Notes under the pieces: model-generated
Database searches by the model: none
The model's input: the letters and a program-made list of their open reading frames with translations, nothing else
Told to the model about the DNA's origin: nothing
Part shown: piece by piece, positions 1-44,106 of the stretch
How positions within the stretch are numbered: the stretch's first letter is position 1
How the letters are laid out: each line of letters starts with the position of its first letter
Virus record (IMG/VR): IMGVR_UViG_3300021961_005366
Span: 1-44,106 of that record
Reading direction: 5' to 3' (one strand)
DNA from: a virus
DNA: 44,106 nt
Program-made: the position numbers and the translations under genes

Positions 1-2
1 AG

Positions 3-1550
3 GATAGAGATAGAACCTTTATCTATGCCAGCGTACAGCGTATTGATCAAACCACAAAGCAAATTACCATCAGCGAAACAGTTCCAACTGGTGCTGTTCC
101 GTTAGAAGTTATTCCAGTGTTTAAAAACATATTAAGTGATAGTTTAACCAACGAGATGGTAACTCTTATTAAAATCTATAAGAATTTTGGTTTACGCTAC
201 GACACAAGCATTGATGGGTGGGCATTGATTGACAATGCTGATCTAAGTGACGAAGCATTTTCTACAGCAAATGCTGGCGATAACACCGGAACAGGACTTG
301 ACTCAAGTTGGTTTGTAAAGTTAGTTTACGACGGAACAGAATACAATATTATGCATCGCGGGTTAGATTATTACTTTGAAAGCGAAGCAGAAACTAAATT
401 CTACTTTGACGATACAGTTAAAGTATACGACAGCAAAACAGGCCGTACACAGAGTGATGAAATTACAGTTCTCAAATTCAATAGCCAAGCAGACAGTTCT
501 GCGCCATTGGCTCAGAATCTAGTGTGGAACGTTTATAAAAGTATTGTTGGCACAGATGGATATAAAGAAAACAGACGTATACTGATTACTTTCCCAGACC
601 GTGACGGCGACGGTGTACCTGACAATCCTGATTTATTTGATTTGATTGTTAATAGTAGTGTTAACAGCGAAGAAAAATATGTGTTCTTTAAAAAGCAGGA
701 AAGCAAAACAGGCTTTAATGATTTTGCACCAATGGATTACTTTGATGTTGAAATATTCAGCGACTTTGAAACAATTAGTGTAAACCTTGACAGTTTTGAT
801 ACAGGACAAATTTTCTATGCCTATGTTAGTACAAAATTCTACGAGCTTGTAGTAGATGCAAGCGGAATTAGAAAACTAATAAACGTAACCTCAGATTATC
901 GTGCAAGAATTGGCCGAGACCGTTTGAATTTTAGATATAGGCACAATTCACCTAATAATAGAAGAATTGATCCAAGCCCGAACAACATTATGGATATGTT
1001 TATTTTAACTAAGCAATATTCTACCGATTATACTTCGTTTATTACAGACACAAGTAATACACTAACTGAACCAAGTCCACCAACACAAGACGAACTCAGA
1101 GGCGAATTTGGCAGTCTTGAAGATTATAAAGCAATGAGCGATACTATTATTTTTAATAGTGCTAAATTTAAGCCATTGTTTGGTAGTTTAGCTGAAAATA
1201 GTTTACGTGCTAAATTTAAAGTTGTTAAGAACCCAAATATGAATGTCAGCGACAGTGAAATAAAGACGCAGGTTATTAATGCTATCAATACTTACTTTGA
1301 TATTAATAACTGGGACTTTGGCGAAAGTTTTTACTTTAGTGAACTAAGTGCTTATTTGCACACAGAACTAATACCGCAAATATCAAGTATTATTATTGTT
1401 CCAAGCGACACATCGCAGAGCTTTGGTAATCTTTATCAAATTAATGCAGAACCAGACGAAATTTTAATTAGTGCGGCAACTGTTGACGACGTAGAAGTTA
1501 TCAGTGCAATTACCGCTTCTCAAATAAACCAAGCAAGAGCTAGCGTTTAA
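3..1550 (+). CDS. Baseplate wedge protein, gp6-like, 5' partial
   Basis: The reading frame is open from base 3 with no stop, so the gene begins outside the window. The GTG at 117 is an internal valine, not a start. The C-terminal third carries a segment that I recall from gp6-type baseplate wedge proteins of T4-like cyanophages: NNWDFGESFYFSEL (about 1309-1350), then a PQISSIIIVPSD strand and an FGNLYQINAEPDEI segment before the end. A calcium-loop-like stretch, DRDGDGVPDNPD, lies near 598-633. In T4, gp6 is followed by gp7 and gp8, and here a giant structural gene and a 229-residue structural gene follow, which fits that order. The next gene starts 21 bases downstream on the same strand. The gp6 assignment comes from recalled similarity plus gene order; another baseplate protein is possible. 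That it is a virion protein is much safer. Confidence 0.55.
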   Translation, partial: DRDRTFIYASVQRIDQTTKQITISETVPTGAVPLEVIPVFKNILSDSLTNEMVTLIKIYKNFGLRYDTSIDGWALIDNADLSDEAFSTANAGDNTGTGLDSSWFVKLVYDGTEYNIMHRGLDYYFESEAETKFYFDDTVKVYDSKTGRTQSDEITVLKFNSQADSSAPLAQNLVWNVYKSIVGTDGYKENRRILITFPDRDGDGVPDNPDLFDLIVNSSVNSEEKYVFFKKQESKTGFNDFAPMDYFDVEIFSDFETISVNLDSFDTGQIFYAYVSTKFYELVVDASGIRKLINVTSDYRARIGRDRLNFRYRHNSPNNRRIDPSPNNIMDMFILTKQYSTDYTSFITDTSNTLTEPSPPTQDELRGEFGSLEDYKAMSDTIIFNSAKFKPLFGSLAENSLRAKFKVVKNPNMNVSDSEIKTQVINAINTYFDINNWDFGESFYFSELSAYLHTELIPQISSIIIVPSDTSQSFGNLYQINAEPDEILISAATVDDVEVISAITASQINQARASV

Positions 1551-1571
1551 GTAATAGGTAAGTAGAATAAC

Positions 1572-4500
1572 ATGGCTATAATTAAAACTGTAAACTTTCT
1601 ACCTAGTATTTTTAGAACAGAAACTAATAATAAGTTTCTTAATGCTACACTAGATCAATTAGTAAGTCAACCAGATTTTCAAAGAGTTAACGGCTATATT
1701 GGAAGAAAGTTTAGTCCAACCTTTGTTGCATCAGACAACTACGTTGCTGAACCAACTGCAAGTAGACAGAATTACCAACTTGAACCAAGCGTAGTTGTTA
1801 AAAACAAATCCACCAACAACATTGATTTCTTTTCAACCTATGTTGATCTTCTACAACAAATACAATATCACGGTGGTAATATTCAAAATCACACAAGATT
1901 GTTTGGCAACGAAACCTATAGTTTTGATGCACTAATTGACTATGATAAATTTACCAATTTTCAAAATTATTATTGGGTACCCAATGGGCCAAGCGCAGTA
2001 GATGTATTTGCTGGTAATGTTGAAACAGAAGAACAGTATACAGTAACACGAAACATCAGTGTTAATGGTTTTAACTTCAGTGAAAAAGGTATTGAATCCA
2101 ACCCAGTGCTGGTTCTAGCACGTGGCGGTACATACACATTCACTGTTAACGAACCTGGGCATAAGTTTTGGATTCAAACAGAACCCGGACTAACTGGTTT
2201 TAGATTTAACCAAACCAACGTTAGTACTAGAGAAATTTTTGGAGTAACCAATAACGGAACAGACAACGGAACAGTTACATTTAGAGTTCCGTTAATTGAT
2301 GCTCAAAAACGCTTCACTGATATGGAGAGTGTGGGCAATGTTGATATGGCCAGCAAGATTCATTATAACGAACTTGAAGGTCGTATCTTAAGTACATTTT
2401 TAGCTGAATTCCCTAACGGAATTGACGGCGCTAAAACTTTTTCTGAACTACACAACAAAAGTTTAATTTTTATTACCAATGACGATGTATTAACAGACGA
2501 ATACTGGACCAATAACGAATACTTTGACATGTTACAGTATGGTATTGCTGTTGAAGATCAAGTTGTTCCAAGAGACCAGAGAAGAAATATTTGGCGAGTA
2601 ACACTAGTTCCAATTGGAGATGTAAATCCAGACACTGGTATTTCTGATGATTATGTTATTCATCTAGTTCCAAGTACACATGTTGCGTTTGATCAAAAAG
2701 TTTATGTTAACTTAGGTATTGATCACGGCACAAAAGAGTTTTATTTAGACCACGATCAAACCTATCACGAAATTCCAATTATCACAAGTGTTCTTGATAG
2801 ATTATACTATCAAGACAGTGAAGATGCAACCTACTTTGGCGAAATACGAATTGTTGATGCGGTTAACTTTACAATTAACGTAGATGAAGATATTCTAGGT
2901 ACTAACAGTTATACTTCTCCAAACGGTATTGACTTTACCAACGGCTTAAAAGTTAGCTTCAACAATACTGTAACTCCTGCCAAATATAAAAACAAAGAAT
3001 ATTATGTAGAAGGAGTAGGAACAGGTATTAGATTGGTTCCTGTTGATAGTCTAGTAACTCCTGAAGCATATGCGTCTGGAGGATTAACCACTCCTGACTA
3101 TATCACTATTAATAGAGCTAGTTCAGATCTTAACGGGTGGAGTCGTAGCAACCGTTGGTTCCACATTGATGTATTAACAAAAACAGCCGAAATCAACAAA
3201 GAAGTTTTGGTATATGAATTTACATACGATCCAGACCTTAACGGTTTGTTTGTTCCTGTTCCAGAAAATATTACAATAGTAACAACGCTTCGCAGTAAAG
3301 TTGTTGTTCAAAATTTAGAATACGAATATGCAATTGGACAAATCTTTTATGCCTTTGCAGAAGATAATTTTTATATTAAAACAGCCGAAGGTGTAATTGG
3401 AACCGTTAATAATTACCGTGCTAAGAATACCAGTCTGCCAGACCAAGATTTTCGTGCAGAAAGACCAATCATTGAATTTGAACATTCATTGAGATTGTTT
3501 AATTTTGGTATTGAAGCACTTGATCCAATTGATTACATGGATTTTACTGTACAAGATGCATTCAGTGATATTGAAAGATCTGGCAGTATATACGATACAC
3601 TAACAGCATACAACAAAGGCGACACAGTTATCTATCAAAACAATGTCTATGGTGCTCTAAAGAATGCCCAGACTTTGCCAACCGATACTGTAGTTTGGAA
3701 AAAGAAAGATCAACTTGTTCCTTTTGATAATACACGTATCTATTTTAAAGGCGAACGAGTTATTGAAAACAACCATGTCTATGAATGTTTAAACAACACT
3801 ACTGATAGCCCTGCTACTGCTGTCGACGGCATTTGGTTTGATCTTTATTCATACTACTTGTATGACCCGGCCACTGCAAATACTATTGTTGCAGGTGATA
3901 TTGTTGAATATAATGGGTTTGCCTATGAAGCTAGAGAAAACATTGAACAAGTTCCTGGACTCAACGCAACCGCGACTACTTGGGAATTATTGTTTGAGTT
4001 AACAGACAACAAAAGAATTATTTTTGCCAATGAGCAAGATCCAGAAATTCGTAGACGTATCTACGAAATTCAGTTAGAAACAATTGACGGGTTACCAACA
4101 ATTCACTTAGCAGAAGTTGGCGAAAGACTACTTGAAAACGGTGATATTATCATTGTTAAAAGTGGAAAGAATGGAAGCAAAAACTTCTGGTACGATGGTA
4201 GCACCTGGTACGAAGGACAAACCAAAACAGCCATTAATGTACAGCCAAAATTTGATGTACTTGATCAGAATAATATCAGCTACGGTGACGCTACATATTA
4301 CCCCAATTCAACCTTTACTGGCACTACGCTGTTTCAGTATAAACGAGGCACAGGCACAAACGATCGTGTGTTAGGTTTTCCTTTAACATACAAAAACTTC
4401 AACAGTGTTGGTGATATTGAATTTGAATCAAGTTTTAATACCGACACATTTACCGCACTTAGTGGACTTGAAACAATTAACTATCCAGTAAGTCAGGGTT

Positions 4501-7500
4501 TTCTGTTTAAAGATTATACCAAAACCAATCGTGAATATAGAAATGTATGGATTAAAAACCAAGAAGAATCTAAACAGTATCAATTGTTTAGTAACATATA
4601 TAATGGCGAAACCAACTATTTTGAAATTGACATCATCAACGACGAAGTAGAAAAAACACCAAACATTAAAGTTTATGTAAACAACAAACTATTAAAACGT
4701 ATTGATTTTACTCTAGAATTAATTGGTAGAAGACTTTGTGTAGTTGTTAACCCTGCGTATCTTACTAAAGTTGGTGATAAAGTTGATATCTCAATATATT
4801 CACGCAATGCTGTCAGTGAACGAAGCTACTATGAAATTCCGTTGAATCTAGACTTTAACGGCAAAAATGCTAACTTCAGTTCATTGACTCTTGGGCAACT
4901 TAAAGATCATGTTGGCAAACTTGAAGAAAATACAAACGCTATTTCGGAAAGCATTGGCACATTCACTAGTCAAAGAGATATTTTCTTTAAGAATAACACA
5001 GGAACAATACTACAACATGCTTATCCGTTAATTTATAGCAATTTATTTTTAACCAACGAAAAGCTAAACTTTATTGAGAGTCTTGAGCTTGCTAGTAGAG
5101 AATATACTAAATTTAAAAATAGATTCTTAGAACTGTGTCGTAATATTCAAAACATACAATCTAAGACTATTGCTGATCATGTTGATGAAATTATTAGTGT
5201 TATCAACCAGTCTAAGAACACCACAATGCCGTTTTACACAAGCGACATGATTCCATATGGTACTAATAGAACGGTTTACGATGATGTAGTTATTAATCCA
5301 AATCTTAAGCAGTTTGATTTACCTGGTGTGTTTAACGATAATGTATTAAGCAATACAGCAATTCTAGTTTATGTTAATGATGTACAGCTTATCAAAGACA
5401 AAGACTATTCGTTCCCACAAGACAGAACTGCGGTTGTTATCAGCAATACATTTCCGCTCGAAACAGATGATAGAATTCGTGTAGTTGAGTATCACAACAC
5501 TGACGGTTGTTATTTGCCACCGACCCCAAGTAAATTAGGTTTATATCCTAAGTATACACCAAGTAAAATATACGACGATACTTTTGTTGAACCTAGAAAT
5601 ATAATTCAAGGGCACGATGGTAGTGCAATGCCAGCATTTGATGACTTCAGAGATGATCTATTGCTGGAGTTTGAAAAGCGTATCTTTAACAATATTAAAA
5701 TTGATTTTGATGAAAATATTTTTGACATCCATCAGTATATTCCAGGATCTTTCAGAGACACAGACTACACTGAGCAAGAATGGAAACGCATTCTTGGACG
5801 TAGTTTCTTGCGTTGGGCTGGATCTAATCAAGTTGATTATACTACTAATAAAGTATTCCAAAGCAACAACCCATGGACATGGAACTTTGCCAGACAAAGC
5901 AATAAACTGTCAGGTAAACCATTAACTGGTAGTGTACGTGGCATTTATATGAGCTTGTTTGACACAGTTCGTCCACACACTCATCCTTGGGAGATGCTAG
6001 GATTCAGCAGTGAGCCAAGTTGGTGGGTAGAACGCTACGGTGTTGCTCCGTTCACGTCAGGAAACTTGTTGTTGTGGGAAGACCTAGAGCGTGGTTACAT
6101 TCATGCAGGCCCACGTGCGGGTGTTAACAAGAACTTTGCCCGTCCTGGACTAACGCAGATTATTCCAGTAGATGAATATGGATTTAGAAAAAGTCCGGAT
6201 CAGTTCATTGTACGTTCACTGAACCCTAGTACACTAAACACTAGTTTTGAAGTAGGACATGTTGGTCCTGCAGAGTATGCTTGGATCAAGAGCAGTGACT
6301 ATGCGTTTGCAGTGCAACGTGCATTAGCATTGATTAAACCTGCGTTCTACTTTGGTAGTTTAATGAATATCAAACGCTATTATAGAGATAGTCGTCTTGG
6401 ACAATTAGTTAATAGAACTACACTACAACGTATTACTCCAAACAACATTGTTGTTCCGGATTCAGTAACCAATGGTTCACGAAACTTTGTAGCTGGCTAC
6501 ATGAACTGGATTGTCGATTACACAACATACCTAGGCATCAACGGCAAGGCATTGCTTAGACAGCAACTTGACGATCTTGAAGTAGAACTTGGTTATAAAG
6601 CCGCTGGCTACACTGGTAAGAACTATATAAATGTATTGGCTGAACAAAGTTCGCCTTCTAGTACTTCCAGTAGTATCATAATACCAGATGACAACTACAA
6701 AATTATTCTACACAAAAGTACACCAGTACGCAAAGTGGTTTATAGTGCAGTAATTGTGCAAAAGTCAGGAAATGGATGGACTGTTAGCGGTTACAATCTC
6801 AGTGATCCTTACTTCTCTGTTATTCCAAGTCAAAGTGATAATGAAAATCACGTGCTTACAGTTGGCAATAGACGAGCAACAATTTTCCACAATTATGTAA
6901 AAAAGAAAGTGCTTGTCCCCTACGGAACAGAATTTCAAAACGTTCAACAGGTTGCTGATTTCTTAGTAAGTTATAGTCGTTATCTAGTAGGACAAGGATT
7001 TGTCTTTAACCAGAATGACCCAGGACTTAATGAGTTGCGTAACTGGGAACTAAGTGTCAAAGAGTTCTTGTCCTGGGAACAGCAGGAATGGCAAGAAGGT
7101 AGTTTATTAGTACTAAGCCCAGCATTTGATAGAATTGAACTGAATGTAATTGGTGGAACTGTAGATAAAATCACAAACAGTATCAACGGCAACAAAGTAC
7201 TGTCTCCAAACTTCAATGTTATTAAAAATACAGATTTCACTGTTAATAGACAGCCAAACTTCTTTAGCCTGGAAACATTAAATGGACAAACAATTTGCTT
7301 GTTTGAAGGTAGAGTTATACAATACGAACATGCTTTTGTATTTGATAATGTTACAGTGTTCAATGACATTATCTATTTGCCTGAACTAGGAAATAGACAG
7401 TTCAGACTAAAACTAGTTGGTAATAAATCGGCTCAGTGGTCAGGTGAACTAAATCCTCCAGGATTTATTTTCAATGATCCTAAGATTGAAGAATGGGCAA

Positions 7501-10500
7501 GTTGGACAGATTATAAAAAAGGAACGATTGTTAAGTATAAGCGTAATACATTCACTGCAATAAAAAATGTCGTTGGTAAAGCAGAATTTGTTCTCAGTGA
7601 ATGGACACAAATTGACGACGAAGGACAAAAGAGCGGACTATTACCTAACTTCAGTTATAACGCTGATAGGTTTGAAAGAATCTACGACGTTGAAAACCTA
7701 CCAATAGATGAAAATCTTCAAGAGTTCAGTTCTGGAATCATTGGCCTACGCAATAGACAATACCTAACTGATCTGGCATTAGATTTTCAAAGTCAGACAA
7801 AATTTTATCAAGGATTTATCAAAGAAAAAGGAACAAAAACAGCCATTGAATCATTGACAACTGCTAGATTCAATAATATTAATAGTAACATCAATCTCTA
7901 TGAAGAGTGGGCTGTACGAGTAGGTGAATACGGTTCGTTAGAAAGTGATGCTCAAATTGAAATTGAGTTAGACGATACTAAATTTACTAACAACCCAAGC
8001 ACCTTTAATTTACTTACATCGATGGAAAAACAAACTCCAGGCATAGTGCCTGTACGTCCAGCAGATGTTTATAAGAAAACAACCAGTACATTTCCAAGAA
8101 ATATTTTCCATGAAAGAAACGATGACAGCGATTACGACAAAGACATTGCTAGAGCAGGATTTGTTAATCTAGCAGACATTAATGCAACAATCTACGACAT
8201 TGTAAACTTTAATGCACTCAACACATATCTAAGACAGCTTGGTGATGGATTCAAAGTTTGGGTAGCCAAAGACTTTGATCTAGATTGGAATGTTTATCGT
8301 ATTACCGCTGCCGATGCAAGACCAACTGCAATAAACTATGAACTAGACAACGTTATGAGCATTGACTTTAACAATAGACACAATCTCAAAGTTGGCGAAG
8401 TATTTTGTATTAAATCATTTAACGCAGACTATGATGGCTTCTATAAAGTTAAGAGCATTAGTAATTCACAGCGTTTATTAGTTGACATGTATCAAGGTGC
8501 AGACTTCCTTAAAGAAGCTCGTACTATTGCTGAAGACAGTGGCATACTGTTCCACATGGACAGCATGAGATTGAGCGATCCAACAAAGATCAATGATATT
8601 GCTCCACGCAAAGGTTGGCTCAATGGCGATAAAGTATGGGTTGACAGTTATAATTCAGATAATAAATGGGCAGTCTACGAAAAACAAGCCAGCTGGAATC
8701 AAAGTCAAGAACTAACTTCTAATCAGTATAGAGGCAACGACGGCTACGGAAGTTCTGTTAAGATTAACAAAAATTCAGATCTTATTGCATTAGGTGCTGG
8801 TAGAAGTGATAAAATTGCACTGTTTACTAGAATAGTAGGTGAAGGATTTTTCCAGACTGGTAGTTTTGACCCTCCAGGATTGAAGTACACCTACAACGGT
8901 ATTACAACTACTGGCGGTGCGGGCACAAATGCTTCATTTGATGTGATTGGATTTAGTGCATATACTTCTAATATCTACTTTACAGCAACGATCTTTAACG
9001 GTGGAACTGGATACCAAGTAAATGATGTGTTAACTATTGCCTCCGGTAATATTGGTAGCAGTTCAGATTTACTTCTTGTGGTTACTTCTGTAGGAACCAA
9101 TGGAATTATTACTGGATTTGATTATCAAAATGCCGCAGACACTGCGGTAGTAGGCTATGGCGATATCATTGATATGAGTGACTATGTTATGGTTGCTGGT
9201 GCCAGTAGAATTGATCCAGGCGCTGTAATCATACACAACTTCCGTGTGCAAGACAACGAACACGATTTACAAATCTTAGCCGCACCAAGTGCTGGTGAAG
9301 AATTTGGAACAAATGTTAAAATCAGTGATGATGGACAATGGATTTATGTTGGCGCACCAGCCGCAAATAAGGTTTATTGCTATCACAGAGAAGAAGAGGT
9401 TACTAGTCGTACACAAACATTTAAAGATTCACTTGATGAGCAGGATTCTTTTGTTCAAGTAGTAGACCTAAGAGAATACAGTGTAAGTGGTGTAAGTTAT
9501 CAACTTTCGTTTGTTCCAGACAATGCAAATTCTATCGTTGTAACCTACAACGAAACCAACATACTATTACCTAATATTGACTATGAGTTGGCCAATGGTA
9601 ACGAAATTAGATTGCTTAATACTCTGCTTTCTAATAGATTAATCAATCAAATTGTTGTTAAGCAAGCACCTTACTATAAATTAGAAACAACTCTCACACC
9701 TCCAGCAGGCACAAACGCAGACGCAAGATTTGGTGAGTTCATCTATTGCAACGGACTTAATACTAGACTATTCGTTGGCGGTCCTGAAACTGATGTGAAC
9801 TCAGTTAACAGTGTTGGTAAAGTTTTTGTATATGGTCGTAGATACGAACATATTAGAACTGTTACAACGTCAACGTCATATGTCGTAACATCAGACATCA
9901 GCGCAGTAACAGATGTGTATCTTGGAAACACAAGATTGTACAAAGACGAAGATTGGAGTTTTAGCAATAACGAATTAACTATTGTGGTTGATCGTATTGT
10001 TGCAGAAGGATTAGTTCAAGCAGTTCAAGTTGAAGAGGCCAGTGGACTTGATGCATTCGCTTCACTATCGTCAATACCATCAGGTCAGATCATTAAAGTA
10101 TACAGCAACCAATTTGACTTATCAGATGAACTGTTACCTCCTGAAAATGAAAGAGTTGCAGGCGCTCGATTTGGTACACAGATAGTAACAGATCAAACCG
10201 GAGCAGGTTTATACATCACTGCTCCTAACTATAGTGATTCTACTTACAGTTCAGGTAAAGCCTATCGTTTCATTCAGCCAGAAATGTATTTTGGATCTAT
10301 AACTGCCAGTGTTGCAGAGCCTACACTAACTGCAGGTGATAACCTTTACCTTAATGGTTATAGAGTTGAACTAGGCGGAACTACTGTAGAACAATTAGTA
10401 GCTGATATTAATAATGCTTCTATTCCAGGTATTAGTGCAGGCTTAGTTAACGGATTCTTACAGATTCGTAGTACAATTAAAAATCTAAGACAAAAACTAA

Positions 10501-13500
10501 CTATTACTTGTGCAGGATCAACTATATGCAATGACCTAGGATTGAACTCATACACATACAATCAATCACTTCAATTGCCAATGGATAGTGACAATGAATC
10601 TTTTGCACTTAGCGTTAGTGTCAGTGACAATGACGATATACTTTTAATTGGTAGTGGCAATGCGGCCAGTGTACTGACGCTAAAAGTTGACAACGAAAAA
10701 GGTGCAAACACAACAACATTTGACGGTAACAGTACATTGTTTGCTGATAGATCCTTTAGCAGTAATGCATATATCTACGAACTCTTGCAAGACACAGGAA
10801 CAAATTTAAGCAATGCTGGAGTACAGACATTTGCACAAAAATTTGATCTAGTAGAAAATCGTGAATTTGATCTATTTGGAATATCACTGGATTTACGCGG
10901 AGATGTAATTGTAGTTGGTGATCCAGGCGACGACAACATTATTAATAATGGTGGTACAGCATATCTTTACGAAACAACTGGCAAGCGAATCTGGAATAAA
11001 ATTAGACAAGAAGAAGAAAAAGTAGATGTTGGTACGCTCACACGTTCATTGATCTACAGTAAACAAGATCATACTATTAAAACAAACTTTGATTTTATCG
11101 ATCCAGCCAAAGGAAAAATCTTAGGTCTAGCAGAATCAAATCTTGATTTTAAGGTTGCAAGTGATCCTGCAATTTATACCAATAATCCAGTCAGTACCTC
11201 AGATGTAGTAGTAGATCCAAACATGCACTGGGGCGAAGATCAAGTTGGAAAGTTTTGGTGGAATTTAAGTAAAGTCAGATACATTGACTATGAACAAGGC
11301 GATTTAATTTATCGTGTCAAAAACTGGGGGAGATTTTTCCCAGGTAGTGAAATTGAAATTTGTGAATGGATTGAGAGCTCAGTCAGTCCTGCAGAATATA
11401 CAACTATAAATGATGCTGATATGGGAACTCCTAAGTACACAGATGAAGGTACCTATGTACAAACAACCATAGTTGATGGCGCTACAGGCATACAAAGACA
11501 AAAATATTATTTCTGGGTAGTAAACAAAAGCGTTTCAACTAATCCTGATAAATCAGGAAGTCCTGTAACTGTTCGAGAAATGATTGAATCTCCTGAACTA
11601 CAAGGTATACCTTATATCGCTCCTATTGCACGAAACGCTGTTAGTTTGTATAATATCAATGATTATCTAAGTGGCACAGATATTGTACTACAAATTCGTT
11701 ACGATAACCTTCGTAATAGTAATACCATACACAGTGAATATCAGCTAATTCAAGAAGGAAATCCAGCAGACCGCATTCCAGAAAGTATTGTTGATAAACT
11801 CATTGATAGTTTAGCTGGTGCTGACTCAAGTGGTTTAGTAGTACCAGATTCTGGTTTATTAGAACAAGATCGTTATGGTATTAGTATTCGACCAAGACAA
11901 ACAATGTTTGTTGATAGAATGGGAGCATTGAAAACTTTTGTTCAAGTAGTTAATAAAGTATTAATTCAACATCCAATAGTACAACAAAAAGTTATTACAG
12001 GCATTTCATCCAAAGAAGCAGATCCTGCAATTAGTGAATATAACTTTACTGTTGATATAATTGACGAGTTAGAGTTCTTAGATAAACAAGGATTACCTGA
12101 AGGTTATAAAGTATTTGTTCGTAGTGATTCTAACAATGAAAATCTTTGGGCAATATACATTTTACAATCTTCACAGTTTGTGTTATACAGGTTACAAGCA
12201 TTTGATACCAGTCATTATTTTAACTATACAGACTGGTATGCAACAGGCTTTGACGAAAGTATCAGAGAAGATTATACTGTTAACTTTGAAAGAGATATAC
12301 AAAGTCTAAGTCAAATAAAAGCTGGAGAAATTATTCGTGTTCGTTATAATAACATTGGCACGTTTACACTATACCAAATAAAACAAGACAACAACAACGA
12401 TGACCTTGAGTTGGTCGGTCTTGGACAAGGAACAATACAATTAAGTGATAAGTTGTATGACAAAGAAAAATACCAACTAGGTTTTGGATTAGAAAACTTT
12501 GATAGCGCACGATTTGATGTAAACCCAAGTATTGAAATTCGTAATATTTTCAATGCACTACGACATGATATCTACATCAATGAACTAGCTGGTGAATTTA
12601 ATAAACTATTCTTTAGCATGGTTAACTGGGTATTGTATAATCAAAGAGATGTTGATTGGATTTTTAAATCTAGTTTTATTAGTGTATATCATCAGTTGCG
12701 TGAACTTGACCAATATCCAAGTTTTGTTAGAGACAACCAAGATTTCTACATTGACTATATCAATGAAGTTAAACCATACAGAACTAAAATTAGAGAATAT
12801 CTATTAGGTTACACAGGCAATGATAATTATCCTGGTGATGTTAGCGACTTTGACTTACCAGCATACTTTGAGCCAACCACGCAAGACTTCCGTAGTCCAA
12901 GTGGCGAAGGCATCAACGATGACTTATATCTACGCAATGATAGAGAATACAGTCAATGGTATACAAACCATGAACTAACACTAGAAAGTATTCAGATTGC
13001 ACAAGGAGGCACAGGTTATACAGTAGCACCTGTTGTTACTGTTGTCAACTATGATGGTACTGTTAGTACAGTTAAGCCTACCGCTAAGATTAACCCCGTA
13101 GACGGCAGTGTAACAAGTATTACATTTAGTGGAGAGTTTGTATTTGACAGCTCACCAACTATTAATATTAACGGTAACGGCACAGGTGCTAAAGCATATC
13201 CTGTTATGGTTAACAACAAAGTACGAAGCATTAAAACAGAGATCAAATTTGATAGAATTGCTTATAGCAGTAACCTTAAAGAATGGACACCTGCGCTTGA
13301 TGTTGCTGAAGGAGATTATATCTATTTCCAAAACGAAGTTTATCTTGCAACACAAGATGTTCCAGCATCTAATATATTTGATTTTAGATTCTTAATTCCT
13401 GTTAGTCATACTTTTGGTAATGCTATTGATCGTATTGTTGCATACTATGTTGCGCCAGACGGAACACCAGGTGTTGAACTACTATCTAAACTAATTGACG

Positions 13501-15101
13501 GATTAACATATCCTGGGGTACGTGTAACTGGTCTTGGCTACGCTGACGAAGTATACAGTGACAAATTCTTAGATACTACAATCCAAAGCACATATCTAGA
13601 TACCAGTTTAGGTACTAGAGCAGAAGATATTAACGTTGACGGAGGATCGTTCGTTGATACTTATAGCAGTCATGCTCCGCAAGAGCTAACACCAGGTATT
13701 ACATTTGACACACTGGTAATGAGCGTGTTTACAAGAATTATTGATCAAAACGGTGCTATTGTTAGTGGACCTCCGTTGGGATATCGTGTAACACACAATT
13801 TAACTGGTAGTCAGTTAGTTACTCCAACAACGTTTGATCCTACTATAGAATATCCAATAAATTCTTATGTAATTTATAATGACGTCTACTATGTTTCACT
13901 TAGTGAAATACAACCAGGCTCGGATGTTCCTGGAGTTAGTAGTTTTTGGCGTGTAGCGCATGCTGGAATTCAAACATGGGCACACGATGCAACACACGAA
14001 AAAGGAAAATACATCAGCTACAACGATAAGATATATCAAGCTAAAAACACATTTAGTTTTAAAGGTACAGTAGCAACTTCTGCTAACCTGGTAATTAGTA
14101 CATCCAACATTGACAATGACACCTACTATGTAACAGACGAAGATACTATGTACTACTGGGTAACATCTGACAACTCTTGGTTTAAACTTACAGCACCAAC
14201 TTGGATCTCAAAAACTAGATATGAACGAGGTGATGCAGTGATATACAATAATGTATTGTATACAAGCAGAACTGGTTTTATGTATGTTGATGAAGTAGCA
14301 GATATTGCAAGTTTGCCAGCAGATGCACTAGCAGGGTCTGTGTATTTTGTTACTAGCGAAGTAACATATTATTGGAAAAACGATCATGGAAACTGGGTAG
14401 CAACAGGACCAACTCCAGAATATCAATCTAGATACTGGACTGCTCAAACTCCAACGCTATCGTCAGCAGGCGAACTAGGAAGATATCCAGATAGTCAACC
14501 TCAGCTATGGCAAGAAGTATACTTTGATAATGCTTCAACTCTAGAGTTTTCTCCGGTAGATTCTAGATCGTATTACAGAATTTCATCTACACACAGTACT
14601 TTAGTAACACAAGATTTTGCAATAACTGATACAACGCTATATGTTGAAGACGCTAGCTTGTTACCAAACCCTGATCTAGCTAGAGGTGTTCCAGGTGTTG
14701 TGTATGTTAATGGCGAGATACTCTATTATTATGAAAAAGACGAAACTACAAATACACTAAATCGTGTTCGTAGAGGTGTACTAGGCACAGGAGCCGCCGC
14801 AGTTATTGCAACAGGATCAAGAATTGACGACTTGTCGATACTACAAACACTACCTTCTAATTCAGATTACACAGACTGGTTAAACAGTTTGAATGAGTTT
14901 GGATTTGTTGAAGTTGGCGACTTTGACTTTGATGCACCAGGATTTGGATTTGCGTACAATGTTAGCTTCCCAGACAGTCCAAATGATCCGGACACAGACC
15001 CAGGTGACGCACCGTTTGACTATGATATTAGTATTACATCTGGTGGCGTAACCACAGAACAAGCCACATTCTTAGGTGCAAGCCCGGCATACAACCCATG
15101 A
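1572..15101 (+). CDS. Giant virion structural protein (4509 aa), possibly baseplate/tail-tip, in the gp7 position
   Basis: One uninterrupted frame covers 13.5 kb. The start is ATG with only a weak upstream AGGT. The first 200 residues (FLPSIFRTETNNKFLNATLD, then YYWVPNGPSAVDVF near residue 133) look like a globular head domain. Repeated modules follow: carbohydrate-binding-like units (Y..GD.V.Y.N.VY.A type) at about residues 674-815, 1975-2015, 3905-3935 and 4089-4240; six FG-GAP-like segments between about 2390 and 3140; and GGTGY-type beta segments near 2470 and 3810. Near the C-terminus a VPGVVYVNGEILYY segment precedes a VRRGVLGTG turn. Placement right after a gp6-like gene suggests a baseplate or tail-tip protein in the gp7 slot, possibly adhesive. 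It is roughly four times as long as T4 gp7 (1032 aa), so homology to gp7 is inference only. The last four bases overlap the next start. Confidence 0.7.
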   Translation: MAIIKTVNFLPSIFRTETNNKFLNATLDQLVSQPDFQRVNGYIGRKFSPTFVASDNYVAEPTASRQNYQLEPSVVVKNKSTNNIDFFSTYVDLLQQIQYHGGNIQNHTRLFGNETYSFDALIDYDKFTNFQNYYWVPNGPSAVDVFAGNVETEEQYTVTRNISVNGFNFSEKGIESNPVLVLARGGTYTFTVNEPGHKFWIQTEPGLTGFRFNQTNVSTREIFGVTNNGTDNGTVTFRVPLIDAQKRFTDMESVGNVDMASKIHYNELEGRILSTFLAEFPNGIDGAKTFSELHNKSLIFITNDDVLTDEYWTNNEYFDMLQYGIAVEDQVVPRDQRRNIWRVTLVPIGDVNPDTGISDDYVIHLVPSTHVAFDQKVYVNLGIDHGTKEFYLDHDQTYHEIPIITSVLDRLYYQDSEDATYFGEIRIVDAVNFTINVDEDILGTNSYTSPNGIDFTNGLKVSFNNTVTPAKYKNKEYYVEGVGTGIRLVPVDSLVTPEAYASGGLTTPDYITINRASSDLNGWSRSNRWFHIDVLTKTAEINKEVLVYEFTYDPDLNGLFVPVPENITIVTTLRSKVVVQNLEYEYAIGQIFYAFAEDNFYIKTAEGVIGTVNNYRAKNTSLPDQDFRAERPIIEFEHSLRLFNFGIEALDPIDYMDFTVQDAFSDIERSGSIYDTLTAYNKGDTVIYQNNVYGALKNAQTLPTDTVVWKKKDQLVPFDNTRIYFKGERVIENNHVYECLNNTTDSPATAVDGIWFDLYSYYLYDPATANTIVAGDIVEYNGFAYEARENIEQVPGLNATATTWELLFELTDNKRIIFANEQDPEIRRRIYEIQLETIDGLPTIHLAEVGERLLENGDIIIVKSGKNGSKNFWYDGSTWYEGQTKTAINVQPKFDVLDQNNISYGDATYYPNSTFTGTTLFQYKRGTGTNDRVLGFPLTYKNFNSVGDIEFESSFNTDTFTALSGLETINYPVSQGFLFKDYTKTNREYRNVWIKNQEESKQYQLFSNIYNGETNYFEIDIINDEVEKTPNIKVYVNNKLLKRIDFTLELIGRRLCVVVNPAYLTKVGDKVDISIYSRNAVSERSYYEIPLNLDFNGKNANFSSLTLGQLKDHVGKLEENTNAISESIGTFTSQRDIFFKNNTGTILQHAYPLIYSNLFLTNEKLNFIESLELASREYTKFKNRFLELCRNIQNIQSKTIADHVDEIISVINQSKNTTMPFYTSDMIPYGTNRTVYDDVVINPNLKQFDLPGVFNDNVLSNTAILVYVNDVQLIKDKDYSFPQDRTAVVISNTFPLETDDRIRVVEYHNTDGCYLPPTPSKLGLYPKYTPSKIYDDTFVEPRNIIQGHDGSAMPAFDDFRDDLLLEFEKRIFNNIKIDFDENIFDIHQYIPGSFRDTDYTEQEWKRILGRSFLRWAGSNQVDYTTNKVFQSNNPWTWNFARQSNKLSGKPLTGSVRGIYMSLFDTVRPHTHPWEMLGFSSEPSWWVERYGVAPFTSGNLLLWEDLERGYIHAGPRAGVNKNFARPGLTQIIPVDEYGFRKSPDQFIVRSLNPSTLNTSFEVGHVGPAEYAWIKSSDYAFAVQRALALIKPAFYFGSLMNIKRYYRDSRLGQLVNRTTLQRITPNNIVVPDSVTNGSRNFVAGYMNWIVDYTTYLGINGKALLRQQLDDLEVELGYKAAGYTGKNYINVLAEQSSPSSTSSSIIIPDDNYKIILHKSTPVRKVVYSAVIVQKSGNGWTVSGYNLSDPYFSVIPSQSDNENHVLTVGNRRATIFHNYVKKKVLVPYGTEFQNVQQVADFLVSYSRYLVGQGFVFNQNDPGLNELRNWELSVKEFLSWEQQEWQEGSLLVLSPAFDRIELNVIGGTVDKITNSINGNKVLSPNFNVIKNTDFTVNRQPNFFSLETLNGQTICLFEGRVIQYEHAFVFDNVTVFNDIIYLPELGNRQFRLKLVGNKSAQWSGELNPPGFIFNDPKIEEWASWTDYKKGTIVKYKRNTFTAIKNVVGKAEFVLSEWTQIDDEGQKSGLLPNFSYNADRFERIYDVENLPIDENLQEFSSGIIGLRNRQYLTDLALDFQSQTKFYQGFIKEKGTKTAIESLTTARFNNINSNINLYEEWAVRVGEYGSLESDAQIEIELDDTKFTNNPSTFNLLTSMEKQTPGIVPVRPADVYKKTTSTFPRNIFHERNDDSDYDKDIARAGFVNLADINATIYDIVNFNALNTYLRQLGDGFKVWVAKDFDLDWNVYRITAADARPTAINYELDNVMSIDFNNRHNLKVGEVFCIKSFNADYDGFYKVKSISNSQRLLVDMYQGADFLKEARTIAEDSGILFHMDSMRLSDPTKINDIAPRKGWLNGDKVWVDSYNSDNKWAVYEKQASWNQSQELTSNQYRGNDGYGSSVKINKNSDLIALGAGRSDKIALFTRIVGEGFFQTGSFDPPGLKYTYNGITTTGGAGTNASFDVIGFSAYTSNIYFTATIFNGGTGYQVNDVLTIASGNIGSSSDLLLVVTSVGTNGIITGFDYQNAADTAVVGYGDIIDMSDYVMVAGASRIDPGAVIIHNFRVQDNEHDLQILAAPSAGEEFGTNVKISDDGQWIYVGAPAANKVYCYHREEEVTSRTQTFKDSLDEQDSFVQVVDLREYSVSGVSYQLSFVPDNANSIVVTYNETNILLPNIDYELANGNEIRLLNTLLSNRLINQIVVKQAPYYKLETTLTPPAGTNADARFGEFIYCNGLNTRLFVGGPETDVNSVNSVGKVFVYGRRYEHIRTVTTSTSYVVTSDISAVTDVYLGNTRLYKDEDWSFSNNELTIVVDRIVAEGLVQAVQVEEASGLDAFASLSSIPSGQIIKVYSNQFDLSDELLPPENERVAGARFGTQIVTDQTGAGLYITAPNYSDSTYSSGKAYRFIQPEMYFGSITASVAEPTLTAGDNLYLNGYRVELGGTTVEQLVADINNASIPGISAGLVNGFLQIRSTIKNLRQKLTITCAGSTICNDLGLNSYTYNQSLQLPMDSDNESFALSVSVSDNDDILLIGSGNAASVLTLKVDNEKGANTTTFDGNSTLFADRSFSSNAYIYELLQDTGTNLSNAGVQTFAQKFDLVENREFDLFGISLDLRGDVIVVGDPGDDNIINNGGTAYLYETTGKRIWNKIRQEEEKVDVGTLTRSLIYSKQDHTIKTNFDFIDPAKGKILGLAESNLDFKVASDPAIYTNNPVSTSDVVVDPNMHWGEDQVGKFWWNLSKVRYIDYEQGDLIYRVKNWGRFFPGSEIEICEWIESSVSPAEYTTINDADMGTPKYTDEGTYVQTTIVDGATGIQRQKYYFWVVNKSVSTNPDKSGSPVTVREMIESPELQGIPYIAPIARNAVSLYNINDYLSGTDIVLQIRYDNLRNSNTIHSEYQLIQEGNPADRIPESIVDKLIDSLAGADSSGLVVPDSGLLEQDRYGISIRPRQTMFVDRMGALKTFVQVVNKVLIQHPIVQQKVITGISSKEADPAISEYNFTVDIIDELEFLDKQGLPEGYKVFVRSDSNNENLWAIYILQSSQFVLYRLQAFDTSHYFNYTDWYATGFDESIREDYTVNFERDIQSLSQIKAGEIIRVRYNNIGTFTLYQIKQDNNNDDLELVGLGQGTIQLSDKLYDKEKYQLGFGLENFDSARFDVNPSIEIRNIFNALRHDIYINELAGEFNKLFFSMVNWVLYNQRDVDWIFKSSFISVYHQLRELDQYPSFVRDNQDFYIDYINEVKPYRTKIREYLLGYTGNDNYPGDVSDFDLPAYFEPTTQDFRSPSGEGINDDLYLRNDREYSQWYTNHELTLESIQIAQGGTGYTVAPVVTVVNYDGTVSTVKPTAKINPVDGSVTSITFSGEFVFDSSPTININGNGTGAKAYPVMVNNKVRSIKTEIKFDRIAYSSNLKEWTPALDVAEGDYIYFQNEVYLATQDVPASNIFDFRFLIPVSHTFGNAIDRIVAYYVAPDGTPGVELLSKLIDGLTYPGVRVTGLGYADEVYSDKFLDTTIQSTYLDTSLGTRAEDINVDGGSFVDTYSSHAPQELTPGITFDTLVMSVFTRIIDQNGAIVSGPPLGYRVTHNLTGSQLVTPTTFDPTIEYPINSYVIYNDVYYVSLSEIQPGSDVPGVSSFWRVAHAGIQTWAHDATHEKGKYISYNDKIYQAKNTFSFKGTVATSANLVISTSNIDNDTYYVTDEDTMYYWVTSDNSWFKLTAPTWISKTRYERGDAVIYNNVLYTSRTGFMYVDEVADIASLPADALAGSVYFVTSEVTYYWKNDHGNWVATGPTPEYQSRYWTAQTPTLSSAGELGRYPDSQPQLWQEVYFDNASTLEFSPVDSRSYYRISSTHSTLVTQDFAITDTTLYVEDASLLPNPDLARGVPGVVYVNGEILYYYEKDETTNTLNRVRRGVLGTGAAAVIATGSRIDDLSILQTLPSNSDYTDWLNSLNEFGFVEVGDFDFDAPGFGFAYNVSFPDSPNDPDTDPGDAPFDYDISITSGGVTTEQATFLGASPAYNP
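3591..4010 (+). other. Three tandem carbohydrate-binding-like modules inside the giant protein
   Basis: Residues about 674-815 contain three consecutive units of roughly 45 residues, each with the pattern Y/F-x(4-6)-Y-x-K/A-G-D/E-x-V-I/E-x-N-x-V/A-Y and then a W about 25 residues later. The cores are YNKGDTVIYQNNVYGAL, YFKGERVIENNHVYECL and IVAGDIVEYNGFAYEAR. This resembles the CBM5/12 (chitin-binding type 3) fold found on many secreted and phage proteins. Similar single units recur near 7494-7600, 13283-13350, 13835-13930, 13978-14050 and 14203-14280. Sugar binding is inferred from the family pattern. Confidence 0.5.
8742..10990 (+). other. FG-GAP-like beta-propeller region inside the giant protein
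   Basis: Six segments share the pattern FG-x(3)-K/S-I-S-x-D-G/N-x(2)-I/L-x-V-G-A/G-P, as in FG-GAP/integrin-type propeller blades: GYGSSVKINKNSDLIALG (about residue 2391), FGTNVKISDDGQWIYVGAP (about 2577), RFGEFIYCNGLNTRLFVGGP (about 2718), RFGTQIVTDQTGAGLYITAP (about 2864), FALSVSVSDNDDILLIGSG (about 3008) and FGISLDLRGDVIVVGDPGDD (about 3100). Most are followed by a V/A-Y-x-Y/F strand that would close the blade. Spacing is uneven (about 90-190 residues), so other strands are inserted between blades. The propeller is inferred from the repeat pattern. Confidence 0.5.
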
Positions 15102-15787
15102 TAAATAATGATATAAAAGAGCAGGATACTGAAAATATGAAAACAGATTCAACAAAAAAGAAGCCAGACGAACTTGGCGGTTTCCATATTGAAGGGCATA
15201 TTAAAATACATGACCCCGACAGTGGAGATGTTTATGTTAATAAGCGTAACGCTATTCACTATGAAAACATCAGTGAGGCATTAGCCTATAACTTAGCTAA
15301 CAAAGGTCAGAGCTATATCTACGAAATGCACTTTGGAAACGGTGGCACAACTGTTAATGCTACAGGCGTTATTACATACAATCCTGCTAACACAAACGCC
15401 CAAAACAGTAGCCTATACAATGCAACCTACAGCAAGATTGTAGACGATACAGATGTTAACAACCTAGACGCTACACGCAACAAAATGGAAATTAGACACA
15501 CACCAGGTCAGCCATACACAGATATACTTGTAACTTGTTTGCTAGACTATGGTGAACCAAACGATCAGGCGGCTTTTGACAACCTACAAGATTTAAACGG
15601 AGACTATGTTTTTGATGAACTAGGACTTCGTGCTAGAAGTACCGATGGAACTAGTGGATTAACCACAACAGGCAAACTGCTAACGCATGTTGTTTTCCAT
15701 CCAGTACAAAAGAGCTTGAACAGACTTATCCAAATCGATTATACAGTGAGAATCCAGACGTTAACAAATCTAAGCAGTATTAGTTGA
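15098..15787 (+). CDS. Virion structural protein (229 aa), function unknown
   Basis: The first ATG overlaps the stop of the giant gene (ATGATAA), which argues for translational coupling. A second ATG at 15137 (MKTDSTKKKPDELGG) has an AGGA about 11 bases upstream and lies after a possible late-promoter motif at 15100, so it is a plausible alternative start. The first 25 residues are charged and probably disordered. The body has GGFHIEGHIKIHDPDSGD, then YIYEMHFGNGGT, and ends with LGLRAR followed by LLTHVVFHPVQKS and a beta-rich IQIDYTVRIQ tail. The position between the giant structural gene and the fibre genes supports a baseplate or tail component, perhaps in the gp8 slot, but I see no clear resemblance to T4 gp8. 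Confidence 0.6.
   Translation: MINNDIKEQDTENMKTDSTKKKPDELGGFHIEGHIKIHDPDSGDVYVNKRNAIHYENISEALAYNLANKGQSYIYEMHFGNGGTTVNATGVITYNPANTNAQNSSLYNATYSKIVDDTDVNNLDATRNKMEIRHTPGQPYTDILVTCLLDYGEPNDQAAFDNLQDLNGDYVFDELGLRARSTDGTSGLTTTGKLLTHVVFHPVQKSLNRLIQIDYTVRIQTLTNLSSIS
15100..15107 (+). promoter_or_regulatory. Possible late-promoter motif GATAAATA
   Basis: The octamer matches the T4/cyanophage late-promoter core (TATAAATA or NATAAATA) seen twice more in this window just upstream of genes. Here it overlaps the stop/start junction, so it would only serve the 229-residue gene if the ATG at 15137 is used. It may be a chance product of the ATGATAAATAATG junction. Confidence 0.3.
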
Positions 15788-15798
15788 GGTAGATAAAA

Positions 15799-17631
15799 AT
15801 GGCATATGTTATTAATAGAACAAACGGCGACATACTACTTAATTTACCAGATGGTTCATTAGATACTAGTACAGGTCTTTCACTAGTAGGTCGTAACTAC
15901 GTCGGATTTGGTGAACTACAGCAAGAAAATTTAATTAAAATTCTAGAAAATTTTGCCAACGATACTAGACCAAATACAGCAATGACCGGACAACTTTGGT
16001 ATGATACAAGTGTTGGCATGCTTAAATTTTATAACGGTAGTGTTTTTAAACCAATTAGTAACTTAACTATTGGTGGATTTGCTGAAAGACCAATAAACAC
16101 CAATGTTGGAGATCAATTTTTTAACACTGACGAAAATGAGTTTTATATTTGGAATGGTGCAAGTTGGACACTAGTTGGTCCAACAGATTTAAGTAGACTA
16201 TCAGAAATTAGAGTTGTTGGTTCTTTAGCAAGCTCTCTTGATTTGCCCGCTGGCGGAGGTTTACAATCAAACGGCGACCCTGCTCGCGGTGGTGAAGCTT
16301 ATATCATTGACGGACATCTTTGGATCTGGGATACAGAACGTTGGAATGATGTTGGACAAGTACAAGGACCACAAGGAGAACCAGGACCACAAGGTGCTAC
16401 AGGCGAACGTGGTCCACAAGGTGTTGCTGGTCCGCAAGGCCCACTTGGCCCACAAGGCTTACGTGGTCTACAAGGTGTACAAGGCGATCAAGGTCTAACT
16501 GGACCACAAGGTGCTACAGGTCCAACTGGCCCTTCTGGTGCTGACGGTACTAGTGTTGTTATTATGGGCGGTAAAACAGATGTTAGTCAACTTCCTCCAA
16601 GTAATAATACCATTGGTGATGCTTACCTAGTCAACGGTGAACTTTATGTTTGGACTGGCTCCGCTTGGGAAAACGTTGGTAATATTCAAGGTCCGCAGGG
16701 TATTCAAGGCGACACTGGTCCACAGGGTATTCAGGGTGTTCAAGGACCAACAGGTTTAACAGGACCGCAAGGTCCAACAGGACCGCAAGGTCCAACAGGA
16801 CCGCAAGGTCCAACAGGTAATACTGGACCACAAGGGCCAGCCGGTCCGCAAGGCGCAACGGGCGCAACTGGATCACAAGGCCCAACGGGACCGCAAGGTC
16901 CAACAGGCCCAGCAGGTCCACAGGGTGAGACAGGACCAACAGGACCAGAAGGCCCAGCTGGTTCAAATGCATGGGCAGACATTACAGGAAAACCAAGTTT
17001 TGCAACTGTTGCAACCAGTGGCAGTTATGGTGATTTAGTTAATACACCAACACTGTTTGATGGAAATTATAACAGTTTGACAAACAAACCAGCATTAAAT
17101 TTTGTACCATTAAGCGGCACAACTGGTTTAGCAGGTAATATTATACCAACAACAAACAACACACGTAGCTTAGGATCAAATGCTTTAAGATTTTCTGTTG
17201 TTTATGCTACAACATTCAATGGAACATCTACACAAGCACAATACGCTGACGTTGCAGAACGCTTTGCTAGTGATGCTGTATATACTCCAGGTACTGTTGT
17301 TGCACTAGGTGGAGTAGAAGAAATTACTGCTTCAGTTGAAGATGCTAGTGAAGAAGTGTTTGGAGTAATTAGTACACGCCCAGCTCACCTAATGAATGCA
17401 GGTGCAGGCTCAGATGAAACACACCCAGCAGTAGCAGTTAGTGGAAGAGTACCGGTTAGAGTAATTGGAAAAGTCAAAAAAGGACAACGTTTAATCAGTG
17501 CAGGCAACGGATTAGCTCGCGGTGCAGAAAGACATGAAATTACAAATCTTAATGTAGTAGGTCGTAGTTTAGAGGATAAACACACTGAAGATATAGGGGC
17601 TGTCGAAGCAATAGTTAGACTGAATTCCTAA
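15799..17631 (+). CDS. Collagen-like tail fibre protein (610 aa)
   Basis: A GAGGT Shine-Dalgarno sits 9 bases before the ATG. Residues 1-125 form an adaptor shared with the proteins at 19495 and 21069 ([14 protein letters not shown], then [17 protein letters not shown], then [20 protein letters not shown]). Next are two [knob plus collagen] units: a knob ending [14 protein letters not shown] before Gly-X-Y block 1 (residues 190-250, 20 triplets), and a knob with [15 protein letters not shown] before block 2 (298-388, 30 triplets). A linker ([15 protein letters not shown]) leads to a C-terminal domain at about 483-610 starting [19 protein letters not shown]. That domain is nearly duplicated in the protein at 21069 and resembles C-terminal fibre chaperone or intramolecular-cleavage domains, though cleavage is not shown. 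The likely role is a trimeric receptor-binding fibre. Confidence 0.85.
16366..16548 (+). repeat. Collagen-like Gly-X-Y block 1 (20 triplets)
   Basis: Twenty uninterrupted Gly-X-Y triplets ([12 protein letters not shown]... to GPSGAD) encoded mostly by GGx CCA CAA. The more varied triplets (GER, GLR, GDQ) make this block less repetitive at the DNA level than block 2. Confidence 0.9.
16690..16962 (+). repeat. Collagen-like Gly-X-Y block 2 (30 triplets)
   Basis: Thirty uninterrupted Gly-X-Y triplets rich in GPQ and GPT, from GPQGIQGDT to GPEGPAG. No interruption was found. The encoded trimeric rod would give the fibre shaft its length. Confidence 0.9.
16762..16815 (+). repeat. Three perfect tandem copies of an 18-base unit, each a small hairpin
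   Basis: The unit GGACCGCAAGGTCCAACA occurs three times in a row without mismatch (16762-16779, 16780-16797, 16798-16815) and encodes GPQGPT each time. Within each unit GGACC and GGTCC are reverse complements around a GCAA loop, so the array could form repeated short hairpins and be prone to slippage in 18-base (two-triplet) steps that keep the frame. Confidence 0.9.
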
Positions 17632-17635
17632 GGAG
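17630..17635 (+). promoter_or_regulatory. Shine-Dalgarno AAGGAG that selects a TTG start
   Basis: AAGGAG overlaps the TAA stop of the upstream fibre gene and lies 7 bases before TTG at 17643. No ATG is near, so this site is the main reason for accepting the TTG start. Confidence 0.8.
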
Positions 17636-17642
17636 TAATACG

Positions 17643-19274
17643 TTGTCTAAGATAAAGTTGGTATTCAATAACGCTGGAACATATAGATTTATTGTTCCAA
17701 ATTGGGTAAGTCCTATTGTTACAGCTCGTATATGGGGTGCAGGTGGACAAGCAGGATTTAATACCAGTGGCAATGCCGGCGGTTCTGGTGCGGCAGGCAT
17801 TTATGTTAAAACTTTCTTAAATTTTGTAGAGCCTGGACAAGGAATTTATGTTTCTGTTGGCCAAGGCGGCGGTCGTGGACAGCGATCATTTTTTGACGGA
17901 AGATATTTTAGTGGTGGTTGGGGAGGCTACGGCGGTCATAAACAAGCAGGACCTTCGGGAGATGGAGGACACGGCGGCGGTGCATCTGTTATAGCTAAAC
18001 CTAACTTAGTTTTAGCAGCCGCAGGCGGAGGCGGCGGTGGCGGTGGCGCTTCCCGTAACTACGCCGGCGGCGGTGGAAACCTCATTTCTGGTAGCTTGTA
18101 TAGTGAACCAGGACATGGATATAACGGCGTCGAAATGATTGGATTTGGCGGTGGTGGTGGCGGTGGCGGCGGTGGCCCACAGCGCGGAGGTTCCGGCAAT
18201 AGGGGTGATGAATCAGTAGGTCCTAGTACTGGCGGAAAATCAGGCGGTGCAGTTTTATTTGCTTCGGGCGGCGGAATAATTGAAACTCCGTTAAGTAGTA
18301 AACCATATATTGATAACGAGGTAACCCCTGGACCACGAAGTAAAACTATGGGTACAGGCGGCCAAAGTAATGGACAACCAGGCACAGACGGATACGTTGA
18401 ATTAACATTTGACTATGGTGCTCCTGCAACATATATCAAGAAAAACGGAGATTGGAAAAAAGTAATAGAAGCATACTATAAGTCAACAAATACTGGAAAT
18501 TGGATACCTGCGAGAGCGGCATATCACAAACAAGGTAATAATTGGGTTATAGTAAATTCAACTGTTGAACCAGAATTTAATATTGAAAACGTCACCACTG
18601 GTATATTAACTACCACCGGAGAAACTAAAGAAACATTTGGCCGTATTGCCGAAAGACCTCCTCAATATGTAGATCCTCCTCCGCCTCCTCCGCCAGTGTC
18701 TGACCCTGGCGATTGGCACGACGACGGTGATTGGGGCGATTATGACGACAGTTTCGACAGCGGCGGCGGCGGCGACGGAGGTGGCGACAGTATTATCTGT
18801 ACTGAGCTATTCCGTAGAGGAATGATGCCAGCTGACATCTATGCGGCTGACGCACAATATGGTTCAAAACTGTTTGATGCTTTTCCTGAAATGAAAACTG
18901 GCTACCATCGCTGGGCTAGGATTGTTACAGAATGGATGAACGGTCGCGGTCCTACATTTATGTGGTGGATACGAGATCCTGAAAAACGTGCCCGTCGTCA
19001 ATCAGCATGGGCTACTAAGTGGGCAGAAGAACTTGCCGCACCTTGGGCCGCTGAAATGGCACACATACAAGGGGTACGCAAAACTAGTAGTCGTGCAGGA
19101 CGTTGGTTAATGCGTTTGGGATATCCAATTACAAAATACATTGGTAAAATGAAAACAAAGCCCAAGTATATGCATCTGGTAGCATTGGTTGCAATACTTG
19201 CGATTGCTAAACTACTTGTTTTAATAACAGGTGAAAAGATCAATCTAAAGGAGAAAAATGATGACTCTCGATGA
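17643..19274 (+). CDS. Glycine-rich adhesin-like tail protein with C-terminal membrane segment (543 aa)
   Basis: The start is TTG with AAGGAG 7 bases upstream. The N-terminal 30 residues (AGTYRFIVPNWVSPIVTARI) followed by WGAGGQAG match the glycine-rich domain common in phage tail proteins and recall the polyglycine adhesin tips of some T4-like phages. Residues about 35-255 are packed with glycine runs, one of nine and one of ten. A GDWKKV...W..A..AYHK segment (about 265-305) follows. Then come a proline run, an acidic Asp/Gly linker, and a distinct C-terminal domain from about 375 (CTELFRRGMMPADIYAAD, then YHRWARIVTEWM). Residues about 507-528 (YMHLVALVAILAIAKLLVLI) look like a membrane helix, which is odd for a fibre. 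The next gene starts inside its last codons. Confidence 0.75.
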   Translation: MSKIKLVFNNAGTYRFIVPNWVSPIVTARIWGAGGQAGFNTSGNAGGSGAAGIYVKTFLNFVEPGQGIYVSVGQGGGRGQRSFFDGRYFSGGWGGYGGHKQAGPSGDGGHGGGASVIAKPNLVLAAAGGGGGGGGASRNYAGGGGNLISGSLYSEPGHGYNGVEMIGFGGGGGGGGGGPQRGGSGNRGDESVGPSTGGKSGGAVLFASGGGIIETPLSSKPYIDNEVTPGPRSKTMGTGGQSNGQPGTDGYVELTFDYGAPATYIKKNGDWKKVIEAYYKSTNTGNWIPARAAYHKQGNNWVIVNSTVEPEFNIENVTTGILTTTGETKETFGRIAERPPQYVDPPPPPPPVSDPGDWHDDGDWGDYDDSFDSGGGGDGGGDSIICTELFRRGMMPADIYAADAQYGSKLFDAFPEMKTGYHRWARIVTEWMNGRGPTFMWWIRDPEKRARRQSAWATKWAEELAAPWAAEMAHIQGVRKTSSRAGRWLMRLGYPITKYIGKMKTKPKYMHLVALVAILAIAKLLVLITGEKINLKEKNDDSR

Positions 19275-19458
19275 ATACAAAGTAGGTCTACTACAAAGAT
19301 ATAATGCACTAAACGAAGAAGAAAAAGAATTAGTACGTGGTATTATGCGTACTCAATATGCTCCTGTTTTTGTTAAGGTATTGGGACAAGATCTACTAAG
19401 AAGTCTCCCTAACCTTATGCCATCTAAAAGCCCTGCGTCAGCACCGGTTGAAGAATAA
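19258..19458 (+). CDS. Small hypothetical protein (66 aa)
   Basis: ATG preceded by AAAGGAG with good spacing; a second ATG follows immediately. It overlaps the end of the glycine-rich gene by 17 bases, which suggests coupled translation. The sequence is helical and charged (LDEYKVGLLQRYNALNEEEK, then VRGIMRTQYAPVFVKVLG) and ends in a Ser/Pro/Ala-rich tail. No membrane segment or signal peptide is visible. It could assist or cap the glycine-rich protein, by analogy with small genes next to T4-like adhesins, but nothing in the sequence proves this. Confidence 0.7.
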   Translation: MMTLDEYKVGLLQRYNALNEEEKELVRGIMRTQYAPVFVKVLGQDLLRSLPNLMPSKSPASAPVEE

Positions 19459-19464
19459 GGCTAG

Positions 19465-19472
19465 GATAAATA
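19465..19472 (+). promoter_or_regulatory. Late-promoter motif GATAAATA
   Basis: This octamer lies in the 36-base gap between the 66-residue gene and the fibre gene at 19495. It leaves about 22 bases before the ATG, enough for a transcription start and the AAAGG Shine-Dalgarno near 19481. The match to the T4/cyanophage late-promoter core and the placement between structural genes support it. Confidence 0.6.
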
Positions 19473-19494
19473 CTAGAAATAAAGGTAATATGTA

Positions 19495-21012
19495 ATGGAT
19501 ATCTACAAGAGTAACGGAGAACTATTTACAATTTTAGCAGATGGCACTACCACAACGGTAGCTGATGCTCCTGTTATTCTTGCTGGTCGTAATTATGCTG
19601 GATACGGAAAAATACTAAACGAAAACACACTACGTTTAGCAGAAAACTTTGCATCAACAACTCCTCCAGCTGGCCCAATACTAGGACAGGTTTGGTTTGA
19701 TACAGCAAGCACAATACTTAGAGTTTACAAAGGTCCAACTGTTGGATGGAAGCCTTTTGCTATTGAAAATGTTGGTATTGAAACCCCACAGTCTCCATTG
19801 GTTGGCGATCAATGGTTTGATACTGCAAAAGATCAACTTAAAATTTTCTCAGGTAATAGCTGGAAAGTAATTGCTCCTCACTATGAAAAGAACTGGGGAG
19901 AAAGTGGTTCATTACCTTTTACAATTACAGATGTAAACGGAACAGATCATGTTTGCGTTAAGGTCCTAAGTGGCGGACGCATTATGATGATTGTAAACCA
20001 AGATGGTGATTTTGTTCCTCTTTCAGAGATTGCAGGATTTAGTACTATTAAAAATGGTATTAATATTAACACTGCAATTCCTAATTATCTTTTCCATGGC
20101 ACCGCCCAGAATGCTGTTCAGCTAGGTAGTAGAGGCTCAGAGTTTTATATTAGAACAGATGTTGACGGAACTATCAATGCTGACCTAACTGTGGCCGAGC
20201 AACTGCATGTTGGCACAGGATTAAGAATGTCAACGTCAATTGGAAACAACAATATTTCTATCGAGTCCGTAGAACAAGGCAAAGATATTGATTTTTGGAT
20301 CAACTTTAACGGTACACAAACACGAGCATTAACCATCAAAGGCAGTACAGGAGAAGTACGCATTGGCGGATCGTTTACAACCACACAACCTAGTACAGAA
20401 GCAGGCGTAGCACACAGAGGCTATGTAACTTCTATTAGATCTCAAATTGAAGCTGAAAGACAGCAATTACTTGATGCACTAGATAGTAAATTATCTGCAG
20501 ATATTGCTGAGCTGAACACAAAACAAATTGCAATACAACAAGTAAATGATCAGCAACAGGTAGATATTAGAAATATTAATACTACGTTAACAACAAAAGC
20601 ACCAATTGTTTCTCCAACATTTGTTGGTATTATTAGAGCAGAACAGCCTAGTACAAATGCAAACGACACACAAATTCCTACAACTGAATGGGTAAGGGCT
20701 CGCGACAACGAAAACCTCGTAGCGTTACAAAACTATACAAGACAAGAAGATCTATATTTAAAAGGTTGGGCAACTCAGGAATTAACAAAGTATGCTCCAA
20801 TAGTTAGTGCAAATTTCAGAGGAGAGACAACTACACAAACTCCTCCGTTAACTGATAATTCAAATAGAATAGTTAATGCAGAATGGGTAAAATCAAATTA
20901 TCCGCTAGATTCCCATCTTTGGAAAGGCTCAAATAAATTTGTATCTGACAGACCTCCAACTGGATCTGAAGGTGTAGACGGTGATTTTTGGTTTGTAGTT
21001 GATCCCGAGTGA
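19495..21012 (+). CDS. Tail fibre protein (505 aa), second member of the adaptor family
   Basis: The N-terminal 130 residues align by eye with those of the fibres at 15799 and 21069: GRNYAGYGKILNENTLRLAE, then GQVWFDTASTILRVYKG, then GDQWFDTAKDQLKIFSG. The middle part (about 140-300) has beta-strand repeats typical of fibre shafts (TDVDGTINADLTVAEQLHVG, TRALTIKGSTGEVRIGG). A coiled-coil-like stretch, RSQIEAERQQLLDALDSKLS, is at about 316-340. Two repeats of the form TQ/AEQPSTNANDTQIPTTEWV and TTQTPPLTDNSNRIVNAEWV follow. The C-terminus lacks the ADxAERF domain of its two relatives and ends with PPTGSEGVDGDFWFVVD. A GATAAATA late motif and an AAAGG site precede it. Confidence 0.8.
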   Translation: MDIYKSNGELFTILADGTTTTVADAPVILAGRNYAGYGKILNENTLRLAENFASTTPPAGPILGQVWFDTASTILRVYKGPTVGWKPFAIENVGIETPQSPLVGDQWFDTAKDQLKIFSGNSWKVIAPHYEKNWGESGSLPFTITDVNGTDHVCVKVLSGGRIMMIVNQDGDFVPLSEIAGFSTIKNGININTAIPNYLFHGTAQNAVQLGSRGSEFYIRTDVDGTINADLTVAEQLHVGTGLRMSTSIGNNNISIESVEQGKDIDFWINFNGTQTRALTIKGSTGEVRIGGSFTTTQPSTEAGVAHRGYVTSIRSQIEAERQQLLDALDSKLSADIAELNTKQIAIQQVNDQQQVDIRNINTTLTTKAPIVSPTFVGIIRAEQPSTNANDTQIPTTEWVRARDNENLVALQNYTRQEDLYLKGWATQELTKYAPIVSANFRGETTTQTPPLTDNSNRIVNAEWVKSNYPLDSHLWKGSNKFVSDRPPTGSEGVDGDFWFVVDPE

Positions 21013-21027
21013 TAAAGAAGTTTGTTT

Positions 21028-21035
21028 GATAAATA
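21028..21035 (+). promoter_or_regulatory. Late-promoter motif GATAAATA
   Basis: The motif sits in the 56-base gap before the fibre gene at 21069, followed by a CGGAGA Shine-Dalgarno near 21055. It is the same octamer as at 19465, in the same context. Confidence 0.6.
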
Positions 21036-21068
21036 AAACGTAAGAACGTTATAACGGAGAACACGTAA

Positions 21069-22616
21069 ATGCCATATACAATTACTAAAACAGATGGTAC
21101 TACACTACTTAACTTAGCGGACGGTTTGACTGATGAGTCAACCACTAGTTTGGTACTGATCGGTAAAAACTATTCAGGTTATGGTGCATTCCTTAACCAA
21201 AACTTTGTTAAGATGCTGGAACATTTCGCTAATACTTCCAGCCCAGATGATCCATTGACAGGTCAGTTATGGTATGATACTGCCAACTCACTTCTAAAAG
21301 TGTTTACAGGCACACAATGGAAAGTTATTTCCAGTTCAATCAGTAGTTCACAAGCACCGGCAGATCCTGTTGTAGGTGATTTATGGTGGGACACCACAAA
21401 TACTCAGCTAAAAGTGTACTCCGGCACTAGTTGGGTTACAATTGGTCCTGCTTTTACCGCAACTTCAGGACAAACAGGTGCAGTAGCTGATATTATTGCA
21501 GACAATACGCAGAGTGCCGCTACTCACGTTGTTGTTAAGTTCTTTGTTAATAACCAGCTAACAAGTATTTTAAGTAGAGATGCAGAATTTACTCCGCTAA
21601 CAACTTCTAGTGCTCCAGGTTTCACAACCATTAAGCCTGGTTTTAACCTAAGTACAGCTATTAGCGGTCTACGTTATTGGGGTCTAGCAGATAATGCTAG
21701 TAAACTAAATGGTGCAAGTGCTTCAACTTATGCAACATATAACGGCGTTGGACCATTTACAACTGCACAATCATTTACTAACACAAACGGTATTTCAGTT
21801 GGGTCAAGTAACGATCTAACAATTTCTAACACAGGGAGTGCTGTTAATTTAACTAACAACACCAACAACAGCAATATTGATTTTAACGTCAAAGTTAATA
21901 ATGCCAACACCACAATATTTCGTATAAACGGAACAAATGGTAAAGCTGAAGTAGTTGTTGGTATGCCGACAACTCAAAACGGTGTTGCTACTAAGGGTTA
22001 TGTTGATCAAGAAATTACATCGCTAACAAACGCTATTACTGGACAAGGCGGTAGCATAGGTGATATTCAAACTCAGTTAGCATCATTCTTAAAACATGAC
22101 GGTACAAATGAAATTACAGGAAGTATTCGCGTATCCACAGGCGGAGCATTTAGTCTTGGTAACGCTACTCACAAATTTAATACAATTTATGCCAGCACAT
22201 TTGATGGTACAGCAAGTACTGCACAATATGCTGACTTGGCGGAAAGATTTGCCGCAGATGCCGCATATGCTCCAGGTACAGTTGTTGCACTAGGTGGTGC
22301 AGAAGAAATTACCAGAGTAAACGAAGATTTAAGTGATGAAGTCTTTGGCGTGGTAAGTAAAAGAGCGGCATATTTAATGAATGCAGGCGCAGGTTCAGAT
22401 GAAACACACCCAGCTATTGCAGTAAGTGGTCGTGTTCCAGTTCAAGTAGTTGGATCTGTCAAAAAGGGTGATAGACTAGTAAGTGCAGGTGATGGCCGTG
22501 CTAGAGCCGCTACTAAAGAAGAAATTAGCCCTTGGAACGTTATCGGACGTTCATTAGAAGATAAATTAGACGACGGCGAAGGAACAGTTGAAGCAATCGT
22601 CAAACTAACATCGTAA
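21069..22616 (+). CDS. Tail fibre protein (515 aa), third member, with the same C-terminal domain as the collagen-like fibre
   Basis: The first 130 residues repeat the adaptor pattern (GKNYSGYGAFLNQNFVKMLE, GQLWYDTANSLLKVFTG, GDLWWDTTNTQLKVYSG). The middle is Asn/Thr/Ser-rich fibre sequence with an ATKGYVDQEITSLTNAI heptad-like segment near 305-325. The C-terminal domain from about residue 388 (ADLAERFAADAAYAPGTVV, then [20 protein letters not shown], then GRSLEDK) is very close to that of the fibre at 15799, also at the DNA level. Upstream lie a late-promoter motif and GGAG. The two adaptor-and-tip sharing fibres probably occupy equivalent sites on the tail or compete for them; this is inference. 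Confidence 0.85.
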   Translation: MPYTITKTDGTTLLNLADGLTDESTTSLVLIGKNYSGYGAFLNQNFVKMLEHFANTSSPDDPLTGQLWYDTANSLLKVFTGTQWKVISSSISSSQAPADPVVGDLWWDTTNTQLKVYSGTSWVTIGPAFTATSGQTGAVADIIADNTQSAATHVVVKFFVNNQLTSILSRDAEFTPLTTSSAPGFTTIKPGFNLSTAISGLRYWGLADNASKLNGASASTYATYNGVGPFTTAQSFTNTNGISVGSSNDLTISNTGSAVNLTNNTNNSNIDFNVKVNNANTTIFRINGTNGKAEVVVGMPTTQNGVATKGYVDQEITSLTNAITGQGGSIGDIQTQLASFLKHDGTNEITGSIRVSTGGAFSLGNATHKFNTIYASTFDGTASTAQYADLAERFAADAAYAPGTVVALGGAEEITRVNEDLSDEVFGVVSKRAAYLMNAGAGSDETHPAIAVSGRVPVQVVGSVKKGDRLVSAGDGRARAATKEEISPWNVIGRSLEDKLDDGEGTVEAIVKLTS

Positions 22617-22636
22617 TTACGAGGGATAATTAAAAA

Positions 22637-23566
22637 ATGACTTATAGCCAAGGTGGATTAATCCAAGCAACAGACTATAACACATTCGCACAAGGTGGCG
22701 CTAGTGTTAACCATGGTGTTGCCAATATTAATACCGTCTGGGGTACAGGTAGTGGAGACAAAGGATACGGTCAGACAAGTACACTGAGTGCAGTTTCAAC
22801 ATCAAATACAGTTACAGCAACACAGTGGTCTACAATGATTGCACGTTTGAATTCAATACTAACACACCAAGCGGGTAGCGGTTCAGGTATTACAGCACCT
22901 GTCGCAGGTAACACAATTACATTTTTATCAACTCTGAGTAGTAATATTACAACAGGGTTTAACAACCGTTTAAATTTTACTTCAAACGGCTCAGATGCGG
23001 CCGCAACAGGCAGTGTTAACACAAGTTGGACAACAAACGGTTCCGCACTAACAATAACACGTACAGCAACATTTGGTAGTGCAGATCAAGCACGTTATTT
23101 CTTCAATGCAGGCGGAAAACTTATTGTTAACTTTGGTGCTACTAACAACCAAGGCAACTCAAAAGGTAACGACTGGGTTTCATTACTTGGTACTAAACTT
23201 GATAACATTGTTATTGGTGGATATACTAACTCACGCGGCGGCACAGGAGGAAGTGTTGTTTCTTCAAACACCGCTTTAGGATATTGGAACGCAGGCACAA
23301 CTAACAACAAGATTTTAGAACTAACATCAGCCAGCGGTACAGCAGATTATGGTAACAACAAAATTGAAGTATTCATAAGGACCAATGGTGTACAAGGTTC
23401 AAACGGCGACGTTGGAAACGTTGTTTCAGTAGTACTAACAGTAACTGACGTGGCAGCAGACAGTTTTGATGACCAAGTTAACTTAACAATTAACACAACT
23501 TGGACCAAGCGTCCACCAGAAACAACAAATTTAGCTGATACTTGGGGAACACCAACATACGGTTAA
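22637..23566 (+). CDS. Virion structural protein (309 aa), probably fibre or tail associated
   Basis: ATG with GAGGG upstream. The N-terminal YSQGGLIQATDYNTFAQG and VWGTGSGDKGYGQ segments resemble a structural protein common in marine T4-like phages, as I recall. The rest is Thr/Asn/Gly-rich beta sequence (DQARYFFNAGGKLIVNFGA, then GGYTNSRGGTGGSVVSSNTA) with no signal peptide or membrane helix. It is the last gene of the structural run and is followed directly by a strong terminator. The exact position in the virion is unknown. Confidence 0.65.
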   Translation: MTYSQGGLIQATDYNTFAQGGASVNHGVANINTVWGTGSGDKGYGQTSTLSAVSTSNTVTATQWSTMIARLNSILTHQAGSGSGITAPVAGNTITFLSTLSSNITTGFNNRLNFTSNGSDAAATGSVNTSWTTNGSALTITRTATFGSADQARYFFNAGGKLIVNFGATNNQGNSKGNDWVSLLGTKLDNIVIGGYTNSRGGTGGSVVSSNTALGYWNAGTTNNKILELTSASGTADYGNNKIEVFIRTNGVQGSNGDVGNVVSVVLTVTDVAADSFDDQVNLTINTTWTKRPPETTNLADTWGTPTYG

Positions 23567-23590
23567 TCCAATAAATTTAGCCAAAAGATG

Positions 23591-23619
23591 AAAAAGCCAC
23601 TTGCAAGAGTGGCTTTTTT
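23591..23619 (+). terminator. Rho-independent terminator after the structural gene run
   Basis: An 11-base perfect stem, AAAAAGCCACT paired with AGTGGCTTTTT (23608-23618), has a TGCAAG loop (23602-23607) and a T run. It lies 24 bases after the stop of the 309-residue gene and marks the boundary between the virion module and the modification island. Confidence 0.92.
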
Positions 23620-23629
23620 GTTATATACT
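23601..23629 (+). promoter_or_regulatory. Possible sigma70-type promoter overlapping the terminator loop
   Basis: TTGCAA (23601-23606, in the terminator loop) and TATACT (23624-23629) are separated by exactly 17 bases and match the -35 and -10 consensus at 4/6 and 5/6 positions. A start about 7 bases after the -10 would fall on or next to the ATG at 23636, giving a leaderless or nearly leaderless message. This would restart transcription right after termination. It is inferred from spacing and sequence only. Confidence 0.4.
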
Positions 23630-23635
23630 AGTAAC

Positions 23636-23944
23636 ATGACAGAAGAACTAGTAAATCAAGTAAAACAAGCAACAGATTACCAAAAGAACAAGCAAGCTCT
23701 TCGCGAGAAGATTGTAGCAGAGCTACACATGCCTTTTGAAGGAGGATTGTTTTATCTAACTCCATCAACTATGGCATTTGTTGAAACATGGCCTAATGAA
23801 AATCTGTTCCTAGAAGATGTTTACGGCAATCCTATTCCAATTGATCGACAGAAGTTTATGAATCTTGCTCGTGAACGTTATCATGCTGTAATGAATGATT
23901 GGCATGTAAAACATCAGGAACTTAAAAGTGTCAGAAAAGTCTAG
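23636..23944 (+). CDS. Hypothetical protein (102 aa), first gene of the island
   Basis: An earlier in-frame ATG at 23588 lies before the terminator stem and would translate the hairpin, so the ATG at 23636 (MTEELVNQVKQATDYQKNKQ) is preferred. No Shine-Dalgarno is present just upstream, in line with the possible leaderless promoter. The protein has a helical N-terminal part and a compact second half (GGLFYLTPSTMAFVETWPNE, then YGNPIPIDRQKFMNLARERY). I do not recognise the family. Its end overlaps the start of the first glycosyltransferase-like gene by 17 bases. Confidence 0.65.
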   Translation: MTEELVNQVKQATDYQKNKQALREKIVAELHMPFEGGLFYLTPSTMAFVETWPNENLFLEDVYGNPIPIDRQKFMNLARERYHAVMNDWHVKHQELKSVRKV

Positions 23945-24662
23945 AGGTGTATTAATATTTGCTACAAACACCAGTGACGTTGACTATGTTAAGATTGCTG
24001 AAACAAATGCAGAACTAGTTAAACAGTACATGGGTTTGCCAACAACTATTGTCCAAGGAACTCAAGGGCAAAACAAGCGTTTAGTAAGTGGTGCGGTAAC
24101 TGAATGGCATAACGGAGGCAGATGCAATGCCTACGAATTATCGCCTTATGACGAAACATTGGTATTGGATGGTGACTATCTAGTATTTGACGATAATTTG
24201 CTTAAAGTGCTTGACACTGTTGAGGACTATGCTATACCACACAAGCACATCTATATTAACGAACAAGCAAATGATACCATGGGAACATATGCAGTTGGAC
24301 CAATGCTGTGGGCTACTGTAATAGCGTTTAAACGCACCAATAAAGCCCGTATGCTGTTTGAAGTTGCTAGTATGATACAAAACAACTATGCCTACTACAG
24401 GGCGTTATACAAGCTACAAAGCAGTATTTTTCGTAATGATGCAACGTTTACGATTGCAGATAGGATTGTTAATGGCTATTCGGAAAACATGAGCTGTCGT
24501 GTGCCTTGGCCTATTATGACCATAAGTGGCGAAATTGATAGAATGGTGGTTGACAAACAGCGTATTATAGTGTATAAAAAAGAACGTGCATATGTATTAC
24601 CACGTGCTAATCTACATCTACACGACAAACGATATTTGCAGAACGGATTTGAGTATGCGTAA
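23928..24662 (+). CDS. Glycosyltransferase-like protein (244 aa), GT-A type with DGD
   Basis: The start is GTG with AGGA 8 bases upstream, inside the end of the previous gene. The N-terminus (RGVLIFATNTSDVDYVKIAE) is the usual Rossmann-like first strand. ETLVLDGDYLVFDD gives a DxD-type metal and nucleotide-sugar site at D81-G82-D83. Length and layout suit a small GT-A nucleotide-sugar transferase. It is paralogous to the next gene: SPYDETLVLDGDYLVFDD aligns with TPFKETIKLEADLLFTRS. The sugar and acceptor cannot be told. No membrane segment or signal is seen, so it should act in the cytoplasm of the infected cell. Confidence 0.6.
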   Translation: MSEKSRGVLIFATNTSDVDYVKIAETNAELVKQYMGLPTTIVQGTQGQNKRLVSGAVTEWHNGGRCNAYELSPYDETLVLDGDYLVFDDNLLKVLDTVEDYAIPHKHIYINEQANDTMGTYAVGPMLWATVIAFKRTNKARMLFEVASMIQNNYAYYRALYKLQSSIFRNDATFTIADRIVNGYSENMSCRVPWPIMTISGEIDRMVVDKQRIIVYKKERAYVLPRANLHLHDKRYLQNGFEYA

Positions 24663-25509
24663 ACAACCACATCAAGCACAACGTGGGTTTTTGACCATTG
24701 CACAAAACAGTGATGTGAATTATATTGAGCTGGCCTACTTACAAGGACTAAATATTAAAGCAACTCAGCCCAACAGTTTGTATGCTGTTATAGTTGATAA
24801 GTTGACCCATTCACAGATAACTCAAGATCAACACCGTGTGTTCGATTATGTTATTACCCTCGATATTGATAGTGCTAGTAAAGACAAATGGAAACTTGCC
24901 AATGAATGGCAGACCTTTTATCTAACACCTTTCAAAGAAACTATCAAGCTCGAAGCAGATTTGCTTTTCACTCGCAGTATCAAACACTGGTGGAGAGCTC
25001 TACAACTGCAAGATGTAGTACTAAGTCACGGAGTAGTTGATTACCAGCAAAAGCCCAGCACCAGTAGACACTATCGCAAACTGTTTGATAATAACAGTTT
25101 GCCCGATGTTTATAATGGTATGATGTATTTTAGATATAGTGCATTCTCTACAAAGTTTTTCCAACTAGCACAACAGGTTTTTGAAAACTGGGATTCAATT
25201 AGAGATAGAGCTCTACACAATGTACGTGACGACAAGCCAACTACAGACGTAGTTTATGCAATCGTTTGTGCAATGATGGAACGTCCTTGTTATATTCCCT
25301 CACTGGACTTTTTCAAGTTTGCACACATGAAACCTGCAATACAAGGATGGGCAGACAACGTTGACATTTATAAAACTGTGCATGTTGAAAACAACTTAGC
25401 TGATTTGCGAATTAACAATGTACAACAATTATATCCTGTGCATTATCATGATAAAACATTTAAAGTTAAGGAATTGATAAAAGAATATGAACAAGAACTC
25501 TACAGTTGA
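24655..25509 (+). CDS. Glycosyltransferase-like protein (284 aa), paralogue with ExD in place of DxD
   Basis: An upstream in-frame ATG (24586) would add 23 residues translated from inside the previous gene. The ATG at 24655 overlaps the previous stop by 8 bases and gives an N-terminus (QRGFLTIAQNSDVNYIELAY) that matches its neighbour, so it is preferred. The DxD site of the neighbour is replaced by E100-A101-D102. The C-terminal half has DVYNGMMYFRYSAFSTKFF and KPTTDVVYAIVCAMM, which look like the acceptor-side half of GT-A enzymes. Either a functional ExD variant or a partner of the upstream protein is possible. Confidence 0.6.
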   Translation: MRKQPHQAQRGFLTIAQNSDVNYIELAYLQGLNIKATQPNSLYAVIVDKLTHSQITQDQHRVFDYVITLDIDSASKDKWKLANEWQTFYLTPFKETIKLEADLLFTRSIKHWWRALQLQDVVLSHGVVDYQQKPSTSRHYRKLFDNNSLPDVYNGMMYFRYSAFSTKFFQLAQQVFENWDSIRDRALHNVRDDKPTTDVVYAIVCAMMERPCYIPSLDFFKFAHMKPAIQGWADNVDIYKTVHVENNLADLRINNVQQLYPVHYHDKTFKVKELIKEYEQELYS

Positions 25510-25786
25510 ATACAGATTATACTACGACGAAACTGGCAGAGTTACTTGTATGACCAATGAACATTTGCCTGGAAACTATATTCGTATTAATAAGGAAATA
25601 TATGATCGTGCAAGCTACAGGTCATTGCGTGTGATCAATGGCAAACTAACACGAATAACCAAAGACACGGACGATTTTATGCTCGAACGTAGAAAAAACG
25701 GATATACTAGTGTAAAAGGACATGCTAGTATTTTAACAAATTCAACAAATCTGGAGACTCAAACATATGGCTTCAAATATCACTGA
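25487..25786 (+). CDS. Hypothetical protein (99 aa)
   Basis: ATG overlaps the end of the previous gene by 23 bases. The sequence begins with a beta-rich part (EYRLYYDETGRVTCMTNEHL, then GNYIRINKEIYD) and a short basic stretch. Small proteins of this flavour accompany glycosyltransferase genes in marine T4-like phages, as I recall, but no function is known to me. It overlaps the next gene by 20 bases. The single Cys and lack of a leader/core layout argue against a radical SAM precursor peptide. Confidence 0.6.
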   Translation: MNKNSTVEYRLYYDETGRVTCMTNEHLPGNYIRINKEIYDRASYRSLRVINGKLTRITKDTDDFMLERRKNGYTSVKGHASILTNSTNLETQTYGFKYH

Positions 25787-26684
25787 TGTCGCTGATTTAG
25801 ATTGCATCTATCTCAGTTATGACGAACCTCAGAAGGAAGAGTTTTGGATTAAGATACAGAACCTAGTACCTTGGGCCAAGCGTGTGGACAATGTCAAAGG
25901 TAGTGATGCCGCACACAAAGCCGCAGGCGATGCTAGCGACACAGACTTCTTTGTGTTAATTGACGGTGATAATTTGCCCGATGCAGAGTTCTTTAACCTG
26001 CAGATTGAAACGCCTGATCACGATTGTGCGTTTCGATGGAAAGCTCGCAATCACATTAACGGGCTTATGTACGGTAATGGTGGTATGAGTGTTTGGAGTA
26101 AAGGATTTGTGGACAATATGCGTACTCACGAAGCAAGTGATGGGAGTGACGAAACAAGCGTTGAGTTTTGTTTCGAGGAAACATATTACCCCATGCACAA
26201 CTGCTACAGCACAACGTACCCTAACGGAGACCAATATCATGCCTGGCGGGCAGGGTTCCGAGAGGGGGTTAAAATGTGCCTGGATCGAGGACGCAAGCCG
26301 AGTCTGCAAGAGTTCAATGATGCCGCAAAAAAGCGCAACCTTGATCACTTGCAGATTTGGCAAACCATTGGTCGTGACGTAGAGCACGGCGAGTATGCAA
26401 TTTGGGGAGCAAGATATGGCACATACAAAACCATGCTCACAGATTGGAATCACACAGAAGTGCAGGACTTTGATTTGCTCAAAGGCATCTATGATGAGTT
26501 TTTAAAAGATGTAGACAATATTGCGGAGTACACTGAACTGCTCAACAACAGACTTGGGCTTAATATTATTGAACTTGACGACAAACAAAGTGCGTTTTTC
26601 AAGTATCATTATAGCACTGGGCATAAGAACCTAGAACTAATGACTAAAGAGATTGACGTTATTAGACGTATTGAAGGCTGGTAA
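25767..26684 (+). CDS. Glycosyltransferase-like protein (305 aa) with intact DGD, relative of the 868-aa repeat protein
   Basis: ATG with GGAG about 11 bases upstream. LDCIYLSYDEPQKEEFW (residues 11-27) is the first strand and helix, and FFVLIDGDNLPDAEFF holds D66-G67-D68, a canonical DxD-type site. Downstream landmarks are FRWKARNHINGLMYGNGGM (about 89-107), DQYHAWRAGFREGVKM and DVEHGEYAIWGARYGTYK. The last three also occur, in order, in the C-terminal 225 residues of the protein encoded at 41321, so the two are paralogues; only this one keeps the DxD. It probably transfers a sugar using a nucleotide-sugar donor; the acceptor is unknown. The next gene starts 3 bases after its stop. Confidence 0.65.
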   Translation: MASNITDVADLDCIYLSYDEPQKEEFWIKIQNLVPWAKRVDNVKGSDAAHKAAGDASDTDFFVLIDGDNLPDAEFFNLQIETPDHDCAFRWKARNHINGLMYGNGGMSVWSKGFVDNMRTHEASDGSDETSVEFCFEETYYPMHNCYSTTYPNGDQYHAWRAGFREGVKMCLDRGRKPSLQEFNDAAKKRNLDHLQIWQTIGRDVEHGEYAIWGARYGTYKTMLTDWNHTEVQDFDLLKGIYDEFLKDVDNIAEYTELLNNRLGLNIIELDDKQSAFFKYHYSTGHKNLELMTKEIDVIRRIEGW

Positions 26685-26687
26685 TTT

Positions 26688-26990
26688 TTGATAGATAAGG
26701 AAAACATTATAGCAAATCTTAAACAAGTATATGATCCTGAAATAAGTGTTAATGTATATGATCTCGGATTAATATACAATATAGATGTTGACGAAGAGGA
26801 AAAGCAAGTTACTATAACACATACTTTAACTAGTGCATTTTGTCCTTTTGCTGATCAAATTGTTTCAGATATTCAACAGGCAGGTTATGTACCTGAAGTT
26901 AAAACGGTTGTGATTGATACAACATTTGATCCACCATTCTCAGTAGAGATGGTACCCGAAGAAACACGTATGATGTTGGGATGGTATTAA
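26688..26990 (+). CDS. SufT/MIP18-family (DUF59) Fe-S cluster assembly protein (100 aa)
   Basis: The start is TTG; no ATG lies near the N-terminus and the upstream ribosome site is weak. The sequence shows the family hallmarks: KQVYDPEISVNVYDLGLIYN (residues 12-31), a beta strand VTITHTLTS, and the conserved cysteine in AFCPFADQI (C52). Length is normal for a stand-alone domain. Family members help mature Fe-S proteins. Its stop overlaps the first radical SAM start (TAATG), and six radical SAM genes follow, so a role in loading or repairing their Fe-S clusters is the natural inference. The gene looks somewhat more AT-rich by eye than its upstream neighbour. Confidence 0.85.
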   Translation: MIDKENIIANLKQVYDPEISVNVYDLGLIYNIDVDEEEKQVTITHTLTSAFCPFADQIVSDIQQAGYVPEVKTVVIDTTFDPPFSVEMVPEETRMMLGWY

Positions 26991-28396
26991 TGAACAAAGG
27001 CGATGAATCAGTAGGCAACAAAAGCAAGTTTATGTTTAACGCTGAATGGATGAAAGAGAACCTCGGCGAAGGACTCTGCTTGGCTAAATGGAAGCAGGTT
27101 AGTTTACATTTACCTACAGGGCTAAACAACAGTTGCTATCACCCACCTCTACATCAAATTGATGCTGAAGCAGTTAAAAAGAATCCATCAGCATTACACA
27201 ATACGGATCATAAAAAAGAACAGCGTAAAGTAATGCTCAAACACGAACGTCCGCCAGAGTGTCAGTACTGTTGGAATATTGAAGACACAGGCAACCTAAG
27301 TGATCGTCACTATCGCAGTGGGGAACCTTGGGCCGCTAGTGATTACGACACGATTGTCAACAGTACAGGCAACGAAGATTGGATGCCCAGTTATGTTGAA
27401 GTAAACTTTAATCATGCGTGTAACCTACAGTGTAGTTATTGCTCGCCACAGTTTAGCTCAACATGGATGAAAGAAATTAAAAAGTATGGAGCATATCCTA
27501 CCAGTACGCCGCACAATGCGCCAGAACATTTTACAGGTCGTAGACGTCCTATTCCGCATCGTGAACACAATCCTTATGTGGATGCGTTTTGGGAATGGTG
27601 GCCTGAACTATATCCGCACCTAAAACATTTTCGTATGACAGGTGGCGAACCATTAATGGACAACAACACCTATCGTGTGTTTGACTATGTGCTGGCACTG
27701 CCTAATCCAGAGCTACATCTAAACGTAACATCAAACTTTAGTGTAGAGCCAAAGCTATTTGAAAAATACATAGACTATGTAAGGCGTTTGTGCAGAACAC
27801 AAATTGAACACTTTATGCAGTATGTAAGTTTGGACACAGGAGAACCCAAACATGCAGAATACATTCGCAACGGACTAAACTACAATCGCATGGCACACAA
27901 TGTGGTGCGTTATCTAAGTGAAGTACCAGAGCGTAACAGTTTAACATTTATTATTACAATGAACAACCTCAGTGTTCCGGGTCTTAAACGTTTGTTGGCT
28001 TGGATACTAGAACTTAGACGTGTACACAGTAGAACCTATCAGCGTATTTGGTTTGATACTCCTCTACTGCGTCAACCCCATTGGCAGAGCTTACAGATAC
28101 TGCCTTGGCCCTATGCGGAAAAGCTAGAAGACATTGCAGATTGGATGGAACAAAATCTAGAAACAGAAGACGATCCGTTCCACGGGTTTAAGGACTATGA
28201 AGTACAGCGTCTACGACGTGATATTGCATGGATGCGTAAAGGCAAAGAACTAGGCGAGGATTATTTGCACAAGCAACGTGCAGACTTTTATCGATTCTTC
28301 AATGAACATGACCGTCGTCGTAAAACTAACTTCTTAGAAACTTTTCCTGAGATGGAAGAGTTTTGGAAAGAATGTAGGTATCATGCTCAAAGATAA
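26990..28396 (+). CDS. Radical SAM protein, type A (468 aa)
   Basis: ATG at 26990 overlaps the previous stop (TAATG) with GGGA 8 bases upstream; the in-frame ATG at 26981 is less likely. The radical SAM CX3CX2C motif is C144-C148-C151 (CNLQCSYC), followed by QFSSTWMKE and TGGEP at 217-221, which binds SAM. Four cysteines before the core (C30, C49, C91, C94; CYHPPLH and CQYCW) probably hold an auxiliary cluster in an N-terminal twitch-like domain. The C-terminal FFNEHDRRRKTNFLETFPEM is shared with the gene at 29467. The family is N-terminal twitch radical SAM; substrate unknown. Confidence 0.85.
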   Translation: MNKGDESVGNKSKFMFNAEWMKENLGEGLCLAKWKQVSLHLPTGLNNSCYHPPLHQIDAEAVKKNPSALHNTDHKKEQRKVMLKHERPPECQYCWNIEDTGNLSDRHYRSGEPWAASDYDTIVNSTGNEDWMPSYVEVNFNHACNLQCSYCSPQFSSTWMKEIKKYGAYPTSTPHNAPEHFTGRRRPIPHREHNPYVDAFWEWWPELYPHLKHFRMTGGEPLMDNNTYRVFDYVLALPNPELHLNVTSNFSVEPKLFEKYIDYVRRLCRTQIEHFMQYVSLDTGEPKHAEYIRNGLNYNRMAHNVVRYLSEVPERNSLTFIITMNNLSVPGLKRLLAWILELRRVHSRTYQRIWFDTPLLRQPHWQSLQILPWPYAEKLEDIADWMEQNLETEDDPFHGFKDYEVQRLRRDIAWMRKGKELGEDYLHKQRADFYRFFNEHDRRRKTNFLETFPEMEEFWKECRYHAQR

Positions 28397-29474
28397 CGAT
28401 AAATTTTGTGTGCGTCCGTTTATGCATAGTCTAGTAGACACCCAAGGGCGTTTTATGCCTTGTTGTCGTAGTTTTGTACAAACAGATTTTAATATGAAAA
28501 CACACTCTGTTGACGAATGGTGGAATAGCGATTATCTCAATGATCTAAGAAAGCGTATAAAGAACAATGAACATAGTGATGAATGTGTTCGTTGTTATAA
28601 ACAAGAGGAGCAAGGATCAAAAAGTTTTCGACAGTACAGCAACGAACGCTGGAGTGATATAACAGAACAAACAGAACAACCAATAGATTGGGAAATACAG
28701 TTATCAAATTTATGTAACTTGAAATGTTTGATGTGTAATCCACAGTCTAGTAGCCAATTTTTAGTTGAAGAAAACAAACTGTTTGACAAGGTATGGGATC
28801 AGAAGAAATACGATTGGGATGAAAAAGACAATTACAAGATACTTGAAATAATGGAACATAGCGATAGTTTTATTCTAAGAGGTGGAGAACCTTTTATGTT
28901 GCCTTGGGTTCGTGATATTCTTTCATCGTTAACACAACGTAAAGAAATAATGATTGCAACAAATGGAACTAAATTTGATCAAAGTTGGGTTGATGTATTA
29001 TCAGCACACGATATTAAAATGTGTTTAAGTATTGATGGATATGCAGAACTCAATCATTACATCAGATATCCAAGTAAATGGAATGTTATAACTAATAATA
29101 TAGAGTTGATGCGTCAAATACCTAATGCTAACATTTTTGTAAACACAGTGGTACAAAATTTAAATGTATTACACATTGATAGATTATTAGAATGGGCTAA
29201 ACAGGAAGAACTTTTTGTGCAGTTCGATATACTAACAAAACCTCATTACCTAGCGCCTGTGTGCTTGCCAAAAGAATTAGCTCAACTTGCACAAGACAGA
29301 CTTCGTGCTGTTGATTACGAAGCACAAAATGGTTTAGAAGGAATTATTAATACATTGGATAACGCCAATGACGAAGATTGGAATGAATTTGTAGATATGA
29401 TTACTATTAGAGATAGACATCGTGGCATAAAGATAGTAAACTATGTGTCCGAAATGGAGGAACACTTTGCCTAA
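28383..29474 (+). CDS. Radical SAM protein, type B (363 aa), N-terminal twitch/SPASM-like domain
   Basis: The ATG overlaps the previous gene by 14 bases. The N-terminal domain reads like a SPASM/twitch unit placed before the core: C9, then G..MPCC (C27, C28), a DEWWNSDYLNDLR helix, then C68-x2-C71. The radical SAM motif is C111-C115-C118 (CNLKCLMC), followed by SSSQF, and RGGEP spans 166-170. ATNGT and LSIDG are the usual later core strands. It is the shortest of the six and appears more AT-rich than its neighbours by eye, which may reflect a separate origin. Substrate unknown. Confidence 0.85.
   Translation: MLKDNDKFCVRPFMHSLVDTQGRFMPCCRSFVQTDFNMKTHSVDEWWNSDYLNDLRKRIKNNEHSDECVRCYKQEEQGSKSFRQYSNERWSDITEQTEQPIDWEIQLSNLCNLKCLMCNPQSSSQFLVEENKLFDKVWDQKKYDWDEKDNYKILEIMEHSDSFILRGGEPFMLPWVRDILSSLTQRKEIMIATNGTKFDQSWVDVLSAHDIKMCLSIDGYAELNHYIRYPSKWNVITNNIELMRQIPNANIFVNTVVQNLNVLHIDRLLEWAKQEELFVQFDILTKPHYLAPVCLPKELAQLAQDRLRAVDYEAQNGLEGIINTLDNANDEDWNEFVDMITIRDRHRGIKIVNYVSEMEEHFA
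29456..29460 (+). promoter_or_regulatory. Shine-Dalgarno GGAGG that selects a TTG start
   Basis: GGAGG lies 6 bases before TTG at 29467. The in-frame ATG at 29443 has no such site and sits upstream of it, so the TTG is the better start for the third radical SAM gene of this array. Confidence 0.75.
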
Positions 29475-30825
29475 GTTAGTCAATGAAACAGATTTAGAAT
29501 TTAGACAGCGTGTACTAGATACTAAAAGCTCTAGCTTCTGTGGTGCGAAATGGTACAACGCTACTATTTGGTTAGGCTCAGGAATGACTACAAGTTGTCA
29601 CCATCCGCCTGCACACAAAGTAAATGTTGAAGAAGTACGATTCAATCCCAAAGCACTGCACAACTCTGCACAAAAGAAACAAGACCGAGCACAGATGCAG
29701 GCAGGTGAGCGTCCTCCCGGTTGTGAATACTGCTGGAAGATTGAAGACATTGGACGCAACAACATCAGTGACCGTACCTATAAAAGTGTTATCTACAGTG
29801 ACGAACTATTACAAACAGCATTTGAAACAGACCCTAACGAGGACATTGATCTACGCACACTAGAGATTGCGTTTGATAGAACCTGTCAGTTTGCGTGTAG
29901 TTATTGTAACCCAGCGTTTTCAAGCACCTGGGTCAAGGATCTTAAAAAGCATGGCCCGTATACAGAACTACAAAGCGATGGACGCAATCACTTTACACAC
30001 CCACATAAAGAAGCTCAACTCTATCGCTATGACGAAACCAATCCTTATGTAGAAGCGTTCTTTCGTTGGTGGGATAGTGATCTACATCGAACACTGCAAG
30101 AGCTACGCATCACAGGAGGCGAGCCCTTAATGAGCGGACATACCTGGGATCTGTTGGATTGGTTCAAAAACAATCCAGGACGCAGTCAGACACGACTTGC
30201 TATCAACAGCAATCTTGGCTTTGAATCAGACAAAGTAGAAAGACTGCTAGAAGCCACAGACTATTTGGAAATTGATTTATATACCAGCAACGAAAGTATG
30301 GGTCCACACGCTGAATATATTCGTGATGGTCTAAAGTGGGAACAGTGGACCGCAAACATGGACTTGTTAATCCGCAGTGGCAAACTACGTGGGTTACATG
30401 TAATGAACACTATCAACGCATTGTGTTTAGAAAGTTTGCCAGAGTTTTTAACTTGGATGCTGGAAAAGAAAAGTAGTTTTGGCAGGGACTTTCCTAACTT
30501 TACACTAAACATTTTACGTTTTCCTAGTTTTCAAAGTGCATTAGTATTGCCAGATGAAATACGAACCAAACACAAACAGCGTTTAGAAGATTGGAGTAAC
30601 ACATATCAAAATCATGTAATGTTACACGAACATGAGCGTAATCATGTACAAAGACTTATTGATTACTTGGATGTAGTAAAGACTCCTCATAGCGAAACAT
30701 CATTTGAACGTCCTAAACTACACAACGACTTTAAACGTTTTTACTCGCAGTATGACCAACGCCGAGGCAAAAACTTTACAGAAACATTTCCTAATTTAGC
30801 AGAGTGGTATAATGACCTTGGATAA
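29467..30825 (+). CDS. Radical SAM protein, type A (452 aa)
   Basis: TTG start chosen because of GGAGG 6 bases upstream; it overlaps the previous gene by 8 bases. It is paralogous to the gene at 26990: matching N-terminal cysteines C25, C44, C86, C89 (CHHPPAH, CEYCW), radical SAM motif C140-C144-C147 (CQFACSYC), AFSSTWVKD, TGGEP at 216-220, a NPYVEAFFRWW segment, and the tail FYSQYDQRRGKNFTETFPNL. The two type A proteins lack the PCC signature of type B, so their auxiliary cluster is arranged differently. Both are followed by a type B gene, which suggests A-B pairs act together. Confidence 0.85.
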   Translation: MPKLVNETDLEFRQRVLDTKSSSFCGAKWYNATIWLGSGMTTSCHHPPAHKVNVEEVRFNPKALHNSAQKKQDRAQMQAGERPPGCEYCWKIEDIGRNNISDRTYKSVIYSDELLQTAFETDPNEDIDLRTLEIAFDRTCQFACSYCNPAFSSTWVKDLKKHGPYTELQSDGRNHFTHPHKEAQLYRYDETNPYVEAFFRWWDSDLHRTLQELRITGGEPLMSGHTWDLLDWFKNNPGRSQTRLAINSNLGFESDKVERLLEATDYLEIDLYTSNESMGPHAEYIRDGLKWEQWTANMDLLIRSGKLRGLHVMNTINALCLESLPEFLTWMLEKKSSFGRDFPNFTLNILRFPSFQSALVLPDEIRTKHKQRLEDWSNTYQNHVMLHEHERNHVQRLIDYLDVVKTPHSETSFERPKLHNDFKRFYSQYDQRRGKNFTETFPNLAEWYNDLG

Positions 30826-32146
30826 AAAAGACTTTTATAAAAAATACGATTACAATGAACGTGCTCCGCATTTTGTTGAAATCAATGAACTCTCAGAAGA
30901 GCAGTATTTTCGTTTAGTAAAAAGCGAACGCTTCTGTATGTTGCCTTGGGTGCATATGCATGCGTTTCCAGATGGTCGTGCTTATCCTTGTTGTCTTAGC
31001 GAGTATTTTCATCCTGTTGGAGATCTACGCAAAAACACAATGCAAGAAGTATGGAATCAAGACAAGTATAAAACCATGCGTAAGAACATGTTAGAAGAAC
31101 GTGAATGTGTTGAATGTACCAAATGTTATGAACAAGAAAAATCAGGCTTCTTTAGTATGCGTAATGATGCTAATAGAAACTACGGTCACCTAATTAATGA
31201 AGTGGAGCAAACAGATAATGAAGGATATCATCCAGAGTTTAAACTACGGTATTGGGACGTTAGGTTCTCAAATTTATGTAATTTTAGATGTAGGTCTTGC
31301 GGTCCTATTTTTAGTAGCAATTGGTTTAACGACCACGTAAAATTATACGGCGTAAAACCTGATGTACTAAAACGTCCAATGGAAAAGGTAGAATACACTA
31401 CAGGGTCCGAGGACGGCATGCTAGCACAGATGGAGCCACACATTGAACATCTAGAGCAGGTATACTTTGCAGGCGGCGAGCCGCTGATTATGAAAGAGCA
31501 TTATTACTTGTTGGAACGTTTAATTGACCTTGGTAAAACTGACGTGCGTCTAGTATACAACAGTAATTTCAGTGAACTACGTTATAAAAACAAACATGTA
31601 TTTGAATACTGGAAACATTTTAAAACTGTTAATGTGGGTGCTAGTTTAGATGGCATGAATGCTCAAGGTGAACTAATACGCAAAGGCACAAATTGGGCAC
31701 AAACAATTAGTAATCGTGAGCGTATGATGAAGGAAGTGCCGCACGTAGACTTTTATATTAGTGCAACAGTTACCAGTCAAAACGTATTGCATGTCTTAGA
31801 CTTTCATCGTGATTGGAGCGAGCGAGGTTTTATTAAACCCAAAGACTTTAATGTAAACATCTGCCAAGGTCCAGACTGGTATAGGATTGATATTTTTCCT
31901 GAATGGTTTAAGCGTGATGTTATTGAGCCTGCTTATCGCAAACACATTGAATGGTTAGATCCACAAGATGATCTGCGTAGAGCAACAACTGGATTTGAAA
32001 GTGCTATTAACTTTATGAACTCTACCGACAACCACGAAAAGTATTGGAAACGATTTGAAGAAGAAGTTGCAAAATTAGATCGTATTCGCAACGAAGACTT
32101 TTGGGCTACGTTCCCAGAACTGGAGGCGGCTCGTGGAACTGCCTAA
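30812..32146 (+). CDS. Radical SAM protein, type B (444 aa)
   Basis: ATG overlaps the previous gene by 14 bases. An extra 35-residue N-terminal extension precedes the auxiliary domain: C42, then C60-C61 (GRAYPCC), a VGDLRKNTMQEVWNQ helix typical of SPASM/twitch units, and C99, C102, C105. The radical SAM motif is C156-C160-C163 (CNFRCRSC), followed by IFSSNWF, and AGGEP lies at 220-224. SLDG and SATV strands of the core follow. The C-terminal helical part ends FWATFPELEAARG. It is the second type B protein of the array. Confidence 0.85.
   Translation: MTLDKKDFYKKYDYNERAPHFVEINELSEEQYFRLVKSERFCMLPWVHMHAFPDGRAYPCCLSEYFHPVGDLRKNTMQEVWNQDKYKTMRKNMLEERECVECTKCYEQEKSGFFSMRNDANRNYGHLINEVEQTDNEGYHPEFKLRYWDVRFSNLCNFRCRSCGPIFSSNWFNDHVKLYGVKPDVLKRPMEKVEYTTGSEDGMLAQMEPHIEHLEQVYFAGGEPLIMKEHYYLLERLIDLGKTDVRLVYNSNFSELRYKNKHVFEYWKHFKTVNVGASLDGMNAQGELIRKGTNWAQTISNRERMMKEVPHVDFYISATVTSQNVLHVLDFHRDWSERGFIKPKDFNVNICQGPDWYRIDIFPEWFKRDVIEPAYRKHIEWLDPQDDLRRATTGFESAINFMNSTDNHEKYWKRFEEEVAKLDRIRNEDFWATFPELEAARGTA
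32122..32126 (+). promoter_or_regulatory. Shine-Dalgarno GGAGG that selects a GTG start
   Basis: GGAGG is 6 bases before GTG at 32133, inside the end of the preceding gene. It fixes the start of the radical SAM gene whose first cysteine is only eight residues in. Confidence 0.8.
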
Positions 32147-33347
32147 AACTATTTGTATGCTACCTTGGGTAAGTATGGAAACAACTCCACTGGGTACTAC
32201 TCGTCCTTGTTGTTTGGCTATAGATGAAATTGTTAAACCAGATGGAACAAAGTACAACCTAAACGACGATACATTAGAAGACGTCTACAAAAGCGAATAC
32301 ATGCAGGAACTCCGCAAGCAGTTCTTGCGAGGAGAAAAACCCAAGACCTGCTCGCGTTGTTGGGACGAAGAAGACGCAGGACGCACAAGCAAACGCATGA
32401 ACACCGATGTGCGTTTTAAACATGAACGCCCTGATATTGATTGGCAAAACACTCAGCCTGACAGCCTGTGGTTTGTAGATCTCAAACTAGGAAATATTTG
32501 TAACTTAAAATGTCGTATTTGTGGATCTTGGTCAAGTTCTAAATGGGCAAGAGAAGAAATTGACTATATCAAAGAAAGACCAAATGCAAACCACAAACAG
32601 CATATTGCTTATAAATGGTTAAAGCAAGGTAAATGGCCTAGAGAAACCAAAGTGTTTTGGCAGAACATGGAAACATTGCTACCACAGGTTCGTTACTTTG
32701 AATTTACAGGTGGTGAGCCATTTATGATTAAAGAACACTTTCAACTGCTACAGCAAGCAGTTGATCTTGGTCTTGCAAATAACATAGAAATTCATTATAA
32801 TACAAATGGCACACAATATCCAGAAGAATTTGTTGACTTATGGAACCATTTCAAGTATGTTGAAATTGCATTTAGTATTGACAACGTAGGTGAGCGTTTT
32901 GAGTATGAACGTTATGGTGCTCGATGGACAGAAGTAGAAACAAACATTGAAAAATTTAGACAATTAAGACAACAAACAAATAATATAAAACTACAGATTT
33001 GTTTGACTGTTAATGCACAAAATGTTTACTACTTGAAAGACCTATGCGATTGGATGAATACACAGGACTTTGACTATCATCATTTCAATATGTTGCATGA
33101 TCCTCGTCATCAAAATATTGGAGAAATGACTAAAACAGCGAAGGACTTGGTGATTAGTAGACTTACTCAAGATGATTTTACACCCAAGCACAGAACAGAG
33201 ATAGATAATATTATACAGTTTATTAAGAATGGTCCTACCAGCGACGGCAAGCGTTTTGTTACACTAATGAAACAAACTGACAGGTATCGCAAACAGAGCT
33301 TTTTAGATACACACACTGTAATAGCAAAGGCAATGGGCTATGAATAA
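32133..33347 (+). CDS. Radical SAM protein, type B (404 aa)
   Basis: GTG start with GGAGG 6 bases upstream, overlapping the previous gene by 14 bases. The auxiliary domain starts at once: C8, then C26-C27 (GTTRPCC), a DTLEDVYKSEYMQELR helix, then C73-x2-C76 (CSRCW). The radical SAM motif is C123-C127-C130 (CNLKCRIC), followed by SWSSSKWAREE, and TGGEP is at 192-196. Later strands are YNTNGT and FSIDN. The protein ends with QSFLDTHTVIAKAMGYE. Its stop overlaps the SGNH hydrolase start. The substrate is not predictable; peptide, sugar and lipid targets all remain possible. Confidence 0.85.
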   Translation: MELPKTICMLPWVSMETTPLGTTRPCCLAIDEIVKPDGTKYNLNDDTLEDVYKSEYMQELRKQFLRGEKPKTCSRCWDEEDAGRTSKRMNTDVRFKHERPDIDWQNTQPDSLWFVDLKLGNICNLKCRICGSWSSSKWAREEIDYIKERPNANHKQHIAYKWLKQGKWPRETKVFWQNMETLLPQVRYFEFTGGEPFMIKEHFQLLQQAVDLGLANNIEIHYNTNGTQYPEEFVDLWNHFKYVEIAFSIDNVGERFEYERYGARWTEVETNIEKFRQLRQQTNNIKLQICLTVNAQNVYYLKDLCDWMNTQDFDYHHFNMLHDPRHQNIGEMTKTAKDLVISRLTQDDFTPKHRTEIDNIIQFIKNGPTSDGKRFVTLMKQTDRYRKQSFLDTHTVIAKAMGYE

Positions 33348-33843
33348 ATTAGCCTTTGGATGCTCACATACCGAAGGCGTTGGTGTTGAACCGCACGAGT
33401 CTTGGCCTGCATTAATAGAAGCAATTAATTTTGGCAAAAGTGGTGTCAGTGCAGATTATATATTAAGGATTGCTCCTGATATTTTAGAATCTCATAGTCC
33501 ATCAGTTGTCTATATCTTATGGCCTGATTGGACTAGATTTGAATACATAGACGAAGCGGACGAAATTAAACAATCATTGGCGACAGATAGTAATAGAATA
33601 AATTTTATGGAAACTGCAACAGATGAGTGGTTACAAAATAACTTTGACAAACATGTTGCACGTATGAAAGAACTCTGCTTGGAAAACAATATTAAACTTG
33701 TAGACATTACATTAGATGATTTAATACCATATATTGATTATTCTGACAGATGGCCTCTGTCTAAACTAGGGCATCACTATTCTCCAGTCTGGCATGGCTG
33801 GGTGGCAGATATATTTAAGAAACTAGAAAATGAAAAAACCTGA
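33340..33843 (+). CDS. SGNH/GDSL-type hydrolase (167 aa)
   Basis: ATG overlaps the previous gene by 8 bases. Block I is FGCSHTEGVGV, with S9 as the likely nucleophile (GCS instead of GDS, common in phage members). NFGKSGVSADYILR is block II with its Gly, and VVYILWPDWTRFEY takes the place of block III. The end, LSKLGHHYSPVWHGWVADIF, supplies histidines in the position of the catalytic DxxH. Family members are esterases or acyl/acetyl hydrolases of sugars and lipids. It sits between two radical SAM genes, suggesting it acts on the same product. The block III Asn is not obvious. Confidence 0.75.
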   Translation: MNKLAFGCSHTEGVGVEPHESWPALIEAINFGKSGVSADYILRIAPDILESHSPSVVYILWPDWTRFEYIDEADEIKQSLATDSNRINFMETATDEWLQNNFDKHVARMKELCLENNIKLVDITLDDLIPYIDYSDRWPLSKLGHHYSPVWHGWVADIFKKLENEKT

Positions 33844-35128
33844 ACGAGCACCACAAACACTGTGCATGGCGCCTTGGACACACACCTACTTGAGTCCACA
33901 AACAGAACGTAGAATGTGTTGTGCTAGTCGTGAACCAGCGCAAAACTTTGAGCAGTATATTGACACAGCCGCAGGCACAGGTGAATACACACCCATTACA
34001 TTAGAAGAACACTGGAACGGTGACCATATGCGTAGTGTGCGTAGACGCATGATGGCAGGTGAAGAGCTCGATGAATGTCAAGTATGTAACAACAAATTAT
34101 TAAACACAGACGTATATCGCTCATATTTTAATCAACTGTTTGGACATAAATATAATAGCATATGGGAAGCCACCGACGAAACAGGACGAACCTCATTGGA
34201 GCCTGTGAGTTGGGACTACCGTTTTAGCAATCTCTGTAACTTTAAATGTCGTATGTGCGGAGATATGTTGAGCAGTAGTTGGGAAGCAGAACAACGCAAA
34301 CACGATATGATCAATTGGCACAATCCTAAAAACAATTGGATGAAGCCAGAAATCAAAAAACAAATTGAACAATTTCAGTCTACGCAAATTGAGGAGGAAT
34401 TTGCTCAGGCAGTAGAAGAACATCGAGTTGAAGAAATATATTGGGTAGGCGGCGAGCCTTTAATGTACGAACAACATTGGAAGTATATGCCGCGTATTAT
34501 AGAACTAGGAGACGGACCAAATGTTTACGTTAGATATAACACTAACCTTTCTCGGATTGATTATCGTGGCATTAATTTGTATCGTGATATTCTGTCTCGG
34601 GTTCGTGACTGGCAAATATGTGCAAGTATTGACGGCACGGGACGAATTGGAGAATATATTCGAACAGGTCTTGATTTTGACAAGTGGCTTGAAAACTTCA
34701 ATCAAGGAGTTGAGATCAGCAACCACCCGCGCCAAGTTCGTATTGACTTCACTCTTACACTACCAGGACTCTTCGAAGTCCAAGCAATCCAAGAACTCGC
34801 AAAAAGACTAGGTGTTGGCATACTAGCCAAAGTAGTCTTTAGTTTTAGTCCAGACATTGTACTATCACCGCTAGCATTGCCACGTGAGGTGTTAGATCCT
34901 TGGCTAGACGAATTGATTGCCAACAGTGAAGATGCAATGCATGACGTATTGGTGCAATTAAAAAACAGACCTACATTTGCAGAGCAATGGCCAGACCAAT
35001 ACGAAGAAGGTCTGCGTCGAGGCAAAAATCGCATACATAAAATTGAAATGATAAGAAATGATTCTTTCACACTAAGAGATATTTTATCTAATAGAAAGGA
35101 AGCCCTCGTTTGGTGGGATAGTATATGA
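33830..35128 (+). CDS. Radical SAM protein, type B (432 aa), last of the six
   Basis: ATG overlaps the hydrolase gene by 14 bases. The N-terminal auxiliary domain has C12, C30-C31 (RRMCC), a TLEEHWNGDHMRSVRRR helix, then C83-x2-C86. The usual G...PCC is altered here to TERRMCC. The radical SAM motif is C136-C140-C143 (CNFKCRMC), followed by MLSSSWEAE, and VGGEP is at 206-210. YNTNLS and ASIDG strands follow. The C-terminal part (LPREVLDPWLDELI) is helical. It is separated from the other five by the SGNH gene. Its stop overlaps a small membrane protein start (ATGA). Confidence 0.85.
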   Translation: MKKPERAPQTLCMAPWTHTYLSPQTERRMCCASREPAQNFEQYIDTAAGTGEYTPITLEEHWNGDHMRSVRRRMMAGEELDECQVCNNKLLNTDVYRSYFNQLFGHKYNSIWEATDETGRTSLEPVSWDYRFSNLCNFKCRMCGDMLSSSWEAEQRKHDMINWHNPKNNWMKPEIKKQIEQFQSTQIEEEFAQAVEEHRVEEIYWVGGEPLMYEQHWKYMPRIIELGDGPNVYVRYNTNLSRIDYRGINLYRDILSRVRDWQICASIDGTGRIGEYIRTGLDFDKWLENFNQGVEISNHPRQVRIDFTLTLPGLFEVQAIQELAKRLGVGILAKVVFSFSPDIVLSPLALPREVLDPWLDELIANSEDAMHDVLVQLKNRPTFAEQWPDQYEEGLRRGKNRIHKIEMIRNDSFTLRDILSNRKEALVWWDSI

Positions 35129-35286
35129 TAGATTATCTATTATTAATTTTATTAACCGTGTTTATTGTTGTTCTTTTTATAATAGGATACAAAACAGCAA
35201 GACAAAAAGATCACGACTTATTAAAAAAATATGGCAGTTTTGATAAAGTGCCGACGGAAGAACGAGGAGAATCTCCTTACATATGA
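35125..35286 (+). CDS. Small single-pass membrane protein (53 aa)
   Basis: This short frame starts with ATGA over the stop of the last radical SAM gene and ends with ATGA over the next start, so it fills the gap exactly. Residues 4-21 (YLLLILLTVFIVVLFIIG) form a clear transmembrane helix, followed by a charged tail (YKTARQKDHDLLKKYGSFDK). A signal-anchor with the tail in the cytoplasm is likely by the positive-inside rule. The function is unknown; the context suggests anchoring or regulating an island protein at the membrane. Confidence 0.7.
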   Translation: MIDYLLLILLTVFIVVLFIIGYKTARQKDHDLLKKYGSFDKVPTEERGESPYI

Positions 35287-35492
35287 GTGGGCAAAGACAA
35301 TTTTTAAAAATGTGGGCTAGGGTTGTTGGTATGCCAATTGGTATTACTGATGACGATAAACCTGAATTCTTGCCCATATCACAGCGCAGTGTTAAACATG
35401 CCTTGCTTTTACGATCTTTTTGGATAGCATTACATGTAATAACCTGCTTGATGATTATACTAGGTAACGGCCGTAATATGGGATGGTGGTAA
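35283..35492 (+). CDS. Small membrane protein (69 aa)
   Basis: ATG overlaps the stop of the 53-residue gene (ATGA). An amphipathic N-terminal part (FLKMWARVVGMPIGITDDDK, then PEFLPISQRSVKHALLLRS) precedes a C-terminal membrane helix, FWIALHVITCLMIILGNG (about 46-63). The sequence resembles a small conserved protein of marine T4-like phages as far as I recall; no function is known. Its stop overlaps the next ATG (TAATG) with GGGATGG just upstream, so the three genes from 35125 are tightly coupled. Confidence 0.7.
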   Translation: MSGQRQFLKMWARVVGMPIGITDDDKPEFLPISQRSVKHALLLRSFWIALHVITCLMIILGNGRNMGWW

Positions 35493-36562
35493 TGGATATA
35501 AGAGTAGTATTACGAAACCCTTTTAACAAACGCAAAACAGTAGACTATATTATTGAGGTGCAGGAGCATCCAATGGCCAGTTACTGGTACAATGCACTAA
35601 ACAGTTTGTTAGAAAGCAAGCCCTATTTAGAAAAAAACTTTTGTTTTATGGGCTTTCCAGACGCACCACGTTCGCTTGAATTTTTGTGTAAAGAATTACA
35701 ATGGGTCAAAGATACTATCAATGATTGTTTCAATGGTACTTACGAAATTCGTGAAATCTTTACACCCAAGACTATGCGTGATGGGTTAAATCCTAATCAA
35801 CATATCATGAACGCACTACACAACCATTTTGAAATACTTCAAGGCGAAGCATGGGAATTAAGTGACTGGTATAAACGTGCAGACTATCCTACTAAATTTG
35901 CTATACGACAACTAAACAATATCTGTCACGAAGCAGAAAGTCTAATGCTATCACAAAAGAAAAAGATAGAAGCACCGCAATGGATTCGCCCCAGTCAGAT
36001 TACAACATTTCTAAATGCTCCACGCTTTGATTATCCTGAAGCACACAAACGAACATTTGATAAAACACGCTATGACCGCACGTTTGGCACAGTGTATCAA
36101 CACTGGACACAGATTGGTAAAACTCTGTATGAAGTGTTTGTGGATGAAGGCGCACCTGATCTTGATGAAGCAATGTGCGAAGCAATTACACATTTAAGAT
36201 ATTACTCAGGAGAGTTTGACATCGAATGGAGTCGTGATGTAACCTATGCAGGCGATTATCCTTGGCACAAACAGCGCATGGATGAATATGCAGAATGGTT
36301 AGAGCGCAATGGGTTTAGACACGACGATCCGCAATACAACTACGGCTTCCATGAAGTAGGACAAGTTAATATGAAGCGTAGTTTTAGTACAGACGTGCCC
36401 GAAGAAGTGTGGGCTATTGTCAGTGAGCATTTAGATATTGTGCGTATTGAAACAGGACAAGCAAGTGCTGACTTTGAATACTGTTGGACAGATTCAGACT
36501 ATTATGCACAACAGATTAACTTTATGAGACCCGGATATGATTATAGTAGCAAATGGATGTAG
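35492..36562 (+). CDS. Unknown protein (356 aa)
   Basis: ATG at 35492 (MDIRVVLRNPFNKRK) overlaps the previous stop and has GGGATGG 8 bases upstream; an earlier in-frame ATG at 35483 is less likely. No family is recognised. Visible features are NALNSLLESKPYLEKNFCFM, a helical middle (SDWYKRADYPTKFAIRQLNN, then CHEAESLMLSQKKKIEAPQW) and a Tyr/Trp/Asp-rich second half (YSGEFDIEWSRDVTY, YNYGFHEVGQVNM, FEYCWTDSDYY). The aromatic and acidic content would suit a ligand-binding protein. There is no membrane segment. Its stop lies within the next gene, a hydrolase, with a 26-base overlap. Confidence 0.7.
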   Translation: MDIRVVLRNPFNKRKTVDYIIEVQEHPMASYWYNALNSLLESKPYLEKNFCFMGFPDAPRSLEFLCKELQWVKDTINDCFNGTYEIREIFTPKTMRDGLNPNQHIMNALHNHFEILQGEAWELSDWYKRADYPTKFAIRQLNNICHEAESLMLSQKKKIEAPQWIRPSQITTFLNAPRFDYPEAHKRTFDKTRYDRTFGTVYQHWTQIGKTLYEVFVDEGAPDLDEAMCEAITHLRYYSGEFDIEWSRDVTYAGDYPWHKQRMDEYAEWLERNGFRHDDPQYNYGFHEVGQVNMKRSFSTDVPEEVWAIVSEHLDIVRIETGQASADFEYCWTDSDYYAQQINFMRPGYDYSSKWM

Positions 36563-37520
36563 TTTTATCTACGGTAATGAACTAAGCGACATGCGCTATA
36601 CAGGTTCTCCTAGTCGTTTGACTTATCCGGCACTATTAAGTCGAGGACATGAATATTATTGTGTAGCCACAGGCGGTGCAAGCAATCAAGCAATAACAAG
36701 AACCACAATGGATGCTTGCAGAACATATCAGCCAGACTTTGTGTTTGTGCAATGGACATTTCCTAATAGATATGAGTTTAGATTTGACTTCTATACAGGG
36801 CAAAAAAAGTCTCCGTGGTATGACATTAACGCATGGGCAATCAAAGACATTGACAAATTACATGAAATAGAACAAGAGTTTCATACACAAAACGACGGCA
36901 TTTTACAAACACAGATCAATACAATTAAGAAGGATATTGCCAGTGGTGTTAGTGACTTTGCCAAAGTCTATTACAAATACATTGCTATTAACGAATATTG
37001 GGAAGTGTATTCTACACTCAAAGAAATAGTATTATTACAAAATTACTTAAAAGCACACAATATTGGTTATCTCTTTACTACCGCTGATAACTGTATCTTA
37101 AATAATTGGACCATAGAAACAAATACACAAAAACGTAGAACCAGTACACCTCTGGGATTTCAACCTTGGCCAATCAACGACGAAGACGTAAAACTAGACG
37201 ACACCATACTAACACTCTACGAAGAAATAGACTTTGATAAGTTTTGGTGGTTCCCTGTGCCCAGTCCCTATACAAACAAAAATCAACGCCCTGAATGGTG
37301 GCCCAAAGGATACGGGTCTTGGGACAATGAGCGCAACACATGGGTAGAAGAAGATGGTAGCGAACCCGTTATTGACGAAGACCTACAACCAAGAGGTTTT
37401 TACCAGTGGGCAGTTGAAAATAAATATCCAGTAGGCACCACGCATCCATTAGATGAAGCGCATGCCGCGGCCGCTGAATTATTACGGGAGACATTCAATG
37501 TTCATAGTAAGATGGTTTAA
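36537..37520 (+). CDS. SGNH/GDSL-type hydrolase (327 aa)
   Basis: ATG overlaps the previous gene by 26 bases. Block I is IVANGCSFIYGNEL with S9 as likely nucleophile, block II VATGGASNQAI (about 43-53), block III region PDFVFVQWTFPNR (about 67-79), and near the end THPLDEAHAAAAELL supplies a DxxH-like Asp/His pair. It is about twice the size of the hydrolase at 33340, with a long insert (about 90-290) that includes a Trp/Pro-rich stretch, FWWFPVPSPYTN. A deacylase or deacetylase acting on glycan or a modified metabolite is the usual family role. The next tiny gene starts inside its end. Confidence 0.75.
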   Translation: MIIVANGCSFIYGNELSDMRYTGSPSRLTYPALLSRGHEYYCVATGGASNQAITRTTMDACRTYQPDFVFVQWTFPNRYEFRFDFYTGQKKSPWYDINAWAIKDIDKLHEIEQEFHTQNDGILQTQINTIKKDIASGVSDFAKVYYKYIAINEYWEVYSTLKEIVLLQNYLKAHNIGYLFTTADNCILNNWTIETNTQKRRTSTPLGFQPWPINDEDVKLDDTILTLYEEIDFDKFWWFPVPSPYTNKNQRPEWWPKGYGSWDNERNTWVEEDGSEPVIDEDLQPRGFYQWAVENKYPVGTTHPLDEAHAAAAELLRETFNVHSKMV

Positions 37521-37608
37521 GCGAATGCACAATCGCATTAAACTTGAAATTCAATATCGCAAAAAGCTAAAAGAATTACGCAAGAGAGATCCTTTTATAT
37601 ACAAATAA
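37498..37608 (+). CDS. Very small basic protein (36 aa)
   Basis: ATG has GGGAG 7 bases upstream and overlaps the hydrolase gene by 23 bases. The product is basic and helical (MFIVRWFKRMHNRIKLEIQY, then KKLKELRKRDPFIYK). Tiny proteins ending in RDPFIYK or very similar are, as I recall, widespread in cyanophages. The good ribosome site and this familiar tail support a real gene. An amphipathic membrane-associated or nucleic-acid-contacting peptide are both possible. Confidence 0.65.
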   Translation: MFIVRWFKRMHNRIKLEIQYRKKLKELRKRDPFIYK

Positions 37609-37624
37609 TGTTAGGTGAGTATTA

Positions 37625-39109
37625 GTGAGCATACTAGGAATATCAGCAGGGTTTCATGATTCGGCAATCTCTGTTGTTGATCAATCAGGAACGATTACAT
37701 TTGCAAGTCACAGCGAACGCTATAGCAGACAAAAAAACGACGCCAATCTCTGTAGAGAATTACTCAGCGAAGTAGACTTCGCTGACATTGATACCATTGC
37801 TTATTACGAACGACCTTTTAAAAAACAACTTAGACAGTTATATGCCGGACAAGGTTTTAAGTTTGATCAACTATTTGTACGACAGTTATTAAAACAGCAT
37901 GGTGTTCCTTTTTCTTGCCGTACTAAAATCAAATGTTATGATCATCATCTAAGTCATGTTGCCGCAGGATTTCAAACTTCACCGTTTACGGATGCAACTG
38001 TTGTAGTAATTGATGCCATTGGAGAATTTACTACAGCAAGTATTTGGAAGGCAAATTATAACGCCGATGGTAAAGTCGTTTATGAATGTTTGTGGAAGCA
38101 AGGCTATCCTCACAGTTTAGGATTGTTTTATAGTGCATTTACTAAACACATTGGTTTGCATCCTCTTGATGAAGAATATATTTTAATGGGCATGGCGGCG
38201 TGGGGCGAAAACAAACACTTTGATAAAATCTATAACGATCATGTTGATAACATCAGCGAGTTTAGATTTAAAAAGAATCTACACGCTGGATTAGATGAGG
38301 ACTATCTGATTGAAGCACTGGATGTTGACATTGCGGCTAGTGTGCAAGCAATCACAGAACACATGGTGCATAGACTGGTTAATAAAGCACGTCATATGCA
38401 CTGGAGTCGCAACCTAGTATTAATGGGCGGTGTTGCACTTAACTGTGTAGCAAACAGCAAACTCAATGACGACTATCAAAACATTTGGATTATGCCCAAC
38501 CCAGGCGATGCAGGTTCTAGCTTAGGTGCCGCGGCCCTAGCATACGGCAAGCGATTAAACTGGCAAGGTCCAATGTTGGGTTACAACATACCAGGTGCGT
38601 ATCCTGTTAACAGAATTATTGAAGCACTGTTGGAAAAACAGATCGTTGGTGTAGCAAGCGGGTCAGCAGAGTTTGGTCCACGTGCGCTAGGGCATCGCAG
38701 TTTGCTGGCAGACCCAAGAGGTCCAGACATCAAAGACCGTGTAAATGAAATTAAACGTAGGCAGAAGTTTAGACCTTTTGCGCCAATGATTTTAGCTGAG
38801 CAAGTAGAACAATATTTTGATATGCCAAAAAGCTGGCAAGAATCACCTTATATGCAAAGCGTTGGAGTTTGTCGAGACCCAGATCAGTTTCCAGCAATTT
38901 GTCATGTAGATAAAACCAGTCGAGTACAAACAGTAGGAAAAGAACCACAGTTTGCTGGAGTGCGTGAACTACTCGAAAAGTGGTTTGTGCTAACAGGTTG
39001 TCCTATGTTGCTAAACACAAGTCTAAACATACGAGGAGAACCAATGGTTAATACTCGCAATGATGCAGATCGTTTTGAAGACCAATATGGAGTAGAAGTA
39101 GTATCATGA
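37625..39109 (+). CDS. Carbamoyltransferase, NodU/CmcH family (494 aa)
   Basis: GTG start (MSILGISAGFHDSAISVVDQ) with an AGGTGAG about 7 bases upstream. The N-terminal domain has the ASKHA-type fold with HHLSHVAAGF (H107, H108, H111 as metal/catalytic histidines) and VVVIDAIGEFTTA. MGGVALNCVANSKLN and NPGDAGSSLGAAALAYG are family signatures. The C-terminal YrdC-like part has SAEFGPRALGHRSLLADPR and LNTSLNIRGEPMV. Family members move carbamoyl from carbamoyl phosphate, via carbamoyl-AMP, onto a hydroxyl of a sugar or antibiotic. All key segments look intact, so it is probably active. It links the island to O-carbamoylation of a glycan or small molecule. Confidence 0.92.
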   Translation: MSILGISAGFHDSAISVVDQSGTITFASHSERYSRQKNDANLCRELLSEVDFADIDTIAYYERPFKKQLRQLYAGQGFKFDQLFVRQLLKQHGVPFSCRTKIKCYDHHLSHVAAGFQTSPFTDATVVVIDAIGEFTTASIWKANYNADGKVVYECLWKQGYPHSLGLFYSAFTKHIGLHPLDEEYILMGMAAWGENKHFDKIYNDHVDNISEFRFKKNLHAGLDEDYLIEALDVDIAASVQAITEHMVHRLVNKARHMHWSRNLVLMGGVALNCVANSKLNDDYQNIWIMPNPGDAGSSLGAAALAYGKRLNWQGPMLGYNIPGAYPVNRIIEALLEKQIVGVASGSAEFGPRALGHRSLLADPRGPDIKDRVNEIKRRQKFRPFAPMILAEQVEQYFDMPKSWQESPYMQSVGVCRDPDQFPAICHVDKTSRVQTVGKEPQFAGVRELLEKWFVLTGCPMLLNTSLNIRGEPMVNTRNDADRFEDQYGVEVVS

Positions 39110-39528
39110 AAATAAAAGATTGGAGTAGACCTACAGCATTATTTTTAGGAAGGTTTCAACCCTGGCATAGTGGACATCGTGCTATTGTAGACCAGATTTT
39201 TTATAAAAATGATTTGACAACGCCTACAGAACGCAGAACTAATCGCGCCAGTCAATTGGTTATTATGGTGCGTAGTCCCAGCGCAACGGATCCGCACACA
39301 TTTGAACAAATAAAAGAAATGATTGTTAATGATATCAATCTTGCATATCCTCACGCTTATGAAGTAATGGAAGTGCCTAATATCACTAATATATTCTTTG
39401 GGCGCAGTATTGGGTTTGAAATGGAAAGAATATATCTAAGTGATGATCTTGAACCAGTAGAAAATACCACAACTACTCGTGTAGAAAAACAACATTTTAA
39501 TAAAGATTTTTGGGCAGGCAGACAATAA
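39106..39528 (+). CDS. Small nucleotidyltransferase, NMNAT/cytidylyltransferase-like (140 aa)
   Basis: ATG overlaps the previous stop (ATGA). LFLGRFQPWHSGHRAIVDQI contains the HxGH motif (H21-S22-G23-H24) of the nucleotidylyltransferase superfamily. SQLVIMVRSPSA is the following strand. The C-terminal ISSTxxR-like signature is represented by TTTTRVEKQ (about 125-133). The protein is shorter than a full NMN adenylyltransferase. It may make an activated sugar, polyol or NAD-like intermediate; an NDP-sugar or CDP-linked precursor for the glycosyltransferases would fit the context but is inference. Confidence 0.8.
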   Translation: MKIKDWSRPTALFLGRFQPWHSGHRAIVDQIFYKNDLTTPTERRTNRASQLVIMVRSPSATDPHTFEQIKEMIVNDINLAYPHAYEVMEVPNITNIFFGRSIGFEMERIYLSDDLEPVENTTTTRVEKQHFNKDFWAGRQ

Positions 39529-40028
39529 TGGCAAAACTTAAATTAATACACTATCCAGATCCTATACTAGATAAACCTCTTGACCCAGTTGACATCAACG
39601 ACCCTAAATTTGATCCAGTAGAAGTCAAACGTCAAATGGTTGAGTTAATGATAACAGAAAAAGGAATAGGACTCAGTGCAAATCAAGTTGGATTAACAAA
39701 AACATTTTTTGTTATAGGCGAAGACCCAGCGTCTGCAACTATGTGTATTAATCCTAAGTTTAGTGCAGACGCAACTGACATGGTTGAGGACTACGAAGGT
39801 TGTTTGAGCTTTCCAGGTGTGTATGTAAAGATTAAACGTCCACGTAAGATTACAGCAGAATTTTACAACGAAAAACTAGAACTGATTACTAGCGAATTAA
39901 CCAATTACACTGCACGTTGCTACATGCACGAACTAGATCATTTGTTAGGCATTACAATGCGGGACCGTGTTAGCAAACTACGTTGGGATATGGCTGTAAA
40001 GAAAGCACGTAAAGCACTTAAAAGATGA
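39528..40028 (+). CDS. def: Peptide deformylase (166 aa)
   Basis: The ATG at 39528 overlaps the previous stop (TAATG) and is preferred to an upstream TTG at 39510. All three signature motifs are intact: GIGLSANQ (46-53, usually GxGLAAxQ, here Ser for the first Ala), EGCLS (90-94) with the metal-binding C92, and HELDH (134-138) with both metal-binding histidines and the catalytic glutamate. It removes the formyl group from new polypeptides. Phage versions are common in marine phages and are often thought to favour rapid turnover of host or phage proteins. Normal length for a phage enzyme. Confidence 0.95.
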   Translation: MAKLKLIHYPDPILDKPLDPVDINDPKFDPVEVKRQMVELMITEKGIGLSANQVGLTKTFFVIGEDPASATMCINPKFSADATDMVEDYEGCLSFPGVYVKIKRPRKITAEFYNEKLELITSELTNYTARCYMHELDHLLGITMRDRVSKLRWDMAVKKARKALKR

Positions 40029-40243
40029 AACTAGATCTACATGGCTATACAGTACATGATGCTTGGCAAAAGTATCAGGACTTTATTAGCCATGTGGATG
40101 CAAAAAGCGTAGTAGTTGTTACCGGGCAAGGACAAATAGAACAAGAGTTTTTGCGTTGGAATCATCCTTCACGAGTTAGAGAAATACAAAAGCTACCCAG
40201 TCGCGGAGCATTTAGAATAATGTTTTACAAATCACGAAGCTGA
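40025..40243 (+). CDS. Smr (small MutS-related) domain protein (72 aa)
   Basis: ATG overlaps the deformylase stop (ATGA). LDLHGYTVHDAW (3-14) is the Smr LDLHG motif, VVVVTGQGQ (29-37) is the TGxG loop (usually THGKG or TGKG), and GAFRIMFY is the closing strand. It is a minimal stand-alone domain. Smr domains cut or bind branched DNA or RNA; in bacteria some rescue stalled ribosomes by cleaving mRNA. Its 3' end overlaps, tail to tail, the minus-strand glycosyltransferase-like gene by 19 bases. Confidence 0.85.
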   Translation: MKLDLHGYTVHDAWQKYQDFISHVDAKSVVVVTGQGQIEQEFLRWNHPSRVREIQKLPSRGAFRIMFYKSRS

Positions 40244-41322
40244 TGCTCAAGTTCGTTCCATGCACTATCTAAAAATCCTGTGCTTTCAAACCACCGACGA
40301 TTATGAAGAAGAACCTCTGACATTTCGTTTAACATGGTCTCTAATTCTTCATTGGATCGCATGCACAAATTAGCAACAACGTTGTTTACTGCCAGTAAGC
40401 GTTTAACAGGATCCTCAATTTGATCGTAGCTTTCATCCCACCAACGATCAAAAGTTAAAAAGCCATAGCTTTTTAGATAAGCAAGATTGTGTGCTGGACC
40501 TAGAAGCACAAAAGGCATCATACTAACAATTGGTTTAAAAATCTTTTCTGTTAAATGACATTTGCGTGTCCAGTATTCAGTTTCCGTTACTACAAACAAA
40601 AACGATTCCATACATTGATCAATCGCACCAAGATTCATACTTCCGTTTGGTATGTGTTCATGTTCGTCTGTGTCTATACGCAATTCTGTAATCTCAGCAT
40701 CTTCTAGTGCTTTTATTACCCAATCAATATCAATTTGGTATTGATCTTTCGCCCAATATAATTGTTGAACGTTACTGCCGTGAACAGGGCAATTAGAACT
40801 ATAACTAACGTGTCCAAAATCTAATAGATTACGTCTAGCTAAATCAGCAACATGTAGTGTTCTATAACTACGGGCATTACCTGTTATTCGGTTAAATGAA
40901 ATAAATTTTTTGTTGACTTTTCGCTCATCTGGTTTTATAATAGCAGGAACATAACGGTAACCACGAAACCAGTCATGAGCGGCAAAAATATGAAAAAAGT
41001 AGTAAACATCAATAAGGTTGTATTTTTCCAAGAAGTAGTTTTTAGCGTCGCTGTTCTGTTCAGTGTTAAGTAATAATACACGGTTATGTTCGTTGTGAAC
41101 AAAACGATCAAACACCCAATCAAAGATAGGTTCATTAAATCCTGGTATTAAAGGTTCTTGATCGTAACATAATAAAATAGGTCCGTTGTCGCCAGAATTG
41201 TGATATTCAATTTCTTCGACGGTGGTTCCGCCAAATGGAAAAAGGTATACTACTTTGACTTCGCCCCAAATGTTTTTAGCAAGCCTGAATATGTTTTCAT
41301 AATGAGAGTGAATATTATACAT
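40225..41322 (-). CDS. Glycosyltransferase-like protein (365 aa), minus strand
   Basis: The only long minus-strand gene in the window. Its ATG (41322-41320) shares two bases with the opposite-strand ATG at 41321. The C-terminal half has FLFVVTETEYWTRKCHLTEK followed by IFKPIVSMMPFVLLGPAHNL, then LKSYGFLTFDRWWDESYD (overall about 242-303). This resembles the donor-binding half of exostosin/fucosyltransferase-type GT-B enzymes, where E..FK..(M/I)PF..G..N...L...GF.TF...W.E.YD is a common pattern. The N-terminal half has LLCYDQEPL. No membrane segment. The sugar is unknown; the GT-B family placement is by pattern memory. Confidence 0.65.
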   Translation of the reverse strand: MYNIHSHYENIFRLAKNIWGEVKVVYLFPFGGTTVEEIEYHNSGDNGPILLCYDQEPLIPGFNEPIFDWVFDRFVHNEHNRVLLLNTEQNSDAKNYFLEKYNLIDVYYFFHIFAAHDWFRGYRYVPAIIKPDERKVNKKFISFNRITGNARSYRTLHVADLARRNLLDFGHVSYSSNCPVHGSNVQQLYWAKDQYQIDIDWVIKALEDAEITELRIDTDEHEHIPNGSMNLGAIDQCMESFLFVVTETEYWTRKCHLTEKIFKPIVSMMPFVLLGPAHNLAYLKSYGFLTFDRWWDESYDQIEDPVKRLLAVNNVVANLCMRSNEELETMLNEMSEVLLHNRRWFESTGFLDSAWNELEHQLRDL

Positions 41323-43927
41323 GTTTGATGTTTTCTATTATGGCCCTAAGCCTAACTTGTTTGATTTTGAACAGCATGCGAGTAGCTTAGACGAGGCTTT
41401 GTTAAAAAGTCGTACTCGGTACTGTTGGTATTTATTTGGTGGCAATGACTACACAGACTTTAATTTTGACGTGGTACCTGAACCTTGGATGGCTCGCTTT
41501 GTGCATGTATGGCCCAGCCAATGGCAACGTGATGGTGGGGTATATCTAGCATTTAAACGTGCAAAGGAACGTCAGTATCATTTTTGTTCTGACCAGTCAG
41601 TTGTACGCAAGCCTGATCTTGCACTGTGGCAGAACACTGCAAACGTTGAATCGTTTGATTATAGTTGGCATCCTGATCCACATGAACCTGATTATGAATA
41701 TCATTTCCCTACACAAAGACAAAATGCTGGCGGCCCAATATATCCAGGCACACAAGGTATTAAACTCTGTGACGCACAGATTGCGCGAGTAACTGTTGCT
41801 CGCGACAACTGGACTGTACCTGATTACATAGACGATACAACAGTTGACTGGGAGTGGCATCCTAACCCATTGGATCCTCCTTATATCTATCACTTTCCAA
41901 GTCAACATCAAAGCGCAAGTGGTGTAACATATACTGTACCTGGCGCAACTGATGTAAAGTTAGTTGACGATATGCAAGTAAAAGCCTTGCCGTCAACGAT
42001 AAATTGGGTAGTACCTGATGAAATTGATGAGTCTGCTATTGATTTTAGCTGGCATCCTAATGCACTAGAATCTCCATATGTTTATCACTTTCCCAGTGAA
42101 TGGCAGGCCAGTAGTGGATTGGAATATCACGCACCTCTTGCGACAGAAATCAAAATTGCAGAAGAATATCCCTATAAAGAAACTAGCACTTTAATAAGCA
42201 AGGTGCTAGATATCTTTTATGTAGACTACTTTAATGCCAGTAGCCCACAGCGTTGGAAGCGTATTGAAGAACGCTATCCAACAGCACAGAAAATACGCTA
42301 TGCCAACAGTCTATTAGAAACTGTTCGTCGTTGCTGTACACGTTCAACAACAGGACGCTTTTGGGTTATCAGCAGTGAATGCATCTATGATGACTTTGAT
42401 TTTAGTTGGCATCCTGAAAGTTGGCAACGCTATATGACTCATGTGTTTGGGTCGCAGTGGCAAAAGTGGAGTGACACATTTCTTATTAATCGTTCAGAGT
42501 TTGAACGCAACAGCAAATGGGCAAACTCTATTGAGGAGTTTCCAAACCTAAACTTTGTAAACAGTCAACCTGTGCTAGTACCAGATGATCTACACGACAT
42601 TGTGTATGTAGATTGGGGCAACCCAACAGATCAGTTTAGCAAACTAAAAGAACGCTATCCCAATATCACCAGCACACGATTTGTTAGCAACTACCTAGAT
42701 ACCTTTAAGCGCATCATTAACACACACGAAGGTCAGGAATACATATGGATAGTTAACAGTGTTTGTGACTATTCGCGGTTCGATTTTAGCTGGCAACCGG
42801 AGCCTTGGCAACGTGAAATGCTTCATATTTTCCCCTCAAATGCCCAGCGCAGAGGAGATACATTCTATGTACACGTTCCTGCATTTAAACAGCAAATGGA
42901 TTCACTTGAAATCCTAGACTGGTTTGATACTATCAACTATTGCTCAGAGCAACAGGTACAGCGTTTACCAATGCCCACACATACCTATCAAGGCGACAGT
43001 ATTGTAGAGGCTGTTAACGAATGGCGTTGGGGTACTTTCCCGTATGGCATGCTTGTACACGAACAAGCTAGCATAGATCTATCAGCATACGAAACACCCT
43101 GCTTGTGGCGAGCAAAGGATCGTGCTGTTGTTAGTTTAACTCACAACAACGACTCTGCACTAGTGCCACGTGACATACATGCTAGACAAGTTGAACAGGT
43201 ATACGACTATCCTTACATAGACAAAACACAGGTCCAAAACAAGCGTGACTTGGACATTGTGTTCATTAGTAATGGGGAGACAGACGCGGATCGTTGGTAC
43301 GAGCATTTGTGTGCTTGTGTAGACAATCCCCAGCGTGTGAAGCGCATAGACGGTGTAAACGGGCGTATAGCCGCATATCAAGCCGCGGCACGGGCTAGTT
43401 CCACTGATTGGTTCTTTGCAGTGTTTGCTAAAATAGAAGTTAATCCAGACTTTGATTGGTCTTGGCAGCCGGACTATTTCCAAGAAGCTAAACACTATAT
43501 CTTCTATGCTCGCAATCCAGTTAACGGATTAGAGTATGGTCACATGGGCGTTATTGCTTATAACAAACGTCTTACATTGGACACAAACGAAAGCGGGTTA
43601 GACTTTACACTATCAAGAGCGCACGAAGTTGTGCCTATCCTAAGCGGTACTGCACACTACAACGCAGATGCTTGGATGACTTGGCGCACCGCATTCCGTG
43701 AAACACTCAAACTAAGACAGTTCCTGGATGACAAACCCAGCATTGAAACCGAAGGACGTTTACGTGCTTGGCTACACAAAGGTGCTGATGTTGAAAATGG
43801 CGAATGGAGTATACGTGGAGCGCAGGATGCTGTATCGTTCTATAAAAGCGTAGATGGTGATCCTGCGGAGTTACAAAAGAGCTTTGATTGGCCTTGGCTT
43901 AGAGATCTTTTCGAAACAAATCAGTAA
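41321..43927 (+). CDS. Repeat protein (868 aa) built from degenerate glycosyltransferase-like modules
   Basis: The motif (F/V/I)-D/N-F/Y/W-S/E-W-H/Q-P...H-x-F-P-S-x-x-Q recurs seven times, at residues about 47-70, 112-136, 175-199, 240-264, 359-382, 487-510 and 711-734. Units 5-7 have a preceding first strand (LDIFYVDYF at 296, HDIVYVDWG at 425, LDIVFISNG at 644) like a GT-A domain, and unit 1 begins FDVFYYG. The last 225 residues match the 305-residue protein at 25767: YARNPVNGLEYG, WMTWRTAFRETLKL and ADVENGEWSIRGAQ. The DxD of that protein is missing in every module here. A middle stretch (540-630) is unrelated. It is probably non-catalytic: a scaffold, sugar-binding or decoy protein. The start overlaps the opposite-strand start. 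The third SGNH gene overlaps its end. Confidence 0.75.
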   Translation: MFDVFYYGPKPNLFDFEQHASSLDEALLKSRTRYCWYLFGGNDYTDFNFDVVPEPWMARFVHVWPSQWQRDGGVYLAFKRAKERQYHFCSDQSVVRKPDLALWQNTANVESFDYSWHPDPHEPDYEYHFPTQRQNAGGPIYPGTQGIKLCDAQIARVTVARDNWTVPDYIDDTTVDWEWHPNPLDPPYIYHFPSQHQSASGVTYTVPGATDVKLVDDMQVKALPSTINWVVPDEIDESAIDFSWHPNALESPYVYHFPSEWQASSGLEYHAPLATEIKIAEEYPYKETSTLISKVLDIFYVDYFNASSPQRWKRIEERYPTAQKIRYANSLLETVRRCCTRSTTGRFWVISSECIYDDFDFSWHPESWQRYMTHVFGSQWQKWSDTFLINRSEFERNSKWANSIEEFPNLNFVNSQPVLVPDDLHDIVYVDWGNPTDQFSKLKERYPNITSTRFVSNYLDTFKRIINTHEGQEYIWIVNSVCDYSRFDFSWQPEPWQREMLHIFPSNAQRRGDTFYVHVPAFKQQMDSLEILDWFDTINYCSEQQVQRLPMPTHTYQGDSIVEAVNEWRWGTFPYGMLVHEQASIDLSAYETPCLWRAKDRAVVSLTHNNDSALVPRDIHARQVEQVYDYPYIDKTQVQNKRDLDIVFISNGETDADRWYEHLCACVDNPQRVKRIDGVNGRIAAYQAAARASSTDWFFAVFAKIEVNPDFDWSWQPDYFQEAKHYIFYARNPVNGLEYGHMGVIAYNKRLTLDTNESGLDFTLSRAHEVVPILSGTAHYNADAWMTWRTAFRETLKLRQFLDDKPSIETEGRLRAWLHKGADVENGEWSIRGAQDAVSFYKSVDGDPAELQKSFDWPWLRDLFETNQ
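41654..42115 (+). repeat. Three tandem short WHP repeats within the 868-aa gene
   Basis: Residues 112-265 hold three units with a 63-65 residue period. The cores are FDYSWHPDPHEPDYEYHFPT, VDWEWHPNPLDPPYIYHFPS and IDFSWHPNALESPYVYHFPS, each followed by Q..Q.A.G..Y and a KL/KI strand, with VPD.IDD/DES linkers between. The units are diverged at the DNA level, so the duplication is not recent. Confidence 0.85.
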
Positions 43928-44106
43928 AAATATCTGCCGCACGGTGGTGACATGGGCGTCCAAAATGTCCTATATCTCTAGCTCGATGATTCCTAAGTCG
44001 TTGACGAGTTGGAAATTGAAGCACACTCCAATCCAATGTATACAGTTTAACACCATTTAATTGACACAATCTTTCTATGGCATATAAATTGCGCTCGTCG
44101 TAATTT
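43899..44106 (-). CDS. SGNH hydrolase-like C-terminal fragment, minus strand, partial at the right edge
   Basis: Reading the minus strand from the edge gives an open frame that ends with TAA at 43901-43899, 68 codons in the window. It reads NYDERNLYAIERLCQLNGVK, then LDWSVLQFPT, then ARDIGHFGRPCHHRAADIFT. The last segment is the D..HFG...H...A..IF ending of SGNH/GDSL hydrolases and matches LSKLGHHYSPVWHGWVADIF in the hydrolase at 33340. The gene overlaps the 868-residue gene tail to tail by 29 bases. The start and block I lie outside the window. Confidence 0.7.
   Translation of the reverse strand, partial: NYDERNLYAIERLCQLNGVKLYTLDWSVLQFPTRQRLRNHRARDIGHFGRPCHHRAADIFTDLFRKDL

Follow-up and report, generated by a model that had tools for sequence, protein, structure and literature searches.

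What a protein of 4,509 residues, encoded directly behind a gp6-type baseplate wedge gene, contributes to a virus particle is the question raised by this locus, together with the purpose of the repeated, adhesin-like segments along its chain. The window that we analyzed spans the whole of an IMG/VR record (44,106 bases), itself a fragment of a larger genome; the upstream gp6 frame continues past its left edge. Features of the window are collected in the table.

Gene, family, and genomic setting

A frame check of the window reproduced the originally noted 4,509 uninterrupted codons exactly, with an ATG start and zero internal stops. An open frame of this length in DNA of 37% GC is not a chance ORF. 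The identical 4,509-aa frame is carried by a second IMG/VR contig (L008) and the architecture is shared throughout the family, which rules out both a chance ORF and an assembly join. A 66%-identical frame occurs on three other IMG/VR contigs of up to 194 kb, and the carriers of the closest relatives are contigs of 194 and 228 kb.

In a profile search the giant protein matched phrog_10938 with 1033.7 bits over five stretches, and the core alignment covers several blocks; there were zero matches to NCBIfam. Homologues of 3,326 to 4,555 aa are present in the annotated isolates PA5oct (gp355), RaK2 (gp465), CBB (CBB_236), Atu_ph07 (gp180), SCTP-2 (gp140), and Phosso; they share the core along the whole length, the size class and, SCTP-2 excepted, the position behind gp6. 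Complete IMG/VR frames range from 3,512 to 5,700 aa. When the middle core block was searched against the annotated phage collection, 60 records were obtained, all from jumbo phages and nearly all complete genomes of 284 to 490 kb; a scan of IMG/VR with the same block yielded at least 591 confirmed relatives and thus defines an abundant, nearly uncharacterized jumbo-phage protein. The N-terminal and middle core blocks lay in one frame at 138 of 139 IMG/VR loci, a gp6 homologue ended no more than 400 bases upstream of the giant gene at 149 of 152 loci, and the order gp25, gp6, giant was found in PA5oct, Atu_ph07, RaK2, CBB, and Phosso, the gp25 label being absent from some records. Given this breadth, the coupling to gp6, and the single frame across loci, the protein is a regular part of RaK2-like jumbo phages rather than a peculiarity of one phage of T4 size. 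The sizes of the isolate carriers rule out a T4-sized phage, and the original statement that the gene occupies a large share of a T4-like genome was misleading. The notion of an expanded protein holds to the extent that specific insertion slots grow and shrink, but giant size itself is family-wide, the smallest complete member seen having 3.3 kaa. Proteins of this type had been recorded before, with hardly any study, in the biggest of the tailed phages; what is new is the domain content of its environmental branch, above all an integrin-type propeller in a protein of the baseplate operon.

Some members of the family depart from the common pattern. In Salicola phage SCTP-2 the giant gene is not adjacent to gp6, a gp6-like frame lying more than 80 kb away, and the phrog_10938 giant is preceded by another giant frame, about 3,096 aa long (L006, 19272-27001). 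At a sole locus (L046, 4193-8396) the N-terminal and middle blocks are in different frames that overlap at 5952-6064, the cause being a frameshift, a faulty assembly, or a gene that really is split. Frames of 5,659 to 5,700 aa (L016, L020, and L026) have a C-terminal slot longer by more than 1,000 residues. Seven matches (L193 to L199) fell in marine and other MAGs assigned to Rickettsiales, Neomarinimicrobiota, Gammaproteobacteria, and others, one on a contig of 335 kb; these probably stem from jumbo phage contigs that were assigned to bacterial bins.

Features of the window and of the giant protein encoded in it (residue numbers refer to the giant protein)
Feature	Position	Strand	Basis or remark
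gp6-type baseplate wedge subunit, C-terminal part	1..1550	+	phrog_10646, E 3e-113; frame open to window edge, read from base 3
Giant virion structural protein, whole gene, 4509 aa	1572..15101	+	phrog_10938, E 0
Residues 1-145, N-terminal core segment (LLP...NF.NYYW)	1572..2006	+	In all relatives (alignment)
Residues 146-440, cupredoxin-like beta-sandwich with large insertion	2007..2891	+	AlphaFold2 model; absent in RaK2, CBB, PA5oct
Residues 669-812, three tandem CBM5/12-like modules, mostly lineage-specific	3576..4007	+	Pfam comparison and module alignment
Residues 813-1231, conserved core	4008..5264	+	Family alignment
Residues 1309-1969, most conserved core block (PWEMLGF motif)	5496..7478	+	Family alignment
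Residues 1970-2020, CBM5/12-like module, position common to most environmental relatives	7479..7631	+	Pfam comparison and module alignment
Residues 2373-3144, seven-bladed FG-GAP beta-propeller, integrin-alpha type	8688..11003	+	Repeat HMM and AlphaFold2 model; slot nearly empty in some relatives
Residues 3145-3813, conserved core (VKPYRTKIREY motif)	11004..13010	+	Family alignment
Residues 3900-4270, four CBM5/12-like modules (3905, 4088, 4136, 4211)	13269..14381	+	Pfam comparison and module alignment
229-aa neighbor, homologue of PA5oct gp357 (virion protein)	15098..15787	+	36.5% identity over 197 aa; phrog_11259
Collagen-like tail fiber, Peptidase_G2-type C-terminal domain	15799..17631	+	N-terminal anchor common to two further fibers
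Two more fiber-like proteins, 505 and 515 aa	19495..22616	+	Same N-terminal anchor of about 128 aa

Core and inserted domains

Alignment of 15 family members set insertions apart from a conserved core, which totals about 2,800 residues in segments distributed over the whole protein (1-145, 439-552, 628-668, 809-1231, 1309-1969, 2021-2278, 3125-3813, 3884-4009, and 4357-4409); the features noticed at the outset sit in the insertions. The slot at about 2,300 to 3,150 varies in length from 85 to 1,556 residues among relatives. Identity to the closest relative is 63 to 77% in core segments, 47% in the propeller, and 43% in the CBM cluster, a pattern that fits surface-exposed modules that are diversifying or simply modules under weaker constraint.

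Among the insertions the complete propeller and the cluster of CBM-like modules stand out, and relatives exchange both. A propeller fold had been proposed from six FG-GAP-like segments; the repeats are present, but both the repeat HMM and the structure model count seven. The AlphaFold2 model of residues 2301 to 3180, built from 50 sequences, had a mean pLDDT of 80.3 and a pTM of 0.82, and in VIA-align comparisons residues 2373 to 3144 of this predicted model matched integrin alpha headpieces, which likewise have seven FG-GAP blades, with a Z of 38.8 and an rmsd of 2.7 over 344 residues, far above the background of the tool. The proposed fold is thus strongly supported by structure prediction. 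The domain differs from the integrin propeller in its sequence (13% identity), in its setting inside a phage structural protein, and in lacking the canonical calcium-binding DxDxDG loops, the motif DxDxDGxxD giving zero matches in the giant protein and in the relatives scanned. An integrin-type propeller is by itself no evidence for sugar binding. Of the 34 complete environmental relatives, about 25 had at least four recognizable FG-GAP blades; the repeat HMM recognized none in the six isolates, although diverged propellers, for example in Atu_ph07, may escape such detection. The literature that we searched on phage virion propellers and baseplates makes no mention of FG-GAP.

At least eight carbohydrate-binding-like modules in several clusters had been anticipated, and eight CBM5/12-like modules were indeed found: three at 674-812, one at 1975, one at 3905, and three at 4088-4260. 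The closest relative has six, most other relatives one to three, and each of the six isolates at most one that we could find. CBM_5_12 matched the whole protein in Pfam with an E of 2.7e-13, but single modules all fell below the Pfam cut-off (21.3 bits at best, against 26.2), two of the eight had no Pfam match of their own, and the matches span only about positions 1 to 31 of the 44 in the profile. The phage modules have the Y-x-x-G-D-x-V-x-Y...Y-x-A core in common with chitin-binding CBM5/12 modules, such as the ChiA1 ChBD (1ed7) and that of a Vibrio deacetylase (4ny2), but they match the N-terminal half only. The binding tryptophan of ChiA1 lies in the second half of that domain; a role for Trp687 is given in the title of Hara et al. 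2013, as cited in PMC8449059. Reading the weak alignments by eye, we saw no equivalent of Trp687 at the aligned position in the phage modules, which have only a later tryptophan at the module end. With every module below the cut-off, matched over half the profile, and without the ChiA1-type tryptophan, the original suggestion of binding to chitin-like sugars is not supported; the modules could still bind another sugar. In a PDB sequence search with N-terminal, middle, and C-terminal core profiles, only the CBM-like insert of the relatives matched chitin-related chains.

Residues 1 to 1199 were modeled by AlphaFold2 from 88 sequences (pLDDT 85.4, pTM 0.69). In this predicted model the fold of residues from about 150 to 430 resembles that of cupredoxins, superposing on rusticyanin (2cal) with a Z of 10.0 and an rmsd of 2.2 over 96 residues; it differs from them in its large insertion and in the lack of cysteine. 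No cysteine occurs between residues 1 and 738, and a type-1 copper site is therefore not possible in this domain. The viral structure library contains an equivalent architecture in homologues, including that of Atu_ph07. A Foldseek search of PDB with residues 1 to 1199 gave no match under an E of 1e-3; the best matches above it were chains of the phage Milano receptor complex and chitin deacetylases, and presumably reflect the CBM-like modules.

Position in the virion and relation to gp7

The designation of the gene product as a structural tail or baseplate protein is borne out by its place directly downstream of gp6 and by evidence from two relatives. MS of purified CBB virions identified CBB_236 by 21 peptides at 7.72% coverage (PMC5259590), and in the PA5oct record, whose cluster is largely syntenic with the window, gp354, gp355, and gp357 to gp360 carry "ESI-MS/MS" notes; the 229-aa protein, the fiber-like proteins, and a 309-aa protein of the window match PA5oct gp357 to gp360.

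A comparison with T4 gp7, correctly given as about 1,000 residues long (1,032 aa), had also been drawn, and it cannot be read as recognizable homology. Baseplates of this contractile class are built from (gp6)2-gp7 heterotrimer modules (PMC6300606), and in T4, A511, and pyocins the protein in the gp7 position bears the receptor-binding apparatus (PMC10811340). The giant gene follows gp6 as does the gene for gp7, a baseplate wedge protein of the BW3/TssG/P2 gpI class, and a similar place at the baseplate rim is presumed; but the giant is more than four times longer than gp7, with no detectable sequence similarity and no structural match to it listed for the segments searched. Profile-profile comparison of 8 slices and then of 13 deep segments with T4 gp6 to gp11 returned nothing, and local hhalign comparison of the deep profiles of the 13 segments with T4 gp7 gave a probability of about 2% at most. 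Nor was gp7 among the PDB structural matches listed for residues 1 to 1199, a model that covers only part of the core. A T4 gp7 profile that finds T4 recovered nothing in six complete jumbo relatives, whereas a control gp6 profile found five of the six; a gp8 profile gave nothing convincing in the complete jumbo relatives. No gp7 is recognizable in jumbo phages that do have the gp6 wedge protein; this, together with gene order, suggests a gp7-equivalent position for the giant and makes it, by position only, the best candidate for the gp7 role. The same two observations and the heterotrimer composition of such baseplates would also be expected if the protein were a true gp7/TssG orthologue that has diverged beyond sequence recognition and received adhesive domains by insertion; with the hhalign result and the matches listed for residues 1 to 1199 against it, we regard this as possible, at somewhat below an even chance.

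We suggest that the protein is probably a giant scaffold at the periphery of the baseplate, or tail tip, in a RaK2-like jumbo myovirus, and that its conserved core bears surface modules that can be exchanged. We infer its location in the particle, its equivalence to gp7, and its part in adhesion. The core would assemble beside gp6, at the edge of the baseplate of the contractile tail, where T4 has gp7, and would form the platform from which the downstream fiber proteins project; the N-terminal anchor that the three fibers have in common is what a shared docking platform would call for. Several core slots would carry exchangeable surface modules, here the cupredoxin-like sandwich, the eight CBM5/12-like modules, and the full propeller. 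The most likely task of these modules would be reversible adhesion at first contact with the cell, or else the docking of fibers and other baseplate proteins at that stage. If true, the slot arrangement explains how jumbo phages vary cell contact with an unchanged baseplate core, and the propeller (2373-3144) and the CBM cluster (4081-4270) are defined domains that could be expressed separately. In a further-reaching version, the protein would be a baseplate chassis whose slots are fixed; environmental jumbo phages would swap complete folded adhesins (propeller, cupredoxin-like, and CBM-like) on it instead of on tail fibers, and part of host recognition would reside in the wedge itself. This version strikes us as rather unlikely.

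Several points count against the reading that we favor: no segment tested matched gp7, the SCTP-2 giant lies apart from gp6, PHROGs places phrog_10938 in the category "head and packaging," and the faster divergence of the modules could mean relaxed constraint. The detached SCTP-2 gene, and the very long, modular, beta-rich character of the protein, would suit a tail-surface or whisker-like appendage outside the wedge that is merely encoded in the baseplate operon, and the homologue-bearing phage CBB has hair-like appendages along its tail (PMC5259590); but RaK2 also has a homologue, the accessible part of its published description mentions fibers and not such hairs, and the tight coupling to gp6 argues further against this reading, which we hold to be improbable. 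Extreme length and modular architecture also raise the idea of a polyprotein cleaved into separate tail proteins, which is more improbable still: no split version was seen among the 139 loci save the one doubtful fragment at L046, and domain searches found no protease domain in the giant protein. A more serious competitor, though a doubtful one, concerns the modules, which might be purely structural spacers fitting a large baseplate together, with no ligand outside the virion. The missing binding tryptophan and half-profile matches of the CBM-like modules, the cysteine-free cupredoxin-like domain, the propeller lacking a canonical calcium motif, and the retention of one CBM-like module position in most environmental relatives are all compatible with spacers, whereas a fixed structural contact would not be expected to come and go, or to outpace the core in divergence, as these sets of modules do.

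Downstream neighbors

Downstream of the giant and its 229-aa neighbor, the three fiber-like genes (15799-17631, 19495-21012, and 21069-22616) encode a common N-terminal anchor of about 128 aa, and two of the products share a C-terminal domain of about 177 aa at 62% identity, with a Peptidase_G2 match in the first; the three look like a set of alternative or co-mounted fibers. Between them, at 17643-19274, lies a gene with a TTG start for a glycine-rich protein of 543 aa with a hydrophobic C-terminal stretch, for which one relative was found among the fetched loci. Farther downstream, at 26981-35128, six consecutive radical SAM-like genes (phrog_14086 and others), with one small gene between, are followed by a Nol-like carbamoyltransferase, a kinase-like gene, and a peptide deformylase. 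Atu_ph07 and Phosso have a single radical SAM gene beside the equivalent structural cluster.

Follow-up and report, generated by a model that had tools for sequence, protein, structure and literature searches.

The fibre region of this phage carries a set of genes whose order, f6-o118-GTa-GTb-GTc-r1-r3-r4-r5-r6-o359-CT, is kept across non-redundant phage contigs, and this conserved order defines a minimal gene set of f6, GTa to GTc, r1, r3 to r6, o359 and CT. Because the order holds across dozens of diverse phages, we regard the set as one working module and not as loose cargo. Tentatively, and with confidence short of an even chance, we read it as a module for making and tailoring a glycan, the product most likely residing on the virion fibre-type protein f6. 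Coordinates refer to the window, the whole 44,106-nt stretch of viral DNA that was analyzed (Table 1).

Table 1. Features of the window. Occurrence is given as r4-anchored loci with the gene over loci with enough flank for the gene in question, unless stated otherwise.
Feature	Position	Strand	Occurrence	Basis
Baseplate wedge protein (gp6-like), upstream landmark	117-1550	+		phrog_10646 E 3e-113; Phosso homologue E 2e-67
Giant virion structural protein, 4509 aa, upstream landmark	1572-15101	+		tblastn, best E 2e-85
f1, conserved small structural protein	15098-15787	+	60 cultured phage records	
Fibre block: f2 (collagen-like), f3, f4, f5	15799-22616	+		f2, phrog tail-fibre families; f5, HMM matches
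f6, fibre-type virion protein, candidate acceptor	22637-23566	+		HMM; linkage to GTs; composition
o118, conserved small protein	23588-23944	+	27/30 and 32/33 anchored loci	
GTa, glycosyltransferase-like	23928-24662	+	28/30	Invariant DxD, D81/D83
GTb, glycosyltransferase-like, related to GTa	24586-25509	+	28/30	blastp to GTa; conserved TIKLExD motif
o99, semi-conserved small protein	25487-25786	+	22/30	
GTc, predicted GT-A fold glycosyltransferase	25767-26684	+	29/30	Invariant DGDN motif; predicted structure
FeS_assembly_P (DUF59/SufT-like) protein, accessory	26688-26990	+	3/30	PF01883 E 4e-15
r1, N_Twi_rSAM, core	26981-28396	+	30/30	NF033640 E 3e-95
r2, N_Twi_rSAM, accessory, exchanged	28383-29474	+	7/30	
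r3, N_Twi_rSAM, core, r1 paralogue (34%)	29443-30825	+	30/30	NF033640 E 1e-92
r4, N_Twi_rSAM, core	30812-32146	+		NF033640 E 3e-116
r5, N_Twi_rSAM, core	32133-33347	+	29/29	NF033640 E 3e-106
sgA, SGNH-like, accessory	33340-33843	+	0/29	
r6, N_Twi_rSAM, core	33830-35128	+	29/29	NF033640 E 4e-89
o359, family-less protein, core	35483-36562	+	29/29	AlphaFold2 pLDDT 91
sgB, SGNH/GDSL-like hydrolase, frequent	36537-37520	+	21/29	
CT, NodU/TobZ-type O-carbamoyltransferase, core	37625-39109	+	28/29	Both family domains
NMN-adenylyltransferase-like (HxGH) protein, accessory	39106-39528	+	11/29	Profile E 8e-9
Peptide deformylase, rare cargo	39510-40028	+	2/29	PF01327 E 3e-38
Smr-like ORF, rare cargo	40025-40243	+	1/29	
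GTd, glycosyltransferase-like, frequent	40225-41322	-	27/35 sgB-anchored loci	Motif HLTEKIFKP..PF
GTe, GT-like, degenerate repeats and GTc-like C-terminal part	41321-43927	+	33/35 sgB-anchored loci	

The phage belongs with the Atu_ph07/Phosso-like (Rak2-related) jumbo myophages. Module-bearing contigs reach 357 kb and come from uncultured phages, and among 50,697 public phage records we found no orthologues of GTb to GTd or o359 and no close rSAM orthologues. Upstream of the module, the 4509-aa protein has tblastn matches in the structural regions of Atu_ph07, Phosso, PA5oct and GAP32, f5 has HMM matches in the first three of these, and the f1 homologue of PA5oct, gp357, is annotated ESI-MS/MS in its record. 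Searches of the window for a T4-type late promoter (TATAAATA), Rfam families and tRNAs returned no match.

Most module genes overlap their neighbors by short stretches. The first-pass annotation had proposed one multi-step system, and this is borne out for the core: its genes co-occur in r4-anchored loci, inter-gene distances are correlated across loci, and independent presence and absence in relatives was not seen. The proposal does not extend to every gene then listed, as r2, the HxGH gene and sgA have low or zero occurrence (Table 1). The r2 sequence is 36% identical in the closest relative vs ~96% in more distant ones. The HxGH gene exists as reported, but not as a sugar or glycerol cytidylyltransferase; each of its 11 matches among structures is to an NMN adenylyltransferase or to MJ0541, a related protein, and it probably lies outside the pathway. 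The r6–o359 gap can hold a small membrane ORF, but this lacks general conservation (7/125). The FeS_assembly_P gene, the peptide deformylase and the Smr-like ORF had been absent from the earlier gene list.

All six previously noted radical SAM genes could be assigned to the N_Twi_rSAM family (NF033640), scoring 279–389 bits against a curated cut-off of 170 bits that was exceeded in 0 of 14 control genomes. Each carries CxxxCxxC and GGEP motifs, with N-terminal twitch/SPASM-type cysteines alongside the CxxxCxxC, and SAM cleavage and binding of an auxiliary FeS cluster are predicted activities. Pfam recognizes a SPASM domain in four of the six. The best conserved enzyme is r6, with 213 alignment columns at ≥95%, and the sole match of the r4 profile among solved structures is the twitch domain of BtrN, an oxidizer of an aminocyclitol (E 0.003; short and weak). 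We found no characterized member of the family, yet the phage contigs here hold 5–16 copies each, and none of the phage papers listed in the literature search uses the phrase ‘twitch domain-containing radical SAM’.

Four glycosyltransferase-like genes had also been reported, and the assignment is firmest for GTc, whose AlphaFold2 model (pLDDT 86) is predicted to adopt a GT-A fold, which is also common to nucleotidyltransferases, together with a DxD motif. The model resembles B4GALNT1, WrtF and the PBCV-1 capsid glycosyltransferase (VIA Z 9.7, 9.1 and 8.2, respectively), and Foldseek gives probabilities of up to 1.0 (E 2e-3). GTa, GTb and GTd have no Pfam family match, and the GTa and GTd profiles match no solved structure; we call these three glycosyltransferase-like from their motifs and from the weak similarity of GTa to GTb (blastp E 3e-4), the true start of GTb probably being near 24655. 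The decayed glycosyltransferase array is confirmed as GTe, in which six WHP/WQP-type repeats accompany a region (residues 636–835) that matches GTc (E 4e-12).

The carbamoyltransferase likewise stands as first described. CT contains both family domains (Carbam_trans_C, E 1.8e-49; Carbam_trans_N, E 2.9e-43; phrog_1601, E 2.5e-97) and HHLSH and GPRALG motifs, is present in a single copy in 9 of 9 large contigs, and by family membership would carbamoylate a hydroxyl on a sugar or aglycone. For o359, structure prediction offers a fold lead, a cyclophilin-like core with a helical insertion; its VIA scores against cyclophilin-like folds (Z 8–8.7, rmsd 3.4, ~140 aa) are middling and in the range of common arrangements, and Foldseek gave no match better than E 1. 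Three SGNH hydrolases had been listed, of which we found two, sgA and sgB, both called from motifs and weakly similar to each other (E 1e-3). No Pfam family matches sgA; sgB has invariant G7, S9, G47, N50, H303 and H309, and 4 of 17 sgB orthologues match DUF6071.

We next consider f6 as the putative acceptor. The protein is Ser/Thr-rich (median 28%) and found nothing usable in Pfam, PHROGs or solved structures. An f6 HMM matches PA5oct gp360 (E 3e-29), a distant homologue annotated in its record as detected by ESI-MS/MS. Among the best 80 of at least 600 matching stretches in the f6 search, which used an alignment built from module-bearing contigs, f6 is followed by o118-GTa-GTb-GTc in 53 of 53 loci and has an rSAM gene downstream in 52 of 53. 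It is this linkage, within that sample, that makes us lean towards a virion target, and f6 is our candidate acceptor because the linkage is strict, the core has no recognized exporter, and a distant f6 homologue is virion-detected.

In the mechanism we propose, a translationally coupled gene module would build and tailor one glycan. GTa, GTb and GTc would transfer the sugars (a fold being at hand for GTc only), r1, r3, r4, r5 and r6 may act on sugars of the precursor or the chain by oxidation, epimerization, deoxygenation or C-modification, CT would add O-carbamoyl groups, and sgB, where present, may remove or transfer ester groups. With f6 as the most likely acceptor, such decoration would shield the virion or change how it adsorbs. 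In favor of a glycan module we count the ordered core with its correlated distances and short overlaps, the conserved catalytic motifs of the rSAMs, CT and GTc, the GTc fold, the CT and BtrN matches, and the cellular settings of r6 and r4 given below. Against it we count the rSAM cassette of Atu_ph07 and Phosso, which occupies the same site with no recognized GT or CT, and, against f6 as acceptor, PA5oct, where an f6-like protein occurs and the module does not. More doubtful is a fuller version, in which at least five N-twitch rSAM enzymes, acting as a cascade, and an O-carbamoyltransferase remodel a transferase-built glycan on a giant-phage fibre, with r6 at least appearing to derive from Bdellovibrionota-type bacteria. 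If the virion is the target, these phages would be applying radical chemistry to adhesins of their own.

Orthologues of r6 occur in Bdellovibrionota chromosomes, lying in one genome between GlmU- and GlmS-type genes and in another near GDSL, NTP-transferase and GT2 genes, and in L186/L190 a carbamoyltransferase is found close to cellular r4. The cellular contigs L177-L181, L209, L244 and L247 were rejected as host evidence, since they carry phage module genes and are taken to be phage contigs binned in MAGs. The neighbors of cellular rSAMs are mostly other rSAMs or unrelated genes, which we count against the glycan reading, and because a Pfam census of 91 operon neighbors found other rSAMs dominant and no glycan enrichment, we claim no general glycan link for the N_Twi_rSAM family. 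One Bacteriovoracaceae chromosome holds all five rSAM groups in a run without a recognized GTa-e or CT homologue, so these rSAMs do not necessarily work on glycans.

The main rival, which we consider rather unlikely, is remodeling of the host surface, whereby late in infection host machinery would carry sugars made or altered by the module to the LPS or capsule, blocking re-adsorption of progeny and competitors. This is the published reading for glycosyltransferase islands in pelagimyophages (PMC7029224) and jumbo phages (PMC7824862); cytosolic tailoring into a host export pathway would need no phage exporter, and the related Bdellovibrionota rSAM sets include two cases near sugar-nucleotide-type genes. 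It does not, however, predict the strict f6 linkage, and whereas the islands in those studies are variable (PMC7029224, PMC7824862), the core here stays conserved while the fibre genes diverge between phages.

It is improbable that the rSAMs act directly on a polypeptide, through RiPP-like chemistry on a fibre protein, with the GTs glycosylating the same protein. The SPASM domains would suit this, as would the Atu_ph07/Phosso multi-rSAM cassette, which adjoins fibre genes, has no recognized GT or CT and is interleaved with proteins of 296–306 aa and 259–263 aa that, by accession count, are possibly at the margin of the Atu_ph07 virion-protein cluster CDS 170-215. The N_Twi_rSAM model nevertheless scores far above all peptide-maturase models, and apart from the semi-conserved o99 no small precursor peptide is conserved. 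We also know of no CT-type carbamoyltransferase that serves as a peptide-maturation enzyme, which counts against this alternative. No exporter turned up in the family scans.

Still less probable is a diffusible aminoglycoside-like or antibiotic-like small molecule made during infection: CT does resemble antibiotic carbamoyltransferases, the r4 profile touches BtrN, and a jumbo-cyanophage carbamoyltransferase cluster has been interpreted as possibly making a secondary metabolite (PMC7824862), but family scans found no exporter, resistance or scaffold-forming enzyme, and the fibre-gene linkage would go unexplained. Loose cargo, that is, unrelated genes gathered in a plastic T4-like region, suits r2, the FeS_assembly_P gene, sgA, the HxGH protein, the deformylase and the Smr-like ORF but is scarcely credible overall, being contradicted for the core by order and content kept over dozens of contigs and by contig G015, where the single CT has relocated and lies near other rSAM genes.

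The novelty first suggested for such a phage system has to be qualified, since GT/rSAM cassettes in the pelagimyophage fibre region (PMC7029224) and carbamoyltransferase clusters in jumbo cyanophages (PMC7824862) are known. The host recognition cluster of pelagimyophages and cyanomyophages, between a large baseplate gene and gp14, is hypervariable and nonsyntenic, and the pelagimyophage fibre region contains GT and, in some genomes, rSAM cassettes (PMC7029224). The module here similarly sits downstream of baseplate genes and amid fibre genes, with the 4509-aa protein in the position that VrlC takes in pelagimyophages (PMC7029224); the upstream boundary is present here and the window ends before any gp14. 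It differs in having a syntenic ordered core common to dozens of jumbo phages, in its unusual rSAM load, and in its near-universal carbamoyltransferase, which goes unmentioned for the pelagimyophage cluster (PMC7029224). Jumbo cyanophages such as S-SSM6a also encode a carbamoyltransferase within a multi-enzyme sugar/amino-acid tailoring cluster, there with a halogenase, 2OG oxygenases and a HemK-like methylase (PMC7824862), none of which Pfam scans detected in this island; the word ‘radical’ is absent from that paper, whereas the module here is multi-rSAM. At the enzyme level, r4 shares a twitch-type auxiliary FeS domain with BtrN, the 2-deoxy-scyllo-inosamine dehydrogenase of the butirosin pathway, but the short, weak match is C-terminal in BtrN (residues 183–257) and N-terminal in r4. 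CT shares both domains and the conserved motifs with the antibiotic-carbamoylating TobZ, decarbamoylnovobiocin carbamoyltransferase and GdmN, but is shorter (494 vs 576–702 aa). Atu_ph07 and Phosso share the upstream order of baseplate wedge, giant structural protein, f1 and f5-type fibre followed by several rSAMs, although theirs fall below the N_Twi cut-off and HMMs find no GTa-e, o359 or CT homologue. The conserved order provides a defined gene set for reconstitution and a testable acceptor in f6, and the cultured phages Phosso and Atu_ph07, with an rSAM cassette of their own in the corresponding place, make it testable now whether fibre-linked rSAMs modify virion proteins.

The genes of the island behave as one system. 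Behind the fibre-type gene f6 the core runs f6-o118-GTa-GTb-GTc-r1-r3-r4-r5-r6-o359-CT, where o118 is a conserved small protein, o359 another core protein, GTa to GTc are glycosyltransferase-like, r1 to r6 are radical SAM (rSAM) genes of the N_Twi_rSAM family (NF033640) and CT is a NodU/TobZ-type carbamoyltransferase. The first-pass annotation had proposed that such a system may exist, and relatives checked for independent presence or absence of its genes show that the core co-occurs: where r4 served as the anchor and the flanks were long enough, gene order was constant and the counts were 30/30 for r1 and r3, 29/29 for each of r5, r6 and o359, 28/29 for CT, 29/30 for GTc, 28/30 for each of GTa and GTb, and 27/30 for o118. 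The island is more than cargo, and the finding is real. With f6 as the starting point (best 80 hits of a query alignment from module-bearing contigs, a sample biased to close relatives), o118-GTa-GTb-GTc stood directly behind f6 in 53/53 distinct loci with flank and an rSAM gene was found in 52/53; which rSAM genes follow r1 differed between the loci of this wider sample. Median identity to the window was 58–74% for the rSAM, GTc and CT proteins, versus 41–45% for fibre-type f5 and f6. Most neighbouring island genes overlap by 4–32 bases, as expected for coupled translation.

Around this core, r2, an FeS_assembly_P gene, the SGNH-like sgA, an HxGH protein, a peptide deformylase and an Smr-like ORF are variably present, and r2 has been exchanged: more distant relatives match it at about 96% identity, the closest one at 36%. 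GTc, r6 and CT show a strong correlation of their pairwise distances (r 0.73–0.80), and r1, r3, r4 and r5 a lower one (r 0.16–0.33 for tested pairs), which points to recombination inside the module. In the related sequence G015, the single CT gene lies outside the main run, at 204 kb, close to rSAM genes located at 198–200 kb.

All six rSAM genes claimed at first pass far exceed the N_Twi_rSAM cut-off, over which 0/14 control genomes had a match, and the family membership of CT is certain. Among the four proposed glycosyltransferases, GTc shows a GT-A fold and its DGDN motif is invariant, whereas GTa, GTb and GTd are assigned by motif only; the supposed decayed array corresponds to GTe, which contains six degenerate repeats and in part resembles GTc. 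The number of SGNH-like genes detected was two instead of three. The HxGH protein looks like an NMN adenylyltransferase, pointing to NAD salvage rather than sugar nucleotides.

By its gene content, the 44,106-base record is a fragment of a T4-related jumbo myophage of the Rak2-related group. It opens with genes for a baseplate wedge protein of gp6 type, a giant protein of 4509 aa and f1, and the assignment follows because homologues of the latter two lie in structural regions of phages of Agrobacterium (Atu_ph07), Sinorhizobium (Phosso), Pseudomonas (PA5oct) and Cronobacter (GAP32), with f1 present in 60 cultured phage records, all jumbo-sized among those listed. Atu_ph07 has been described as close to Rak2-like phages (PMC6102473). 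Island relatives were found on contigs up to 357 kb. Judged by shared segments, f2, f4 and f5 form a paralogous fibre family.

Locations of features in the window and in compared loci
Feature	Location	Description
Segments shared by fibre genes	window 15799-22616	N-terminal segments common to f2, f4 and f5; C-terminus common to f2 and f5 (62% over 177 aa)
Small ORF	window 35125-35286	53 codons, one strongly hydrophobic segment; overlaps r6 stop codon; not generally conserved
Bacteriovoracaceae bacterium UBA6144 rSAM run	L189 6040-18036	chromosome-type contig; r3-r6-r5-r4-r5, then r1-r3 and r1: eight rSAM genes in one run
Bdellovibrionales GWA1_52_35 locus	L233 826-4496	r1-type rSAM gene behind ABC-transporter-like genes and the gene of a PqqD- and S74 endosialidase-chaperone-domain protein; combination unusual
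r6 orthologue with sugar-type neighbours	L277 7245-11830	GlmU-type gene, r6 orthologue, GlmS-type gene
Atu_ph07 / Phosso fibre-region rSAM cassette	L443 18424-26073 and L444 17668-25817	several rSAM-type genes below N_Twi cut-off; unannotated in Atu_ph07

Among 50,697 public phage records, tblastn returned no match to GTb, GTc, GTd or o359 and only distant matches to r1 and r4; it did return many carbamoyltransferases at under 60% identity. Vibrio phage K566 has six N_Twi-like rSAM matches, of which two exceed the cut-off; unannotated proteins and a PagP-like gene lie beside them. On the single-cell contig Marine virus AG-345-D19 (MH319727), an r5-like rSAM gene, two sgB-like (SGNH-like) genes and a carbamoyltransferase gene whose product shares 47% identity with CT adjoin one another.

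Of 291 whole genomes from the phylum to which a Bacteriovoracaceae record belongs (Bdellovibrionota, judging by its name), 9 have r6 orthologues (36–51% identity, E below 1e-60); the corresponding counts for the phyla that include a Nitratireductor and a Reichenbachiella record are 0/299 and 0/296. Genes of r5, r3, r4 or r1 type often adjoin cellular r6; the UBA6144 run, flanked on our reading by obg and genes for ribosomal proteins, contains no recognised homologue of the phage glycosyltransferases or CT. With r4/r5 outgroups, phage r6 forms one group (100/100) branching among cellular r6, although several nodes are weakly supported and long branches come together; transfer of r6 from cell to phage appears likely. 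A Bdellovibrionia genome has, on contig C192, a stretch of about 35 kb that holds more than 12 N_Twi-like rSAM genes and, in their midst, an aspartyl/asparaginyl hydroxylase.

The content of transferases, carbamoyltransferase, esterase-like and twitch-type rSAM proteins most likely reflects tailoring of a glycan or glycoconjugate. Modest independent support comes from a match to the twitch domain of BtrN (E 0.003), which oxidises an aminocyclitol (PMC9012708), and from cellular neighbours: GlmU- and GlmS-type genes around one r6 orthologue, GDSL, NTP-transferase and GT2 genes near r6 in a second genome, and a carbamoyltransferase near r4 in two Bdellovibrionia genomes. Most cellular rSAM neighbours, however, are not glycan genes, which counts against a glycan link as a general rule. 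We infer the acceptor and all reactions of the module. Modification of the host surface instead of the virion, which is how such islands are usually read (PMC7029224, PMC7824862), is a strong rival. We favour f6 as the putative acceptor because the record of its PA5oct homologue (HMM E 3e-29) notes ESI-MS/MS detection, f6 is Ser/Thr-rich and strictly linked to the transferases, and no core protein, r6 possibly excepted, reaches membrane-suggesting hydropathy.

The first-pass annotation had thought such a multi-step phage system new. Phage glycan islands that sit next to fibre genes and include rSAM cassettes had been noted before; the present analysis adds that the module is strictly ordered, bears a high load of rSAM genes, is nearly absent from public phage records and has relatives in Bdellovibrionota. 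Phosso and Atu_ph07 share the upstream order of the window but carry a different cassette, in which rSAM-type genes are interspersed with proteins about 300 and 260 aa long, one further protein reads as cupin- or oxygenase-like, and no glycosyltransferase or carbamoyltransferase was recognised. Such cassettes beside fibre genes have thus arisen or been swapped more than once, and their recurrence suggests a virion-linked job for the rSAM enzymes. One cluster of the published Atu_ph07 virion proteome spans CDS 170-215 (PMC6102473), and CDS 170, by accession count from the baseplate genes, appears to fall inside the rSAM cassette. As cultured phages, Phosso and Atu_ph07 offer a bench system for the question of fibre-linked rSAM enzymes.
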